64,000 nucleotides of DNA from Luteimonas padinae. Its GTDB lineage: Bacteria > Pseudomonadota > Gammaproteobacteria > Xanthomonadales > Xanthomonadaceae. A model generated the notes under the pieces. That model worked only from the letters and a program-made list of their open reading frames with translations. It had not been told where the DNA came from and searched no databases. Positions 1 to 64,000 of this stretch are shown one piece after another. A program made the translations under genes and the position numbers. Each line of letters starts with the position of its first letter. Positions within the stretch are counted from its first letter, which is position 1. The DNA lies in NCBI RefSeq assembly GCF_014652935.1, contig NZ_BMZT01000007.1, positions 8,464 through 72,463 on the forward strand, in the 5' to 3' direction.

Positions 1-1699
1 CCGCGGCCCTGTCGATGGCGGCGACCGGGCCGCGGCCGCCTACGCCGGTGCGCCGGAGTTCCTCGCCGACCTCGACCTCATCGACGCCAGCCTCGCGGCC
101 AACCGCGGCGAGCATGCCGGCCGCTTCGCGCTGCGCCGGCTGCGGCGGCGGGTGACGGGCTTCGGCTTCCATCTCGCCGCGCTCGACCTGCGCCAGGATT
201 CGGCGATGCACGATGCCGCGCTGGGCGCGCTCGAAGGCATCGACGACTGGGCGGCGCAGCCGCTGGAGGAGCGGCTGTCCCGCCTGCACGCGCTGATCGG
301 ATCACCACGGCCTCGCGTGCCCGATGCCGAAGCCGCCGCCTCCACGCTCGAGGTCTTCCGCACGGTGAAGTCCGCGCGCCGGCGCTACGGCGGGAACGCC
401 TTCGGCCCCTACATCGTCAGCATGAGCCGCAGCGCCGCCGATGCGCTGGCGGTGCTGGCGCTGGCGCGCATCGCCGGCTGCGTGGAGCAGGCGGACGGCG
501 GCGCCGAAGCCGGTGGCGCACATGTGGGTGGCGGCGAAGTCCCGCTCGACGTCGCGCCGCTGTTCGAGACCGTCGACGACCTCGACGCCGCCGCCGGCGT
601 GATGCGCGCGCTGTTCGACGACCCGGTCTACCGCCGCCACGTCGCGGCGCGCGGCGACCGCCAGATCGTCATGCTCGGCTACTCCGACAGCGCCAAGGAC
701 AGCGGACTCATGGCCTCGCGCTGGGCGCTGCAGCGCGCGCAGGTCGACCTGATGCGGCTGGCGCGCGAGGCCGGCGTGCGCCTGGTGTTCTTCCACGGCC
801 GCGGCGGCTCGGTCAGCCGCGGCGGCGGCAAGACCGGACGCGCGATCATCGCCGCGCCGCGCGGCAGCGTCGACGGGCGCATGCGCGTGACCGAGCAGGG
901 CGAGGTGATCCACCGCAAGTACGGCATCCGCGCGCTGGCGCTGCGCAACCTCGAGCAGATGACCGGCGCGGTGCTGCGCGCGAGCCTGCGGCCGCGGCCG
1001 GCCGAGCCGCGCGTGAGCGCCTGGCGCGCGATCGCCGACGGCCTGGCGGCGGACTCGCGCGCCTGCTACCGCGCGCTGGTGCACGACGACCCCGGCTTCG
1101 ATGCCTACTTCCGCGCCGCCACGCCGGTGGACGTGATCGAGCGCCTGCAGATCGGCTCGCGGCCCTCGCGCCGGCGCGAAGGCGGCATCGCCAACCTGCG
1201 CGCGATCCCGTGGGTGTTCGCGTGGTCGCAGAACCGCTCCGGCCTGACCGGCTGGTACGGCGTGGGCCATGCGCTGGAGCGCGGCATCCAGTCGCATGGG
1301 CTCGACGCGATGGCGGAGATGGCGCGCGACTGGCCGTTCTTCGCCGCCATGCTCGATGACGTCGAGATGCTGCTGGCCAAGTCCGACCTCGACATCTTCG
1401 AGCGCTATTCGCAGCTGGCCGGCGACGCGCACGCCGCGTTCTTCCCCGGCATCGCCGCCGAGTTCGCGCGCACCCGCGACGCCATCCTCGCGATCAAGGG
1501 CGAAGACGACCTGCTGGCCGGCGACTACCGCCTGCGCCTGTCGATCCGCCTGCGCAATCCCTATGTCGATCCGATCAGCCTGCTGCAGGTGGAGCTGCTG
1601 CGGCGCTGGCGCGAAGGCGGCCGCGAAGACGGCACGCTGCTGCGTGCGCTGTTCGCGACCGTGAACGGCATCGCGGCGGGGATCCAGAACACCGGTTGA
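1..1699 (+). CDS. ppc: phosphoenolpyruvate carboxylase, 5' end outside the window
   Basis: Carboxylates phosphoenolpyruvate to oxaloacetate, the main anaplerotic entry to the TCA cycle, in the cytoplasm. The reading frame is open from base 2, so the N-terminal third or so of the enzyme lies upstream. Family signatures are clear: GFHLAALDLRQDS, LGYSDSAKDSG, the glycine-rich catalytic loop FHGRGGSVSRGGG, RVTEQGEVI, and the C-terminal QNTG that ends this family and carries the allosteric and catalytic tail. The loop reads SRGGG where enterobacterial enzymes have GRGG, as expected for the xanthomonad subtype. The next gene starts about 115 bases on. I see no strong terminator after the stop. Confidence 0.95.
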   Translation, partial: RGPVDGGDRAAAAYAGAPEFLADLDLIDASLAANRGEHAGRFALRRLRRRVTGFGFHLAALDLRQDSAMHDAALGALEGIDDWAAQPLEERLSRLHALIGSPRPRVPDAEAAASTLEVFRTVKSARRRYGGNAFGPYIVSMSRSAADALAVLALARIAGCVEQADGGAEAGGAHVGGGEVPLDVAPLFETVDDLDAAAGVMRALFDDPVYRRHVAARGDRQIVMLGYSDSAKDSGLMASRWALQRAQVDLMRLAREAGVRLVFFHGRGGSVSRGGGKTGRAIIAAPRGSVDGRMRVTEQGEVIHRKYGIRALALRNLEQMTGAVLRASLRPRPAEPRVSAWRAIADGLAADSRACYRALVHDDPGFDAYFRAATPVDVIERLQIGSRPSRRREGGIANLRAIPWVFAWSQNRSGLTGWYGVGHALERGIQSHGLDAMAEMARDWPFFAAMLDDVEMLLAKSDLDIFERYSQLAGDAHAAFFPGIAAEFARTRDAILAIKGEDDLLAGDYRLRLSIRLRNPYVDPISLLQVELLRRWREGGREDGTLLRALFATVNGIAAGIQNTG

Positions 1700-1815
1700 G
1701 CGCGGCAGCCTCCGTCCGCCGGGCGTGCCCGGCGTCGGACAGCCGGCCCGGGTATCCCGCGCAGCCGCGACGGGAGTAACGTGACCGTCCCGTCACCGGA
1801 TCCGGACCGCCTGCC

Positions 1816-2448
1816 ATGGCCGACAGCGAACTCGTCTTCCACACCAACCCGATGTCCCGCGGCCGGATCGTGCGCTGGATGCTGGAGGAGCTCGGCGTGG
1901 AATACCGCGCCGTGGTGCAGGAGTACGGCAAGGGCATGAAGTCGCCGGAGTACCTGGCGGTCAACCCGATGGGCAAGGTGCCGGCGCTGCAGCACCGCGG
2001 CATCGTGGTCACCGAGGCCGCCGCCATCTGCGCCTACCTGGCCGACGCCTTCCCGCAGGCCGGCCTGGCGCCGGCGCCGGACGATCCGCTGCGCGGGCCC
2101 TACCTGCGCTGGATGTTCTTCGCCGCGGGTCCGGTCGAGGCGGCGGTGACGGCGAATGCGCTGGGCCAGCTGCCGCCGCCGGAGAAGGCCGGCTTCGTCG
2201 GCTACGGCAGCTACGACCAGGTCATCCACGCGCTGGAGCAGGCCGCGGCGTCGGCCTCGCCCTGGCTGCTGGGCGAGCGCTTCAGCGCGGCCGATGTCTA
2301 CGTCGGCAGCCAGGTCGATTTCGGCCGGGCGTTCAAGTCGATTCCCGATCGCCCCGCGTTCACCGCCTGGGCCGAGCGCCTGCGCGGGCGCGAGGCCTAC
2401 CAGCGTGCGCGCGCCAGGGACGACGCGCTGATGCCGCAGCCGGGCTGA
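1816..2448 (+). CDS. glutathione S-transferase family protein
   Basis: Cytosolic glutathione transferase-like protein of 210 residues, the usual family length. The N-terminal thioredoxin-fold half has the motif NPMSRGRIVRWMLEELG, where the Ser after Met is the likely glutathione-activating residue, then the cis-proline region GKVPALQ and the gamma-glutamyl-binding TEAAAICAYLAD. The C-terminal half is helical, with the SAADVYVGS turn typical of the GST C-domain. The substrate cannot be told from sequence. It stands alone between ppc and a convergent flavin reductase. The ATG follows a purine-poor leader, so the start rests on family length. Confidence 0.88.
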   Translation: MADSELVFHTNPMSRGRIVRWMLEELGVEYRAVVQEYGKGMKSPEYLAVNPMGKVPALQHRGIVVTEAAAICAYLADAFPQAGLAPAPDDPLRGPYLRWMFFAAGPVEAAVTANALGQLPPPEKAGFVGYGSYDQVIHALEQAAASASPWLLGERFSAADVYVGSQVDFGRAFKSIPDRPAFTAWAERLRGREAYQRARARDDALMPQPG

Positions 2449-2506
2449 GGCGCGGCATCCTGCGGCCGCCATCCGGCATCGGCCCGGCGGCGGTCGCGCC
2501 CGGGCC

Positions 2507-3079
2507 TCAGGCCCCGCGCGGCAGCACCGTCAGCACGCGCGCGACGTGCTGGTGGAACTCCTCCATGTAGCCGGCGAGGAACTTCGCCGTGCCGGCATCG
2601 GCGATCTCGCCGGCATCGTTGATCATCCCGTCCTTGAACTGGATGTAGGCCTCGGGCGAGTTCATCTGCGGCGAGTTGAGGAAGCCGAGGATGCTGCGCA
2701 GGTGCTGCTGGCCCACCGCGGTGCCGATGGCGCCGGGTGAGGCGCCGATCACGCCGGACGGGATGTGCGCGAACGAGTTCTTGCCCCAGGGCCGGCTGGC
2801 CCAGTCGAGCGCGTTCTTCAGCGCGCCCGGGACGGAGCGGTTGTACTCGGGCGTGACGATCAGGATCGCGTCCGACGACTCGATCGCCTTCTTGAAGTCG
2901 CGCCCGACCTGCGGGTAGTCGGCGTCGTAGTCGTAGCTGTAGAGCGGCAGGTCCGCGAACGGGATCTCCTTGAACTTCAGCTGCTCCGGCGCGAGCTTGA
3001 ACAGCGCGTTGGCGAGCTTGCGGTTGATCGACTCCTTGGCGAGGCTGCCGATCAGGTAGCCGACGTTGTAGGTCTTCAT
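2507..3079 (-). CDS. NADPH-dependent FMN reductase (chromate/azo-reductase type)
   Basis: Flavodoxin-fold oxidoreductase of 190 residues that should bind FMN and reduce quinones, azo dyes, chromate or free flavin with NAD(P)H. The N-terminal phosphate-binding loop GSLAKESINRKLA and the characteristic TPEYNRSVPGALKNALDW segment are both present. The frame is open upstream, but the start is taken at the ATG ending at 3079 because an AGGAG lies just before it and the family begins at this point. The physiological substrate is unknown. Convergent with the GST gene; divergent from the small gene at about 3.15 kb. Confidence 0.9.
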   Translation of the reverse strand: MKTYNVGYLIGSLAKESINRKLANALFKLAPEQLKFKEIPFADLPLYSYDYDADYPQVGRDFKKAIESSDAILIVTPEYNRSVPGALKNALDWASRPWGKNSFAHIPSGVIGASPGAIGTAVGQQHLRSILGFLNSPQMNSPEAYIQFKDGMINDAGEIADAGTAKFLAGYMEEFHQHVARVLTVLPRGA

Positions 3080-3148
3080 GGCGTGCTCCTGCTGGGGTGG
3101 GGGCCGGTCCCGGCGGGTGCCGGACGCGCAACGCCGAAGCATGGGCCT

Positions 3149-3487
3149 GTGCCTGTTAAGGCGGCGGCAGCGCGCGGGCCGGCGCCGTGGCGGCGCGCGG
3201 CCAAGCCGATGCTCGATGACGGCGCCATGGCGGGCCTGCTGGCCTTCACCGTGCCCGCGGACGGCCGTTACCCGGTGTCGATCACCACCGGGCACTGGAT
3301 CGACGCGGTCGATGCCGGCGAAGTGTTGACGTCGGTCGACTTCCAGGGCCGCCGCGGCTGCCCGCTGGTGCACAGGATCGTCGAGTTCGACCTGCGCGCC
3401 GGGCGCGAGCTGGTGCTGCAGTTCGCCGGCGGTTCGGCCGGCGAGACCGGCCTGGTGATCACGCCGGTGTCGGCCACGGCGCGGTGA
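3149..3487 (+). CDS. conserved small hypothetical protein
   Basis: I do not recognise the family. The last 92 residues, from the ATG at 3209, look like a compact beta-rich domain: alternating hydrophobics, TVPADGRYPVSITTGHWIDA, then FDLRAGRELVLQFAG. This resembles small periplasmic sensor or lectin-like folds. The start is uncertain. A GTG at 3149 would add 20 basic/Ala-rich residues, and ATG 3209 is the alternative. The two Trp/His-containing strands and the third-position GC pattern argue for a real gene rather than a shadow. It lies between the divergent FMN reductase and a convergent ModE-like regulator, but no link to either is evident. Confidence 0.55.
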   Translation: MPVKAAAARGPAPWRRAAKPMLDDGAMAGLLAFTVPADGRYPVSITTGHWIDAVDAGEVLTSVDFQGRRGCPLVHRIVEFDLRAGRELVLQFAGGSAGETGLVITPVSATAR

Positions 3488-3544
3488 TCCCGAGGGAGGC
3501 GCGAAGTGGCCGGCCCGGCGGTGTGCCGCGGCTTGTCGCGGGAT

Positions 3545-3898
3545 TCAGCGCAGCCTGCGGTGCAGGCCCCGCACCTCGGCGTCCAGCGCCTCCGCCGCCT
3601 GCGCCTGGATGCGGCGGTAGCGCTCGATGACCTCTTCGCCCATGGCGGTGAGCTTCGCGCCGCCGCCGCCGGCGCCGCCCTTGGAGGTCTCGACCACCGG
3701 CGTGGCGAAGTGCCGGTTCATGGCATCGACCAGATCCCAGGCGCGCTTGTAGCTCATCTTCATGCGCCGCCCGGCGGCCGAGATCGAACCGGTGTCGCGC
3801 ACGTGCTCCAGCAGGTCGACCTTGCCCGGCCCGATCACCAGTCCGGAGTCGAAGGCCACGCGGATCTGCAGGCGGGCGATCGGTTTTCTTGCAGGCAT
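3545..3898 (-). CDS. ModE-type winged-helix regulator without molybdate-binding domains
   Basis: DNA-binding protein of 117 residues matching the N-terminal winged helix of ModE: the sequence runs through RDTGSISAAGRRMKMSYKRA (recognition helix) into WDLVDAMNRHF and a Gly-rich wing (GGAGGGGAKLT). Full-length ModE has about 260 residues with two C-terminal Mop domains for molybdate. These are absent here, so it cannot sense molybdate in the classical way. Short ModE-like proteins are common in proteobacteria, near molybdenum-cofactor or LysR-type regulation genes. No molybdate transporter is present in the window. Target genes are unknown. Confidence 0.85.
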   Translation of the reverse strand: MPARKPIARLQIRVAFDSGLVIGPGKVDLLEHVRDTGSISAAGRRMKMSYKRAWDLVDAMNRHFATPVVETSKGGAGGGGAKLTAMGEEVIERYRRIQAQAAEALDAEVRGLHRRLR

Positions 3899-3960
3899 CG
3901 GATGACCGTCGAACGGATGGGCTGCCGGGATGATAGCCGGGCGCGAACGGAGCGCTGCCG

Positions 3961-4032
3961 CTACTGCGCCTCCCAGGACGCCACCAGCCCCGGCGGGTCG
4001 AGGTAGCGCGGGTGCAGCGACCAGAGACGCAT
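3961..4032 (-). pseudogene. 5' stub of a pyrimidine-dimer DNA glycosylase gene
   Basis: A 23-codon frame starts with ATG overlapping the stop of the upstream TfoX-domain gene (TGATG) and ends at a TAG. Its first residues, MRLWSLHPRYLD followed by PGLVA, closely match the conserved N-terminus of the endonuclease V / pyrimidine-dimer glycosylase family (Pfam Pyr_excise), whose members have about 130-150 residues. After that the match is lost (SWEAQ and stop). The start/stop overlap suggests it was once the second gene of an operon with the TfoX-domain gene. I read it as a truncation remnant, though translation of a short peptide cannot be excluded. Confidence 0.6.
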
Positions 4033-4373
4033 CAGCGCCTTGCCCTGGCCTTGCGCGGCTTCTTCGGCTTCGGTTCGGGCATCAGCGCGGCGGTTTCGAG
4101 AAGCAGCCGGTGCAGCGCATCGGCATCGTCGAGCAGTTCATCGACCACCGGGTAGTCCTTGGCGCCGGGATACGGCGGCCGCTGCGGCAGGCCGGGGGCC
4201 AGCGTCGCCGCGGCCGCGGACGGTTTGACGAACAGGCTGTTGTCGCAGGCGAAGGCCACGACCTTGCCGTCCACGTAGAACGCGTACTCGCCGAACATCT
4301 TCCTGCGCGTCAGCCGTTCGCCGAGCCCGGCCTGCTCGGCGACGTAGTCGATGAAGTCCTGGTCGGTGGCCAT
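4032..4373 (-). CDS. TfoX/Sxy N-terminal domain protein
   Basis: Protein of 113 residues consisting of one TfoX N-terminal domain: LTRRKMFGEYAFYVDGKVVAF is the hallmark, followed by NSLFVKP and a Pro-rich DYPVVDELLDD helix. In Haemophilus and E. coli, TfoX/Sxy co-activates competence genes, but single-domain versions like this are widespread and mostly uncharacterised. The C-terminal tail is strongly basic (PKPKKPRKARARR), which suggests nucleic-acid contact. The start is the ATG ending at 4373; the frame is open upstream, but homology begins here. Downstream, its TGA overlaps the ATG of the glycosylase stub. Confidence 0.85.
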   Translation of the reverse strand: MATDQDFIDYVAEQAGLGERLTRRKMFGEYAFYVDGKVVAFACDNSLFVKPSAAAATLAPGLPQRPPYPGAKDYPVVDELLDDADALHRLLLETAALMPEPKPKKPRKARARR

Positions 4374-4399
4374 GTGCTCCGGTCCTCGTAGGGGTGGCG

Positions 4400-4849
4400 C
4401 TACGGCAGCGGCCGGTCTTCGGCCACGTTCTCCCTGCTCCGCTGGTCCTGAACCTCCAGGATCCGCGGCAGGCTGTCCTCGATCCAGTCCGCCAGCGCCC
4501 GCACCTTCTCCGCGGCCTCCCGGCCCAGCGGCGTCAGCCGGTACTCCACGTGCGGCGGCACCACGTCGTAGGCGATCCGGTCGACCAGGCCGTCGCCCTC
4601 CAGCCACTGCAGGGTCTGCGCCAGCATCCGTTCGCTGACGCCGCCGATGGCGCGGCGCAGCTCGCTGAAGCGGTGGACGCGGGTCTCCAGCACGACCAGC
4701 ACCAGCACGCCCCAGCGGCTGGTGACGTGCTTGAGCACCTCGCGCGAGGGGCAGGCGGCCGCGAGGAGTCTGCCCCGGCGCATCCGGCCGAGCAGGGCGG
4801 GGTCCTTGTCGATGGGCGGGGTGCCCGGGGCCTTTGCACTTACTTTCAC
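4400..4849 (-). CDS. HxlR-family one-cysteine redox regulator (QorR/YtfH type)
   Basis: Winged-helix repressor of the HxlR family, 149 residues. The core CPSREVLKHVTSRWG opens the DNA-binding domain, followed by RFSELRRAIGGVSERML and the wing VPPHVEYRLT. Cys33 is the only cysteine, placed where QorR-type members have the single redox-sensing cysteine, so sensing by oxidation or quinone adduct formation is likely. The GTG start ending at 4849 is supported by an AGGAAG nine bases upstream, which lies inside the spacer of the operator. It is divergent from a quinone reductase gene, the same pairing as E. coli ytfH/ytfG. Autorepression and repression of the neighbour are the obvious model. Confidence 0.9.
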   Translation of the reverse strand: MKVSAKAPGTPPIDKDPALLGRMRRGRLLAAACPSREVLKHVTSRWGVLVLVVLETRVHRFSELRRAIGGVSERMLAQTLQWLEGDGLVDRIAYDVVPPHVEYRLTPLGREAAEKVRALADWIEDSLPRILEVQDQRSRENVAEDRPLP

Positions 4850-4877
4850 GCGCGTACTTCCTGAAAGTTAGTGCAAA
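4833..4877. promoter_or_regulatory. inverted-repeat operator between regulator and quinone reductase
   Basis: Left arm TTTGCACTTACTTTCA (4833-4848) and right arm TGAAAGTTAGTGCAAA (4862-4877) are inverted copies matching at 15 of 16 positions, with a 13-base spacer. The arm centres are 29 bases apart, close to three helical turns, which suits a pair of dimers or a tetramer. The left arm covers the first codons of the HxlR gene, and the spacer holds its ribosome-binding site. Repressor binding should therefore block both transcription and start-site access. It is the obvious site for the neighbouring HxlR protein. Confidence 0.8.
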
Positions 4878-4920
4878 TCCTACATTGGCCGCATCGCCCA
4901 CATCAACGGAGCAAATACCC

Positions 4921-5766
<846 letters not shown>

Positions 5767-5825
5767 GGCTGCGCATGCGGCACTCGGGCACACTCGCGAT
5801 CCATGACTGACGGACCGGTGACGCA

Positions 5826-7031
5826 ATGACTTCGGCGTGGCGCAAGGCCTTCTGGATCCTGCTCGGCTCCTCGCTGGTGCTGTTCCTGTCGCTGGGCGTG
5901 CGCCACGGCTTCGGCCTGTTCCTGTCTCCGATGAGCATGGAGTTCGGCTGGGGCCGCGGCGTGTTCGCGTTCGCGATGGCGCTGCAGAACCTGGTGTGGG
6001 GCCTGACCCAGCCGGTGGCCGGCGCCCTGGCCGACCGCTGCGGCGCGCGCAGGACGATCGTCGCCGGCGGCCTGCTGTACGCCGTCGGCCTGGTGCTGAT
6101 GGCCTGGGCGGACTCGCCGTGGTCGCTGTCGCTCAGCGCCGGCCTGCTGATCGGCATCGGCCTGTCGGGAACCTCGTTCTCCGTGGTGCTGGGCGTGGTC
6201 GGGCGCGCGGTGCCGCCGGAGCAGCGCAGCATGGCCATGGGCATCGCCGCGGCCGCCGGTTCGTTCGGTCAGTTCGCGATGCTGCCGGGCTCGCTGGGCC
6301 TGATCCAGTGGCTGGGCTGGTCGGCGGCACTGGTGGTGCTGGGCCTGCTGGCGGCGCTGATCGTGCCGCTGGCGGCGATGATCCGCGACCGGCCGCACGC
6401 GTCGGGCAACGAGCCGGAACAAAGCCTGGGCGAAGCGCTGCGCGAAGCCTGCGGCCATCCGGGATTCTGGCTGCTGGGGCTGGGCTTCTTCGTCTGCGGG
6501 TTCCAGGTGGTGTTCATCGGCATCCACCTGCCCGCGTACCTGGTCGACCACAATCTTCCGATCATGGTCGGCACCACGGTGCTGGCCCTGGTCGGGCTGT
6601 TCAACGTGTTCGGGACCTGCATCGCCGGCTGGCTCGGCACCCGCCGTTCCAAGCCGCGGCTGCTGAGCGCGCTGTACCTCGCGCGGTCGGTGGTCATCGC
6701 GCTCTTCATCACCGTGCCGCTGAGCGTCTGGACCGCGTATGCCTTCGGCATCGCGATGGGCCTGCTGTGGCTGTCGACGGTGCCGCTGACCAACGGTGCG
6801 GTGGCCACCATGTTCGGCGTGCGCAACCTGTCGATGCTCGGCGGCCTGGTGTTCCTGCTGCACCAGCTGGGCTCGTTCCTGGGCGGCTGGCTGGGTGGAT
6901 ACCTGTATGACAGGACGGGCAGCTACGACCTGGTCTGGCAGATCTCGATCCTGCTGGGCGTGGCCGCCGCGGCGCTGAACTGGCCGATCCGCGAGCGCCC
7001 GGTCGCGCGGCTGCTGGGGGCGTCGGCGTGA
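5826..7031 (+). CDS. MFS transporter
   Basis: Twelve-helix major facilitator protein of 401 residues in the inner membrane. The first loop carries the MFS signature (ADRCGARRT between helices 2 and 3). The pattern MSMEFGWGRGVFAFAMALQN at the N-terminus is typical of the oxalate/formate antiporter-like group of monocarboxylate transporters. The substrate is not predictable; efflux or uptake of a small organic acid is likeliest. It follows the quinone reductase by 59 bases and overlaps the next small gene by GTGA, so those two are probably co-translated. Confidence 0.88.
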   Translation: MTSAWRKAFWILLGSSLVLFLSLGVRHGFGLFLSPMSMEFGWGRGVFAFAMALQNLVWGLTQPVAGALADRCGARRTIVAGGLLYAVGLVLMAWADSPWSLSLSAGLLIGIGLSGTSFSVVLGVVGRAVPPEQRSMAMGIAAAAGSFGQFAMLPGSLGLIQWLGWSAALVVLGLLAALIVPLAAMIRDRPHASGNEPEQSLGEALREACGHPGFWLLGLGFFVCGFQVVFIGIHLPAYLVDHNLPIMVGTTVLALVGLFNVFGTCIAGWLGTRRSKPRLLSALYLARSVVIALFITVPLSVWTAYAFGIAMGLLWLSTVPLTNGAVATMFGVRNLSMLGGLVFLLHQLGSFLGGWLGGYLYDRTGSYDLVWQISILLGVAAAALNWPIRERPVARLLGASA

Positions 7032-7162
7032 CGCGCATGAAGCCGATGGCCTGGCTGGGCCCGCTGTCCGCGCTGGTGCTGCTTGGCGTGCTGGCGCTGG
7101 TGTTCCTGGCCTGGCGCCAGGGCGGGCTGGCGATGCTGCAGCTGGGCGTGCTGCTCTGCTAG
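7028..7162 (+). CDS. small single-span membrane protein coupled to the MFS gene
   Basis: A 44-codon frame begins with GTG overlapping the stop of the MFS gene (GTGA), with an alternative ATG at 7037. It encodes one clear hydrophobic helix of about 20 residues (LSALVLLGVLALVFLAW) bounded by charged residues, then a short amphipathic tail ending in Cys. The overlap and hydrophobic pattern support a real gene, perhaps an accessory subunit or stabiliser of the transporter. No family recognised. It is too short for most gene callers. Confidence 0.5.
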   Translation: MTRMKPMAWLGPLSALVLLGVLALVFLAWRQGGLAMLQLGVLLC

Positions 7163-7320
7163 GCCCTGCGTCCAGCGCCGCTCCGACACGCGGCCGTGCG
7201 TGGACCGGGCGGGCTGGCCGGATGGAACACTGAGTACGCCGTCCGGGCCCGCGGGCGGGTGCCTGTGGACTCCGCCGGCCTCCTACACTGGCCATCTCCC
7301 GCATCAACGGAAGGAATCCC

Positions 7321-8331
7321 GTGGCCATCAAGACCCTTCATGTCGCCGCTGGCGGCGGCTTCGAGCAGGTCAGCGTCGGCATCTCCGAACCCGTCGCGCC
7401 CGGTCCCGGCGAGATCGTCGTGCGCCTGCGCGCCAGTTCGCTCAACTACCACGACTACGGCGTGGTCAGCGGCGCGATGGGCCCGGCCGAGCGCCGGATC
7501 CCGATGTCCGACGGCGCCGGCGAGGTGATCGCGCTGGGCGAGGGCGTGGAGGAATTCGCCGTTGGCGACCACGTGGTCAGCACCTTCTTCCCGGACTGGC
7601 TGGACGGCGCGCCGCCGGCCGAGGGCTTCGGCCGCGTGCCGGGCGACGGCATCGACGGCTATGCGCGCGAGCAGGTGACGGCGCCGGCCACGGCCTTCAC
7701 CCGCGCGCCGCGCGGCTGGAGCCACGCCGAGGCCGCCACGCTCACCACCGCCGGCCTGACCGCCTGGACGGCGCTGTTCGAACACGGTGCGCTGCAGCCG
7801 GGCCAGGACGTGCTGGTGCAGGGCAGCGGCGGCGTGTCGATCTTCGCGCTGCAGTTCGCGAAGCTGGCCGGTGCGCGGGTGATCGCGACCTCGTCCAGCG
7901 ACGCCAAGCTCGAGCGGATGCGCGAACTGGGCGCCGACGAGCTGATCAACTACCGCCAGGATCCCGAGTGGGGCATGACCGTGCGCGGCCTGACCGGCGG
8001 TCGCGGCGTGGACCACGTGATCGAAGTGGGCGGCCCGGCGACCCTGCCGCAGTCGATGCTGGCGACCCGCGTGGGTGGCCACATCGCGGTGATCGGCGTG
8101 CTCACCGGGATCGACAGCCAGCTGCCGCTGGGCCTGGCGCTGGCGCGGCACCTGCGGCTGCAGGCCTTCGTGGTCGGCAGCCGCCGCCAGCAGCAGGACA
8201 TGGTGCGCGCGCTGGAAGCCTGCACGCTGCGCCCGGTCATCGACCGCCACTTCGCGCTCGACGACCTGGTGGCCGCGTTCCGGCACCAGGAGAGCGGGCA
8301 GCACTTCGGAAAGATCGTGCTCGACATCTGA
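7321..8331 (+). CDS. NAD(P)-dependent MDR-family alcohol dehydrogenase/quinone reductase
   Basis: Medium-chain dehydrogenase/reductase of 336 residues. The GroES-like N-terminus has LNYHDYGVVSG and SDGAGEV where zinc alcohol dehydrogenases carry their Cys and GHE ligands. The structural-zinc cysteine cluster is also missing, so this is a zinc-independent member. The Rossmann loop is VQGSGGVSIFALQFAKLAG. It should reduce an aldehyde, ketone or quinone with NAD(P)H; the substrate is unknown. The GTG start at 7321 is backed by GGAAGGAA nine bases upstream. The siderophore-interacting protein gene follows 52 bases on and may be co-transcribed. Confidence 0.87.
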   Translation: MAIKTLHVAAGGGFEQVSVGISEPVAPGPGEIVVRLRASSLNYHDYGVVSGAMGPAERRIPMSDGAGEVIALGEGVEEFAVGDHVVSTFFPDWLDGAPPAEGFGRVPGDGIDGYAREQVTAPATAFTRAPRGWSHAEAATLTTAGLTAWTALFEHGALQPGQDVLVQGSGGVSIFALQFAKLAGARVIATSSSDAKLERMRELGADELINYRQDPEWGMTVRGLTGGRGVDHVIEVGGPATLPQSMLATRVGGHIAVIGVLTGIDSQLPLGLALARHLRLQAFVVGSRRQQQDMVRALEACTLRPVIDRHFALDDLVAAFRHQESGQHFGKIVLDI

Positions 8332-8383
8332 CGCGCGGGCGCGAGTCCGACGACCAGTGATTCCCCCGCAACCGAGGCCCACG

Positions 8384-9202
8384 ATGACGACAGACATATA
8401 CAAGGTGCAGAAGCTGCAGCACCCCATCCGCGCGCGGCGCCTGGAGGTCAGGCGCGTGGTCGAGCTGGGCCCGTCGATGCGGCGCATCACCCTGGGCGGG
8501 GACGCGCTGGCCGGCTTCGTCTCGGCCTCGTTCGACGACCACGTCAAGCTGGTGGTTCCGGACGCCGCGGGCCAGGAGCCCAACCTGCCGACGCTGGGCC
8601 CCGACGGCCTGGTGTTCGAGGAGGGCCGGGCGAAGCCCGCGATGCGCGACTACACGCCGCGCCGCTACGACCCGGATGCGAACGAGCTGGACATCGATTT
8701 CGTGCTCGGCCACGCCGGGCCGGCGACCGCATGGGCCACGCATGCCGAACCGGGCCACCCGATCGGCATCGCCGGGCCGCGCGGCTCGCTTGTGGTGCCG
8801 ACCGCGTTCGACTGGCACGTGCTGATCGGCGACGAGACCGCGATCCCGGCGATCGGGCGCAGGCTGGAGGAGCTGCCGGCTTCGGCGCAGACCATCGTCA
8901 TCATCAGGACGCTGGCTGGAGACGGAAGAATCGAGCTGCACGGCGAGTGCCCGCGGGAGATCCGCTGGGTTGTCGGAGGGCCGGGCGAAGTGGATACCGG
9001 CGAAGGGGTGCTGCTGTCCGCGGTCCGCGAACTCGCGCTGCCCGGTGAGGGCGAAGGCTACGTCTGGGCCGCCGGCGAATACAGCGAGATCCGCGCCGTG
9101 CGGCGCCACCTGGCCGATGTGCTGGGCGTCGACAAGAGCCGCATTCGCGCGGCCAGCTACTGGCGCCGCGAGGCGGCGAACGCGCACGAACGCTTCGACT
9201 GA
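8384..9202 (+). CDS. siderophore-interacting protein, NADPH-dependent ferric reductase
   Basis: Cytoplasmic flavoprotein of the ViuB/SIP family, 272 residues, that releases iron from imported ferric siderophores by reduction. The FAD-binding barrel has VKLVVPD and the flavin motif RDYTPRRYD. The NADP-binding half has LIGDETAIPAI and the C-terminal WAAGEYSEIRAVRRHL, all diagnostic. Start chosen at ATG 8384 with CGAGG upstream; a GTG at 8357 in frame would add nine residues without support. No siderophore transporter is adjacent in this window. I see no clear Fur box upstream by eye. Confidence 0.92.
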   Translation: MTTDIYKVQKLQHPIRARRLEVRRVVELGPSMRRITLGGDALAGFVSASFDDHVKLVVPDAAGQEPNLPTLGPDGLVFEEGRAKPAMRDYTPRRYDPDANELDIDFVLGHAGPATAWATHAEPGHPIGIAGPRGSLVVPTAFDWHVLIGDETAIPAIGRRLEELPASAQTIVIIRTLAGDGRIELHGECPREIRWVVGGPGEVDTGEGVLLSAVRELALPGEGEGYVWAAGEYSEIRAVRRHLADVLGVDKSRIRAASYWRREAANAHERFD

Positions 9203-9284
9203 AATCGATTGGCGGCGACGCGTATGTCCGGCCCCATGGCCGGTCCGCGACCCGTAGCAAGGTGGAAGTGACGGGCGGTGGCTT

Positions 9285-9306
9285 GTATACTGCCCCCCAC
9301 TATAGT
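9285..9306. promoter_or_regulatory. FrmR operator with embedded -10 element
   Basis: The sequence TATACTGCCCCCCACTATAG lies 15 bases before the frmR GTG. It is a C6 tract flanked by TATACT/CTATAG half-sites, matching the AT-flanked G/C-tract architecture bound by CsoR/RcnR/FrmR proteins. The TATACT also makes a good -10 hexamer, so repressor binding would occlude the promoter of frmRAB. Confidence 0.7.
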
Positions 9307-9320
9307 CCGGACGCGCCGCC

Positions 9321-10771
<1,451 letters not shown>

Positions 10772-10858
10772 CATGCGCGTGCCGGTGGCAACGCCGGCAC
10801 CTGCGACAACGCGCGTCCATCCCGGCAACGCGCCCACCGGTGGCGACGCGGGCCCACC

Positions 10859-10951
10859 TGTAGGAGCAGCTACAGCTGCGACTGCTTCCACGGGTGCGGG
10901 GTGCTGTCGTTTCCATGCGGGTTGCGGGTCGCAGCTTTAGCTGCTCCTACA
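10859..10951. repeat. inverted pair of short palindromic repeats (REP-like) between frmA and frmB
   Basis: Two copies of a palindromic unit, about TGTAGGAGCAGCTACAGC plus TGCGAC, lie head to head at 10859-10882 and 10928-10951 with 45 bases between. Each unit contains its own small palindrome (GCAGCTACAGCTGC type), and the pair can form a long hairpin. The unit recurs at 14847-14870, 14985-15006, 16528-16552 and 19233-19257. The family looks like the REP/BIME-type repeats common in xanthomonads. Placed within an operon, it may act as a transcript-processing or attenuation point between frmA and frmB. Confidence 0.8.
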
Positions 10952-10976
10952 GGGAGCTTTTTTCTGGAGGTGTTTC

Positions 10977-11807
10977 GTGGAACGGATCGAACATCGTGCG
11001 TCGTTCGGCGGCTGGCAGGACGTGTACCGCCACCGCTCGGAGGTGCTGGGCTGCGACATGACCGTCGGCGTGTACGTCCCGCCGCAGGCCGCCGACGGCC
11101 CCTGCCCGGTGCTGTACTGGCTGAGCGGCCTGACCTGCACCGAGCAGAACTTCATCACCAAGGCCGGTGCGCAGCGCTACGCCGCCGAGCACGGGATCAT
11201 CATCGTCGCGCCGGACACCAGCCCGCGCGGTGACGACGTCGCCGACGCGCCCGGCTACGACCTCGGCAAGGGCGCCGGCTTCTACGTCAACGCCACGCAG
11301 GATCCGTGGGCCGCGCACTACCGCATGTACGACTACATCGTCGACGAGCTGCCGGCCTGGGTCGAAGCCGATCCCGCGGCCAGCGACCGCCGCGCGATCA
11401 GCGGCCATTCGATGGGCGGCCACGGCGCGCTGACCATCGCGCTGAAGAATCCCGGCCGCTACCGCAGCGTGTCCGCGTTCTCGCCGATCGTGGCGCCAAG
11501 CCAGGTGCCCTGGGGCGAGAAGGCGCTGGGCGCCTACCTGGGCGAGGACCGCGACGCCTGGGCGCAGTACGACACCGTCGAACTGGTGAAGTCGGCGAAG
11601 GAACGGCTGCCGCTGCTGGTCGACCAGGGCGATGCCGACGAGTTCCTCGACACCCAGCTCCGCCCGCAGCTGCTGCAGGCCGCGTGCGAGGCCGCCGGCC
11701 ATCCACTGACGCTGCGCATGCAGCCCGGCTACGACCACAGCTACTACTTCATTGCCAGCTTCATCGGCGAGCACATCGCGCACCATGCGGCGGCGCTGAA
11801 GGGCTGA
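10977..11807 (+). CDS. frmB: S-formylglutathione hydrolase
   Basis: Esterase-D family alpha/beta hydrolase of 276 residues that hydrolyses S-formylglutathione to formate and glutathione, completing glutathione-linked formaldehyde detoxification. The nucleophile elbow is GHSMGGHG; the acid is in QGDADEFLD and the histidine in DHSYYF. The oxyanion region [12 protein letters not shown] is typical of the family. The GTG start at 10977 is favoured by a strong CTGGAGG seven bases upstream. Third gene of frmRAB, separated from frmA by the repeat pair. Confidence 0.96.
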
Positions 11808-11854
11808 GCTTTTTTTGCCACGTAGATCCGTGGCAAGGCTTCTCCGTCAATTGC

Positions 11855-12559
11855 TCAGCCCGCCACCAGCCGGAAATCCGTATACGCGAAGCGGCCATCG
11901 CGCAGCAGCGTGTCGCCACGCTCGAGCATGAGCGGCGCGGCGAACATCGGCCCGTCCGCCACGCAGGTATGGAACTCGCCGTTCTCGCCGCAGGGGTCGA
12001 CGCCCTCCGGCAGCGACGCGAGCAGGCCGGCGTCGAAGTCGCGGTCGGCGAACGCCGCGTCGAGCTGGCGGGTGTCCACGCAGCACAGCGCGGCCCGCAG
12101 TCCGCCGGCGAGCATCCCGCGGGCCACGGCCGCGGTGTCCGCGCCGAACAGCGGGAACAGCGCCGTCCAGCTCAGTCGTGCGCACAGCGCCTCGCGCCAG
12201 GCCCGGATGTCGGCCAGCAGCAGATCGCCGAAGGCGATGCGGTCGATGCCGGGCCAGCGCGCGCGGGCTTCGTCCAGCGCGGCGGCGAACGCGGCCTCGT
12301 AGCGCGCGTTGTCGCAGTCCTGCGGGATCCGTGATTCCAGCAGCGGAAGGCCGGCGGCCGCGGCCTGCGCCCGCAGCACGTCAACGCGGATGCCCTGCAT
12401 CGAGGCGCGCTCGTGGCCTTCGGTGATCGTGGTCAGCAGGCCGACGACTTCGACTTCGCCGCGTTCGCGCAGGACATGCAGCGCCCAGGCCGCGTCCTTG
12501 CCGCCGCTCCAGGCCAGCAGCGCGCGAGGCCGCGCGCCGCCGCGGGACTCAGGCGGCAC
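11855..12559 (-). CDS. DUF71/ATP-PPase family adenine nucleotide alpha hydrolase (diphthine-ammonia-ligase-like)
   Basis: Protein of 234 residues with the PP-loop SGGKDAAWAL at its N-terminus, matching the DUF71 family of the HUP superfamily, whose eukaryotic relative Dph6 amidates diphthine with ATP and ammonia. Bacteria lack diphthamide, so the reaction here is unknown; roles in B12 salvage or other ATP-driven amidation have been suggested for bacterial members. Other conserved pieces are SMQGIRVDVL, FGDLLL and GENGEFHT, the family's C-terminal signature. A GTG overlapping the upstream gene's stop (10 bases inside it) is chosen because homology begins there. Confidence 0.82.
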   Translation of the reverse strand: MPPESRGGARPRALLAWSGGKDAAWALHVLRERGEVEVVGLLTTITEGHERASMQGIRVDVLRAQAAAAGLPLLESRIPQDCDNARYEAAFAAALDEARARWPGIDRIAFGDLLLADIRAWREALCARLSWTALFPLFGADTAAVARGMLAGGLRAALCCVDTRQLDAAFADRDFDAGLLASLPEGVDPCGENGEFHTCVADGPMFAAPLMLERGDTLLRDGRFAYTDFRLVAG

Positions 12560-12890
12560 GGACGTCGCGCAGTTCCCAGGCGTTGCCGGCCAGCAGGCGC
12601 ATGCGGTGCTTGAAGACGTCGCCGCGCAGGGCGGTGGTGGCGACCAGCTCGATGCGCTGCTCACGCTGCGTGGCCTCCACCACCGCCGACGGATCGGTGG
12701 CGCCCAGCAGCGGATCGACCTCGTCGGGCTCGTCCTGGGTGGCGCGCCAGCGCTCGAACAGCTGCTCGCCGCGCAGCGCCTCCTGCAGCTCCTGCGCGAA
12801 GGCGTCGGCGCCGTGCGCCTTGAACGCGAAGTCGCCGGCGGCGCGCGCCGCGGCCGGGTCGGGGATGGCGATGAAGTAGCGCGTCGGCAT
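12549..12890 (-). CDS. conserved hypothetical protein of xanthomonads
   Basis: Protein of 113 residues beginning MPTRYFIAIPDP, with no recognised domain. It is acidic, mixed alpha/beta by pattern, without signal peptide or membrane span. A central ATQDEPDEVDPLLG segment looks like a flexible acidic loop. It directly precedes the DUF71 ATPase gene and overlaps its GTG start by 11 bases, so the two are very probably translated together. That coupling is the only clue to function. Confidence 0.7.
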   Translation of the reverse strand: MPTRYFIAIPDPAAARAAGDFAFKAHGADAFAQELQEALRGEQLFERWRATQDEPDEVDPLLGATDPSAVVEATQREQRIELVATTALRGDVFKHRMRLLAGNAWELRDVRAA

Positions 12891-12955
12891 GCGGTAGTCC
12901 GTGGTGTGGCGTCGGGGCAAGCTTAGCGGGGCGCCGTTAAACACGCGTTGCGGGC

Positions 12956-13146
12956 TCAGTCGAAGCGGTGTTCGGGCGCGGCGAAGCCCACGACCACGGC
13001 GCCGCGGCCGACGTTGACCATGCCGGTGGTGCTCATCACGCTCTCGAACACCTCCACGTTCTGGTCGGCGCAGGCGTTGCGCAGGCGCTCGTAGCCGGGT
13101 CCCGCGGCAGGTCGCAGGCCGAATCGACGACGAGACCGATACGCAT
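12956..13146 (-). pseudogene. degV remnant with internal deletion
   Basis: The frame opens with MRIGLVVDSACDLPRD, a typical N-terminus of DegV fatty-acid-binding proteins (about 280-310 residues). At about 13099-13104 it jumps, out of frame, to a second frame encoding 46 residues that match the DegV C-terminus (FESVMSTTGMVNVGRG, then VGFAAPEH and stop). About 230-250 residues are therefore missing and the two ends are joined in different frames. The joint is GC-rich and repetitive (CCGCGGGACCCGG), which suggests a slippage-type deletion. Ends and order show it was a normal degV gene. A 15-residue N-terminal piece cannot fold or bind lipid. Confidence 0.8.
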
Positions 13147-13280
13147 CGCATGTCCTGCCTGGCTGTCCCGATGCCCGATCGTCGCATGCAACGTGCCCAC
13201 GGTCACGCTCGTGGCGTGATGCCGCACCTGTTCCGGCATCGGCTTTCGGCGACGCGCGGACGGGACGCGGCCGGGACGGC

Positions 13281-13439
13281 TCAGCGCTTCGGCGTACGCT
13301 CCGCCGCGGCCCGTTCCATGCGTTCGCGATGGCGGATGAACAGGGGCACGCCGATGCCGATGGCGACCATGATCAGGGTGCCCCCGATCAACAGCCAGCC
13401 GACGGGGCGCGCGAACAGCTCGACGAAGACGGGATGCAT
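13281..13439 (-). CDS. 52-residue inner-membrane protein (DUF3149-like)
   Basis: Small protein with a short amphipathic start (MHPVFVELFARPVGW), one strong membrane span (LLIGGTLIMVAIGIGVPLFI) and a basic cytoplasmic tail (RHRERMERAAAERTPKR), which fits an N-out topology. Length and pattern resemble DUF3149-type membrane peptides, but I am not certain. An FNR/Anr-like palindrome lies about 60 bases upstream. No adjacent partner gene is evident; the next gene upstream on this strand ends at 13559. Confidence 0.6.
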   Translation of the reverse strand: MHPVFVELFARPVGWLLIGGTLIMVAIGIGVPLFIRHRERMERAAAERTPKR

Positions 13440-13496
13440 GGCGGGATCTCCCCAAGTGACCTGGGGACATCATTGGCCGACGCCTGGCGCCCGGTA

Positions 13497-13510
13497 TTGA
13501 CCGGGATCAA
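13497..13510. promoter_or_regulatory. FNR/Anr-like box
   Basis: TTGACCGGGATCAA matches the FNR/Anr consensus TTGAT-N4-ATCAA in 9 of 10 defined positions. It is centred about 64 bases upstream of the start codon of the small membrane protein on the minus strand, a reasonable distance for activation. Only sequence match supports it. Confidence 0.4.
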
Positions 13511-13521
13511 TGGCGGGAATG

Positions 13522-13552
13522 GCAGCGCCCGCGGTCGGGCCGCGGGCGCTGC
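13522..13552. terminator. GC-rich hairpin after the amidohydrolase operon
   Basis: A perfect 13-base stem (GCAGCGCCCGCGG paired with its complement at 13540-13552) around the loop TCGGG begins seven bases beyond the stop of the second amidohydrolase on the minus strand. A T-run is lacking, so termination may be imperfect or Rho-assisted. Confidence 0.55.
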
Positions 13553-13558
13553 GGAGGC

Positions 13559-15018
13559 TCAGCGCGCGCCGGCGGCCGGATAGGCCCGCGGCAGCTCGCC
13601 GCGGGCGGCGTCGGGCTCGGCGCGCAGGTAGCGGTCGCGCAGCTCGGTCTGGCGCGAGCGCATGTCGATCGCGCGGCCGTCGAACCACACCTGGCTGGCG
13701 AGGCTGGCGACATCGAGCGGGTCGCCGTCCCACAGCACCAGGTCGGCGCGCAGGCCCGGCGCGATCGCGCCGGTCTCGCCGTCGACGCCGAACGTCTGCG
13801 CGGGGACCCGGGTCAGGCCGGCCAGCGCCGCGTCCCAGGGCAGGCCGTGGGCGACCGCGTTGCCGGCCAGCTGGCGCAGCTTGCGCGCGTTGTGCGAGGC
13901 ATCGCCGGCCTGGGTGAAGCCGACCTCCACCCCGGCCGCGCGCAGCAGGGCGGCATTGCGCTCGCTGGCGTGGATGCGGTCGAAGTTCGCCGGCAGGTTG
14001 TCCAGCGGGTCGACGAACACCGGCACCCGGGCCTCGGCCAGCTCGCGCGCCACGCGCCAGGCCTCGCCGCCGCCGCGGATCGCGATGCGCACGCCGTGCT
14101 TCTTCGACCAGCGCAGCAGCTGGCGCATGTCGGCGGCGCGCTCCACGCCCACCACCAGCGGACGCCCGGCGCCGAGGTGGCGCTGCAGCGTCGCGCGGCC
14201 CGCCGGCGTCAGCAGGGCGGCCGACGAGTCCGGCGCGATGCGGCCGCGGGCCTCGTCGACCAGCTGGTCGAGCAGCATCCACTGCGCCGCGCGCGAGCCG
14301 CCGGTGAGGTTGGCGGCGCGGCTGCCGAGGTCGATGAAGAGCAGCTTCGGGCCCGCCGGCTCGTCGCTGCCGTCCAGGCGCATCACCGCGCCCTGGCCGC
14401 CGATGATCGAACCGCCGCTGCCGGTGCCGGCCGCGAGCAGGGTGAAGCCGATGCCCTCCACGCGCGCCACCGGGACCAGCAGCGAGTCCGGGTTGTAGGC
14501 CAGGGTGACGTCGAACTCGGGGCGCACGGTCATGTCGTGCGCGTTCTCGCCCAGCGCCAGGCGGCCGTCGGTGGTCGCCGATTCGCCGGACACCTCCTCG
14601 ATGCCGATGCCGGTGATGCCGCCGAACAGGGTCGGCGTGAGCGGCTTGCCCGCGGCCTCGACCACGGTCGCGCCGCCGCCATCCAGCCCGGTGCCGACGG
14701 CGGCGATGCGCCCGTTGCGCACCAGCACGTCGGCGCCCTGCAGCGTGCCGCGCGCGGTGGCCGTGTGCACGGTGGCGTTGCGGATCAGAAGGTCCTGCGC
14801 GGATGCCGCAGCGCAAGCAACCAGCAGCCCCACGACTAGCCCCGCCTGTAGGAGCAGCCAAGGCTGCGACCGGCCTCGCGCAAAACCAGCCCGTTCGCCG
14901 CCGCTGCGGCCCTGGCGGTCGAGGCGGTCGACGCGGTCGAGGCAGTCGCTGCGGTCGTTGCGGTGGTGGTCATGGTGGCTGCGGTCGCAGCTGTAGCTGC
15001 TCCTACCGGTGGTGGGGG

Positions 15019-15022
<4 letters not shown>
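13559..15022 (-). CDS. amidohydrolase-fold protein without the HxH metal site
   Basis: Secreted protein of 487 residues with the composite-barrel layout of imidazolonepropionase-like amidohydrolases: N-terminal beta-sandwich (NATVHTATARGTLQGADVLV), TIM-barrel core, and C-terminal sandwich (TGAIAPGLRADLVLWDGDPL). The strand-1 metal motif HxH, expected after PGxID, is replaced by LTPTLFGGITGIGIEEV, so it probably binds no standard metal centre and may be a non-catalytic partner of the enzyme encoded upstream. Its ATG overlaps that gene's stop (ATGA). Residues 6-13 and 51-59 are encoded by palindromic repeats, and a low-complexity His/Asp/Arg stretch lies between. The signal-peptide core is WLLLQAGLVVGLLVACAAAS. 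A GTG at codon 64 is an alternative start. Confidence 0.82.
14847..15006. repeat. repeat pair inserted in the 5' coding part of an amidohydrolase gene
   Basis: Two inverted copies of the TGTAGGAGCAGC-type unit occupy 14847-14870 and 14985-15006. They enclose about 114 bases of GACCGC/GACGAC-like low-complexity sequence. Unlike the other copies, this pair is inside an open frame: it encodes residues of the leader and the start of the hydrophobic signal-peptide core of the amidohydrolase on the minus strand. Confidence 0.8.
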
Positions 15023-16419
<1,397 letters not shown>

Positions 16420-16527
16420 CGGTGGTCCCCGTGGTTGCCGCCACACCCTAGCCGCGGCGCCGGGTACCCGGCAATGGCCGGAAAGTCGTGGTTGGCCGCA
16501 CAGAGCCCCCCGATCCCGCCGCCCCGC

Positions 16528-16552
16528 TGCAGGAGCGGCTATAGCCGCGACC
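16528..16552 (+). repeat. single REP-like repeat unit
   Basis: TGCAGGAGCGGCTATAGC followed by CGCGACC is a diverged single copy of the palindromic repeat family seen at 10.9, 14.9 and 19.2 kb. It sits 40 bases before the AMP nucleosidase start and may form a hairpin in that mRNA leader. Confidence 0.7.
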
Positions 16553-16591
16553 CCGCCATGCCAGAATCCCCCGGCAAACACGGAGGAACGA

Positions 16592-17368
16592 ATGAAGGAA
16601 AAAGACCAGATCGTCGAAAACTGGCTGCCGCGCTACACCGGCGTGCCGCTGGACGGCTTCGGCGAATACATCCTGCTCACCAACTTCGGCGGCTACCTCG
16701 GCCACTTCGCGCGCCTGACGGGCGCGGAGATCGTCGGCACCGACCGCCCGATGCCCAGCGCCACCGCCGACGGCATCACCATGATCAACTTCGGCATGGG
16801 CAGCCCTAACGCGGCCACGCTGATGGACCTGCTGTCCGCGATCGGCCCGAAGGCGGTGCTGTTCCTCGGCAAGTGCGGCGGGCTGAAGAAGAAGAACCAG
16901 CTCGGCGACCTGGTGCTGCCGATCGCCGCCATCCGCGGCGAGGGCACCAGCGACGACTACCTGCCGCCGCAGGTCCCGGCGCTGCCGGCGTTCGCGCTGC
17001 AGCGCGCGGTCTCGACCTCGATCCGCGACGCCGGGCTCGACTACTGGACCGGCACCGTCTACACCACCAACCGCCGCGTCTGGGAGCACGACGAGGCGTT
17101 CAAGGAGCGCCTGCGCGCGATGCGCTGCATGGCCATCGACATGGAGACCGCGACCGTGTTCGCCGCCGGTTTCGCCAACCGCATTCCTTCGGGCGCGCTG
17201 CTGCTGGTGAGCGACCAGCCGATGATTCCCGAGGGCGTCAAGACCGAGGCGTCCGACGCGCAGGTCAGCACGCGCTTTGTCGAAGGCCACATCCAGACCG
17301 GCATCGAGGCGCTGCGCCTGATCCGCCGCCACGGCAAGTCCGTGCGCCACCTGAGGTTCGACGAATGA
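16592..17368 (+). CDS. amn: AMP nucleosidase, short form
   Basis: Phosphorylase-fold enzyme of 258 residues that should hydrolyse AMP to adenine and ribose 5-phosphate. E. coli Amn has about 484 residues with an extra N-terminal regulatory domain; this is the compact form known from xanthomonads and Bacteroidetes, which lacks it. Signature pieces are TNFGGYLGHFARLTGAE, LGKCGGLKKKNQLGDLVLP (phosphate/ribose loop), MAIDMETATVFAAGF (purine-site Glu) and VSDQPMIPEGVK. A strong CGGAGGAA precedes the ATG at 16592. The following DUF924 gene overlaps by ATGA. Confidence 0.9.
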   Translation: MKEKDQIVENWLPRYTGVPLDGFGEYILLTNFGGYLGHFARLTGAEIVGTDRPMPSATADGITMINFGMGSPNAATLMDLLSAIGPKAVLFLGKCGGLKKKNQLGDLVLPIAAIRGEGTSDDYLPPQVPALPAFALQRAVSTSIRDAGLDYWTGTVYTTNRRVWEHDEAFKERLRAMRCMAIDMETATVFAAGFANRIPSGALLLVSDQPMIPEGVKTEASDAQVSTRFVEGHIQTGIEALRLIRRHGKSVRHLRFDE

Positions 17369-17916
17369 CTGCCGCCCATGCCCTGCCGACGGCCCGCGAG
17401 GTCCAGGACTTCTGGCGCGACGCCGGCGCGTCGAAGTGGTTCAACGGCGGCGAGGCCTTCGACGCCGAGGTGCGCGAACGCCTCGAAGCCGCGCACTTCG
17501 CCGCCGCCCGCCGCGAGCTCGAAGGCTGGATGGACGAGGCCGACGGCGCGCTGGCGCTGCTGCTCCTGCTCGACCAGGTGCCGCGCAACATCTTCCGCGG
17601 CAGCGCGCATTCCTATGCCACCGACCCGCTGGCCCTGCACTACGCCGGGCGCATGCTGGAGGCGGGACAGGACCGCGAGGTCGACCCGGAACTGCGGGTG
17701 TTCTGCTACATGCCCTTCGAGCATTCCGAGGACCTGCTGGAGCAGGATCGCGCCGTGGCCCTGATGGCCGACCTCGGCGGCACCTACGCCGACTACGCCG
17801 TGCAGCACCACGAAGTGATCGAACGCTTCGGCCGCTTCCCGCACCGCAACCACGCACTGGGCCGCGTCAACACCGCCGACGAACAGGCCTGGCTTGATGC
17901 TGGTGGAGGCTTCTAG
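17365..17916 (+). CDS. DUF924 family protein
   Basis: Protein of 183 residues with the DUF924 fold, which is all-helical and TPR-like by prediction. Signatures: REVQDFWRDAG and WFNGGEAFDAEVRERL, LLLLDQVPRNIFRG, CYMPFEHSEDLLEQDRAV and RFGRFPHRNHALGR. Members are widespread in proteobacteria, but the biochemical role is not established. It overlaps the AMP nucleosidase stop by four bases and is surely in the same transcript. Its end meets the first large palindromic element. Confidence 0.88.
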   Translation: MTAAHALPTAREVQDFWRDAGASKWFNGGEAFDAEVRERLEAAHFAAARRELEGWMDEADGALALLLLLDQVPRNIFRGSAHSYATDPLALHYAGRMLEAGQDREVDPELRVFCYMPFEHSEDLLEQDRAVALMADLGGTYADYAVQHHEVIERFGRFPHRNHALGRVNTADEQAWLDAGGGF

Positions 17917-17923
17917 AAAAGCC

Positions 17924-18178
17924 TTTGCCACGGATGAACGCGGATGACGCGGATCTGCACGGATAACGCAAAGGCAGGAGAGAAAGCTTTTTCAGCCACG
18001 GATTTGCGCGGATCACGCGGATCTGGCTGAGGCCAGCGATGGCACCACGCTTTCTTTGGGCATTTCGTTCTTATCAGGCTTTCCGGCAACACGCTTGCCT
18101 GCGCCAGATCCGCGTGATCCGCGCAAATCCGTGGCCAAACATGCTGTTGCCTTTCGTCAACTTCCCGATTGGCTACCG
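17924..18178. repeat. large palindromic intergenic element, copy 1
   Basis: A perfect 32-base inverted repeat (17995-18026 with 18104-18135; the arms begin GCCACGGATTTGCGCGGAT) closes a 77-base loop. A 22-base outer segment (17924-17945, TTTGCCACGGATGAACGCGG) lies to the left without a right partner. The tail 18136-18178 is similar, in inverse orientation, to 20163-20203 of copy 2. It fills the 269 bases between DUF924 and the glutaredoxin fusion; no gene is seen in it. Confidence 0.8.
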
Positions 18179-18185
18179 CAGCACC

Positions 18186-19112
18186 TCAGTAACGCGGAAT
18201 CGTCCCGTTCGCCTGCTCGGCCCAGGCATCGATCCCGCCCTCGACGCTGTAGACCTCGCGGAAGCCGCGCTGGCGGAAGTGCTCCGCGGCCTGCTGGCTG
18301 CGGCCGCCGTGATGGCAGAGGAAGGCCAGCGGGGTGTCCTTCGGCAGCGCTTCCAGCGCGCCCGGGCCTTCGTCGAAGGTGGAGTGCGGCACCGGGGCTT
18401 CGGCCAGCGCGCGCTCCTCGGCCGGGCGCACGTCGACCAGGCGGACCTGGCCGGCGGCCGCGCGCGACTGCGCGTCGGCGGGCGACAGCGCGCGCACCGG
18501 CGGCGGCGCGTTCGGGTTCTCCACCACCAGGCCCTTGCCGCGGGCGTCGTCGGCGAAGTCGATCACCAGGCCGTCGGCGCGGCGCGCGGCGGCCACCGCC
18601 ACCTGCACCGGGATGCCGTCGCAGTCGACGGTGATGGCGTTCGCGTCGGGCGTGGCCAGCGCCAGCCGGGTACGGAAGTTCGGGTCGATGTCGACCTGCA
18701 CCGCAAGGTCGCCGCCGGCGTCGTCGATCGCCTTGCGCAGCGTCGGCCGGGCGGCCGCGGTGATGGTGATCGCCGGCGGCGTGCGGTCCGGCGGCGCCAC
18801 GCCGAGCGCGGCGTGCAGCTCGCCGGAGTTGGCCATCTGCTCGATGATGTCGCTGCCGCCGACCAGCTCGCCCTCGATGTAGAGCTGCGGGATGGTGGGC
18901 CAGTTGCCGTAGGCCTTGATGCCCTCGCGGATCTCGCCGTCGGCCAGCACGTTGACGTGCGCGTAGGGCAGCTCCAGCGTCGACAGCGCCGCCACCGCCT
19001 TGGCCGAGAAGCCGCACTGCGGCGCCCGCGGCTCGCCCTTCATGAACAGCACGATGCGGTTGGCCTGCAGCAGCTCGTCGATGCGCTGGCGGAGTTCGGG
19101 GGTGAGGGACAT
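18186..19112 (-). CDS. monothiol glutaredoxin / IscA-like / rhodanese three-domain fusion
   Basis: Protein of 308 residues. Residues 1-105 form a Grx4-type monothiol glutaredoxin (CGFS, Cys33) that binds glutathione-ligated [2Fe-2S] clusters. Residues about 112-205 look like a HesB/IscA A-type carrier domain (ITITAAARPTLRKAI to DGLVIDFADDARGKG and ENPNAP) but lack all three cluster cysteines. Residues about 205-308 are a rhodanese domain with active-site loop CHHGGRS (Cys266) that could carry persulfide sulfur. Combining sulfur transfer with Fe-S trafficking suggests a role in cluster assembly or repair. The start is the ATG ending at 19112, where the glutaredoxin homology begins. Confidence 0.88.
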   Translation of the reverse strand: MSLTPELRQRIDELLQANRIVLFMKGEPRAPQCGFSAKAVAALSTLELPYAHVNVLADGEIREGIKAYGNWPTIPQLYIEGELVGGSDIIEQMANSGELHAALGVAPPDRTPPAITITAAARPTLRKAIDDAGGDLAVQVDIDPNFRTRLALATPDANAITVDCDGIPVQVAVAAARRADGLVIDFADDARGKGLVVENPNAPPPVRALSPADAQSRAAAGQVRLVDVRPAEERALAEAPVPHSTFDEGPGALEALPKDTPLAFLCHHGGRSQQAAEHFRQRGFREVYSVEGGIDAWAEQANGTIPRY

Positions 19113-19232
19113 GGCGGGCACCGCGGTGGAAGAGTGGGCTGCATAGGGTACCCCGCGCACGCACACACGGCCTTGACCCGCGTCATCGACATGCGGGAGC
19201 CGCGACCGCCACGACCGATACGACACCACTCC

Positions 19233-19257
19233 TGTAGGAGCAGCTACAGCTGCGACC
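19233..19257 (+). repeat. single REP-like repeat unit
   Basis: TGTAGGAGCAGCTACAGC followed by TGCGACC is a full copy of the repeat family. It lies in the intergenic space before the polysaccharide deacetylase gene and ends 20 bases before its ATG. Confidence 0.75.
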
Positions 19258-19277
19258 CGGTGTGCCACCATCCCGGA

Positions 19278-20057
19278 ATGCCCGCACCGCCCCCCCTCCA
19301 CGCCATCCCCCGCCACCCCCACGCCTGGGCCTGGATCACCCTGGTCCTGCACCTCGCCGTCGCGCTCGCCTGGTGGCAGCTCGGCTGGCGCTGGGGCCTG
19401 CCGCTGCTGATCGCCCTGCACCTGGGTCTCGTCTGGGGCACGCTGCGGCCCGGTTCGCGCCTGTTCGGCCCGGCGCGGCGGAGCTTCCCGGCCACCGGCC
19501 GCGAGCTGTGGCTGACCATCGACGACGGCCCGTCCGACGACACCGCCGCCATCCTCGACCTGCTCGACGCGCACGGCGCGAAGGCCACCCTCTTCCTGGT
19601 CGGCGAACGCGCCGCCGCGCGCCCGGAGCTGGTGCGCGAGATCGCCGCCCGCGGCCACGGCATCGGCAACCACAGCCACACCCATCCGCAGGCCCGCTTC
19701 TGGGCCCTGGGGCCGCGCGCGATGCGCCGTGAAATCCTCGACTGCCAGCGCACGCTCACCGACATCACCGGCACGCCGCCACGCTGGTTCCGCGCCGTCG
19801 TCGGCCACGCCAACCCCTTCGTCCACGCACCGCTGCGCGACGCCGGCCTGTCGCGCCTGGCCTGGAGCGCCCGCGGCTACGACGCCGTCGAATCCGACCC
19901 CGCCCGCGTCGCCGCCCGCATCGCCGCAGACCTCGCCCCGGGCGCCATCGTCCTCCTCCACGAAGGCGCCCCCCACGGCCGCAGCGTCGACATCATCGCC
20001 GCGGTCCTCGCCCATGCGCAGGGTGCGGGCTATCGGGCGGTGGTTCCGATGGGGTGA
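19278..20057 (+). CDS. membrane-anchored polysaccharide deacetylase (NodB homology)
   Basis: Protein of 259 residues with two N-terminal hydrophobic segments (about residues 17-33 and 40-55) and a NodB/CE4 domain after them. Catalytic motifs: motif 1 TIDDGPSDDT (Asp pair), motif 2 GNHSHTHP (metal histidines), then RWFRAVVGH and a C-terminal VLLHEGAP with the catalytic His. Likely substrate is a surface or cell-wall N-acetylated glycan. Motif 3 reads FRAVVGHANP rather than the common RPPYG, so specificity may be unusual. The ATG at 19278 is set by the first hydrophobic segment. Confidence 0.87.
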   Translation: MPAPPPLHAIPRHPHAWAWITLVLHLAVALAWWQLGWRWGLPLLIALHLGLVWGTLRPGSRLFGPARRSFPATGRELWLTIDDGPSDDTAAILDLLDAHGAKATLFLVGERAAARPELVREIAARGHGIGNHSHTHPQARFWALGPRAMRREILDCQRTLTDITGTPPRWFRAVVGHANPFVHAPLRDAGLSRLAWSARGYDAVESDPARVAARIAADLAPGAIVLLHEGAPHGRSVDIIAAVLAHAQGAGYRAVVPMG

Positions 20058-20068
20058 AGAGCAAAAGA

Positions 20069-20413
20069 TTTGCCACGGATGAACGCGGATAGCGCGGATC
20101 TACACGGATAGAGCAAAAGCGTTTGTAGAAAAGGCCTTTGCGGGCAAGCGTTGGGGCTGCGGGAGCCGATCAGGAAACAGATGAAAGGCAACAGCATGTT
20201 TGGCCACGGATTTGCGCGGATGACGCGGATCTGGCTGAGGCCAGCGCCGGCAGCACGCTTTGCCTGCTTTTCTTTTTCAATCAGGCTCCTTGGCAACACG
20301 CTTGCCTCGCCCAGATCCGCGTCATCCGCGCAAATCCGTGGCTGAAAAAGCTCTTTCTCCTGCCATTGCCCTATCCGCGCAAATGCGCGTCATCCGCGTT
20401 CATCCGTGGCAAA
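20069..20413. repeat. large palindromic intergenic element, copy 2
   Basis: Nested inverted repeats: an outer pair of 22 bases (20069-20090 with 20392-20413, perfect) and an inner pair of 32 bases (20203-20234 with 20311-20342, perfect) around a 76-base loop. The inner arms differ from copy 1 at one stem position, with the matching change on the other arm. This fills nearly all of the 387 bases between the deacetylase and methyltransferase genes; no gene is seen in it. Confidence 0.82.
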
Positions 20414-20444
20414 AAAAGATGCCCCACCCACCGCGCGCAGCAGG

Positions 20445-21146
20445 TCAGTCGCGGTGGGCCACGACCAGCCAGTTGTTGAACGGCGTACTGCCATACAGCG
20501 GCCGGAAGTCGACGGCCAGGCCCGCCCCCGTGAGCGCGGTTTCCAGTTCGGCGCGGGTGGGGTAGCGCTTGGGCACTTCCTGCATCCAGCCGGCGAGGTG
20601 GGCGAGGCGGTCGGTGATGCGGGTGGTGCGGCCGCGGCGGGTGTCGTCGCCCAGGCCGCTGCGGATCACCAGCTTCGCGCCGGGCACCAGCATCGCGGCG
20701 GTGTCGGCGAGCAGGCGGGCCTGGGCTTCGGCGTCGAGGTACTGCAGCACGTCCAGGATGGCGACGCTGCCCCGGTGCGGCGGCCAGCCTTTGGCGAGGT
20801 CGACCACTTCGAAGCGGGCGTTGTCGGCGATGCCGGTGCGCTCGGCGATCATTCGGCCGCGCTTGATCTTGTCGGCGTCGATGTCCACGCCGTGCCAGGG
20901 CATGGCCTGGCCGTCGAGGCGCAGGGCGTGCAGCAGCAGACCCAGGCCGCAGCCGAGGTCGAGGACCGGCGCAGTGGTGCCGCGCAGGGCCTCGAGCACG
21001 CCGGGATACAGCGGGTCGGTGCGCAGCTTGGTCAGCGTGTAGTAGTAGTCGTAGCGGTTGCCGTAGAAACGCGGCGGCAGGAAGGCGCGGGCGATCGCGC
21101 GGGCTTCGGTGGGCGGGAAAGGGGCGTCGGCGGCTCGGGTGTTCAT
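20445..21146 (-). CDS. class I SAM-dependent methyltransferase
   Basis: Protein of 233 residues with the SAM-binding motif I VLDLGCGLGLLL, motif II acidic residue in HGVDIDADKI, and motif IV region VAILDVLQYLD. The N-terminal FYGNRYDYYYTLTKLRTDPL is conserved in a xanthomonad-type family found beside SGNH hydrolase genes. The target molecule is unknown; a lipid or polyketide-like small molecule is possible. Start at the ATG ending at 21146, which overlaps the stop of the upstream hydrolase gene by four bases. Third gene of an apparent aminotransferase-hydrolase-methyltransferase series. Confidence 0.85.
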   Translation of the reverse strand: MNTRAADAPFPPTEARAIARAFLPPRFYGNRYDYYYTLTKLRTDPLYPGVLEALRGTTAPVLDLGCGLGLLLHALRLDGQAMPWHGVDIDADKIKRGRMIAERTGIADNARFEVVDLAKGWPPHRGSVAILDVLQYLDAEAQARLLADTAAMLVPGAKLVIRSGLGDDTRRGRTTRITDRLAHLAGWMQEVPKRYPTRAELETALTGAGLAVDFRPLYGSTPFNNWLVVAHRD

Positions 21147-21781
21147 GCGTCGTCCTTGGCGGTGCCCGCGGGCGGCTGCAGCAGGCGGCGTGCGACCGGC
21201 AGGGCCAGGCGCGTCCATTCGGCGTACATGGAGGTGGAAGGATGCAGGCCGTCGTCGGCCAGCATCGCGGGTTCGGCGCCGCGCGCGCGGCTGGCGGCGG
21301 TGATGTCGACGAAGGCGACGCCGCGGCCGTCACAGGCCTGGCGTGCGACGGCGTTGTACGCGTCCAGCTCGCCCGCGATCACGGACACGTCGCGTCCGGA
21401 CGCGGCCGCGAACGGGGTCACGCCCCAGTCCGGGATCGACAGCACCAGCACGCGCTCGGCGCGGGGGCCGGCAAAGCCGATCGCGCGGTCGAGCAGGGCG
21501 GCGAATTCGCGCGCGTACACGTCGACGCTGTGTCCGCGGTACTGGTTGTTGACGCCGATCAGCAGGCTCACCAGGTCGAACGGGCCGGAGGGCGCGGCGG
21601 CATCGATGGCCGCGTCGAGCTCGTCGGTGGTCCAGCCGGTCCGCGCGATGGTCTGCGGGTCGTCGAGCGCGATGCCTTCGGCGCGCAGCGCGTGCGCAAG
21701 CTGGTGCGGCCACCGGCCCTCGGCCGGGACCGCCTCGCCGATGGTGTAGGAGTCGCCGAGGGCGAGGAAGGACAGCGACAT
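21143..21781 (-). CDS. SGNH/GDSL hydrolase
   Basis: Hydrolase of 212 residues: block I LALGDSYTIGE with the nucleophilic Ser, block III LIGVNNQYRG (oxyanion Asn), block V DDGLHPSTSMY (Asp and His). No signal peptide, so it acts in the cytoplasm as an esterase, thioesterase or acyl-hydrolase. Overlaps the following methyltransferase gene by four bases; the aminotransferase gene ends five bases upstream of its start, so all three are likely one operon. The physiological ester is unknown. Confidence 0.88.
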   Translation of the reverse strand: MSLSFLALGDSYTIGEAVPAEGRWPHQLAHALRAEGIALDDPQTIARTGWTTDELDAAIDAAAPSGPFDLVSLLIGVNNQYRGHSVDVYAREFAALLDRAIGFAGPRAERVLVLSIPDWGVTPFAAASGRDVSVIAGELDAYNAVARQACDGRGVAFVDITAASRARGAEPAMLADDGLHPSTSMYAEWTRLALPVARRLLQPPAGTAKDDA

Positions 21782-21785
21782 CACG

Positions 21786-23048
21786 TCAGGACGCGGGCGC
21801 GGCGGCGGGGGTTGGATCCGTGCCGGCTGCGGCGGCGCGGCGCGCGAGGACACGGTCGATGCGGCGGAACACCTCGCGCAGCTGTTCCGGCTCCGGCAGC
21901 AGGGTGACGCGGAAGTGGTTGCGGAAGGGCACGTTGAAGCTCGAACCCGGCACCACCAGCACGTGCTCGGTCTCCATCAGCTCCAGCGCGAAGCGGTGGT
22001 CGTCGAAGCCGCGGGCGGCGTCGCCGACCACGCCCGGGAAGGCGTACAGCGCGCCGTCGGGTACGCGCAGCTCGAGGTGCGGGCTGGCGGCGCAGGCTTC
22101 GGCCACCGCGCGCCGCGCCTCGTGCAGGCGGCCGCCGGGCGCGACCAGCGGGCCGATGGTGTCCAGCCCCGACAGCGCCGCCGGCACCGCGAACTGCCCC
22201 GGTACGTTCGCGCACAGGCGCAGCGCACCGAGCAGGTCGATGGCGTGGCGATAGTCGCGGGTCGCGGCCGGGTCGCCCGACAGGAGCGCCCAGCCCACGC
22301 GCCAGCCGCAGGCGCGGTGCACCTTGCTCAGGCCGCCGAAGGACATGCAGGGCACGTCGCCGGCGATCGGCGCCAGCGGCTCGAAGCGCGCGCCGTCGTA
22401 GGTGATGCCGTCGTAGATCTCGTCCGACATCAGCAGCAGGCCGTGGCGCGCGGCGATGGCCACGATCCGCTCCAGCAGCGCGCGCGGGTAGCTGGCGCCG
22501 GTGGGATTGTTCGGGTTGATCAGCACGATCGCGCGGGTGTGCGTCGACACCAGCGCCTCGATCTCGTCCGGGTCCGGCAGGAAGCCGTCCTCGGCGCGGC
22601 AGCGGTAGTACACCGGGCGGCCGTCGTTGAGGATGGTCGCCGCCGACCACAGCGGGTAGTCGGGCGAGGGCAGCAGTACTTCGTCGCCGGGGTCGAGCAG
22701 GGCGCGCAGGCTGATGTCGATCAGCTCGCTGACGCCGTTGCCGATGAAGACGTCGTCGGCCGACACGCCGTGCATGCCGCGTGCGGCGTGGTGCGCGGCG
22801 ATCGCCTCGCGCGCCGCCGGCAGGCCCTGCTGGTGCGCGTAGGGATCGGTGTCGTGGATGTGGTCGGCGATCGCCCGCTGCATGTGCTCCGGCGCGCGGA
22901 AGCCGAAGGCGCCGGGATTGCCGATGTTGAGCTTGATCAGCGCATGTCCCTGCGCCTCGAGTTCGCGGGCGCGCCGGGCGAGCTCGCCGCGGATTTCGTA
23001 GCGCACCTCGGACAGGCGTTCCCGGGTGGCGACGTGGGGCGTGGGCAT
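21786..23048 (-). CDS. class I/II aminotransferase (AlaA/AlaC-like)
   Basis: PLP-dependent enzyme of 420 residues. The PLP lysine is in GGLSKVHRACGWRVGW; the phosphate/substrate Asn and Asp regions are in NPNNPTGA and MSDEIYDGITYDG; the carboxylate Arg is in NHFRVTLLPEP. Best fit is the alanine/glutamate-pyruvate transaminase group (E. coli AlaA/YfbQ); assignment to alanine is family-based. The C-terminus has an Ala/Pro-rich tail. First gene of a three-gene minus-strand series with the SGNH hydrolase and methyltransferase. Confidence 0.88.
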   Translation of the reverse strand: MPTPHVATRERLSEVRYEIRGELARRARELEAQGHALIKLNIGNPGAFGFRAPEHMQRAIADHIHDTDPYAHQQGLPAAREAIAAHHAARGMHGVSADDVFIGNGVSELIDISLRALLDPGDEVLLPSPDYPLWSAATILNDGRPVYYRCRAEDGFLPDPDEIEALVSTHTRAIVLINPNNPTGASYPRALLERIVAIAARHGLLLMSDEIYDGITYDGARFEPLAPIAGDVPCMSFGGLSKVHRACGWRVGWALLSGDPAATRDYRHAIDLLGALRLCANVPGQFAVPAALSGLDTIGPLVAPGGRLHEARRAVAEACAASPHLELRVPDGALYAFPGVVGDAARGFDDHRFALELMETEHVLVVPGSSFNVPFRNHFRVTLLPEPEQLREVFRRIDRVLARRAAAAGTDPTPAAAPAS

Positions 23049-23130
23049 GCGGGTGGTTCGGCGGAGGGGGACGGCAGAGACTAGCGGAATTCCCGGCCGG
23101 AAGCGCCGCCGGCGCGGCGCTCCGCGAGGC

Positions 23131-24501
23131 TCAACCGGCGTCGAAGCGCGGGCAGGCCGGGGCCGCCGAAGGCGGCGCCGCGGCGGGCAGCAGCTCCATC
23201 AGGCTCCGCGCGGCGTGGCGGGCCACGGATTCCAGCTCGGCGGCGGGCGTGGTGTCGCCCACCTCGTAGGTCACCGCGGGTGCGCCGAGGCGGCAGAACG
23301 CCCAGTTCTTGAACACCGGCGTGCGTGCGGCCGAGGGCTTTTCCTCGATGTCGAAGCCGGCCTGCATCGCCGCCATCCACGCGTGCAGCACGCCGTCCGG
23401 CGCCCGCGAGGGGTCTTCGGCCACCGTGTAGAAGACGTCGCGGAAGGTGGAGTGGAAGTCGATCGCGAAGGCGACGCGGCCGGCGCCGATGCCGCGCTGC
23501 TGCAGCAGATCGCGCAGCGCGCGCGTCTCCGGCTGCGCGAACGGGCCCCAGTCGCGGTTGATGTCGACGCCGCGGGCGTTGCCGCGCCAGTGGCCTTCGA
23601 CCACGCCGTCGGGATTGAGCAGCGGCACCACCAGCACGCGCACCCGGTCGCGGAACGAGCGCGCCTGCGGCGTGTCGGCGGCGAGCGCCTCGACGAAGCC
23701 CATCAGCGCCTGGGTGCCGGTGTTCTCCGGTGGATGCTGGCGCCCGAGCACCAGCAGCACCGGTGCGTCCGCGCCGGCGCCGAACTCGAACATCCGCAGC
23801 GGCCGGCCCTGCACCGAGCGGCCGAACGTGGCCGGCTCGACGCCCAGGCCCGTGGCGACGCTCGCCGACCAGGCTTCGAAGTCCTCCGGCAGCAGCGGCG
23901 GCTGCGCGAACACCCGCAGCTCGCCGGCCGCGAGCTGCAGGCGCAGGCGCGCGGTGCCGTCGGCATCGAGCTGGAACTCGTCGGCGCGCGCCTCGCGCCA
24001 TGTGCGGCCGTCGACGCTGAGCTTGGGCACGTAGCGGTGGCGATGGCCGTGGGCGTAGGCGAAGCGCAGCTCGAGCGCGCGCGGCGCGTCGGCGTGGATG
24101 CGGAAGCCGTACCAGGCGCTGGGATTGACCGGTTCGGTCTCGGGCGCGATGTCGACGCGGTAGCGGCCCTCGCCCAGGCGCTCGATGCCGGACAGGCGCG
24201 CGGCGGGCAGCAGGTTGTCGAAGCGCAGGCCGTCGTCGTCGAAGACCCGGGTGGTCCGCACCTGGGGCACGACGCCTGGCTGCTCCGCTGCCGTCGCGGC
24301 CGAAGCCGCAGCCACGGCGTCCGCCGTCGTCGATGCCGCGGGCGCTGCCGGGGCGTCCCGCGGGGTGTCCTGCGGGGCGTCCACGGCTGGGTGGGACGCG
24401 CAGCCGGCGAGCAGCAGCGCCAGTGCACCGGGGAGCCAAGGGGCGGCACGCAGGGCGGCACGTCCGCGGCTGCGCCGGCGTTCGGCGTCGGAATGTTCCA
24501 T
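23131..24501 (-). CDS. M14-family zinc carboxypeptidase, lipoprotein
   Basis: Exported protein of 456 residues with a lipoprotein signal (LALLLAGC), an Ala/Pro/Thr-rich linker to about residue 75, a beta-sandwich domain (residues about 80-200) like the N-domain of cytosolic carboxypeptidases (PVNPSAWYGFRI), and an M14 catalytic domain. Zinc ligands: His and Glu in GRQHPPENTG, His in IDFHSTFRD; catalytic Glu in VTYEVGDTT. The layout matches AGBL/CCP-like M14D enzymes. Being surface-anchored, it may trim cell-wall or protein peptides. Divergent from rsgA. The start is set by the signal. Confidence 0.88.
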   Translation of the reverse strand: MEHSDAERRRSRGRAALRAAPWLPGALALLLAGCASHPAVDAPQDTPRDAPAAPAASTTADAVAAASAATAAEQPGVVPQVRTTRVFDDDGLRFDNLLPAARLSGIERLGEGRYRVDIAPETEPVNPSAWYGFRIHADAPRALELRFAYAHGHRHRYVPKLSVDGRTWREARADEFQLDADGTARLRLQLAAGELRVFAQPPLLPEDFEAWSASVATGLGVEPATFGRSVQGRPLRMFEFGAGADAPVLLVLGRQHPPENTGTQALMGFVEALAADTPQARSFRDRVRVLVVPLLNPDGVVEGHWRGNARGVDINRDWGPFAQPETRALRDLLQQRGIGAGRVAFAIDFHSTFRDVFYTVAEDPSRAPDGVLHAWMAAMQAGFDIEEKPSAARTPVFKNWAFCRLGAPAVTYEVGDTTPAAELESVARHAARSLMELLPAAAPPSAAPACPRFDAG

Positions 24502-24615
24502 CGTGGCTCCGTGCGACAAGGGCCGCGCGATGGTCGCAGCCGCGCGCGCGACTGCCAAGCCGGAGCGCGCGGCCGGCGCTAGAATCGCGGCCATGGATCC
24601 CCGCCGCGCCCACGC

Positions 24616-25716
24616 TTGAACCCCGCGCCCGACCTGCAGGCGATCGGCTGGCGGGCCGGCATCGATCCGCGCTGGCAGGACGCCATGGCCGCGCATCCGC
24701 AGGCGCGACCGGCGCGCGTGGTCGAACAGCATCGCTCCGGCTACGTGGTGGCGACCGGCCCCGGCGACGGCGTCGCGGTGGAATCACTGCCCGAATGGCA
24801 GCGTCCCGTGGGCTATCGCAAGGGCACGGTCGCGCCCGAGGACCGCCCCGCGGTCGGCGACTGGGTGCTGGTCGAGGACGGCAAGCGCATCGTGGCGCTG
24901 CTGCCGCGGCGCAGCGCGATCAAGCGCGCGGCCGCCGGCGAGCACTACCGCCAGCAGCTGATCGCCGCCAACGTCGACGTGGCCTTCGTGGTCTGCGGCC
25001 TGGACGGCGACTTCAATCCGCGCCGCATCGAGCGCTATCTGCTGCTGGTGCAGGGCAGCGGCGCGCAGCCGGTGGTGGTGCTGACCAAGGCCGACCTTCC
25101 CGGCGCCGACCCGGCGGCCGCGCGCGCGGCGCTGGCGGCCATCGGGGAGCTCGGCGTGCCGGCGGTGGCGGTGAATGCCCGGGATCCGGCCGCGGTGCAG
25201 GCGCTGTCGCCGTGGCTGCGGCCGGGCGATACCGCCGTGCTGGTGGGAAGCTCCGGCGCCGGCAAATCCACGCTGACCAACACCCTGCTCGGCGTCGACC
25301 GGATGAAGACCGCCGCGGTGCGCGAGCACGACGCCCGCGGCCGCCACACCACCACCCACCGCGCGCTGCTCCCGCTGCCCTCGGGCGCCTGCCTGATCGA
25401 CACGCCGGGCATGCGCGAGCTCAAGCCCACCGGCGAGGAGGAGATCGCCGACGGCGGCTTCGCCGACATCGAGGCGCTGGCCGCGGAGTGCCGGTTCCGC
25501 GACTGCGCGCACGGCCGCGAGCCGGGCTGCGCGGTGCGCGCCGCGATCGCACGCGGCGAGCTCGACGAAGGCCGCTTCCTCAACTACCTCAAGCTGGGCG
25601 GCGAAGTGGCCGCGGCTTCGGGCCGGCTCGCGTCGCGCCTGGCCGACCGGCAGGGCGCTAAACCGCCGCCGCGCGCGCCGTCGAAGCGGCCGGGCGACAG
25701 GACCGGCAAGCGCTGA
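24616..25716 (+). CDS. rsgA: ribosome small subunit-dependent GTPase A
   Basis: Circularly permuted GTPase of 366 residues that checks the 30S subunit late in assembly. An N-terminal OB fold (about 35-115) is followed by the GTPase with G4 LTKAD, G1 VGSSGAGKST (about residue 211), G2/switch GRHTTTHR and G3 DTPGMRE, then the zinc finger CRFRDCAHGREPGC. The start is TTG at 24616. An 8-codon ATG frame from 24593 ends in a TGA that overlaps this TTG (TTGA), which suggests coupled initiation. Three bases separate its stop from the next gene's ATG. Confidence 0.93.
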   Translation: MNPAPDLQAIGWRAGIDPRWQDAMAAHPQARPARVVEQHRSGYVVATGPGDGVAVESLPEWQRPVGYRKGTVAPEDRPAVGDWVLVEDGKRIVALLPRRSAIKRAAAGEHYRQQLIAANVDVAFVVCGLDGDFNPRRIERYLLLVQGSGAQPVVVLTKADLPGADPAAARAALAAIGELGVPAVAVNARDPAAVQALSPWLRPGDTAVLVGSSGAGKSTLTNTLLGVDRMKTAAVREHDARGRHTTTHRALLPLPSGACLIDTPGMRELKPTGEEEIADGGFADIEALAAECRFRDCAHGREPGCAVRAAIARGELDEGRFLNYLKLGGEVAAASGRLASRLADRQGAKPPPRAPSKRPGDRTGKR

Positions 25717-25719
25717 GGC

Positions 25720-27000
25720 ATGGACGCCGCGGCCCCCGGACTCGCACACCACGCCGCGCTCGATGCGCGCATGGTCGCGGCGGCCCGCGGGATCCGGGTG
25801 CTGACGCTGACCAGCTGGCCGGCGTCGGTGCAGCAGGGTTTCCTGGCCGACGCCGCGGCGGGCCGGCTGCGGCTGCCGCGGGTGGACTATCCCCGCCACG
25901 ACTTCAGCGACGCCCGCCGCGAGCTGCAGGCCATCGCCGATGCCGCCGATCCCGCGCATCCGCTGGGCCGCTACCTCGTCGATTCGGCGCGGCAGTGGGA
26001 CGTGGCGGCGCGCATGCTCGAAGCCCTGGGCACGCCGGCGGCCGGCGCGCTGTCGGTGGCGCTGTATGGCAGCCCGTGCGATCCGCTGCCCGGCGGCGGA
26101 CCGACCACGCGCGACGCCGCGCGGCATTTCATCGACATCGCCAACGAGCTCGACCGCGAGCTGCTGGCGCCGGAAGAGCAGGTCACGATCTCCGCCACCG
26201 CGCTGCAGCTGCAGCTGCAGAACGCGCTCGACGCCTTCTTCGGCGGGCGCGTGGTCGCGGTGGAGCTGGATCCGGACATGATCGCCAAGGCCGCCGCGGG
26301 CGCGTACCGCATCCGCCTGCGCACCGGCGCCGCCTACTCCGACTACGACCGCCAGCAGCTGCTCCACCACGAGGCGCTGGTGCACTCGCTGACCGCGCTC
26401 AACGGCCGCGCGCAGCCGCTGCTGCCGAGCCTGGCGATGTCCTCGCCGCGCATCACCGCCACCCAGGAGGGCCTGGCGGTGCTGGCCGAGCAGATCACAG
26501 GCAGCATCGACATCGAGCGCATGAAGCGCATCAGCCTGCGCACCGAGGCCATCGCGATGGCGATGGAGGGCGCGGACTTCCTGCAGGTGTTCGCGTACTT
26601 CCGCGATGCCGGCCAGGAGACCGCCGAGAGCTTCTCGTCCGCCCAGCGCGTGTTCCGCGGCGTGCCGGTGGCCGGCGGCGCCGCCTTCGCCAAGGACACG
26701 GTGTACCTGCGCGGGCTGGTCGAAGTGCACACCTTCTTCCGCCACGCCCTGCGCGACGGGCGCCTGCGCCAGTGCCGGCGCCTGTTCGCCGGCAAGATGA
26801 CGCTTGACGACGTGCAGGCCTTCGAGCCGCTGTTCGAGTCCGGCGCGCTGCTGCCGCCGCGCTGGCTGCCCGACTGGGTGGCGCGCGCGAACGGCCTGGC
26901 GGGCCTGCTGGCGTTTTCGCTGTTCGCCAACCGCATCCGGCTGGACCGGCTGTCCGGAGGAGTCGGTTCCGGCGCGGAAGGCGGCGTGACGACCGCCTAG
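25720..27000 (+). CDS. DUF1704 (QEGLA-motif) metallopeptidase-like protein
   Basis: Protein of 426 residues of the DUF1704 family, once annotated as flavohemoglobin expression-modulating QEGLA proteins and related to the eukaryotic tubulin tyrosine carboxypeptidase MATCAP. The zinc motif HExxxH is present (His217, Glu218, His222 in HHEALVHSL), and the third ligand Glu250 is in the namesake TQEGLA. Helical flanks have ANELDRELLAPEEQ and FRDAGQETAESF. The bacterial substrate is unknown. ATG follows the rsgA stop by three bases, so the two are co-transcribed. Convergent overlap of four bases with the LysR gene. Confidence 0.87.
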   Translation: MDAAAPGLAHHAALDARMVAAARGIRVLTLTSWPASVQQGFLADAAAGRLRLPRVDYPRHDFSDARRELQAIADAADPAHPLGRYLVDSARQWDVAARMLEALGTPAAGALSVALYGSPCDPLPGGGPTTRDAARHFIDIANELDRELLAPEEQVTISATALQLQLQNALDAFFGGRVVAVELDPDMIAKAAAGAYRIRLRTGAAYSDYDRQQLLHHEALVHSLTALNGRAQPLLPSLAMSSPRITATQEGLAVLAEQITGSIDIERMKRISLRTEAIAMAMEGADFLQVFAYFRDAGQETAESFSSAQRVFRGVPVAGGAAFAKDTVYLRGLVEVHTFFRHALRDGRLRQCRRLFAGKMTLDDVQAFEPLFESGALLPPRWLPDWVARANGLAGLLAFSLFANRIRLDRLSGGVGSGAEGGVTTA

Positions 27001-27902
27001 CCGCCGGCACCACCCGCGCGCGCATCGCGCAGGGTCCTGGCGAATACGGTAAGGAAGCGGCGCACGGCCTCCGACGGAGGCCGGTCCTCGAGGTGCACGT
27101 ACTGCACCTTGAAGCGCAGCGGCGGCGAGAACGGGCGGTGCGACAGGCTGGGGCCGCTGCTTGCGCGCGCGGTGAACTCGTCCACCACCGCCATGCCGAC
27201 GCCGTGCCGCGCCAGCTCCGCGGCGATGTAGAAGGTCTGGTTGGAGACCACCTCGTTGGCGGCGATGTCCTGGCGCTGCAGTTCGCGGTTGAGCAGGTCG
27301 CCCACCGGGCCTCCCGTCGTCAGTCCCACCAGGTTCTGCCCGTCGAGGATCCGCAGCGGCACGTGTTCGCCCGCGTCCGGCAGCATGTCGCTGCGGAACA
27401 GCAGCATCAGTTCGCCGCTGTCGATGTCGCGGCGCTTCATCCGCGGGTGCGTCGGCGGGTCGTAGGCGATGGCGACGTCGCAGCTGCGCTCGTACAGGGC
27501 CTGGAACAGCGCGTCGTGGTGCAGCGTCTGCACGTCGAAGCTGACGTCCGGATGGCGGGCGCGGAAGCGGGCGATGGCCAGCGGCGCGACGTGCAGGCCG
27601 AGCGAGGGCACGACCGCCAGGCGCACGCGGCCGCCGGCGAGGTTGCGCAGGTTGCCGACCGTCTTCTGCAGCGAGGTCAGCCGGCTGAAGACTTCCGACA
27701 CCTCGACGAACAGCTCGTGCGCCTGGTCGGTGGCGACCAGCCGGCCGCGCACCAGGCGGAACAGCTCCAGGCCCAGCTGCTGCTGGGTGTGGTGCAGCAC
27801 CTTGCTGACCGAGGGCTGCGACACGTGCAGCGCGCGCGCGGCGGCGCTGATGCTGCCGGTGGTGTAGACGGCGTGGAAGACCTCGATCTGGCGGAAGCGC
27901 AT
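26997..27902 (-). CDS. LysR-family transcriptional regulator
   Basis: LysR-type regulator of 301 residues: winged helix at the N-terminus (FHAVYTTGSISAAARALHVS, then QPSVSKVLHHT) and a periplasmic-binding-protein-like effector domain beginning near residue 90 (GRVRLAVVPSLGLHVAPLAI). The gene lies head to tail with the gamma-glutamyltransferase 66 bases upstream on the same strand and shares a CTAG stop overlap with the converging DUF1704 gene. Control of the transferase/D-amino-acid block is the simplest guess. The ligand is unknown. An AGGAG precedes the ATG. Confidence 0.9.
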   Translation of the reverse strand: MRFRQIEVFHAVYTTGSISAAARALHVSQPSVSKVLHHTQQQLGLELFRLVRGRLVATDQAHELFVEVSEVFSRLTSLQKTVGNLRNLAGGRVRLAVVPSLGLHVAPLAIARFRARHPDVSFDVQTLHHDALFQALYERSCDVAIAYDPPTHPRMKRRDIDSGELMLLFRSDMLPDAGEHVPLRILDGQNLVGLTTGGPVGDLLNRELQRQDIAANEVVSNQTFYIAAELARHGVGMAVVDEFTARASSGPSLSHRPFSPPLRFKVQYVHLEDRPPSEAVRRFLTVFARTLRDARAGGAGG

Positions 27903-27967
27903 GGGGGTCCGGCACTCCTGGGTGAGAGCGGGCATGATCGGCGCCAGGCCCCCCGCCCGTCGCGTGA

Positions 27968-29719
27968 CTAAGGTCGTGCGGCGACGCCCTCGCGCCGGGG
28001 ATCGGCAGCGCCGTGCAGCGCGTGGCCCTCTCTGGCCACGCCGTGCAGGCCGGAATCCTCGCCGGCGCCCGCCACCACGTCCACGCCGAGCGCCGACAGC
28101 GCCGCCCGCAGCTCCGGCGCGAAGGCATCGGCCTCGCCGTTGAAGCGTTCGCCGCGCGCGACCAGGTTGGGCAGCGCGACCGCGTCCTGCAGCGGCAGGT
28201 CCCAGTACAGCCAGCCGACCAGGGTCTTGGCGATGTAGGCCGGGATCGCGTTGCCGCCCGGCGATCCGATCGCGCCGACGAAGCCGCCGTCGCGGTCGAG
28301 CACGATCACCGGCGACATCGACGAGCGCGGGCGCTTGCCCGGCGCGATCGCGTTGGCCGCAGCCGCGCCCGGCCCCCAGGAGAAGTCGGTGAGCTGGTTG
28401 TTGAGCAGCATGCCGCCGACCACGCGCCCGGAGCCGAAATAGGATTCGATGGTGGTGGTCATCGACACCGCGTTGCCGCGGGCGTCGACCACGACGAGGT
28501 GGCTGGTGCCGGCGGGTTCGTCGGTGGCGTCGACGTCGCGCGCGGGTGCGCCGGGCGGGCGGCCGTGCGCGGGCGCGCCGGCGGCGGCACGCGGGCCGAT
28601 CAGTGCGCGGCGAGCGGCGAGGTAGTCCGGATCGAGCAGGCCCTGCACCGGCACGTCGGCGAAGCGCGGATCGCCGACGTAGTGGTCGCGGTCGGCGTAC
28701 ATCAGGCGGCTGGCCTCGGCGAACAGGTACCAGGCCAGGGGGTCGTCGGGGCCGCGCGCGGCGATGTCGGTGCCGTCGAGCAGCAGCATCAGCTGCAGCA
28801 GGCCGACGCCGCTGGCCGGCGGCGGCGCGACGCAGAGCACGTGGGCGCGCAGCGGGCGGCAGATCGGATCGCTGCGCTCGGCGACCTCGGCCTGCAGGTC
28901 CGCCGGCGTCATCCGCGCAGCGTGCGGCGGCGCGGCCACGCGCGCGGCCAGCTGGTCGGCCAGCGGGCCGCTGCGCAGTGCGTCGGCGCCGCGCGCGGCG
29001 ATCGTGCGCAGGCTGGCGGCGTAGGCGGGATTGCGGAAGGTGTCGCCGATGCGCAGCGGCGTGCCGTCGGGTCCCGCGAACAGCGCCACCACGTCGGGGG
29101 CGGAGGCCTGCGGGAAGCGGCCGGCGATGTGGCGGTGCAGGCGCGGCGTGACCGCGAAGCCGAGCTCGGCGCGCCGCGCGGTGGACTCGAACAGGCTGCT
29201 CCACTCGAGCGTGCCGTGCGCGGCATGTGCGAGTTCGAGCGCCGGCAGCGCGCCGGGAACGCCGGTGGCGCGGCCGCTGAGCATCGCCTCGGCGCGCGAC
29301 AGCGGGCGTCCGTCGGCGTCGCTGAACATGCCGGGCCCGGCGCCGGCCGGCGCGCGCTCGCGGCCGATCCAGCTGTCGACGCGCCCGGACGCGGCGTCGT
29401 AGTGCAGCACGATCGCGCCGCCCAGCAGGCCCGAGCTCTGCGGTTCGACCAGCCCCAGCATCGCCTGCACCGCGACCGCGGCGTCGATCGCGCTGCCGCC
29501 GCGGCGCAGCACTTCCAGGCCGGCTTCGGTGGCGAGCGGATGCGCGCTGCTGACCATGCCGGCGTCCGGCGCCTGCGTGTGTCCACCGGCCGCGGCCGGT
29601 AGCGGTGCGGGCGCGGCGTCGCGCGGAGCGGTGCCGCAGGCGGCCAGGCAGAGCAGGGCCAGCGCGGTCAGCGCGCGGGCGCGGCGGGAGAGGGATGCAT
29701 GCGACGACGACGAGGCCAA
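27968..29719 (-). CDS. gamma-glutamyltransferase, lipoprotein (paralog 1)
   Basis: Ntn-hydrolase of 583 residues, exported as a lipoprotein (LALLCLAAC). It should self-cleave before Thr405 (GTSHLVVVD; the common motif is TTHxSVVD, so the second residue is Ser here) to give large and small subunits, and then hydrolyse or transfer gamma-glutamyl groups. Other signatures: PQSSGLLGGA, GRPLSRAEAML, SMSPVIVLDRDGGF and GSPGGNAIPAYIA. The TTG start is supported by AGGAG six bases upstream. Divergent from a second family member; both face a 195-base promoter region. A peptidoglycan-related gamma-D-glutamyl substrate is possible. Confidence 0.9.
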   Translation of the reverse strand: MASSSSHASLSRRARALTALALLCLAACGTAPRDAAPAPLPAAAGGHTQAPDAGMVSSAHPLATEAGLEVLRRGGSAIDAAVAVQAMLGLVEPQSSGLLGGAIVLHYDAASGRVDSWIGRERAPAGAGPGMFSDADGRPLSRAEAMLSGRATGVPGALPALELAHAAHGTLEWSSLFESTARRAELGFAVTPRLHRHIAGRFPQASAPDVVALFAGPDGTPLRIGDTFRNPAYAASLRTIAARGADALRSGPLADQLAARVAAPPHAARMTPADLQAEVAERSDPICRPLRAHVLCVAPPPASGVGLLQLMLLLDGTDIAARGPDDPLAWYLFAEASRLMYADRDHYVGDPRFADVPVQGLLDPDYLAARRALIGPRAAAGAPAHGRPPGAPARDVDATDEPAGTSHLVVVDARGNAVSMTTTIESYFGSGRVVGGMLLNNQLTDFSWGPGAAAANAIAPGKRPRSSMSPVIVLDRDGGFVGAIGSPGGNAIPAYIAKTLVGWLYWDLPLQDAVALPNLVARGERFNGEADAFAPELRAALSALGVDVVAGAGEDSGLHGVAREGHALHGAADPRREGVAARP

Positions 29720-29914
29720 GGGCGGCTCCTGCGTGGCGCGGCGACGCGCGGGTCGCCGCCATGGAACGGTCCGGCGAGGCTATCGCGATCGCAGGCCGCG
29801 CGTCCCTCGCTTTGCCGCCGTGTTCCATAGCCCCGCTGCATACCCGACCACAGGAAAGCTGCGCGACACGGCCGATCGCCTGCGGCAGTGTCGGAATGCA
29901 ACCGGAGAACCGAC

Positions 29915-31642
29915 ATGCGCAGGCCGTCCACCCTGTCCGCCGCGGCGCTGCTCGCCGCCTGCCTTGCCATCGCCGCGCCGACGGCCCCGGCGCAGACGCG
30001 GCAGCTGCTCAACTACGAAGAGATCCACAAGCCCGTTGTCGCCGACGGCGGCATGGTGGTCAGCCAGAGCGACCACGCCAGCCGGATCGGCGCCGAGGTC
30101 CTGCGCGAGGGCGGCAACGCGGTCGATGCCAGCGTGGCGATGGCCTTCGCCATGGCGGTGACGCTGCCGCGCGCAGGCAACATCGGCGGCGACGGCTACA
30201 TGCTGCTTCACCTCGCGGACGGCCACGCGGTGGCGATCGACTTCCGCTCGATGGCGCCGGCGCTTGCCACGCTCGAGGCCTACGTGGGCGAGGACGGAAG
30301 CCTGCAGGGCCACGCCGCGGGCATCCGCGCCGCGGGCGTGCCGGGCACGGTGGCGGGCCTGGCGCTGGCGCACGGGAAATACGGGCGCCTGCCGTGGAGG
30401 CGGCTGCTGCAGCCGGCGATCCGGCTGGCCGCGGACGGCATGGTGCTCAGCCGCGACGAGGCCTTCGCGCTCGAATGGGGCCGTGAGCGGCTGGCGCGCA
30501 GCGCAGCGGGCGCGAAGGTCTTCCTGCATCCCGACGGCTCTGCGTTGCGCGCCGGCGAGCGCCTGGTGCAGGCCGACCTCGCCTGGTCGCTGCGCCAGAT
30601 CGCCGAGCACGGCGCGGACGCCTTCTACCGCGGCGCGATCGCCGAGCGCCTCGACGCCGGCATGCGCGCCCACGGCGGACTGCTGCGCAAGGACGACCTC
30701 GCCGCCTATCGCGCGATCGAGCGTGAGCCGCTGCGCAGCAGCTACCGCGGCCACGCGCTGCTGACCATGCCGCCGTCCAGCGGCGGCGGGCCCGGCATCG
30801 CGATGACGCTCAACATCCTCGAACAGTTCGACCTCGCGGCCATGGGTGCCGGCTCCGCCGACGCCCTGCACCTGCTGGCCGAAGCGACCAAGCTGGCCTG
30901 GCGCGACCGCCGCGCCCATGCCAACGATCCCGCCGCCGCGCCGGTGCCGCTGGGCGGCTTCGTCTCCAAGGCCTACGGCGCATCGCGCGCGGCCGCGATC
31001 AGGATGGACCGCGCGACGCCGGCCGCCGAGGTGGCCGCCGGCGACATCTGGGCGCACGAAGGCCCCGACACCACGCACTTCTCCGTGGTCGACGGCGAGG
31101 GCAACGCGGTCAGCACCACGTACACGATCGGCGCCGATTTCGGCTCGGGCGTGATGATCGAAGGCACCGGCTTCCTGCTCGGCAACCTGATCGGCAACTT
31201 CTCGCTGCAGGCGCAGCTGGACGCCGCGCGCGACGGCCGCGAACCGCCGGCGAACGCGCTGCGCCCGGGCAGCCGCCCGGTGTCGAGCATGGCGCCGACG
31301 ATGCTGCTGCGCGACGGCCGGCCGTGGCTGGTGACCGGCAGCCCCGGCGGCAACACGATTCCCGGCACGATCGTGCAGATGGTGGTCAACGTGGTCGATT
31401 TCGGCATGAACATCGCCGAGGCCACCGCGTTCCCGCGCATCCACCAGCAGGTCACGGACCGCGGCGAGCTCGACATCGAGCGCGGCTTCAGCCCGGACAC
31501 GCTGCGCCTGCTGCGCGAGCGCGGCCACGTGCCGGAGCAGGGGCAGACCATCGGCAGCACGCAGACGCTGCTGCTGGAGCCGGGGCGGGTGGAAGGCGCG
31601 GCCGATCCGCGGCGCCCGGGCGCGTCGGCCGTCGCGCGCTAG
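29915..31642 (+). CDS. gamma-glutamyltransferase, periplasmic (paralog 2)
   Basis: Second Ntn-hydrolase of the family, 575 residues, with a Sec signal (LLAACLAIAAPTAPAQ). Catalytic Thr386 is in the canonical DTTHFSVVD, and the substrate loop SSMAPTMLLRDG and GSPGGNTIPG are intact. It shares only the fold signatures with its divergent neighbour, so the two probably differ in substrate. Likely role: periplasmic release of glutamate from gamma-glutamyl compounds (glutathione, gamma-glutamyl peptides, or gamma-D-glutamyl bonds of cell wall). ATG at 29915 with GGAG is preferred to a GTG nine codons upstream. The TonB receptor gene follows by 137 bases. Confidence 0.9.
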   Translation: MRRPSTLSAAALLAACLAIAAPTAPAQTRQLLNYEEIHKPVVADGGMVVSQSDHASRIGAEVLREGGNAVDASVAMAFAMAVTLPRAGNIGGDGYMLLHLADGHAVAIDFRSMAPALATLEAYVGEDGSLQGHAAGIRAAGVPGTVAGLALAHGKYGRLPWRRLLQPAIRLAADGMVLSRDEAFALEWGRERLARSAAGAKVFLHPDGSALRAGERLVQADLAWSLRQIAEHGADAFYRGAIAERLDAGMRAHGGLLRKDDLAAYRAIEREPLRSSYRGHALLTMPPSSGGGPGIAMTLNILEQFDLAAMGAGSADALHLLAEATKLAWRDRRAHANDPAAAPVPLGGFVSKAYGASRAAAIRMDRATPAAEVAAGDIWAHEGPDTTHFSVVDGEGNAVSTTYTIGADFGSGVMIEGTGFLLGNLIGNFSLQAQLDAARDGREPPANALRPGSRPVSSMAPTMLLRDGRPWLVTGSPGGNTIPGTIVQMVVNVVDFGMNIAEATAFPRIHQQVTDRGELDIERGFSPDTLRLLRERGHVPEQGQTIGSTQTLLLEPGRVEGAADPRRPGASAVAR

Positions 31643-31779
31643 CAGGGCGGGGCGCAGGCATAACCTGCCGCTATGGGGTGGGCCCAAAAAGCGAGGCTTC
31701 GCGAGGTCGCAACGTCGCTAGAGTCCGGGCAGGGGAGCGCGGCGACGCGCCGGTTCATGCCTTCGGAGGGAATCACCAC

Positions 31780-34700
31780 ATGCATCATCGCCTGATCAAG
31801 CCGACGCTGCTCAGCGTCATCCTCGCCTCCACGCTGCAGGGCATGGCCTTCGCGCAGCAGCCGCCGGCGGAGCCCGCGCCGCCTCTGGCCGATACCGAAG
31901 CCGATGCCGCGCAGGGGCCGAGCGCCAAGGACCTGGACGCCGTGACGGTGGTGGGCAGCCGCCTGGCCAGCAACCGCGTCGAAGGGCCGTCGCCGGTGCT
32001 GGTGATGGACGAGGAGAAGATCGAGGCCACCGGTGCGATCTCCGGCGACGAGCTGCTGCAGTCGATCCCGCAGGTCGGCGACATGATGTTCAACAACGCC
32101 GACACCGCCGCCAACCTCAACGCCGCGCGCGGCGACGTCGGCTCGATCAACCTGCGCAACCTCGGCACCGGCAACACCCTGCTGATGGTGAACGGCCGGC
32201 GCATGGTCCCGCATCCGGGCACGCAGACCGAGGCGCTGGTGCCGCGGCAGACCGCCAACATGAACGCGATTCCGCTGTTCGGCACCCGCCGGGTGGAGAC
32301 CCTGCTCGGCGGTGCGTCCGCGCTGTACGGATCCGATGCGGTGGCCGGCGTGGTCAACGTGGTGCTCGACACCCACTACCAGGGCTTCCAGGTGCAGGGC
32401 CAGTACGGCGGCTCCGAAGACGTGGACTTCCGCCAGGGCAACATCAACTTCAAGGCCGGCAAATGGTTCAACGACGGCCGCACGCGGGCCACGGTAGTCG
32501 GCGGCTGGACGCATCGCACCGACCTCCCGGCCACCGAGCGCGACTACAGCGCCAACATGGACCGCCGCGCGCAGATGGACGGCACCGACTTCGAGGGCGT
32601 CACCGCCTTCGACGACCGCATCACCGGTACGTCCTGGGGCGTGTTCCAGACCATCGACGGCGTGCGCGTGCGCGATGCCGACAACGGTTCGATCACCAGC
32701 GCCAGCGGCTATTTCCACATCGACCCGGTGGGCCACCACGGCTGTACCGCGCAGATCACCGACGATGTCTGCGTCAATTCCGGCGCGCAGAGCACCGACG
32801 CCGACCGGCCTCTGCGCTTCAGCCCGAACCACCAGCGCAACATCCTGGGCGAGGTCGACCGCATGAACGTGTTCGGCACGCTCGAACACGATCTGGACGA
32901 CAACTTCGTCGCCTTCGCGGAGCTGGCGTACTACGAGTCCCGCTACAAGGGCATGCGCGAGCAGGCGGCGGCGCTGGGCGCGGCGCCGATCATCGTGTCG
33001 AAGACCAACTACTGGAACCCGTTCGGCGCCATGTACCTGCCCGACGGTTCGCTCAATCCCAACCGCCTGGCCGGCATCGACGCGCCGGAGGAGGGGCTGG
33101 ACGTGCGCATGACCAGCTTCCGCGCCACCGACACCACGCGCCCGTACACGGTCGATGACGACCAGTACCGGTTCCTGGCCGGCGTCCGCGGCATGGTGGG
33201 CGGCTTCGACTGGGAAGGCGCGGTGCTGTACTCGGAGGCCAACACCACCGACACCCAGCACGGCTCGATCAGCAGCACGCTGTTCACCGAGGCCCTGGCG
33301 TGGAGCACGCCCGATGCCTACAACCCCTTCCACGGCGGCAACCTCGCCGACTGGGGCGCGCCGCCGGATTCCGCGCGCAACCAGGCGGCGATCGACCACT
33401 TCACGGTTCCCGTGGTCCGCAAGAGCAAGGCGACGCTGTTCCAGGTCGATACCCGCTTCATCCGCGAGGACCTGTTCGCGCTGCCCGCCGGCCACGTCGG
33501 GGTCGCCTTCGGCGCCGAGTGGCGCCGGGAAACCCTGAAGGACGACCGCGACCCGCGCTTCGACGGCACCATCACCTATACCAACCCGATGAACGGTGCG
33601 ATCACCAGCGACGTGCTCGGCGCCAGCCCGTCGGGCGACAACTCCGGTGACCGCGACGTCGGTTCGCTGTACGCCGAGTTCGCGATCCCGCTGGTGTCGC
33701 CGTCGATGGGCGTGCCGCTGGTGCGCGCGCTGGACCTGCAGGTCGCCGGGCGCCACGAGCGCTACTCGGACTTCGGCGGCGTCACCAAGCCCAAGGTCTC
33801 GCTGGCCTGGGACATCGTCGACGGCCTGATGGTCCGCGGCAACTGGTCGGAGAGCTTCCTCGCGCCCAACATCCTGCAGCTGTACGCCGAAGGCACCACG
33901 GTCAGCAACAGCCGCACCGACTACTACGTCTGCGAGGCCGACATCCGCAACGGCACCATCGACGGCGTGCACCGCTGCGGCCGCAGCTACAGCACCATGG
34001 CGATCCGCAGCGGCAACCGCGACCTGCAGCCGGAGACGGCGGAAACCTGGTCGGCGGGCGTCGTGTTCCAGCCGCGCTTCCTGCCCGAATCCACCCGGAT
34101 GACGTTCACCGCCGACTACTTCGAGATCCAGCAGGAAGACGTGATCGGCATCCTGGGCGAGGCCACCCAGCTGGCGCTGGACTACCTGCTGCGCATGGAG
34201 GGCTCGTACAACCCGGCGGTGGTGCGGCTGGAGCCCGACCAGGCCCGGATCGACCTGTTCGACGGCACCGGGCTGGCGCCGGTGGGCATGGTCGACTACG
34301 TGGATGACGTCTACATCAACCGCCTGCCGCGGACCACGCGCGGCATCGACTTCGGCGTCGACTGGCGCCTGCGCACGGACAATGCCGGCACCTTCAACGC
34401 CAGCCTCAACGCGACCCGCCTGATCGAGATGTCGCAGGACCCGACCGAGGACGAGCTGCGCATCATCGCCGCCCAGGAAGCCGGGGTCATCGACGACAAC
34501 TTCGACATCCGCAACGCCGGCAACCTGCTGGGCGTGAACGGCAAGCCGGAGTGGCGCGCCACCTTCAGCGCCTCGTGGCGCAAGGGCGGCTGGGGCCTGG
34601 GCACCTTCGTCAACTACACCGACGGCTTCGAATCGACCGGCGCGGTGTCCAACCTCGGTGACTACTGGCAGGTGCCGAGCTGGACCACCGCCAACGTCTG

Positions 34701-34881
34701 GGCCGAGCACCGCTTCAGCGGGACCGAGAGCCTCCTCGACGGCACCCGCATCCGCCTGACCGTGCGCAACGTCGGCGACCGCCAGCCGCCGCTGACGCCC
34801 AGCGCGCTGGGCTACAGCTCGTCGATGCACAATGCGCTGGGGCGTGGCTGGTACCTGACGGTGACCAAGTCCTTCGACTGA
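31780..34881 (+). CDS. TonB-dependent outer-membrane receptor
   Basis: Receptor of 1033 residues. Signal peptide ends near TLQGMAFAQ; a short Pro-rich segment precedes the TonB box-like DAVTVVGSR; the plug domain (about 55-170) has SIPQVGDMMF, LRNLGTGNTLLMVNGRR and GGASALYGSDAVAGVVN; the rest is the 22-strand barrel ending in the terminal aromatic pattern WYLTVTKSF. The size and DxVxVVGSR type match xanthomonad receptors for oligosaccharides or peptides rather than siderophores. A CGGAGG stands before the ATG. Position between a gamma-glutamyltransferase and a D-Ala-D-Ala dipeptidase fusion suggests import of cell-wall or gamma-glutamyl peptides. Confidence 0.93.
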   Translation: MHHRLIKPTLLSVILASTLQGMAFAQQPPAEPAPPLADTEADAAQGPSAKDLDAVTVVGSRLASNRVEGPSPVLVMDEEKIEATGAISGDELLQSIPQVGDMMFNNADTAANLNAARGDVGSINLRNLGTGNTLLMVNGRRMVPHPGTQTEALVPRQTANMNAIPLFGTRRVETLLGGASALYGSDAVAGVVNVVLDTHYQGFQVQGQYGGSEDVDFRQGNINFKAGKWFNDGRTRATVVGGWTHRTDLPATERDYSANMDRRAQMDGTDFEGVTAFDDRITGTSWGVFQTIDGVRVRDADNGSITSASGYFHIDPVGHHGCTAQITDDVCVNSGAQSTDADRPLRFSPNHQRNILGEVDRMNVFGTLEHDLDDNFVAFAELAYYESRYKGMREQAAALGAAPIIVSKTNYWNPFGAMYLPDGSLNPNRLAGIDAPEEGLDVRMTSFRATDTTRPYTVDDDQYRFLAGVRGMVGGFDWEGAVLYSEANTTDTQHGSISSTLFTEALAWSTPDAYNPFHGGNLADWGAPPDSARNQAAIDHFTVPVVRKSKATLFQVDTRFIREDLFALPAGHVGVAFGAEWRRETLKDDRDPRFDGTITYTNPMNGAITSDVLGASPSGDNSGDRDVGSLYAEFAIPLVSPSMGVPLVRALDLQVAGRHERYSDFGGVTKPKVSLAWDIVDGLMVRGNWSESFLAPNILQLYAEGTTVSNSRTDYYVCEADIRNGTIDGVHRCGRSYSTMAIRSGNRDLQPETAETWSAGVVFQPRFLPESTRMTFTADYFEIQQEDVIGILGEATQLALDYLLRMEGSYNPAVVRLEPDQARIDLFDGTGLAPVGMVDYVDDVYINRLPRTTRGIDFGVDWRLRTDNAGTFNASLNATRLIEMSQDPTEDELRIIAAQEAGVIDDNFDIRNAGNLLGVNGKPEWRATFSASWRKGGWGLGTFVNYTDGFESTGAVSNLGDYWQVPSWTTANVWAEHRFSGTESLLDGTRIRLTVRNVGDRQPPLTPSALGYSSSMHNALGRGWYLTVTKSFD

Positions 34882-34960
34882 GCGCCGCCGTCATCGCCAC
34901 CGCCGCCGCCACGAGGGGCGGCGGTGGCCGCGCGCAACCGCAGGACCTGCCGGAGGAACC

Positions 34961-36790
34961 ATGAAGCGATCCCGCAAGAACCGCCACGCCTTGTCGCTGT
35001 GCGCGGCCTGGCTGCTGGCGTGCGCGTGGCTGCCGTCGATGGCGGCCGACGATGTCGAAGCCCGGCTCCGCGGGCTGATGGCCGAGCACGACACCGTGGG
35101 CCTGGCGGTGGTGGTGGCCAGGGACAACGCCATCGTCTACCGCGGCAGCTTCGGCTGGAAGGACCTGGAGGCGAAGGTTCCGCTGGAAGCCGACGACCTG
35201 TTCCGGATCGCCTCGATCTCCAAGTCGTTCGCGGCCACCTCGGTGATGCAGCTGGTGGAGCAGGGCCGGCTGTCGCTGGACGACGATGCCGGCGACCTGA
35301 TCGGCTTCCCGGTGCGCAATCCGGCCTTCCCCGACCGGCCGATCACGCTGCGGATGCTGCTCGACCACACCTCGTCGATCACCGACGGGCCGAGCTACGG
35401 CAATCTCGACGTCATCGACCCCGGCGCCGGCGGCAACTGGCAGGGCAGCTACGCCGACCGTGCGCCCGGCGAGCGCTACGAATACTCCAATCTCGCCTAC
35501 AACATGGTGGGGACGATCGTGGAGCGGGTGTCGGGCGAACGCTTCGACGCCTACGTGCGGCGGCACGTGTTCGAACCGCTCGGGCTCGAGGGTGGCCACC
35601 TGGTGGACACGCTGGACGCGGGGCGCCTGGCCCGCATCTACCGCTGGCGCGACGGCGAGGGCTTCGTGCGCTCGGACGCGGCCTATGCGCCGCTGGGCGA
35701 GCGCCTGCAGCACTACGTGCAGGGCCGCGACGCGCCGATGTTCTCGCCCACCGGTGGCGTCAAGATCTCGGCACCCGACCTGGCCCGCTACATGCTGATG
35801 CACATGAACCAGGGCGAGTGGAACGGCGTGCGCATCATCGCCCCCGCCAGCGCGAAGGCGATGCAGACGGCGACCGTGGACGTCGACGGCACAGCCGCCT
35901 ACGGGCTGGCGCTGAAAACCGATCCGGAGCTGGTGCCGGGCGTGGTGCTGACCGGCCACACCGGCTCAGCCTATGGCCTCTACAGCTCGATGTTCTTCGA
36001 CGCGGAGAAGAAGTACGGCTTCGTGGTGATCACCAACGGCAGCCGCGGGGAGGAGGCGTTCCGCACCGCGGTCAACCGGGCGCTGCACGAGCATTTCATC
36101 GCCGATCCCGCGGCGGAGCCGGCGGCCGCGCCCGCGCCCGTCGTGTCCGACGCGACCACCAGGGCCGAGGCCGGCCTGGTCGACATCCGCGAGCTGGTGC
36201 CCGACATCTCGCAGTCGATCGCCTATGCCGGCAGCCACAACTTCGTCGGTGCGCCGGTGGACGGCTACGAAGCGCCGCGCTGCTGGCTGAAGCGCGACGC
36301 CGCCGAGGCGCTGGCGCGGGTCGACGCGGCCCTGCGTCCGCGTCACCTGCGCCTGCACGTGTTCGATTGCTACCGCCCGGCGCGCGCGGTGGCGCACTTC
36401 ATGCGCTGGGTGGAGGACGCGGACGACCTGGCCACCAAGGCCACGCACTATCCCGACCTGGACAAGCCGCAGCTTCTGGAGGGCTACATCGCCCCGGTGT
36501 CCGGCCACAGCCGCGGCGGCACCGTCGACCTCACCCTGCTGCGCTGCGACGCCGACGGCGCCGGCTGCGAGCCGCTGGACATGGGCACCGGCTTCGACTT
36601 CTTCGGGCCGCTGGCCAACACCGACTCGCCCGACGCCAGCCCCGCGCAGCGCGCCAACCGGCAGCTGCTGCGCGAGGCGATGGAGGCCGGCGGCTTCCGC
36701 AACCACCCGATGGAGTGGTGGCACTACGGCTTGCGCTCCGATGCGCCGCCCGGCCCGCTGTACGACGTGCCAATCAGCTCCAGACGTTGA
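34961..36790 (+). CDS. serine beta-lactamase-like hydrolase fused to a VanX-type D-Ala-D-Ala dipeptidase
   Basis: Exported protein of 609 residues with a Sec signal ending near SMA. Domain 1 (about 32-390) is a penicillin-binding/class C beta-lactamase-like serine hydrolase: SxxK at Ser85-Lys88 (SISK), YSN at 175-177, HTG at 333-335. A Pro/Ala-rich linker (about 393-408) leads to domain 2 (about 410-609), an M15D D-Ala-D-Ala dipeptidase: zinc ligands His516 and Asp523 (HSRGGTVD), His588, and catalytic Glu585 (EWWH), spaced as in VanX. Domain 1 could be a D-aminopeptidase or carboxypeptidase feeding domain 2. CGGAGGAA precedes the ATG. Its last 17 bases overlap the convergent gltS gene. Confidence 0.9.
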   Translation: MKRSRKNRHALSLCAAWLLACAWLPSMAADDVEARLRGLMAEHDTVGLAVVVARDNAIVYRGSFGWKDLEAKVPLEADDLFRIASISKSFAATSVMQLVEQGRLSLDDDAGDLIGFPVRNPAFPDRPITLRMLLDHTSSITDGPSYGNLDVIDPGAGGNWQGSYADRAPGERYEYSNLAYNMVGTIVERVSGERFDAYVRRHVFEPLGLEGGHLVDTLDAGRLARIYRWRDGEGFVRSDAAYAPLGERLQHYVQGRDAPMFSPTGGVKISAPDLARYMLMHMNQGEWNGVRIIAPASAKAMQTATVDVDGTAAYGLALKTDPELVPGVVLTGHTGSAYGLYSSMFFDAEKKYGFVVITNGSRGEEAFRTAVNRALHEHFIADPAAEPAAAPAPVVSDATTRAEAGLVDIRELVPDISQSIAYAGSHNFVGAPVDGYEAPRCWLKRDAAEALARVDAALRPRHLRLHVFDCYRPARAVAHFMRWVEDADDLATKATHYPDLDKPQLLEGYIAPVSGHSRGGTVDLTLLRCDADGAGCEPLDMGTGFDFFGPLANTDSPDASPAQRANRQLLREAMEAGGFRNHPMEWWHYGLRSDAPPGPLYDVPISSRR

Positions 36791-37967
36791 TGAAGCCGGT
36801 GATGATCAGCGCATTGCTGAAGTCGATGAAGAACGCGCCCACCAGCGGCGCGACCAGGAAGGCGCGCGGCGCCGCGCCGTAGCGCTCGACGAGCGTGCGC
36901 ATCACCGCCATCGCGTTCGCGGTGGTGCCGAGCATGAAGCCGATGAAGCCGCCGCCCATCACCGCGGCGTCGTAGTCGCGGCCCATCATCCGGAACACCA
37001 CCAGGCAGAACGCCGCCACCATCCCCACCTGCAGGCCGAGGTTCACCAACAGCGGCAGCGCCAGCCCGGCCAGCTCCCACAGCTTCAGGTTCATCAGCGC
37101 CACCGACAGGAACAGCGCCAGGCAGACGTTGCCGATCAGGTCGGTGGTGGGCACCGACATGCCGATCCAGCCAGTGGCGTCGTCGATGTTGCGGATCACC
37201 GCGCCCACCAGCATCGCGCCGACATAGGCCGGCAGGGTGATGCCGGTGGCCGAGATCAGCCCGCTGACCCAGCTGCCCAGCCACATGGCCACCAGGATCA
37301 CGACGATGCTCTTCAGCGCGCCGTATTCGCGCTGGGCCTCGGTCAGCGCCGGCGCGGCGACGGCATCGTCGGGGGCGTCATGGTCCTGCGGGCGCGTGGA
37401 TACCAGGCCGAAGCGGCGGATCAGCACGGTGATCACCGGGCCGCCGATCAGGCCGCCCAGCACGATGCCCGCCATCGCGGCCGCCACCGCGATCGATTCG
37501 GCGCCCTCGACGCCGGCGGCCTCGAACAGCGGCGCGAACGCCAGCCCGGTCGCCGGCCCGCCGGTCAGCGTGGTCGACCCGGCCAGCACGCCGAACAGCG
37601 GATGCAGGTCGAAGCCGACCGCCACCGCCATGCCCAGCAGGTTCTGCGCCACGGCGAACACGGTGGCGAGCGCCAGGAACACCAGCACCTGCCGGCCGCT
37701 GATCTTCAGCAGGCGCAGGCTGGCATTGACGCCGATGGTGGTGAAGAACGCGATCATCAGCGGGCTCTGCAGGCCGGTGTCGAGCTCGAACAGGGCGGTG
37801 CCGCGGTCGTGGGCGATCCAGGCGGCGATCGCGAACACCAGGCCGCCGATCACCGGCGGCGGCAGGTTGTAGCGGCCGAGCACGGGGATCGCGCGGCACA
37901 GCGCATAGCCCAGGAACAGGGCGATGCCGGCAAGGGCGAGGGTCTGGACGGCGTCGAGTTGCAGCAT
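36774..37967 (-). CDS. gltS: sodium/glutamate symporter
   Basis: Inner-membrane protein of 397 residues of the ESS family, about ten to twelve helices, with the two Gly-rich re-entrant loops GGLVFAIAA and GGPATGLAF-like (TLTGGPATGLAFAP). It should import glutamate with sodium; E. coli GltS accepts both L- and D-glutamate. The ATG ending at 37967 has AGGAG five bases upstream; the GTG two codons earlier overlaps that site and is rejected. First of the gene group with the D-aminoacylase, epimerase and DUF1611 genes, though on the same strand but downstream of them, 47 bases after the aminoacylase stop. Confidence 0.93.
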   Translation of the reverse strand: MLQLDAVQTLALAGIALFLGYALCRAIPVLGRYNLPPPVIGGLVFAIAAWIAHDRGTALFELDTGLQSPLMIAFFTTIGVNASLRLLKISGRQVLVFLALATVFAVAQNLLGMAVAVGFDLHPLFGVLAGSTTLTGGPATGLAFAPLFEAAGVEGAESIAVAAAMAGIVLGGLIGGPVITVLIRRFGLVSTRPQDHDAPDDAVAAPALTEAQREYGALKSIVVILVAMWLGSWVSGLISATGITLPAYVGAMLVGAVIRNIDDATGWIGMSVPTTDLIGNVCLALFLSVALMNLKLWELAGLALPLLVNLGLQVGMVAAFCLVVFRMMGRDYDAAVMGGGFIGFMLGTTANAMAVMRTLVERYGAAPRAFLVAPLVGAFFIDFSNALIITGFINVWS

Positions 37968-38014
37968 GGACACTCCTTTTCGGGGTCACGTCGCCCGCAG
38001 CGGGCGGGCGAAGT

Positions 38015-39667
38015 TCAGGGGCAGGTGCCCGGCGGTGGACGATGCTGCAGCACCCGTCCCGGAAGGTCATGTGTCGCAAGGCCCGTGTCGATCATCGCCA
38101 CGCCGTTGACCAGCAGGTGGACGACGCCTTCCGACAGCAGGTGCGGCTGCACGTAGTCGGCCTTCGGCGCGTAGGCGTCGGGGTCGAACACCAGCACGTC
38201 GGCGTAGTGGCCTGCGCGCAGGAAGCCGCGGCCTTCGAGGCCGAAGGTGGTGGCGGTCAGCCCGGTCGAGCGGTGGATGAAGGCCGCCAGGTCGATCACC
38301 TGGTCCTGCACCACGAAGCGCGCGTATTTCTCGGGAAACGTCGCGTGCTGGCGCGGATGGCCGTCGCCGCCGTCGGAGGCGGTCAGCACCCAGGGCTGGC
38401 GCATGAACAGGTCGACGTCGTCGCGGTGCATGTTGAACGAGGCGATGCGCTGCGCCGAACCAGTACGTCCGGTGCCGCCCTCGCGGATGATGCGCAGCGC
38501 GGCTTCGACCGGGTCGAGGCCTTCGGCATCCGCGAACGCCTGCAGCGTCAGCGCGCTCCACGGCCATCCGCTGCCGGTCATCAGGATCGCGTCGGCGCCG
38601 CCGCGGCGCTGCAGGTTGTCGGCCATTTCCCCTCGGATGCGGGCGGCGGTCGCGGGATCGTCCAGCCGCTCGAACAGCGCGGCGCGCCCGCCGTCCACCG
38701 CCCAGCGCGGCAGCACCGCGGCGCCCAGGCTGGTGGATGACGCCAGCCAGGGATACTGGTCGGCGGTCACCTGCTGGCCTTCATCCCGCGCGCGTTCGAT
38801 GCGTGCGATGACTTCGCCCGCGCTGCCATGGACGTCGGCGCCCAGGGCCTTGATATGGGCGATGTGCACCGGCAACCCGGCGCGCCGCCCGATCTCCAGC
38901 ACCTCCTCGATCGAGCCCATCAGGCCCAGCGAATAGCTCGACTCGTCGCGCTGGTGGGTGTCGTAGACGCCGCCGCGGATCGCCGCCTCGCGCGCGAGCG
39001 CGACCACCTCGTCGGTGGAGGCGAAGCTCTGCGGCGCGTAGAACAGGCCCGCGGACAGGCCGAAGGCGCCCTCGCACATCGCGCCTGCGACCAGGCCGCG
39101 CATGCGTGCCAGTTCGTCCGCGTCCGGCGCGCGCGCGTCGTCGCCCAGCACGCGACGGCGCACGGGGCCCAGGCCGACGTAGGCGGCGACGTTGGTGCCG
39201 GTGCCCGCGGCCTCGAGCCTGGCGCGGTCCGCCTCGATGTCCGGAGTGCCGCCGCCGTCGATGCCGATGAAGATCGTGCTCACGCCCTGGTGCAGCCAGG
39301 GCAGCAGGCGGCGCATCGCCGGGTCCGTCGAGCGCAGGTAGGTGTCGGGATGCGTATGCGGGTCGATGAGGCCCGGCGACACCACCAGGCCGGTGGCGTC
39401 GAGCTCGCGCGCGGCGCGGTAGCGCTGGCGCAGGCCGGGGCCGACCTCGAGGATGCGGTCGCCGCGGATCGCGACGTCGGCGATGCGGCCCGGCCCGTCG
39501 CCGCCGTCGAACAGCATCCCGCCGTGGATCAGGACATCGGCTTCGGCGCCGGCCGGCGCCATGCCCGCGCATCCCGCCAGCAGCAGCCCGGACAGGACGG
39601 CGGCCAGCACGCCCGGTCCGCGCGGTCGGTAGATCCTGCCGGCGCGCAGGCGCCGACCGCCCCTCAC
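38015..39667 (-). CDS. N-acyl-D-amino-acid deacylase family lipoprotein
   Basis: Amidohydrolase of 550 residues of the D-aminoacylase group (COG3653), exported with a lipobox (LLLAGC). Metal motif LIDPHTHPDTY near residue 100; further ligands in VHIAHIKALG (with the carbamate/Lys region) and the catalytic Asp in TASDGGDGHPRQHA. It hydrolyses N-acyl-D-amino acids or D-aminoacyl peptides. The GTG start overlaps the epimerase stop (GTGA), so the two are translationally coupled. Predicted location outside the cytoplasm means it would generate free D-amino acids for uptake by the symporter encoded next. Confidence 0.88.
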   Translation of the reverse strand: MRGGRRLRAGRIYRPRGPGVLAAVLSGLLLAGCAGMAPAGAEADVLIHGGMLFDGGDGPGRIADVAIRGDRILEVGPGLRQRYRAARELDATGLVVSPGLIDPHTHPDTYLRSTDPAMRRLLPWLHQGVSTIFIGIDGGGTPDIEADRARLEAAGTGTNVAAYVGLGPVRRRVLGDDARAPDADELARMRGLVAGAMCEGAFGLSAGLFYAPQSFASTDEVVALAREAAIRGGVYDTHQRDESSYSLGLMGSIEEVLEIGRRAGLPVHIAHIKALGADVHGSAGEVIARIERARDEGQQVTADQYPWLASSTSLGAAVLPRWAVDGGRAALFERLDDPATAARIRGEMADNLQRRGGADAILMTGSGWPWSALTLQAFADAEGLDPVEAALRIIREGGTGRTGSAQRIASFNMHRDDVDLFMRQPWVLTASDGGDGHPRQHATFPEKYARFVVQDQVIDLAAFIHRSTGLTATTFGLEGRGFLRAGHYADVLVFDPDAYAPKADYVQPHLLSEGVVHLLVNGVAMIDTGLATHDLPGRVLQHRPPPGTCP

Positions 39668-40674
39668 GCCGCGTGCGCGTCCTTCGCGCGCGTGCCGCCG
39701 CCCCACAGCCCGGGCGACGGCGGCTGCAGCAGGCCGTCGACCATGGCCACGCCGCCGGGGTGGTCGTCCTTCAGCCACAGCGGGCCGTCGAGGTCGATGA
39801 ATTCCGCGTGGCGCGCCACGTGCCAGGCCGGCGCGATCGACAGCGACGAGCTGATCATGCAGCCGACCATGATCCCGAAGCCCTGCGCGCGCGCCGCGTC
39901 GAGCAGCTCCAGCGCGCCGGTGAGGCCGCCGGTCTTGTCGAGCTTGATGTTGACCACCTGGTAGCGCCCGCGCAGGCGCGCCAGGTCGTCGGCGGTGTGG
40001 CAGGACTCGTCGGCGCACAGGCGCGCCACCGGCTCGAAGCCGAGCAGGGCGTCGTCCTCGCCGGCCGGCAGCGGCTGCTCGACCAGGTCGACGCGCGCTT
40101 CGGCCAGCACCGGCTGCATCGCCCGCAGCAGGTCGAAGCTCCAGCTTTCGTTGGGATCGACGATCAGGCGCGCCGCGGGCAGCACGTCGCGCACGGCGCG
40201 GATCTGCGCCGCGGGATCGGACGCGTCGACCTTGATCTTCACCAGGTCGAGGTGGGCAAGCGCGCGCGCCGCCGCGGCCATGCGCTCCGGTGCGTCGAGG
40301 CTCACGGTCTGCGCGCACGCCAGCGGCGGCAGCGCACCGGGCTGGCCCAGCAGCGACTGCACCGGCAGGCCCTGCTGCCGCGCCTCCAGGTCCCACAGCG
40401 CGCAGTCGAGCGCATTGCGCGCCGCGCCCGGCGACAGCAGCTCGCGCAGTCCGCGCCGGTCCAGCCCGCCGGTGATGGCCGACGACAGCAGGCCGGCCTG
40501 TGCGATCACCGAGTCCACGGTCTCGCCATAGCGCGCGTAGGGCATCGACTCGCCGCGTCCGGTGAAGCCGTCGCGGCCGATGGTCGCCACGACGACCTCG
40601 GCCGAGGTGCGCACGCCGCGCGAGATCCGGAACGGCGTCGCCAGCGCATGGCTGGCGTGCGCGAGGCTCAGCAC
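39664..40674 (-). CDS. dgcA: dipeptide epimerase-like enolase-superfamily enzyme (DgcA type)
   Basis: Muconate-lactonizing-type enolase of 336 residues. The Lys pair is in DLVKIKVDA (KxK) and NIKLDKTGG; metal ligands Asp, Glu and Asp are in DPNESW, VEQPLP and ADESCH. This matches L-Ala-D/L-Glu epimerases. Adjacent to a DUF1611 gene it fits DgcA, reported in marine proteobacteria to convert N-acetyl-D-glutamate to N-acetyl-L-glutamate. The GTG start lies seven bases before the end of the DUF1611 gene. I prefer the DgcA reading because of this pairing and the GltS neighbour, but a muropeptide dipeptide epimerase remains possible. Confidence 0.8.
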   Translation of the reverse strand: MLSLAHASHALATPFRISRGVRTSAEVVVATIGRDGFTGRGESMPYARYGETVDSVIAQAGLLSSAITGGLDRRGLRELLSPGAARNALDCALWDLEARQQGLPVQSLLGQPGALPPLACAQTVSLDAPERMAAAARALAHLDLVKIKVDASDPAAQIRAVRDVLPAARLIVDPNESWSFDLLRAMQPVLAEARVDLVEQPLPAGEDDALLGFEPVARLCADESCHTADDLARLRGRYQVVNIKLDKTGGLTGALELLDAARAQGFGIMVGCMISSSLSIAPAWHVARHAEFIDLDGPLWLKDDHPGGVAMVDGLLQPPSPGLWGGGTRAKDAHAA

Positions 40675-41705
40675 GGCACCGCGTCCAGCAGGCGGTCGAC
40701 GATCCGGGCCACGCCGTCGCGCACCGGATCCTGTGCCGGCAGGCCGAGCAGGTCCTCGGCCTCGCGGCAGGCGCGCGCGGCCGCCGCGGCATCGAGCTTC
40801 GAGGTGTTCAGCGCCAGGCCCACCGCCACCACGTCCGGGCTGGTCAGCCGCGCGGCGGCGAGGTTGGCCTCCAGTGTCTGCGCCAGGTCCGGCAGCGGGT
40901 AGTGCGGCAGGCCGCGCATGTGCGGGCGCCCCGGCTCGTGGCACAGCACCAGTGCATCCGGCTGCGCGCCGTGCAGCAGGCCCAGCGACACGCCCGCGTA
41001 CGAGGGATGGAACAGCGAGCCCTGGCCCTCGATCAGGTCCCAGCCGCCGTCGTGGCGCTCGGGCGACAGCCACTCGATGCCGCCGGAGATGAAGTCGGCG
41101 ATGACGGCGTCGATCGGGATGCCGCGCCCGGCGATGAAGATGCCGGTCTGGCCGGTGGCGCGGAAATCGGCGGCCAGGCCGCGGCCGCGCATCTCCGCTT
41201 CCAGCGCCAGCGTGGCGTACATCTTGCCGGTGGAGCAGTCCGTGCCCACGGTGAGCAGGCGGCGGCCGGCGCGCGGGAGGCCGTTGCCGACCGGCGTGGG
41301 CGGGGGCGTGCGGGCGTCGAACAGGTGGCGGCCGTTGCGGCGCGCGGCCTCGACGATTTCGGGATGCGAGGCCAGGCGCTCGTGCAGGCCGGACGCGACG
41401 TTCATGCCGGCGTCCAGCGCCGCCACGATGTCGGCGACCGCCTCGGCGCCCAGGCGCCCGCCGGCGTTGGCCACGCCGACGATCATGGTGTTCGCGCCGG
41501 CGGCGCGGGCCTGGGCGAAGTCCATGTCCGGCACGTGCACGCTGGTCCGGCACTCCGGCCCGCGGAACTGGCCCACGCACCACTCCGGGCGGAACTGCAC
41601 CAGGCCGCGCGCGGTCTTCGCGGCCAGGTCGTCCGGCGCGTTCCCCAGGTACAGCAGGAAGGGCGGCGGCCAGTGCGAGGCGTCGGCGGGAACATCGGTG
41701 GACAT
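40668..41705 (-). CDS. dgcN: DUF1611 P-loop protein (DgcN type, D-glutamate N-acetyltransferase)
   Basis: Protein of 345 residues of the DUF1611 family: P-loop TVGTDCSTGKMYATL, RATGQTGIFIAGRGIPID, and IEGQGSLFHPSYAG. In Pseudoalteromonas and relatives DgcN, a member of this family, acetylates D-glutamate as the first step of D-glutamate breakdown, with DgcA next. Here the epimerase gene follows with a seven-base overlap, the same order. Start at the ATG ending at 41705; the ATG four codons earlier has its AGG too close. First gene of the minus-strand operon dgcN-dgcA-aminoacylase-gltS; its promoter lies in the 215 bases before maeB. Confidence 0.8.
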   Translation of the reverse strand: MSTDVPADASHWPPPFLLYLGNAPDDLAAKTARGLVQFRPEWCVGQFRGPECRTSVHVPDMDFAQARAAGANTMIVGVANAGGRLGAEAVADIVAALDAGMNVASGLHERLASHPEIVEAARRNGRHLFDARTPPPTPVGNGLPRAGRRLLTVGTDCSTGKMYATLALEAEMRGRGLAADFRATGQTGIFIAGRGIPIDAVIADFISGGIEWLSPERHDGGWDLIEGQGSLFHPSYAGVSLGLLHGAQPDALVLCHEPGRPHMRGLPHYPLPDLAQTLEANLAAARLTSPDVVAVGLALNTSKLDAAAAARACREAEDLLGLPAQDPVRDGVARIVDRLLDAVPC

Positions 41706-41803
41706 GGTGGCGTGCATCCTGTGCGGCCCGGGACGGGCAGGGGTGGAGTCACATCTTCTGCCCTCCACCGGGGGGGCCGCCATTGAAAAGATGCCCTGCG
41801 CGC

Positions 41804-41818
41804 ATAACCCGGGGTTAT
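41804..41818. promoter_or_regulatory. perfect palindrome between dgcN and maeB
   Basis: ATAACCCGGGGTTAT is a perfect inverted repeat of seven-base arms around one G. It lies 99 bases upstream of the dgcN start and 103 bases upstream of maeB, in the only divergent gap of the region. Size and symmetry suit a dimeric repressor (GntR- or TetR-like). No regulator gene is adjacent, so the binding protein is unknown. Confidence 0.45.
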
Positions 41819-41920
41819 GGCGGCACGAACGCCGCGCGCCACCGTGCGATGCGGAGCCGCCCGGGACCGCGCGCGGATAACGACTAGAATGGCCTGCCCG
41901 CCCGAACCGCAGCCCCGACC

Positions 41921-44251
<2,331 letters not shown>

Positions 44252-44269
44252 TCGCGGCGGGCCCGGGCC

Positions 44270-44629
44270 TTACGCGCCCGCGGCCGCGAGCGGGCGCGCC
44301 AGCTCGAGCAGGCGCGCCATGTCGTCCTTCAGCACCACCGCGTCGGTGCCCGACACGTCCTCGTCGCCGCGCAGGGCGCCGGTCAGGATGAAGAAGCGCG
44401 CCGCCGGCACGCGGGCGCGCACCGCGGCCACGGCCTCGGGCCCGGACCAGCCGGGCAGGTTCATGTCGCAGAGGACCAGTTGCGGGGCGAAGCCGTCCAG
44501 CGCCGCGTCGAGCTCCCGCTCGTGGCACAGGCGGCGGCAATCGATGTCGAGGCCGCCGTCGCGCAGGGCGAATTCCGTGAGCTCGGCATCGTCGAGCGAG
44601 TCATCGACGATGAGCACCCGGAGCGCCAA
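44270..44629 (-). CDS. stand-alone response-regulator receiver protein
   Basis: CheY-like receiver of 119 residues without an output domain. Acidic pair Asp9-Asp10 (VDDS), phosphoacceptor Asp55 (LCDMNLPG), switch Thr in FILTGA, and conserved Lys in VVLKDD. It should relay phosphate from the neighbouring histidine kinase or act by protein binding. TTG start at 44629, two bases after the stop of the preceding receiver gene, with GAGGG inside that gene as ribosome-binding site. Last gene of kinase-receiver-receiver; converges with maeB. Confidence 0.82.
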   Translation of the reverse strand: MALRVLIVDDSLDDAELTEFALRDGGLDIDCRRLCHERELDAALDGFAPQLVLCDMNLPGWSGPEAVAAVRARVPAARFFILTGALRGDEDVSGTDAVVLKDDMARLLELARPLAAAGA

Positions 44630-44631
44630 GT

Positions 44632-45072
44632 TCAGCCCTCGCTCGGGGCTTCGTTGAGCACGGCCCAGAACTTGCCCAGGGTGCGCACGGCCTCGAAGAA
44701 CTGGTCGACGTCGACCGGCTTGACCACGTAGGCGTTCACGCCCAGGTCCCAGCTGCGGGCCAGGTCGTTCTCCTCGCGCGACGACGACAGGATCACCACC
44801 GGTATGCGCTTGAGCGACTCGTGCCGGCGCATTTCGGTCAGGACCTCGAGGCCGTCCATGCGCGGCATCTTGATGTCGAGCAGCAGCACGGCCGGATCGC
44901 CCTCGGGGCGGTCGGCGAAGCGGCCGCGGCGGAGCAGGTAGTCCAGCGCCTCGACGCCGTCCTCGACGTGGACGATGGGATTGGCCAGGTGGGCGTCGCG
45001 CAGCGCGTCGATGGCCATCTCGGCGTCGTGGGGGCTGTCTTCGGCCAGCAGGATGGTGCGGATGGCGCTCAT
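44632..45072 (-). CDS. Rcp1-like response-regulator receiver protein
   Basis: Receiver of 146 residues of the type paired with phytochrome-like kinases (cyanobacterial Rcp1). Acidic pocket AEDSPHD, phosphoacceptor Asp66 (LLDIKMPRMDG), switch Ser in VVILSSSREE, Lys in YVVKPVD, and the extended C-terminal FFEAVRTLGKFWAVLNE helix specific to this group. No output domain. It overlaps the kinase stop by four bases (ATGA), implying stoichiometric co-translation. Likely the direct phosphate acceptor of that kinase. Confidence 0.9.
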   Translation of the reverse strand: MSAIRTILLAEDSPHDAEMAIDALRDAHLANPIVHVEDGVEALDYLLRRGRFADRPEGDPAVLLLDIKMPRMDGLEVLTEMRRHESLKRIPVVILSSSREENDLARSWDLGVNAYVVKPVDVDQFFEAVRTLGKFWAVLNEAPSEG

Positions 45073-46868
45073 GCGTTGGATTTCCGGTTGCTCAGGTCGA
45101 GGTTGGCGGGAAGTGTGAAGTGGAAGGTGGCGCCCTTGCCGGGCTCGGCTTCGGCCCAGATGCGGCCATTGTGCCGGGTCACGACGCGCTTGGCGCTGGC
45201 CAGGCCGATGCCGGTCCCGGAGAACTCGCTGGGCGAGTGCAGGCGCTGGAACACGCCGAACAGCTTGCCGGCGTAGGCCATGTCGAACCCGGCGCCGTTG
45301 TCGCGCACGGTGAACACGTGGTCACCGGTTTCGTCGCGCGCGTGCTCCACGGTCACCCGGGCCGGCTCGCTCTTCATGCTGTACTTGACCGCGTTGCCCA
45401 TCAGGTTGCCCCAGAGCTGGCGCAGCATGTTCTCGTCGGCCACCAGCACCGGCATCGGGCCGATGTTCCACTGCACGTGGTGCTCCGGCGCTTCGGTGGC
45501 GACGTTGGCGTCGAGCATGGCGCGGGTCTCCTCGACCAGCGACTGCATGTCCACCGCCTGCAGGCGCAGCGCGCTGCGGCCCAGGCGCGAGTACACCAGC
45601 AGGTCGTCGATCAGCTCGGACATGCGCTTGGCCGAGCCGCCGATCACATCGATGTAGTGCCGGCCCTTGTCGTCGATGCCGTCGCCCATGTGCCGGCGCA
45701 GTTTGTCGGCGAAGCCGGCGATGTGGCGCAGCGGCGCGCGCAGGTCGTGCGAGACGGAATAGCTGAACGCCTCGAGCTCGCGGTTGACGTCCGAGACCTG
45801 CTCGACCTTGCCCTCGAGCTGGCGGTTGAGGTCGCGGATGTGCTCCTCGCTGGCCTTCTGCAGGCTGATGTCGCTGGCAGTGACCAGGGCCGCGCTCTCG
45901 TCGCTGTCGGGCAGTTCCATCAGCCGCGCATTCACCAGCATCGTGCGCTCGAGGCCGTCGGCGGTGCGCTGGCGCAGCTCGTAGTCCCAGAGCTCGCGTG
46001 CGCGGCCGCAGACGTCGCGCAGGCGGCGCAGGGTTTCGGCGTCGTCCCAGGCGCCGTCGCCCACGTCGGACAGCAGGCGTCCGCGGGAGTCGCCGTCCAG
46101 ACCGAAGAGTTCGGAGAAGGCGGCGTTGTGCATGACGATGCGCAGGTCGCCGTCGATCAGCACGATCGGCTCGCGCACGGTGTCGAGCACCACCGCGGAG
46201 CGCCGGTCGGCGCGCTGGCTGTCGGCTTCGGCACGGCCGCGGCGGTCGGCGTCGCGCATGGCCAGGGTGGCCAGGCCCACCAGCAGCAGGATCTGGGCCG
46301 CCAGCGTGCCCCAGGACAGCCAAGTGGACTGCCGCCGTGCCTGGTCGGCGATGGCCATGCGCTCGGACAGGAGTTCCCGCTCCGCCTCGACCAGCTCGTT
46401 GATCGGGACCTGGACGGGGAAGTGCTCGGCCAGGCGCTGCAGCTCGTCGGTGTCGATGCCGCCTTCGGCGTCCTGCAGGCGGCCGACCTGGTCGAGGCGC
46501 TGGGCAATGCTCTGGCGCAGGGTGCCGACCCGTACCTGCTGGTGCGCGGAGTCGCGTGTCAGCGCTTCGAGCCGGTCCAGCGCCGGCGCCACGACGGAGG
46601 TGCTGTTGGCCAGGCGCTCCTCGAGCACTGTCGCGCGCGCGCCCAGCGCGTGCTCGAGCGTCGCGGATTCGATATTGCGCACCGCGGCATTGATGCGCTG
46701 CACCGTGGTTTCGACTTCCAGGGTGTGCGCGACCATTTCTTCCGCGTCGCGGATGCGCTCCTCGGCCGCGCGCATCAGCAGGAACGGGACGACGACGATC
46801 ACCAGGACCGTGGTCAGCAGCAGCGGGACGCGCCACCGGGGGGACAGCTGGAATGAAACGGAAGGCAT
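45069..46868 (-). CDS. membrane sensor histidine kinase (CHASE3-PAS-HisKA-HATPase)
   Basis: Kinase of about 599 residues. First membrane span at about 13-32, a helical CHASE3-like periplasmic segment to about 185, second span near 190-206, PAS domain about 218-330 (VREPIVLIDGDLRIVMHNAA), coiled linker, HisKA with His374 (FSYSVSHDLRAPLRHIAG), and HATPase with N box (LWGNLMGNAVKYS), G1 DNGAGFDM and G2 GTGIGLA. The H-box and companion Rcp1-like receiver resemble bacteriophytochrome kinases, but there is no chromophore domain. The signal is unknown. ATG ending at 46868 chosen; another in-frame ATG ends at 46892. Divergent from aceE. Confidence 0.9.
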   Translation of the reverse strand: MPSVSFQLSPRWRVPLLLTTVLVIVVVPFLLMRAAEERIRDAEEMVAHTLEVETTVQRINAAVRNIESATLEHALGARATVLEERLANSTSVVAPALDRLEALTRDSAHQQVRVGTLRQSIAQRLDQVGRLQDAEGGIDTDELQRLAEHFPVQVPINELVEAERELLSERMAIADQARRQSTWLSWGTLAAQILLLVGLATLAMRDADRRGRAEADSQRADRRSAVVLDTVREPIVLIDGDLRIVMHNAAFSELFGLDGDSRGRLLSDVGDGAWDDAETLRRLRDVCGRARELWDYELRQRTADGLERTMLVNARLMELPDSDESAALVTASDISLQKASEEHIRDLNRQLEGKVEQVSDVNRELEAFSYSVSHDLRAPLRHIAGFADKLRRHMGDGIDDKGRHYIDVIGGSAKRMSELIDDLLVYSRLGRSALRLQAVDMQSLVEETRAMLDANVATEAPEHHVQWNIGPMPVLVADENMLRQLWGNLMGNAVKYSMKSEPARVTVEHARDETGDHVFTVRDNGAGFDMAYAGKLFGVFQRLHSPSEFSGTGIGLASAKRVVTRHNGRIWAEAEPGKGATFHFTLPANLDLSNRKSNA

Positions 46869-47039
46869 GTGCCCGGCGGGCCCCCTTGGCATGGCGGATG
46901 GCCCCGTGCGTCCAGGCCGGCCGCGGGATCATGCGCGAAGCCGGCGCCCGGAGCAACGGCGCGGCCCGGCGGGACTGGTAGAATCGGGGGTTCCCGACCT
47001 CACGAACGACACGGCCGGTGCGCCGTTGCGGAGCAGAGC

Positions 47040-49733
47040 ATGAGCAACTGGCTGAACGACGTCCTGAACAACGATCCCGACCCGGTCGAGTCCCGGGAAT
47101 GGATGGAGTCCCTGAAGGCGGTCATCGACGCCGATGGGCCGGAGCGGGCGCACCAGCTGCTGGAAGGCATGGTCGAGCTGACGCGCCGCGCCGGCGCCCA
47201 CCTGCCGTTCGCGCCGACCACCGAGTACATCAACACCATTCCCCCGCACCTGGAGCCCAAGATCCCGGGTGACCAGACGATGGAGTGGAAGATCCGCTCG
47301 ATCATCCGCTGGAACGCGATGGCGATGGTGGTGCGCGCCAACCGCAAGCCGGGCGACCTCGGCGGCCACATCGCGAGCTTCGCAAGCTCCGCCACGCTCT
47401 ATGACGTCGGCTTCAACCACTTCTGGCGCGCGCCGTCGGACGACCATCCGGGCGACCTGCTCTACATCCAGGGCCACTCCTCGCCGGGCATCTACGCCCG
47501 CTCCTTCCTGGAAGGCCGCCTGACCGAATCCCAGATCGACCACCTGCGCATGGAGGTCGACGGCCGCGGCATCCCGTCCTACCCGCATCCCTGGCTGATG
47601 CCGGACTACTGGCAGACGCCGACGGTGTCGATGGGCCTGGGCCCGATCGCCGCGATCTACCAGGCGCGCCACTGGAAGTACCTCGAGGCCCGCGGCCTGA
47701 TGCCGAAGTCCGACCGCAAGGTCTGGTGCTTCCTCGGCGACGGCGAGACCGACGAGCCGGAGAGCCTGGGCGCGATCTCGGTCGCCGGGCGCGAGGGCCT
47801 GGACAACCTGGTGTTCGTGATCAACTGCAACCTGCAGCGCCTGGACGGCCCGGTGCGCGGCAACGGCAAGATCATCCAGGAGCTGGAGGGCAGCTTCCGC
47901 GGCGCCGGCTGGAACGTGGTCAAGACCATCTGGGGCAGCTACTGGGATCCGCTGCTGGCCCGCGACAAGGACGGCATCCTGCGCAAGCTGATGATGGAAA
48001 CCGTCGACGGCGAGTACCAGAACTGCAAGGCCTTCGGCGGCAAGTACACGCGCGACAACTTCTTCGGCAAGTACCCGGAGACGGCGGCCATGGTGGCCAG
48101 CCTGTCCGACGACGACATCTGGCGCCTCAACCGCGGCGGCCACGACCCGCACAAGGTCTACGCGGCCTACATGAACGCGGTCGAGACCAAGGGGCAGCCG
48201 ACCGTGATCCTGGCCAAGACGGTCAAGGGCTACGGCATGGGCTCGGCCGGCGAGGCGCTGAACCCGACCCACCAGACCAAGAAGCTCGACGACGAGGCCG
48301 TGCGCGCCTTCCGTGACCGCTTCAGGATCCCGCTGGACGACGAGCAGCTGAAGGACGGCGCCGTGCCGTTCTACCACCCGGGCGAGAAGTCCGAGGAAAT
48401 CGAGTACATGAAGGAGCGCCGCGCGGCGCTCGGCGGCTTCCTGCCGCAGCGGCGCCGCAAGAGCACCGAGACGCTCGCCGCGCCGAAGCTGGAGGTGTTC
48501 GACCGCCTGCTCAAGGACACCGGCGAGCGCGAGATCAGCACCACCATGGCCTTCGTCCAGTCGCTGGGCATCACGCTGCGCGACAAGCAGGTCGGTCCGC
48601 GCGTGGTGCCGATCGTCTGCGACGAGGCGCGCACCTTCGGCATGGAGGGCCTGTTCCGCCAGATCGGCATCTATGCCCCGCACGGCCAGAAGTACAAGCC
48701 GGTCGACCGCGACCAGCTGATGTACTACCGCGAGGACGAGGCCGGCCAGGTGCTGCAGGAAGGCATTTCCGAAGCCGGCGCGTTCGCGAGCTGGATGGCG
48801 GCCGCCACCAGCTACAGCACCAACGACCTGCCGATGCTGCCGTTCTACATCTACTACTCGATGTTCGGCTTCCAGCGCGTCGGCGACGCCGCCTGGCAGG
48901 CGGCGGACATGCGCGCGCGCGGCTTCCTGCTCGGCGCCACCGCCGGCCGCACCACGCTCAACGGCGAGGGCCTGCAGCACGAGGACGGCCACAGCCACCT
49001 GCTCGCCGGCGCCATTCCCAACTGCCGCGCCTACGACCCGACCTTCGCCGGCGAAGTGGCGGTGATCGTGCAGGAGGGCATGCGCCGCATGCTCGACGAG
49101 CAGCAGGACGAGTACTGGTACCTGACGCTGATGAACGAGAACTACCCGCACCCGGCGCTGCCCGAGGGCGCGGCCGAGGGCGTGATCCGCGGCATGTACC
49201 TGCTGAAGGACGCCGGCAAGCCGAAGAAGGGCGAGCTGCGCGTGCAGCTGATGGGCTCGGGCACGATCCTGCGCGAGGCGATCGCCGCGGCGGAGCTCCT
49301 GGACAAGGACTTCGGCGTCACCGCCGACATCTGGTCCTGCCCGAGCTTCACCGAGCTGCGCCGCGATGGTTACGACGTCGAACGCTGGAACCGCCACAAC
49401 CCCGAGGCGAAGACGCCGCGCAAGGCCTACATCACCGAGCTGCTGGAGGGCCGCCAGGGCCCGGCGATCGCCGCCACCGACTACGTGCGCGCCTTCGCCG
49501 ACCAGGTCCGCGCCTTCGTGCCGATGACCTACACCGTGCTGGGCACCGACGGCTTCGGCCGCTCGGACACGCGTGCCAACCTGCGCCGCCACTTCGAGGT
49601 CGACCGCTTCCACATCGCCCACGCCGCCATCGACGCGCTGGCGAAGGACGGCAGCATGACCGCCAAGGACGCGGCGCGGGCGCTGAAGCTCTACAGGATC
49701 GACACCGACAGGCCCAATCCGCTGCATGCCTGA
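47040..49733 (+). CDS. aceE: pyruvate dehydrogenase E1 component, homodimeric type
   Basis: Thiamine-diphosphate enzyme of 897 residues (E. coli AceE 887) that decarboxylates pyruvate and acetylates lipoyl-E2. The ThDP/magnesium motif is GDGETDEPESLGAISVAG ending in NCNLQRLDGP. Other landmarks: HLRMEVDGRGIPSYPHPWLM, EQ-type active site region EGISEAGAFASWMAAATSY, and GRTTLNGEGLQHEDGHSH. The genes for E2 and E3 do not follow; instead a small STAS-like gene and a CoA-transferase are next. Start at the ATG of SNWLND with GGAG nine bases before it. Confidence 0.96.
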   Translation: MSNWLNDVLNNDPDPVESREWMESLKAVIDADGPERAHQLLEGMVELTRRAGAHLPFAPTTEYINTIPPHLEPKIPGDQTMEWKIRSIIRWNAMAMVVRANRKPGDLGGHIASFASSATLYDVGFNHFWRAPSDDHPGDLLYIQGHSSPGIYARSFLEGRLTESQIDHLRMEVDGRGIPSYPHPWLMPDYWQTPTVSMGLGPIAAIYQARHWKYLEARGLMPKSDRKVWCFLGDGETDEPESLGAISVAGREGLDNLVFVINCNLQRLDGPVRGNGKIIQELEGSFRGAGWNVVKTIWGSYWDPLLARDKDGILRKLMMETVDGEYQNCKAFGGKYTRDNFFGKYPETAAMVASLSDDDIWRLNRGGHDPHKVYAAYMNAVETKGQPTVILAKTVKGYGMGSAGEALNPTHQTKKLDDEAVRAFRDRFRIPLDDEQLKDGAVPFYHPGEKSEEIEYMKERRAALGGFLPQRRRKSTETLAAPKLEVFDRLLKDTGEREISTTMAFVQSLGITLRDKQVGPRVVPIVCDEARTFGMEGLFRQIGIYAPHGQKYKPVDRDQLMYYREDEAGQVLQEGISEAGAFASWMAAATSYSTNDLPMLPFYIYYSMFGFQRVGDAAWQAADMRARGFLLGATAGRTTLNGEGLQHEDGHSHLLAGAIPNCRAYDPTFAGEVAVIVQEGMRRMLDEQQDEYWYLTLMNENYPHPALPEGAAEGVIRGMYLLKDAGKPKKGELRVQLMGSGTILREAIAAAELLDKDFGVTADIWSCPSFTELRRDGYDVERWNRHNPEAKTPRKAYITELLEGRQGPAIAATDYVRAFADQVRAFVPMTYTVLGTDGFGRSDTRANLRRHFEVDRFHIAHAAIDALAKDGSMTAKDAARALKLYRIDTDRPNPLHA

Positions 49734-49811
49734 TCGCGGTGCGCCGGGGGACGGCCGTTCCCCGGCGCTCCCCGCGTGGAACAGGTCGCGGCCCGGGACA
49801 CGGAGGCGAGC

Positions 49812-50192
49812 ATGGACCAGCCCAGCATCACGATGTCGCGGGAGGCCCGCACCTTGCGCGTGGCCGTGCGCGGGGTAGCGTCCCTGGACGCGACCATCGC
49901 CTACTGGCGCGCGATCGTGGAGGAATCCCTCCGCGACCGCCCGGACTACATCCTGCTCGTCGACGAGCTGCGCGGGCCCGCGCTGGGCGAGGCGGAATGG
50001 CAGCAGCTGGTGGACATGCTGGTGGGCAAGGGCCTGGAAGCGGTGCGCATCGCGCACGTGAAGCCCAACGGGCTCGACGCCGTCGAGTACTGCGAGCTGT
50101 CCGCGCGCCAGCGCGGGTTCGAGGCCCGCGTGTTCACCGAAGAGCGCGCGGCCGCCCTCTGGCTGCGCTACGGCGAGCGACCGGACGACTGA
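49812..50192 (+). CDS. small STAS/SpoIIAA-like protein
   Basis: Protein of 126 residues with an alternating beta-alpha pattern: REARTLRVAVRGVASLDATI, RPDYILLVDELRGP, GLEAVRIAHVKPNG, EARVFTEERAAALWL. This is the layout of SpoIIAA-like STAS domains (anti-anti-sigma or lipid-binding). No obvious phospho-Ser at the canonical position, so the function is open. ATG 49812 has CGGAGG seven bases before it; a GTG at 49776 in frame is less likely. It lies 78 bases after aceE on the same strand. Confidence 0.7.
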   Translation: MDQPSITMSREARTLRVAVRGVASLDATIAYWRAIVEESLRDRPDYILLVDELRGPALGEAEWQQLVDMLVGKGLEAVRIAHVKPNGLDAVEYCELSARQRGFEARVFTEERAAALWLRYGERPDD

Positions 50193-50210
50193 GCCGCTAC
50201 GCGCGCGCGA

Positions 50211-51761
50211 TCAGCCCGCCGCGGCCGCCCGCATGCTGCCGGTCTCGACCATGCGCTGGTGCCACGACAGCGCCTCGCCCAGCAGGTGCGGCGTATGCAT
50301 GCCGTGGCCGTCGCGGCAGGCGCGGTCGAAGTAGTCCTGCAGCATCGGGCGGAAATCGGGGTGGGCGCAGGTCTCGATGACGCGTTTCGCTCGCTGGCGC
50401 GGCGCCAGGCCGCGCAGGTCGGCCAGGCCCTGTTCGGTCACCAGCACCATGGTGTCGTGCTCGGTGTGGTCGACGTGGCTCACCATCGGCACGATGCCCG
50501 ACACCTGGCCGCCGTTGGCGGTACTGGGCGACATGAACACAGACAGGTAGCCGTTGCGCGCGAAGTCGCCCGAGCCGCCGATGCCGTTCATGATCCGGCT
50601 GCCGGCGATGTGGGTGGAATTGACGTTGCCGTAGATGTCGGCCTCGATCATCCCGTTCATGGCGATGCAGCCCAGGCGGCGGATCACTTCCGGATGGTTC
50701 GAGATCTCCTGCGGCCGCAGCAGGATGCGGCTGCGGTAGAAGTCGACGTTGGCGTTGAATTCCGCGATGCCCGCCGGGCTGAGCGAGAACGAGGTCGCCG
50801 AGGCCATGCGCAGCGTGCCGTTCTTCAGCAGCTCGAGCATCCCGTCCTGGATGACCTCGGTGTACGCGGTGAGCCCCTGGTAGCCGCCCTCGGCGAGCCC
50901 GCCGAGCACCGCGTTGGCGATGTTGCCCACGCCCGACTGCAGCGGCAGCAGGTCGCGGGTGAGGCGGCCGCGATCGATCTCGTGCGAAAGGAAGTCGAGC
51001 AGGTGGCCGGCGATCCGCCGCGAGGCTTCGTCGGGCGCGCTGAAGGCGGAATTGCGGTCGGGCGCGTGGGTTTCGACCACGGCGACGACCTTGTCAGGAT
51101 CAACGCGCAGCGAGGGTTCGCCGATGCGGTCGTCGGGATGCTCCAGCAGGATCGGCTTGCGATGCGGCGGCAGCGCGGTGCCGTAGTAGACGTCGTGCAT
51201 GCCGTCCAGCGCGGCGGGCTGCCACGAGTTGACCTCGAGGATCACCTTGTCGGCCTGCTCCAGCCAGGTCTTGTTGTTGCCGACCGAGGACGAGGGCACG
51301 AGGCTGCCGTCCTCGCGGATGCCGGCCACCTCCACCACCGCCACGTCGATCTTTCCGAAGAAGCCGAACCAGGCGTGCTGGGCGACGTGGCTGAGGTGGA
51401 TGTCGATGTAGTCGAGCGTGCCGGCGTTGATGCGCTCGCGCACCGCCGGGTCGGACTGGTAGGGCAGGCGCAGCTCCATGCCCTCCACCTTGGCCAGCGC
51501 GCCGTCGAGTTCGGGCGCGGTGGACGCGCCGGTGAGGACCTTGATGCGGAAGCGCTCGCCGGCGGCGTTGACCTGCTCGACGCGGGCGGCCAGCGCCTGC
51601 GGCACCGCCTTCGGGTACCCCGCGCCGGTGAATCCGCTCATCGCGACCGTCATGCCCGGGCGGATGGCGGCCGCGGCCTCCGCTGCCGAGGTGATGCGGT
51701 CCCGGAACAAGGGATGGCGGATGCGTTCGGACACGGCTCGGATCTCCACGGGACGATTCAA
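50211..51761 (-). CDS. acetate/succinate CoA-transferase (AarC/SCACT class)
   Basis: Class I CoA-transferase of 516 residues. Signatures: TVAMSGFTGAGYPKAVP, VGNNKTWLEQADKVI, SGVGNIANAVLGGL, catalytic Glu302 in AYTEVIQDGML (Glu294 in AarC), and the CoA loop GIGGSGDFARNG. It should swap CoA between succinyl-CoA and acetate, or hydrolyse acetyl-CoA slowly, which lets the cell use or detoxify acetate while bypassing succinyl-CoA synthetase. Start is TTG at 51761; a three-codon ATG frame (ATGAGCGTTTGA) ends overlapping it. No strong SD. Convergent with the STAS-like gene. Confidence 0.92.
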   Translation of the reverse strand: MNRPVEIRAVSERIRHPLFRDRITSAAEAAAAIRPGMTVAMSGFTGAGYPKAVPQALAARVEQVNAAGERFRIKVLTGASTAPELDGALAKVEGMELRLPYQSDPAVRERINAGTLDYIDIHLSHVAQHAWFGFFGKIDVAVVEVAGIREDGSLVPSSSVGNNKTWLEQADKVILEVNSWQPAALDGMHDVYYGTALPPHRKPILLEHPDDRIGEPSLRVDPDKVVAVVETHAPDRNSAFSAPDEASRRIAGHLLDFLSHEIDRGRLTRDLLPLQSGVGNIANAVLGGLAEGGYQGLTAYTEVIQDGMLELLKNGTLRMASATSFSLSPAGIAEFNANVDFYRSRILLRPQEISNHPEVIRRLGCIAMNGMIEADIYGNVNSTHIAGSRIMNGIGGSGDFARNGYLSVFMSPSTANGGQVSGIVPMVSHVDHTEHDTMVLVTEQGLADLRGLAPRQRAKRVIETCAHPDFRPMLQDYFDRACRDGHGMHTPHLLGEALSWHQRMVETGSMRAAAAG

Positions 51762-51825
51762 ACGCTCATTTTACGCCCTGGTCCGGTGGGCCCGCGCCAC
51801 GCAACGGGGATGCATCGGTGCGCAG

Positions 51826-51852
51826 AAAAAAGGGGCTCCCGATGGGAGCCCC
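51826..51852 (-). terminator. intrinsic terminator for the glycine-zipper gene
   Basis: The stem GGGGCTCCC/GGGAGCCCC (51832-51840 with 51844-51852, loop GAT) is followed on the minus strand by six T residues. This is a textbook Rho-independent terminator 26 bases beyond the stop at 51878. Confidence 0.9.
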
Positions 51853-51877
51853 TTCATCCGGTGGTGGAACTGCGAGA

Positions 51878-52654
51878 TCAGCGGCCGTCACCGTCGGCAT
51901 CGCCCGGGAGCCGGTTCTCGACGCGGTGCCAGGCATCCTTCACCGCACCCTTGGCCTGGGCCCAGCCGAGCTTCGATTCTCCGCGGGCCTGCTCCCAGCC
52001 GCGCTCCAGTTCGGACTCCGTCTGCGGCGACCAAGCGGCTTCAGGTCGCGACGCGCGCGCCTGCGTGCCGTAGCGGTAGGCCGGGCGGTAGTCGTCGAAG
52101 CCGTGGTCCTGGCTGTAGTAGTCGGTCTTGTTGTAGTTCTGCTCGTAGTGCCGGTCGGTGTCCTCGTACGCACCGTAGGTCCGCTGGGTGCGGTCGTAGG
52201 CATCGCGGACCGCGGGGCGTGCGGAGTCCCAGTCCAGGCTGGATTCGGCACGGGACTGCTCCCAGCGCTGCTTCAGCTGCGGCTCGGCCTCGCTCCAGTC
52301 GCGGGCACCGGCTTCGTTGCGGTACTCGGTGCCCATGCGATAGGCGGGGGCGTAGTCGCGGTCGAAGTCGCGGTCGGCCTGGTAGTAGTCACGCGACACG
52401 GCGCCTTCGCGCCAGTACTCGACCTCGGCCGTGGGATCCACGCGTTCGGCCAGGGCCTTGCCGCCGGCCGCGCCGCCCACTGCGCCGATGCCTCCACCCA
52501 CAAGGGTGCCGATCGGTCCGAAGATGCTGCCGACCGCGGCGCCGGCGATCGCACCCGCGGTCCCGCCCGCGGCCACGCCGAGGGGGTGCGATCCGGGCGC
52601 GCCGGTAATCGGGTCGCGATTGGCATCGGGATTCGTGTCTCGGCGATCGTTCAT
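51878..52654 (-). CDS. glycine-zipper protein with repeated Trp/Tyr-rich amphipathic segments
   Basis: Protein of 258 residues. Residues about 25-70 are a double glycine zipper (GGTAGAIAGAAVGSIFGPIG and GGGIGAVGGAAGGKALAE), a membrane-inserting or oligomerising element. The rest is hydrophilic with repeats: YWREGAVSRDYYQADRDFDR/YAPAYRMGTEYRN and similar YDR/YRYG blocks, plus two segments like LKQRWEQSRAESSLDW and LERGWEQARGESKLGW, resembling CsbD-type stress-response helices. It has no Sec signal. Homologs are common in xanthomonads and probably respond to general or osmotic stress. AGGAG precedes the ATG; an intrinsic terminator follows. Confidence 0.8.
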   Translation of the reverse strand: MNDRRDTNPDANRDPITGAPGSHPLGVAAGGTAGAIAGAAVGSIFGPIGTLVGGGIGAVGGAAGGKALAERVDPTAEVEYWREGAVSRDYYQADRDFDRDYAPAYRMGTEYRNEAGARDWSEAEPQLKQRWEQSRAESSLDWDSARPAVRDAYDRTQRTYGAYEDTDRHYEQNYNKTDYYSQDHGFDDYRPAYRYGTQARASRPEAAWSPQTESELERGWEQARGESKLGWAQAKGAVKDAWHRVENRLPGDADGDGR

Positions 52655-52784
52655 GCCTGTACTCCTGCGTGGTTTGGGGGGAAGAGTGGCGACTATTGCG
52701 CGCTCGAGGTTCGCGCCGCGTGCAAACCGCGCGCAGGCCTGCGTAACAACTCCCATCCGTTCCTGCCGGGCACGCATCGGCGAC

Positions 52785-52814
52785 AAAAAAACACCGGCGC
52801 GAGGCCGGTGTTTT
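52785..52814. terminator. bidirectional intrinsic terminator
   Basis: The stem AAAACACCGGC/GCCGGTGTTTT (52788-52798 with 52804-52814, loop GCGAG) has an A-run on its left and T-run on its right, so it can end transcripts of the BON gene (minus strand) and any plus-strand read-through. Confidence 0.85.
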
Positions 52815-52849
52815 CGTCCGGGCGCCCACGTGGGCGCGCGATCGGCCAG

Positions 52850-53206
52850 CTACTCGGTCGCGTCGACCGTCAGCCCGCTGGCGTCGACGTCCGTGACGCC
52901 TTCGATACCGGCGGCAATGCGCCTGGCCTCGTCCACCTGCGCCTGGCTGGCAACGTCGCCGCGCAGCGTCACCACCCCATTGACGGTTTCGACGTCGATT
53001 TCGAGGCCGGCGACATCCTCGTCCGCGAGCAGGCTGGTCTTGACCTTGGTCGTGATCCAGGTGTCGCCGACGGGCTGGTCGGAGTCCCCGGCGACGTGGC
53101 CGGCATGGGTCTTGGGGTCGTCATTGGCGATCGCGTGGCCGCCCGCCAGCAGCAGCGAGAGAGCGGTGGCCATCAGCGTGCCGTTCTGAATGCGGAGACT
53201 GGTCAT
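52850..53206 (-). CDS. periplasmic BON-domain protein
   Basis: Exported protein of 118 residues: signal peptide (LMATALSLLLAGGHAIA), a short polar linker with His/Asp, then one BON domain (about 47-115) with the typical TTKVKTSLLADEDVAGLEID start and VNGVVTLRGDVASQAQVDEA core. BON proteins such as OsmY bind phospholipid interfaces and stabilise the envelope under osmotic stress; this small single-BON version fits that. Ends at the bidirectional terminator and is divergent from the PepSY gene. Confidence 0.88.
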   Translation of the reverse strand: MTSLRIQNGTLMATALSLLLAGGHAIANDDPKTHAGHVAGDSDQPVGDTWITTKVKTSLLADEDVAGLEIDVETVNGVVTLRGDVASQAQVDEARRIAAGIEGVTDVDASGLTVDATE

Positions 53207-53267
53207 CGGTGTACTCGCTATGTTCCGGGGGGAAGGCGATTCATACCGCCGGCAGCATCGACGCGGC

Positions 53268-53710
53268 GTGAGCAGGCGCACTTCACCATCCAGGCGCTCG
53301 CACTGGCCGTTTCGATCGCCGCCGCCGGCGGTGCAGCCGCGCAGCAGGCCGGCGACGCGATGACCGCGCCGCAGGTCCGCGCATCGCTCGAGTCGCAGGG
53401 CTATACCAATGTCAACGACGTCGAGTTCGACGACGGCGTGTGGAAGGCGGACGCGCGCAGCGCCGACGGCCAGCGCGTCGAGCTGCGCATCGACCCGGCC
53501 TCCGGCAAGGTCTATCCCGAGGACGCAGTGGCGCAGCTCGCCGAGGCCGACGTGCGTGCGAAGCTCAGCACCGCCGGCTACTCGAACATCCACGATGTGA
53601 AGTTCGACGACGGCATGTGGACCGCGGAGGCGGACGATGCGAACGGGCGCGAGCTGAAGCTCACGCTTGATCCCGACACGGGCAAGGTCGTCGGCAAGGA
53701 CCGCGACTGA
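53268..53710 (+). CDS. periplasmic double-PepSY protein, apparently frameshifted in its signal peptide
   Basis: The main frame, from about 53283, encodes a hydrophobic signal core (IQALALAVSIAAAGGAAAQ) and two PepSY_2-like repeats: TAPQVRASLESQGYTNVNDV with FDDGVWKADARS, and EADVRAKLSTAGYSNIHDV with FDDGMWTAEADD. Such proteins bind peptides or act in envelope stress. No ATG, GTG or TTG is near in this frame. A GTG at 53268 gives VSRRT in the neighbouring frame, and one extra T in ACTTCACC (near 53281) would join it into a perfect signal peptide. So a one-base deletion or sequencing error is likely. ATG 53360 would give a 116-residue protein without signal. Confidence 0.6.
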
Positions 53711-53764
53711 GCCCGGCCGCCGACAATGTGTAACGGATGCGGGGCGCCCGGTGGTGCCCCGCGT

Positions 53765-54007
53765 TCATTCCGCGTCGCGGAACCAGGGCTCGACGCGGCC
53801 GTTGACCTTCATCGTCATCGGGTTGCCGCGACGGTCGAGTGCGCGGCCGACGGCCACGCGGATCCAGCCCTCGCTCACGCAGTACTCCTCGACGTTGGTG
53901 CGTTCCTCGCCGTTGAAGCGGATGCCGATGCCGCGCGCCAGCGTGGCTTCGTCGTAGTGCGGGCTTCGGGGGTCGTTGCTGAGGCGGTCGGGCGGGGTCT
54001 GCGTCAT
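53765..54007 (-). CDS. DUF3297 family protein
   Basis: Small acidic protein of 80 residues, typical length for DUF3297. Signatures: PDRLSNDPRSPHYDE near the N-terminus, GIGIRFNGEER, VEEYCVSEGWIRV and KVNGRVEPW at the end. A beta-rich, cytoplasmic protein with no assigned function; it is widespread in proteobacteria including xanthomonads. An in-frame ATG four codons upstream (ending at 54019) is a second possible start. Upstream of it, about 85 bases away, lies msrB on the same strand. Confidence 0.85.
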   Translation of the reverse strand: MTQTPPDRLSNDPRSPHYDEATLARGIGIRFNGEERTNVEEYCVSEGWIRVAVGRALDRRGNPMTMKVNGRVEPWFRDAE

Positions 54008-54092
54008 GTCGGGTTCCATGCGGTCGTGCGCGGCGCCAGGCGCGGGCGGGCGCGGCGCAAGAGGATACTTGGCTGCCGCGCGCGCTGCAGCC

Positions 54093-54560
54093 TCAGGCCA
54101 GCGGCTTGCCTTCGGGGGCGCCGCGGCCCAGCAGGTCGGGCAGGGGCTCGCCATCGGCGACGAAGCCGAGCGCGACCGAGTTCAGGCAGTGGCGCTCGCC
54201 GGTGGGCGGCGGGCCGTCGGGGAAGACGTGGCCGAGGTGGCTGCCGCAGCGCGCGCAGGTCTCCTCGATGCGCACCATGCCGTGGCTGAGGTCGCGCACG
54301 TAGCGGATATGGGCGGGATCGAGCGGCGCGAAGAAGCTGGGCCAGCCGGTGCCGGAGTCGAACTTCGCGCTGGAGCGGAACAGCGGCAGGCCGCAGAGCC
54401 CGCAGGTGTAGGTGCCCTCGCGCCGGTTGTCGAGGAAGGCGCCGCAGAACGGCGCTTCGGTGCCGTGGGCAAGCAGCACGCGGCGCGCGTCCTCGTCGAG
54501 CGCCTCGACGAGCTGGCGGCGCCGCGCATCGTCGGGAGGACTGAGGTCGAAGGCGGTCAT
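54093..54560 (-). CDS. msrB: peptide-methionine (R)-S-oxide reductase
   Basis: Reduces the R epimer of methionine sulfoxide in oxidised proteins. It is 155 residues, cytoplasmic. Zinc cysteines C53/C56 (TCGLCG) and C102/C105 (CARCG), the [10 protein letters not shown] substrate loop, and catalytic Cys125 in [10 protein letters not shown] resolving Cys at 39 (APFCGAF) is in the region used by several two-Cys MsrB proteins. AGGAGATCCGC before the ATG ending at 54560 fixes the start. Not fused to MsrA, as is common in xanthomonads. Confidence 0.95.
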
Positions 54561-54615
54561 GCGGATCTCCTGCGTGGTTCCGCGTGCATTATCGCCCCTG
54601 CACCGCAGGCGCACG

Positions 54616-54899
54616 TCACGGCGCTTCGCGGCGTCCCTGGCGGCGGGCGTTGGCGATCACCGCGCGCATCTGCGCCCGGTCGCGGTGGCGCGAGATCGGC
54701 ACCGCGCCCAGCTCGATCGCGCGCGCCCGCAGCTCCGCGGTCACGTCGTAGTGGGCACCGCTGGTGCGGTCTGGAAGGCGTGGCGCGGCATGCCCAGCGC
54801 GGCGGCGAAGGCGTGCAGCTCGTCCAGGGTGTCGGCCATCAGGTGCGCCCAGCGGTGGCCGCGCCACAGCGTGACCGCATCGTCGACGTAGACCGCCAT
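54616..54899 (-). pseudogene. DUF4031 gene split by a one-base frameshift
   Basis: Family members have about 90 residues. Here the first 43 (MAVYVDDAVTLWRGHRWAHL through GMPRHAFQ) are in one frame, and the remainder (TSGAHYDVTAELRARAIELG to the end) continues in another. The joint at about 54770 reads CTTCCAGACCGCACC; one more G (CAGGACCGC) would restore a single frame of 95 codons. Stretch length 284 bases equals 95 codons minus one base. So it is either a true frameshift mutation or a sequencing slip. If real, the product ends 8-10 residues after the shift. Confidence 0.75.
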
Positions 54900-54903
54900 C
54901 CGC

Positions 54904-55467
54904 TCAGCGTGTCCGGCGTGCGAGCTCGTCGCGCACCCAGGCATCGACCAGGCGTTTCTCGTGGCGCAGCGGATCGCCGCTGCCCACCGTGCCCGCCTGG
55001 CGGTGCAGGAAGCCGATGTCGCGCAGGCTGCGCTCGCCCGAGTCGGCCACGTCGCCCGATGCGTCGTACAGCGTGTACGACAGGTCGATGCGCGGCGGGT
55101 AGATGTCGCGGACGATCCGCACCCCGTCGCTGCGGCCCGCACCGGGCTCGAAGTCGCCGGCGAGTTCGATGTCGGTGATCACGACGTCAAGGCGCTCTCC
55201 GGGACCGAGCGCGCCTGCCGCGCGCTTGGCGAGATGGCGCGCGATGCCACGCACCCAGTCGCCGCGCTCGGCTTCGAAGCGGTTGCGGCTGTAGCGGATC
55301 TCGCTGAACGCGTGGGGGTCGGTCCACGACACCGTCACCGGCCCGTCGGCGTCGAGGCTGCGCGGGAGCTCGGGATCCGTGACCCGCGCAGCGAACGCCG
55401 GCACGACGAAGGCCGCGGCCAATGCGGCGGAGATCAGCGCGGTGGCCCAGTGGCGCGTGCGTGTCAT
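54904..55467 (-). CDS. DUF3016 family periplasmic protein
   Basis: Exported protein of 187 residues: Sec signal (ALISAALAAAFVVPAFA), then the DUF3016 domain with VTVSWTDPHAFSEIRYSRNR, RLDVVITDIELAGDFEPG and SYTLYDASGDVADSGERS, ending in KRLVDAWVRDEL. Members are common in Xanthomonadales and Shewanella and have no known function. GGAGG in the leader supports the ATG ending at 55467. Divergent from the L,D-transpeptidase; its stop is four bases from the frameshifted DUF4031 gene, formerly probably its operon partner. Confidence 0.88.
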   Translation of the reverse strand: MTRTRHWATALISAALAAAFVVPAFAARVTDPELPRSLDADGPVTVSWTDPHAFSEIRYSRNRFEAERGDWVRGIARHLAKRAAGALGPGERLDVVITDIELAGDFEPGAGRSDGVRIVRDIYPPRIDLSYTLYDASGDVADSGERSLRDIGFLHRQAGTVGSGDPLRHEKRLVDAWVRDELARRTR

Positions 55468-55638
55468 GGGGATGTCCTCCGTTCCGGACGTCCCACGAGT
55501 CTGCGCCGCCGTTCCCGCAGCCGCAATGGACGCCATAACCGGCGTCCCGTCGCGTTCAGCGCGCAGCGTGGAATTTCACGCTGCATCGTCCGAGGTCCAC
55601 GCAGGATCGCGGCCACCCGAACATCCGAGGTCCCGCCC

Positions 55639-56613
55639 ATGCGACCAGCCACTCCGCTCGCCATCGCCCTGTCCGCCCTGCTGTCGATCGCCCTGCCGTC
55701 CGTTGCGCAGGAGAAGGAAGCTCCTGCGAAGGCCGCCGAGCATCCCGCCAACGACGCCGCGTCCACCACCGGCGAACACGCGATGCTGCGGGCGCAGGTG
55801 CTGCTGGAGCGCGCGCGCTTCTCGCCTGGCGAAATCGATGGCGAGGGCGGCACGAACACGCGGCGCGCGATCGCCTCGTTCCAGCGCAGCCGCGGCCTCG
55901 ATCCGCATGGCGAGCTCGACGCGCCCACGTGGCAGGCGCTGGGCGAGGACGCGGCACCGGTGCTGGTGGAGTACGCGATCACCGCCGCCGACGTGGCCGG
56001 ACCGTTCCGCAAACTGCCTGACGGGATGATGGAGCGGGCCGAACTCGAGGCGCTCGGCTACGAGAGCGCGGCCGAGGCGCTGGGCGAACGCTTCCATGCC
56101 AGCCCTGCGCTGCTGCAGCGCCTCAATCCGGGCAAGGACCTGTCCGCGGCGGGCACGACCATCATGGTGCCGGGCGTGGCGACGGCCGCGCCGCTGCCGG
56201 AGATCGCGCGCGTGGTCGTCGACAAGTCGGATTCGGTGGTGCAGCTGCTGGCCGCCGATGACCGGGTGGTGGCGCAGTTCCCGGCCTCGACCGGCAGCGA
56301 GCACGATCCGCTGCCGATCGGCGAGTGGACCATCAAGGGCGTCGCGCGCGACCCGACCTTCCACTACAACCCGGACCTCTTCTGGGACGCCGATCCCTCG
56401 CACGCCAAGGCCACGCTTGCGCCGGGCCCGAACAATCCGGTCGGCGTGGCCTGGGTCGACCTGTCGAAGGAGCACTACGGCATCCACGGCACGCCCGAGC
56501 CGGGCAAGGTCGGCAAGACCGATTCGCACGGCTGCATCCGTCTCGCCAACTGGCACGTCACCCTGCTGGCCGACGCGGTGAAGCCGGGCATGCCGGCGGT
56601 GCTGCAGGAGTAG
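55639..56613 (+). CDS. L,D-transpeptidase with peptidoglycan-binding domain
   Basis: Periplasmic protein of 324 residues. Signal peptide ends near LPSVAQ; a PG_binding_1-type domain at about 48-95 (LRAQVLLERARFSPGEIDGE, then NTRRAIASFQRSRGL); a LysM-like region near 150; and a YkuD catalytic domain at about 190-320 with HGTPEPGKVGKTDSHGCIRL, catalytic Cys299. It should form 3-3 cross-links or attach proteins to peptidoglycan. The domain order matches xanthomonad YkuD enzymes. The M23 peptidase gene follows three bases after the stop, so synthesis and remodelling are linked. Confidence 0.92.
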   Translation: MRPATPLAIALSALLSIALPSVAQEKEAPAKAAEHPANDAASTTGEHAMLRAQVLLERARFSPGEIDGEGGTNTRRAIASFQRSRGLDPHGELDAPTWQALGEDAAPVLVEYAITAADVAGPFRKLPDGMMERAELEALGYESAAEALGERFHASPALLQRLNPGKDLSAAGTTIMVPGVATAAPLPEIARVVVDKSDSVVQLLAADDRVVAQFPASTGSEHDPLPIGEWTIKGVARDPTFHYNPDLFWDADPSHAKATLAPGPNNPVGVAWVDLSKEHYGIHGTPEPGKVGKTDSHGCIRLANWHVTLLADAVKPGMPAVLQE

Positions 56614-56616
56614 CCG

Positions 56617-57360
56617 GTGCGTCATGTCGCCATCGTGCTCGCGGGGCTGCTGCTGGCGGCCGCCGCGTACTACCTGGCGATGCCGCGCGCCGAGCGCGGC
56701 CGCATCGTGCAGGTGTCGCCCACCGTGGCGGCGCCTGTGCCGGCAGCGGATCGGGACGCGCGCGCGGGCGATGCAGCGGTGCAGTCGGAGGTTGACGATG
56801 CCCGAGACAGCCGCGTCGACCGCACCCGCGCCGTCGATGCGGCCACCCCGGTCGCTGCCACGGATCCCGCACCCGAAGCCCGGCCGGCCGCCGTCGCGGC
56901 GCCGCCGGCAGCAGTCGCGCTGCCGTCAGGCCTGGTGGTGCCGGTGCAGGGCGTCGCGCCGTCGTCGCTCGCGCCGACGTTCGACGACGACCGCGGCGAG
57001 GGGCGCGTGCACGAGGCGCTCGACATCATGGCGCCGGCCGGCACGCCGGTGCTGGCGGTCGCCGATGGCCACGTGGAGAAGCTGTTCGACAGCGACCGCG
57101 GCGGGCTGACGATCTACCAGTTCGAGCCCACGGGCCGCTACGCGTACTACTACGCGCACCTGGAGCGCTATGCGCCGGGTCTCGAGGAAGGTGCCACGCT
57201 GCGCCAGGGCGAGGTCATCGGCTACGTCGGCAGCAGCGGCAACGCCGATCCCGCCGCACCGCACCTGCACTTCGCGATCTTCCTGCTCGGCCCCGAAAAG
57301 CGCTGGTGGGAGGGCACGCCGATCGACCCCTGGCCGCTGCTCTCCGGCCGCGCGCCCTGA
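56617..57360 (+). CDS. M23-family peptidoglycan peptidase
   Basis: Membrane-anchored or exported protein of 247 residues with an N-terminal hydrophobic segment (IVLAGLLLAAAAYYLA), an Ala/Pro/Asp-rich linker to about residue 105, and an M23 LytM domain. Zinc ligands: His and Asp in GRVHEALDIMAP and His in APHLHFAI; catalytic His in YYYAHLERY. It should cleave peptide cross-links in the wall. GTG start at 56617, three bases after the L,D-transpeptidase stop, in the same operon. Convergent with the thioesterase gene. Confidence 0.9.
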   Translation: MRHVAIVLAGLLLAAAAYYLAMPRAERGRIVQVSPTVAAPVPAADRDARAGDAAVQSEVDDARDSRVDRTRAVDAATPVAATDPAPEARPAAVAAPPAAVALPSGLVVPVQGVAPSSLAPTFDDDRGEGRVHEALDIMAPAGTPVLAVADGHVEKLFDSDRGGLTIYQFEPTGRYAYYYAHLERYAPGLEEGATLRQGEVIGYVGSSGNADPAAPHLHFAIFLLGPEKRWWEGTPIDPWPLLSGRAP

Positions 57361-57373
57361 CCGGGCGTGGTGC

Positions 57374-58060
57374 TCAGCGCAGCAGCGGCTCCAGCGCGGG
57401 CCAGACGTGGCCGGCGATGGCGGGCTGGGCTTCAGCGGTGGGGTGCAGGTTGTCGTCCATGAAGTTGCCGCGGTCGGCCGCGACCGGCTCGAGCAGGAAC
57501 GGCAGCAGTTCGACGTCGAAGAACGCGGCGAGGTCGCGATAGGTCTGCTCGAAGCCGCGGGTGTAGTCGGGGCCCAGGTTCGGCGGCATGCGCATGCCGA
57601 CCAGCAGCACGCGCGCGCCGACGTGGCGCGAGGCGCCGATCATCCGCGCCAGGTTGCGCCGCAGCTCGGGCAGCGGCAGGCCGCGCAGGGCGTCGTTGGC
57701 GCCGAGCGCGATCACCACCACGCCGGGCCGGTGCCGGAGCACTTCTTCGACCACGCGCGCCGAGCCGCCGGCGCTGGTCTCGCCGCTGATGCTGGCGTTC
57801 ACCACCTGCCAGCCGGGGTGTTCGCGGGCCAGGCGCTCGCCGACCATCGTCACCCAGCCCTGGTCCGCGCGCAGGCCGTAGGCGGCCGAGAGCGAGTCGC
57901 CCATCACCAGCACCGTGCGCGGGGCCGTGGCCTGATGCGCCGTCGCCGCGGGCCCGGCGGTGGCCGCGGTCTGCGCCAGCGCGCCCGCCGCGGACAGCAG
58001 CAGGCCTGCACCAATGGCACATTGCAGCCAGCGCCGTGGCGCCCGGTATCCTGACCTCAT
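57374..58060 (-). CDS. tesA: periplasmic arylesterase / thioesterase I
   Basis: SGNH hydrolase of 228 residues with a Sec signal (LQCAIGAGLLLSAAGALAQ). Block I VLVMGDSLSAAYG (nucleophilic Ser), block II Gly in ISGETSAGGS, block III ALGANDALRG, block V DDNLHPTAEAQ with Asp and His. TesA acts as lysophospholipase, arylesterase and thioesterase in the periplasm. AGGAG precedes the ATG ending at 58060. It is divergent from ybbA-ybbP, the same three-gene arrangement as in E. coli, so a joint role in envelope lipid or lipoprotein handling is likely. Confidence 0.92.
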   Translation of the reverse strand: MRSGYRAPRRWLQCAIGAGLLLSAAGALAQTAATAGPAATAHQATAPRTVLVMGDSLSAAYGLRADQGWVTMVGERLAREHPGWQVVNASISGETSAGGSARVVEEVLRHRPGVVVIALGANDALRGLPLPELRRNLARMIGASRHVGARVLLVGMRMPPNLGPDYTRGFEQTYRDLAAFFDVELLPFLLEPVAADRGNFMDDNLHPTAEAQPAIAGHVWPALEPLLR

Positions 58061-58143
58061 CCCGCGACTCCTCGTTCCGTCCATCGATCGCGACCGGCCC
58101 CACCGGTCGCCGCGGCGGACATCATGCCCCGATGAAGGACCCC

Positions 58144-58854
58144 ATGGCTGACTCGTCCCGAACCCCCGCCGCGCCGGCGCTGTCCGCCACCGCACTCGGC
58201 AAGCGCGTGCAGCTGCCCGGCGGCGAGCTGGTGATCCTCGACGGCGTGGCCTTCGCCATTGCGCGTGGCGAAAGCGTGGCCATCGTCGGACCTTCGGGCT
58301 CGGGCAAGAGCACGCTGCTGTCGCTGCTGGCCGGGCTGGACGCGCCGACGGCGGGCTCGGTGGAGATCGACGGCGCACCGCTGTCGACGCTCGACGAGGA
58401 CGGCCGCGCCCGCGTGCGTGCCGAGAAGGTCGGCTTCGTGTTCCAGAACTTCCAGCTGCTGCCGTCGCTGACCGCGCTGGAAAACGTGATGCTGCCGCTG
58501 GAGCTGCGCGGCGACGCCGACGCCGAAGGCCCGGCGCGCACGATCCTGGCCCGCGTCGGCCTCGGCGAACGCCTGGGCCACTATGCGCGTCAGCTGTCCG
58601 GCGGCGAGCAGCAGCGCGTGGCGGTGGCGCGCGCCTTCGTCACCGACCCCTCGCTGATGTTCGCCGACGAGCCCACGGGCAACCTCGACACCGCGACCGG
58701 GCAGGCGATCATCGAGCTGCTGTTCGCGCTCAACCAGGACGCCGGCACCACGCTGGTGCTGGTCACGCATGACGAGCACCTCGCCGCACGCTGCCGGCGC
58801 ACGCTGCGCATCGAGGGCGGGCGGCTGGTGGCGGACTCCGGGCGCGCCGAATGA
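58144..58854 (+). CDS. ybbA: ABC transporter ATP-binding protein YbbA
   Basis: ATPase of 236 residues of the MacB/LolD class. Walker A GPSGSGKSTLL, Q-loop VFQNFQLLPSLT, signature LSGGEQQRVAVARA, Walker B LMFADEPTGNLD, switch His in VTHDEHLA. Partner of the long permease next, ATGA-overlapping. The complex is a mechanotransmission-type ABC system in the inner membrane; substrate uncertain. ATG at 58144 is preferred over 58132, because AAGGA lies four bases before it. Confidence 0.92.
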   Translation: MADSSRTPAAPALSATALGKRVQLPGGELVILDGVAFAIARGESVAIVGPSGSGKSTLLSLLAGLDAPTAGSVEIDGAPLSTLDEDGRARVRAEKVGFVFQNFQLLPSLTALENVMLPLELRGDADAEGPARTILARVGLGERLGHYARQLSGGEQQRVAVARAFVTDPSLMFADEPTGNLDTATGQAIIELLFALNQDAGTTLVLVTHDEHLAARCRRTLRIEGGRLVADSGRAE

Positions 58855-61382
58855 GGCTCGCCGGACTGGCCTGGCGGCAGATGCGCCGCGACCTGGCCTC
58901 GGGCGACGTGCGCATCCTGCTGGCCGCGCTGGTGCTGGCGGTCGTGGCGGTGACCGCGGTCGGCTTCGTCACCGACCGCGCCGCGCGCGCGCTGGCGCTG
59001 GAGGCCAACCGGCTGCTCGGCGGCGACGCGGTGTTGCGCGGCGACGCGCCGATCCGCGGACCCGCGCGCGAGGCCGCCGAAGCCGCGGACCTGCGCATGG
59101 CCGACACGGTCGAGCTCGACACCATGGTGCGGGTGGGCCGCGGCAGCGATGCGCAGCTGAAGCTGGGCGAGTTGCGCGCGATCGGCGAGGGCTTCCCGCT
59201 GCGCGGCGAATACCGCATCAGCGGCGCCGACGGCGTCGAGCGCGCGGCCCCTGGCGTGCCCGCGCCGGGCACCCTGTGGATGAGCCGCGGCGGCGCCGAC
59301 ACCCTGGGCGCGCGCGTCGGTGACATCGTCGGCATCGGCACGCAGGAACTCCGGCTGGAAGCGCTGGTGGTGCAGGAGCCCGACGCCGCGCTGGACTACT
59401 TCAACGTCGCGCCCAAGGTCTTCATCCATCCCGACGACCTCGCCGCCACGGGCCTGGTGCAGGAAGGCAGCCGCGTCCGCTACCGGCTGGTGGTGGCCGG
59501 CGAGGCGGGCGCGGTGGAACGCTTCACCGCGACCGCCCGTGACAACCTCGCGCGCGGCCAGCGCCTGGAAACCGCAGCCGACGCGCGCCCCGAGATCCGC
59601 TCCGCGCTGGACCGCGCGGGCCGCTTCCTCGGGCTCGCAGCGCTGGTGTCGGTGGTGCTGGCGGCGGTCGCGGTGGCGATGGCCGCGCGCCGGCACAGCG
59701 CGCGCCACCTGCAGGGCGCGGCGGTGATGCGCTGCCTGGGCGCCAGCCAGGCCACGCTGGCCGGGATCCACGTCGGCGAACTGCTGATGCTGGGGCTGCT
59801 CGCCTGCAGCGTGGGCGTGGCCGTCGCCTGGGCGCTGCAGTGGGCGATCGGCGGCTGGCTGGCCGGCATGCTCGGCATCGCGATCCCGCCGGCGGGCGTG
59901 CTGCCGGCGCTCGGTGGCTACGGCGTGGGCCTGGTGGTACTGCTGGCCTTCGCCGCGCCGCCGGTGCTGGCGCTGCGCCGGGTGCCGGCGCTGAGCGTGC
60001 TGCGCCGCGACCTCGACCCCACCGAACCCGCCGCGCTGCTGGTACTCGTCGCCGGCATCGCCGGCATCGGTGCGCTGCTGTGGTGGCAGGCGGGTTCGCC
60101 GGCGCTGGCGCTGGCGATGCTGGCCGGCATCGCGCTGACCCTCGGCGCGCTGGCGCTGCTGGCCTGGCTGATGATCCTGGCCGTGCGCCGCCTGCGCACC
60201 CGCCTGCGCGGCAGCGCGCGCTACGGGCTGGCCAACGTCAGCCGCCGCGCCGGCACCAGCATCGCGCAGGTCTCCGCGCTCGGGCTCGGGCTGATGGCGC
60301 TGCTGCTGCTGACCTTCGTGCGCACCGACCTGCTGGCGCGCTGGCAGCTGGCGCTGGCGGAGGAGGCGCCCAACCGCTTCATCGTCAACGTGCAGCAGGA
60401 CCAGATCGACGGCGTCGCCGCGGTGGCGGCGGGGCAGGGCCTGGCGGCGCCGGTGCTGTATCCGATGGTGCGCGGGCGCCTGGCCACCCACAACGGCGTG
60501 CCGGTGAGCGGCGCCGACTACGCGGCCGAAGGCGATGGCGCCGACGAGGAGTCCCGCCGTGCGCAGCGCCGCGCCGACCGCGAGTTCAACCTCTCCACTG
60601 CGCGCGAGCTGCGCGACGACAACCGCGTGACCGCCGGCGAATTCTGGGGCAGCGATGGCGCCGATGGCGTGGAGCTGTCGGTCGAGGAAGGCTTCGCGCA
60701 ATCGCTCGGCTGGGCGCTGGGCGACCGCGTCGCCTTCGACATCGCCGGGCGCCGCATCGAGGGCCGGGTCACCAGCCTGCGCGAGGTCGAGTGGGAAAGC
60801 TTCCGCCCGAACTTCTTCGTGCTGTTCTCGCCGGGCGCGCTCGACGGTTACCCGGCCAGCTGGATCACCGCCGTCAGCGTGCCGCAGGGCGATACCGCGT
60901 TCACGCGCGAACTGGTGCAGCGCTATCCGAACGTGTCGGTGATCGACGTCGATGCCGTGCTCACGCAGGTGCGCAATACCGCCGACCAGGTGTCGACGGT
61001 GGTGGAGGTGGTGTTCTGGTTCGCGCTGGCCGCGGGCCTGCTGGTGCTGCTGGCGGCGATCAGCGCCAGCCAGGACGAGCGCCTGCTCGAAGGCGGGGTG
61101 ATGCGCGTGCTCGGCGCCAGCCGCCGGCAGCTGCGGCTGGCGCAGGCCTCGGAGTTCGCGATGATCGGCCTGCTGTCGGGCCTGGTGGCCGCGGTGGCGG
61201 CGACCCTGCTGGCGGGCGTGGTGGCCACGCGGGTGTTCGGCCTGCCGTGGACGCCCGACATCGGCATGGCCGTGGCGGGCGGGCTGGCCGGGATGGCGGC
61301 GGCGCTGGTGGCCGGGCTCTGGGCCACGCGGCGCGTGCTGGACGCGCCGCCGGCCGTGACCCTGCGCGAGCTGCAGGGCTGA
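58851..61382 (+). CDS. ybbP: ABC transporter permease YbbP
   Basis: Membrane protein of 843 residues: first span at about 18-40, a large periplasmic MacB-like domain (about 40-260), then groups of spans near 262-285, 305-340, 350-375, 390-415, 420-445 and 465-485, a second large periplasmic domain (about 500-720), and three terminal spans with the FtsX-like core. FtsX-type motifs RVLGASRRQLRLAQASEFAMI and MRCLGASQATLAGIHVGE occur in the two halves. Works with YbbA, whose stop it overlaps by four bases. Confidence 0.92.
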   Translation: MRLAGLAWRQMRRDLASGDVRILLAALVLAVVAVTAVGFVTDRAARALALEANRLLGGDAVLRGDAPIRGPAREAAEAADLRMADTVELDTMVRVGRGSDAQLKLGELRAIGEGFPLRGEYRISGADGVERAAPGVPAPGTLWMSRGGADTLGARVGDIVGIGTQELRLEALVVQEPDAALDYFNVAPKVFIHPDDLAATGLVQEGSRVRYRLVVAGEAGAVERFTATARDNLARGQRLETAADARPEIRSALDRAGRFLGLAALVSVVLAAVAVAMAARRHSARHLQGAAVMRCLGASQATLAGIHVGELLMLGLLACSVGVAVAWALQWAIGGWLAGMLGIAIPPAGVLPALGGYGVGLVVLLAFAAPPVLALRRVPALSVLRRDLDPTEPAALLVLVAGIAGIGALLWWQAGSPALALAMLAGIALTLGALALLAWLMILAVRRLRTRLRGSARYGLANVSRRAGTSIAQVSALGLGLMALLLLTFVRTDLLARWQLALAEEAPNRFIVNVQQDQIDGVAAVAAGQGLAAPVLYPMVRGRLATHNGVPVSGADYAAEGDGADEESRRAQRRADREFNLSTARELRDDNRVTAGEFWGSDGADGVELSVEEGFAQSLGWALGDRVAFDIAGRRIEGRVTSLREVEWESFRPNFFVLFSPGALDGYPASWITAVSVPQGDTAFTRELVQRYPNVSVIDVDAVLTQVRNTADQVSTVVEVVFWFALAAGLLVLLAAISASQDERLLEGGVMRVLGASRRQLRLAQASEFAMIGLLSGLVAAVAATLLAGVVATRVFGLPWTPDIGMAVAGGLAGMAAALVAGLWATRRVLDAPPAVTLRELQG

Positions 61383-61401
61383 GCGCGGGGCCGGGCGCGC
61401 C

Positions 61402-61662
61402 TCAGGCGCCGACGCGCTCGGGTTCGGCGTCGAAGCGGCGCGCGTAGTCGCGTTCGTCGGCGATCGCGATCACGTCGTCGTCGGCGCTGTCGGGTGCGCC
61501 GTAGACCGCGTAGACGACCTCGTCGCCGCGGCGTCCGACCTGCTGCAGCCGGTAGCGCGACTGGCCGCCGCCGGTGTTGGGCGGATAGTGGGTGGGGGGC
61601 GTGTCGGCCTCGATGTCGAGCTCGCTGTTGTCGACGGGGCCGCCGACGAAGAGTGCGCGCAT
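61402..61662 (-). CDS. conserved hypothetical protein of xanthomonads
   Basis: Small acidic protein of 86 residues beginning MRALFVGGPVDNSELDIE. It has a Pro/Thr/Gly-rich middle (TPPTHYPPNTGGG) and a beta pattern RYRLQQVGRRGDEVVYAVYG, with no signal or membrane segment. This N-terminus and length recur in xanthomonad genomes as a small uncharacterised protein. Alone between ybbP and rsmC on the opposite strand. Confidence 0.75.
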   Translation of the reverse strand: MRALFVGGPVDNSELDIEADTPPTHYPPNTGGGQSRYRLQQVGRRGDEVVYAVYGAPDSADDDVIAIADERDYARRFDAEPERVGA

Positions 61663-61799
61663 AGGCGGTTCCTCTGTGCTGCATGGGGGAGGCCGATGCT
61701 GGCAAACCCCACATTCGCTCGCGATGAAGCAGGCGTTCTCGCGGCGTGCAGGCCGGCGGCGGCACTACAATCACGGCCTGTTCCCGCACCGGATCCACG

Positions 61800-62885
61800 A
61801 TGGCCCTGCATGGCGATCCCGCCCTCGACGCGCTGATGCATCCCTTCGCCGAGGGCGAGCTGGCGCGAGTGCCGGGCGCGCTGTTCCTGCGCGCCCGCGC
61901 AGGTGCGGCCCTCGCCGTGGACCAGTGGCCGGGACTGGACTGCGAAGCCCCGTTCAGGCCCGACGCCGAGGCGCTGGCGCGCGCGGGATTCACCGTTGCC
62001 GATGAAGCGGTGGCATCTGGCGCGGGCGGCGGCGACGCCGGGCGGCCGCTGGTGCTGCTGCTTCCACCCCGCCAGCGCGACGAGGCGCGGGCGCTGTTCG
62101 CCGAAGCGCTGGCGCGCGCGGCGCCCGGCGCGATGGTGGTGGCCAGCGTCGCCAACGACGCCGGTGCGAAAACCGCCGAAGCCGACTTCGCCCGCATCGC
62201 CGGCCCGGTGACCACGCGCAGCAAGCACAAGTGCCGCGTGTTCCGGGCGCGTGCCGGCCAGCCGGGCGGCGATCCCGCGCTCGCCGCACAGTGGCGCGGG
62301 CTCGACGCTCCCAGGCAGGTGGCCGGGGGGCGCTTCCTGAGCCGCCCCGGCGTCTTCGCCTGGGACCGCATCGACGCCGCCTCGGCCCTGCTCGCGCACC
62401 ATCTGCCGGCCGACCTGGCCGGCCATGCCGCGGACCTCGGCGCCGGCTACGGCTACCTGTCCGCCGAACTGCTCGACCGCAGCCCCGGCATCGTCGCGCT
62501 CGACGCCTTCGAGGCCGACGCGCGCGCGCTGGCGATGGCGCGCCACAACCTGGCCGGCGCCGCGTCGCGCGCCACGCTCGCATTCCACTGGCACGACGTG
62601 ACCGCCGGCGTGCCCGGACGCTACGACGTCGTGGTCACCAACCCGCCGTTCCACGCCCCCGACGGCCGCGAGCGCCCCGACATCGGCCGCGCCTTCATCG
62701 CCGCCGCGGCTGCGGCGCTGCGGCCGGGCGGCCGCCTGTGGCTGGTCGCCAACCGCCACCTGCCCTACGAACAGGCGCTGGGCGCCGGCTTCGGCGAAGC
62801 GCGGCTGGTGGCGCAGCAGGGCGGCTTCAAGGTCGTGGAAGCGGTGAAGGCCGCGGCCGCACGCAGCGGACGCCCCGCGCGATGA
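61800..62885 (+). CDS. rsmC: 16S rRNA (guanine-1207-N2)-methyltransferase
   Basis: Methyltransferase of 361 residues with the RsmC two-domain layout: N-terminal degenerate domain (to about 170) and C-terminal catalytic domain with SAM motif AADLGAGYGYLSAEL and the amino-methyltransferase motif VVTNPPFH. Methylates N2 of G1207 in 16S rRNA of the 30S subunit. ATG at 61800 fits the family; an upstream in-frame start would add 18 unconserved residues. Its stop overlaps the start of rsuA, so two enzymes modifying 16S rRNA are co-translated. Confidence 0.92.
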   Translation: MALHGDPALDALMHPFAEGELARVPGALFLRARAGAALAVDQWPGLDCEAPFRPDAEALARAGFTVADEAVASGAGGGDAGRPLVLLLPPRQRDEARALFAEALARAAPGAMVVASVANDAGAKTAEADFARIAGPVTTRSKHKCRVFRARAGQPGGDPALAAQWRGLDAPRQVAGGRFLSRPGVFAWDRIDAASALLAHHLPADLAGHAADLGAGYGYLSAELLDRSPGIVALDAFEADARALAMARHNLAGAASRATLAFHWHDVTAGVPGRYDVVVTNPPFHAPDGRERPDIGRAFIAAAAAALRPGGRLWLVANRHLPYEQALGAGFGEARLVAQQGGFKVVEAVKAAAARSGRPAR

Positions 62886-63580
62886 AGCTGGTCAAATCGC
62901 TTGCCAACCTCGGCTACGGCAGCCGCAAACAGGTCGCCCTGATGTTCCGCGAGGGCCGCGTCACCGACGCCGCCGGCGAGGTGCTCTACGCCGACGACGC
63001 GCCTGCGTGGGACGACGTGCACGTGGACGGCGAGCCGCTGGATCCGCCGCCCGGCCTGCTGCTGATGCTGCACAAGCCGGCCGGCTACACCTGCTCGACG
63101 AAGGACCGCGGCCGCCTGGTCTACGACCTGCTGCCGCCGCGCTTCGCGCACCGTTCGCCGACGCTGTCCACGGTCGGCCGCCTGGACCGCGAGACCAGCG
63201 GCCTGCTGCTGCTGACCGATGACGGCCAGCTGCTGCACCGGATCATCTCGCCGAAGTCGAAGCTGCCCAAGGTCTACGACGCGACCCTGGCCGAACCGCT
63301 GCGCGGCGACGAGGCCGCCATCTTCGCCAGCGGCACGCTGATGCTGGAATCCGAGAAGACGCCGCTGCTGCCGGCGGAACTCGAGGTCGTGTCGCCCACC
63401 CGGGCGCGGCTGACCCTGCACGAGGGCCGGTACCACCAGGTCCGCCGCATGTTCGCCGCCGTCGGCAACCACGTCGCCGCCCTGCACCGCAGCCGCGTCG
63501 GCGGCCTGTCGCTCGGCGACCTGCCCGAGGGCGAGTGGCGGATGCTCGACGAGTCCGCTCGCACGCAGCTTTTCGCCTGA
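62882..63580 (+). CDS. rsuA: 16S rRNA pseudouridine(516) synthase
   Basis: Pseudouridine synthase of 232 residues: an S4-like RNA-binding start (MKLVKSLANLGYGSRKQVAL), then the catalytic domain with GRLDRETSGLLLLTDDG (nucleophilic Asp), and the C-terminal RYHQVRRMFAAVGNHV. It isomerises U516 of 16S rRNA. ATG overlaps the rsmC stop (ATGA). The non-coding palindromic region follows. Confidence 0.92.
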   Translation: MKLVKSLANLGYGSRKQVALMFREGRVTDAAGEVLYADDAPAWDDVHVDGEPLDPPPGLLLMLHKPAGYTCSTKDRGRLVYDLLPPRFAHRSPTLSTVGRLDRETSGLLLLTDDGQLLHRIISPKSKLPKVYDATLAEPLRGDEAAIFASGTLMLESEKTPLLPAELEVVSPTRARLTLHEGRYHQVRRMFAAVGNHVAALHRSRVGGLSLGDLPEGEWRMLDESARTQLFA

Positions 63581-63599
63581 GAAGCAGTACTGCCTGACT

Positions 63600-64000
63600 G
63601 CATGCCGCAGGATCCGGCTGGCGGGGGGAGTGCTCCGCCCCGCCGCCAGCCATCCATGGCTGGAAGCGGGGGCGTGGGCCATCCATGGCCCACTCTCCGC
63701 ACTCCCCCCGCCATCCGGCTCCTGCACCACCGTCTTCGCGCTTCCGTGCGAGAAGCAACAGCCGCCGCACCGCCGCCCGGGCGGCGAGCCACCTTCTCCG
63801 TTTCGTGACGGCTCACCGGGGCTTCCTCTCAACGTGAAGCCTGGACTTGCGGACGCCAAACTCCCCGAAGCCGCGATCACCGGACTTGCGGAAGCGGGAC
63901 TCTCCGGGGGGAGCATGGACAGCGCACAAGGACGTGCGCGGAAGGCGAATCAGCCATGGATGGCTGCTTCGCCGGTCCATGCTCCCCCCGGAGAGGCACG
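63600..64000. repeat. gene-free palindromic region at the window end
   Basis: No gene is seen from 63581 on. Two large hairpins stand out. The first pairs 63619-63633 with 63699-63713 (15 bases, TGGCGGGGGGAGTGC type) and contains a second stem GTGGGCC/GGCCCAC at 63674-63693 and the doubled CCATCCATGG. The second pairs 63900-63920 with 63975-63995 over 21 bases without mismatch. The word ATCCATGGC and its complement recur several times, which points to a repeat family. Confidence 0.75.

Follow-up and report, generated by a model that had tools for sequence, protein, structure and literature searches.

The closest described counterpart of the locus analyzed here is the DgcN-DgcA pathway of D-glutamate (D-Glu) catabolism, reportedly the subject of Yu et al. 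2023 (ISME J). A related theme is murein peptide use of the Ykf/Ycj type, which combines a dipeptide epimerase with an NlpC/P60 endopeptidase. The DgcN-DgcA pathway is also mentioned in an excerpt of PMC10845958. Our locus resembles this pathway in that the genes of both enzymes overlap and their products score above the equivalog cut-offs of NCBIfam. It differs in that the pair is accompanied by GltS, an exported amidohydrolase, two gamma-glutamyltransferases (GGTs), a TonB receptor and a serine hydrolase-VanX fusion, in that an operator-like site is shared and in that, among relatives, DgcN occurs without an adjacent DgcA and the remaining genes without either. The theme of the Ykf/Ycj-type systems is the same, and the family has such clusters, some with VanX, a serine hydrolase and a TonB receptor; one, without VanX, is in the window genome (contig C3, L033). 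Here, however, no NlpC/P60 protein is found among the nine genes, VanX is fused into the locus, and D-Glu would be freed and racemized as N-acetyl-Glu, not as L-Ala-D-Glu. What appears to be a new variant is the gene kit with its shared switch and two altered enzymes; the core of the pathway is known.

The window, that is, the whole 64-kb stretch of Luteimonas DNA analyzed, contains the nine-gene block at positions 26997-41705, with the following features:

26997..27902, minus strand: LysR-type regulator, proposed for both arms (PF00126 and PF03466)
27968..29719, minus strand: GGT2, gamma-glutamyltransferase with a lipobox (PF01019, 433 bits)
29888..31642, plus strand: GGT1, gamma-glutamyltransferase homologue (PF01019, 524 bits; ATG start possibly at 29915)
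31659..31675, no strand: operator-like palindrome CATAACCTGCCGCTATG, about 105 bp upstream of the TonB receptor gene
31780..34881, plus strand: TonB-dependent outer-membrane receptor (PF00593, PF07715; start chosen)
34961..36790, plus strand: exported serine hydrolase (S12 type)-VanX-type D,D-dipeptidase fusion (PF00144, 203 bits; PF01427, 135 bits)
36774..37973, minus strand: GltS sodium/glutamate symporter (TIGR00210, 335.9 bits against a cut-off of 310.75)
38015..39667, minus strand: D-aminoacylase-like amidohydrolase lipoprotein (Asp137 at the zinc-ligand Cys position; fold supported)
39664..40674, minus strand: DgcA, N-acetyl-D-Glu racemase family (NF042940, 431.9 bits against a cut-off of 400)
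40668..41705, minus strand: DgcN, N-acetyltransferase family, DUF1611 (NF041892, 512 bits against a cut-off of 480)
41803..41819, no strand: operator-like palindrome CATAACCCGGGGTTATG, perfect 6-5-6, 98 bp before dgcN and 102 bp before maeB

A rightward arm (ggt1-TonB receptor-fusion) converges with a leftward arm (dgcN-dgcA-amidohydrolase-gltS), and ggt2-lysR form an additional leftward pair, so placed that GGT1 and GGT2 are divergently transcribed. Given the chosen GTG starts, dgcN overlaps dgcA by 7 bases and dgcA the amidohydrolase gene by 4. Every part named in the original prediction is present within this interval. Its assignment of the DUF1611/epimerase pair to the DgcN and DgcA families is upheld by the equivalog scores, and the outside location that it proposed for the hydrolytic parts agrees with the signal peptides or lipoboxes seen, by eye, on GGT1, GGT2, the TonB receptor, the fusion and the amidohydrolase; the same inspection found neither on DgcN or DgcA. 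Its GGT and D-aminoacylase assignments hold as family membership, but GGT1 and the amidohydrolase carry altered active-site residues.

Distribution among relatives and genomic context

Conservation of the neighborhood in relatives, named beforehand as one of the points on which the original prediction could fail, was found: two further species, Luteimonas arsenica and L. colneyensis, have the complete locus in full gene order, and other Lysobacteraceae have much of it. Compared with these two species, every locus gene shows a dN/dS of 0.08-0.34, a range that leaves aside the fusion's 27-codon linker, which gave 0.72 against one of them and was not found in the comparison with the other. The VanX fusion recurs in L. 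arsenica and L. colneyensis, so that fusions of this kind are seen in three Luteimonas only; five further genomes counted as the same genus (G028, G070, G097, G123 and G144) contain neither GGT1 nor the fusion.

At E 1e-100, GGT1 is detected in 7 of the 149 family genomes, the window included; at E 1e-165, drawn samples of the class (369 genomes) and of the order (200) show it in 2 and 4 genomes, all of the window's own family. Within stretches of up to 20 kb around GGT1, GltS and the amidohydrolase are present in all 7 loci, as are LysR (in G063, at the stretch edge, its first 50 residues only) and a TonB receptor (four alike at 62% or more; three, at 26%, maybe other receptors). GGT2 is found in 6 of the 7, the window-type serine hydrolase and DgcN in 3 each, and DgcA in 2. 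The common core is GGT1, the amidohydrolase, GltS and LysR. The remaining four loci (G003, G133, G010 and G060) combine GltS and the amidohydrolase with no adjacent dgcN or dgcA; no DgcN match occurs anywhere in these genomes, and their epimerase homologues, encoded elsewhere, are merely 33-37% identical. Because 4 of 7 GGT1 loci lack both genes, the set does not require D-Glu catabolism. Conversely, DgcN occurs with GltS but without DgcA in G072, G097 and G047, and GltS adjoins DgcN in 7 of 8 close-type DgcN loci. Thus, of the original interpretation, the conservation, the identity of DgcN and DgcA and the export signals stand, but the placing of the dgcN-dgcA pair at the center of the locus does not.

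The locus sits between MATCAP and maeB, in a slot that has no content in G070, G055, G083 and G087 and other material in G144, G016 and G047; G047 has most of the same parts together on another contig. Such a slot evidently accepts varied cargo, which would fit two unrelated gene groups having come to share an integration site by chance. We consider this very unlikely, given that the parts stay together in G047 outside the slot and that, in three Luteimonas genomes, the same palindrome stands before each arm and at no other place. A chance cluster is likewise not favored, in view of the conservation in relatives and the shared palindrome.

Altered active sites

GGT1 retains the hallmarks of the GGT family (MEROPS T03), namely, the catalytic Thr391, Arg114, Ser462-Ser463 and the oxyanion glycines Gly483-Gly484 (E. 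coli numbering), and lacks the three residues that bind the substrate amino group (N411G, Q430L and D433N). These changes are present in all 9 sequences, the window's included (8 of 8 readable orthologue rows and L. colneyensis). The pocket, Gly/Leu/Asn in the window and its orthologues, is thus neither Asn411/Gln430/Asp433 nor the B. subtilis-type Glu/Glu/Asp. Asn at 433 is shared with class IV cephalosporin acylases, and D433N confers on a GGT action on an amino-less glutaryl substrate (PMC8062742, in part); Gly411 and Leu430 set GGT1 apart from T03 GGTs and class IV acylases alike. By its predicted pocket, GGT1 is not a textbook member of its family. GGT2 keeps the catalytic Thr, Gln430 and Asp433, has Glu at 411 (8 of 8 GGT2 rows) and a shortened lid-loop region, and scores under the NCBIfam GGT equivalog cut-off (317 against 358).

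The amidohydrolase shares its fold and most active-site residues with the D-aminoacylases/N-acyl-D-glutamate deacylases (subtype V), including both zinc-site His, the catalytic Asp and the alpha-carboxylate anchors Lys/Tyr/Arg named in the consulted part of PMC12017989. It differs in having Asp in place of the zinc-ligand Cys, a residue strictly conserved among the characterized relatives covered there; the substitution occurs in 10 of 10 locus copies aligned, and the Cys/His/His site is incomplete in the window copy (Asp137). This enzyme, too, is not a textbook member of its family as judged from its residues and, because the Cys ligand is lost, may have another activity.

DgcA of the window falls below the L-Ala-D/L-Glu epimerase model PRK15129 (308 against 343). 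The two models do not cleanly separate the activities, because the G063 copy passes both (460 against 400 for NF042940; 349.8 against 343 for PRK15129). GltS is primarily an L-Glu carrier. According to an extract of PMC12502697, mutated gltS made an E. coli D-Glu auxotroph possible, and in a Vibrio fischeri auxotroph lowered the D-Glu need, which with wild-type gltS was at least 111 uM. In E. coli, D-Glu-using mutants had Thr at position 163 or a changed residue at 355; at both, the GltS of the window carries Ala, as in the wild type. Among 11 further aligned locus copies, 5 have Thr163 (G063, G141, G133, G010 and G060).

Operator-like palindromes

LysR boxes have a T-N11-A form. The two palindromes of the window match it, conforming to a LysR-type CATARC-N5-GYTATG pattern; the 31659 site, conserved in L048 and L049, has 1 mismatch to CATAAC-N5-GTTATG. 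Allowing up to 2 mismatches, 2 matches are observed in the 64 kb against 0.14 expected. Genome-wide, the window genome (G000) has the 31659 and 41803 sites only, and L. arsenica and L. colneyensis have 2 each, both in the locus; in these three genomes, the palindrome lies only upstream of dgcN and of the TonB receptor/hydrolase genes. In the sample of 149 family genomes, the 11 with the locus have 14 sites, each of them within the stretches read around locus genes, and 8 sites occur in 7 of the 138 others (Fisher p 2.3e-12, a partly circular value, the pattern having been derived from the same loci). When the pattern was reversed as a control, 61 sites turned up in 41 of the 149 genomes, exceeding the 8 that the real pattern has outside the locus genomes. 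Homologues of the window's genes contain none of the 24 sites that 14 loci hold at up to 2 mismatches. In LysR, columns 1-62 (DNA-binding) are 85-100% identical to 9 close orthologues, and the remainder 53-96%.

This co-occurrence and the conserved HTH suggest that LysR is the putative binder of both palindromes. The two convergent arms may form one regulon because the palindrome precedes both and the sites are confined to locus stretches; the shared site predicts their co-regulation. The GGT2/GGT1 gap of the window has no operator-like site with up to 3 mismatches, so these two genes may lie outside the regulon in Luteimonas. In G032 and G072:C5, the palindrome lies about 7 kb from DgcN, upstream of another GGT; in these stretches and that of G141, only a distant LysR (HTH 45-61% identical) is found. 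A maeB site is not favored, as maeB of G047, without the operon, has no match with up to 2 mismatches; nor do 12 other maeB stretches read contain the palindrome. Still, maeB might also respond at 41803.

Proposed function and alternatives

We put at somewhat better than even the chance that the locus is a catabolic cassette under LysR control that acts on gamma-linked D-glutamyl peptides, the likeliest being stem peptides of murein derived from prey or from cells that have lysed. From the gene set, its conservation, the two palindromes and the residue changes, all read directly from the DNA, we infer the enzymatic steps, their order, D-Glu transport and LysR binding. Oligopeptides would enter the periplasm via the TonB receptor, and the fusion would remove D-Ala or D-Ala-D-Ala ends. 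With no grip on a free alpha-amino group, GGT1 could cleave the gamma-D-Glu bond of substrates whose D-Glu nitrogen still carries an acyl group, as in L-Ala-gamma-D-Glu-|-mDAP, and GGT2 would act on those gamma-glutamyl bonds where the amino group is free. The D-aminoacylase-like lipoprotein would release D-Glu from its N-acyl or N-aminoacyl partner, GltS would import Glu, and DgcN and DgcA would convert D-Glu to N-acetyl-D-Glu and then N-acetyl-L-Glu.

This reading is supported by the DgcN/DgcA scores, the complete locus in two species, the GGT1-linked gene set, the distribution and T-N11-A form of the operator-like site, the amidohydrolase anchors, family VanX genes near dipeptide-epimerase homologues, and the GGT1 changes with their glutaryl precedent (PMC8062742, in part). 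Against it stand the GGT1 loci without dgcN/dgcA, the loss of the amidohydrolase Cys, the GltS Ala residues, the empty GGT2/GGT1 gap, the circularity of the Fisher value, the reversed-pattern control and the G032, G072:C5 and G141 sites. A bolder form, which we regard as rather doubtful, is a movable, LysR-switched D-Glu mining cassette, with a GGT subfamily that would serve as an endo-acting murein-peptide hydrolase on gamma-D-glutamyl bonds of N-acylated Glu, no free amino group being required, an Asp/His/His amidohydrolase splitting L-Ala-D-Glu and D-Glu freed outside the cytoplasm; if true, this route would differ from the known cytoplasmic MpaA/YcjG-type and Ykf-type routes.

General scavenging of glutamyl peptides or glutathione and glutamate, with incidental D-stereochemistry and DgcN/DgcA as a late addition, would account for the GGT1 loci without this pair and for a window GltS that is wild-type at both positions in a primarily L-Glu carrier. 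We nonetheless think it unlikely, as a D-aminoacylase-like enzyme with D-substrate carboxylate anchors is kept in 7 of 7 GGT1 loci and GltS so regularly adjoins DgcN. Equally hard to accept, and if anything harder, is degradation of D- or D/L-poly-gamma-glutamate of other bacteria, with GGT1 hydrolyzing inner bonds, GGT2 cutting at the ends and GltS and DgcN/DgcA consuming the monomers. It would explain two GGTs with different pocket types, since an internal residue could fit a GGT1 that has no amino binders, and the shortened GGT2 lid loop recalls the lid-less Bacillus GGTs, whose pockets are solvent-exposed (PMC8062742, in part); but it leaves the D,D-dipeptidase domain and the N-acyl-D-amino-acid-type amidohydrolase without an evident role, and VanX in the family is often beside murein-peptide genes, a limited argument with VanX in the locus of three Luteimonas only.

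D-Glu locked in murein is a slow-turning store of nitrogen and carbon. The murein-peptide cassette, compact and regulated, would free D-Glu outside the cytoplasm for DgcN/DgcA and so join D-amino-acid catabolism to murein turnover, two fields that are for the most part treated separately. With the operator-like site comes a direct, cheap test of which genes belong to the system, and new specificities may be sought in two concrete candidates, GGT1 and the amidohydrolase.

VanX domains in the locus and in the family

The serine hydrolase is fused in frame to a VanX-type M15 peptidase, the sole M15 match in the window genome. The zinc motifs of VanX/DdpX are HxxGxxxD and ExxH; here, HSRGGTVD and EWWH align to 1r44, and the domain scores far above the PF01427 cut-off of 27, but short of the glycopeptide-resistance equivalog NF033115 (158.6 against 320 bits). 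The nearest solved structures are 1r44 (D-Ala-D-Ala dipeptidase), 2qmi and 4y7p (alkaline D-peptidase). In a tree of 18 rows, a minority of the VanX matches (G077 and a P. daejeonensis row identical to G010 were dropped), with weak branching at the base and inside the set, the Luteimonas domain falls in a supported set of 9 (98/96) with VanX-first fusions, G081 and G088. Capture of VanX from the genus's own murein cluster is not favored, as the domain stands apart from the G097, G070 and G144 copies. Single VanX genes of the family have a dipeptide-epimerase homologue within 20 kb in 7 of 9 distinct loci read, and two dipeptide-epimerase clusters, L043 and L033, were seen to include an NlpC/P60-SH3 protein and a TonB receptor.

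Organization and conservation of the locus

The assembly containing the window (G000, 3.12 Mb; the window is on contig C7) carries nine genes between MATCAP/QEGLA (25720-27000) and maeB (41921-44251). The gene list of the original prediction is correct, with all named parts found at the locus:

26997-27902, leftward, lysR, regulator
27968-29719, leftward, ggt2, transcribed ahead of lysR
29888-31642, rightward, ggt1
31659-31675, operator-like palindrome
31780-34881, rightward, TonB-dependent receptor
34961-36790, rightward, serine hydrolase fused to VanX-type peptidase
36774-37973, leftward, gltS
38015-39667, leftward, D-aminoacylase-like lipoprotein (amidohydrolase)
39664-40674, leftward, dgcA
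40668-41705, leftward, dgcN
41803-41819, operator-like palindrome

The gltS arm and the fusion gene converge, overlapping by 17 bases. The gene set, the co-inheritance and the shared operator-like site make it likely that the locus is one regulated unit, and the kinds of enzymes encoded point to a D-amino-acid peptide as the likely substrate.

All nine genes are present in unchanged order in Luteimonas arsenica and L. colneyensis, where the fusion protein is, respectively, 96% and 93% identical to the window copy and dN/dS is 0.08-0.34 per gene (Nei-Gojobori; short fusion linker excepted). Judged by this protein, these two are the closest named relatives, which makes Luteimonas the most likely genus of the window. 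Relative to the L. arsenica locus (L048), dS is 0.05-0.13 for the TonB receptor, the fusion domains, GltS and the amidohydrolase (31780-39667) versus 0.29-0.44 for the genes flanking this middle block on either side; the low synonymous divergence suggests that the block probably underwent recent recombinational exchange. GGT1 and the window-type fusion are absent from the five other same-genus genomes in the 149-genome sample, among which DgcN of any kind occurs only in G097, in the short form, and in G123, where it is solely of the distant type.

Distribution across the family

Among the 149 sampled family genomes, themselves part of a larger group, GGT1 (E <=1e-100) is found in 7 and close-type DgcN also in 7 (70-78% identity besides the window copy), with one or both in 11, the window's genome being included. 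At E 1e-165, GGT1-like genes occur in 2 of 369 genomes sampled from the class and in 4 of 200 from the order; every one of these belongs to the window's family.

Up to 20 kb was read around each of 20 places. The G003 locus combines LysR, GGT2, GGT1, the TonB receptor, an unfused serine hydrolase, GltS and the amidohydrolase, without DgcN and DgcA; G133, G010 and G060 resemble it, including the missing DgcN and DgcA, and lack a matching serine hydrolase (the G060 locus has one, only 33% identical). The TonB receptors of the G010 and G060 loci are just 26% alike to that of the window, as is that of G063, which has all parts but with the serine hydrolase unfused. The G047 locus comprises GltS, the amidohydrolase, DgcN, LysR, GGT1, the TonB receptor and, next to this receptor, an M14 peptidase; a 51% homologue of this peptidase, an M14 zinc carboxypeptidase, lies in the window at 23131-24732 (start uncertain). 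Only LysR, GltS and DgcN are present in G072:C1 and G097.

GltS adjoins DgcN in 7/8 close-type DgcN loci (the exception being G072:C5), and DgcA does so in 5/8. The GltS-DgcN pairs of loci L013 and L014, which stand beside LysR with the palindrome present, have no adjoining DgcA, and this DgcN may play a role without its usual partner. In the four GGT1 genomes without DgcN, a search of 11 genomes found epimerase homologues no better than 33-37%. Another 27 DgcN matches (47-53% identity) represent a different type, clustered with serine hydrolases and an epimerase in 7 of 9 loci read and with an amidohydrolase in 3; the only annotated locus of this type, L028, also includes a TonB receptor.

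Because dgcN and dgcA are dispensable, the common core is the outer arm plus GltS, D-Glu catabolism being one outcome. Genomes without the pair might pass D-Glu directly to murein synthesis or racemise it another way.

An integration slot between MATCAP and maeB

MATCAP and maeB are adjacent (116-330 bp apart) in G070, G055, G083 and G087, and RsgA and maeB are adjacent in G123 and G109. About 1.5 kb separates MATCAP from maeB in G028, G099 and G125, and about 13 kb of other material does in G144 and G016. The G113 slot holds a TonB receptor (44%) and GltS (72%), with no palindrome, and in G047, where the locus is on another contig, the slot itself holds a VanX-serine hydrolase fusion. Judging from these relatives, the interval is an integration slot that may be empty, cassette-filled or occupied by other cargo, so that the locus is an optional occupant of a fixed position.

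A shared operator-like site

The dgcN/maeB gap contains a perfect palindrome, CATAACCCGGGGTTATG, at 41803. With 2 mismatches allowed, the 64 kb contains only one more match, in the gap from ggt1 to the TonB receptor at 31659, against an expectation of 0.14; two were reached in 1 of 100 shuffles. The ggt2/ggt1 gap of the window has no site within 3 mismatches. Binding by LysR is a proposal; compared with 9 close orthologues, LysR has 85-100% identity in its DNA-binding part and 53-96% in the remainder.

The consensus CATARC-N5-GYTATG occurs in the G000 assembly only at 31659 and 41803, and twice per genome in L. arsenica and L. colneyensis, both times inside the locus. Of the 22 such sites in the 149 family genomes, the 11 locus genomes hold 14, and the other 8 are spread over 7 of the remaining 138; the Fisher value for this difference (p = 2.3e-12) overstates the case because the pattern was built from the same loci. 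The lack of sites elsewhere in locus genomes depends less on the origin of the pattern: all 14 fall in the regions read near close-type DgcN or GGT1 genes, although two of them (G032, G072:C5) precede a different GGT, some 7 kb away from DgcN. Nine of the 22 sites have the strict form CATAAC-N5-GTTATG, which derives solely from the window site; 6 of these belong to locus genomes and 3 do not. A reversed-pattern control gives 61 sites in 41/149 genomes, exceeding the 8 outside sites of the real pattern.

Allowing 2 mismatches, 14 loci contain 24 sites in all, none inside homologues of the window's genes. A site precedes the gltS arm in 12 of 13 GltS-containing loci (L017 is the exception), and the remaining ones stand before GGT, TonB or LysR genes. 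At 3 mismatches, 13 additional sites appear, of which 4 are in promoters of this kind and the other 9 are not.

Serine hydrolase-VanX fusions and murein peptides

Joining of the window-type serine hydrolase ahead of VanX was observed in three places, the window, L. arsenica and L. colneyensis, and its relatives in G003 and G063 (68-73%) are unfused. In G063 (domains confirmed by Pfam), G047 and G082 the order is the opposite, with VanX leading and another kind of serine hydrolase following in one open frame, and G054 has a three-part open frame; at L041:9067-12486, a 1139-aa open frame holds a serine hydrolase, VanX and another serine hydrolase. The repeated joining, in either order, suggests that the two activities cooperate.

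In 7 of 9 distinct single-VanX loci read (L053 repeats L038), a dipeptide-epimerase homologue lies <=20 kb from the VanX gene. Loci L043 and L033 bring together an NlpC/P60-SH3 protein, a transglutaminase-like protein, a TonB receptor, an epimerase and a serine hydrolase. L033 (G000:C3:43001-63000) is the window genome's own second, murein-peptide cluster; it has no VanX, though several relatives carry a VanX gene there, and the sole M15 match in this genome is the fusion. The presence of VanX, and the genes that usually accompany it, make murein the leading candidate for the substrate.

Glutamate transport and D-Glu catabolism

GltS scores above its equivalog cut-off. According to one study (PMC12502697), an E. 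coli D-Glu auxotroph required gltS mutations, at positions 163 and 355; gltS mutations of V. fischeri, including Ala164Thr, reduced the D-Glu need of an auxotroph, which with wild-type gltS was at least 111 uM. The window protein has Ala at both 163 and 355, and Thr occupies position 163 in 5 of 11 other locus copies; D-Glu import by this GltS is thus plausible. For one Shewanella, another report proposes from transcript levels that D-Glu is used mainly through DgcN-DgcA, which leads to L-Glu (PMC10845958).

Elsewhere in the window are a further amidohydrolase (15019-16581) and a YkuD-type L,D-transpeptidase that also carries a peptidoglycan-binding domain (54961-56613). Locus L051, from a MAG labelled Sinomicrobium, has four homologues of serine hydrolases (48-52%), all on the same strand, and its amidohydrolase (40%) has Asp at the Cys position, as in the locus copies.
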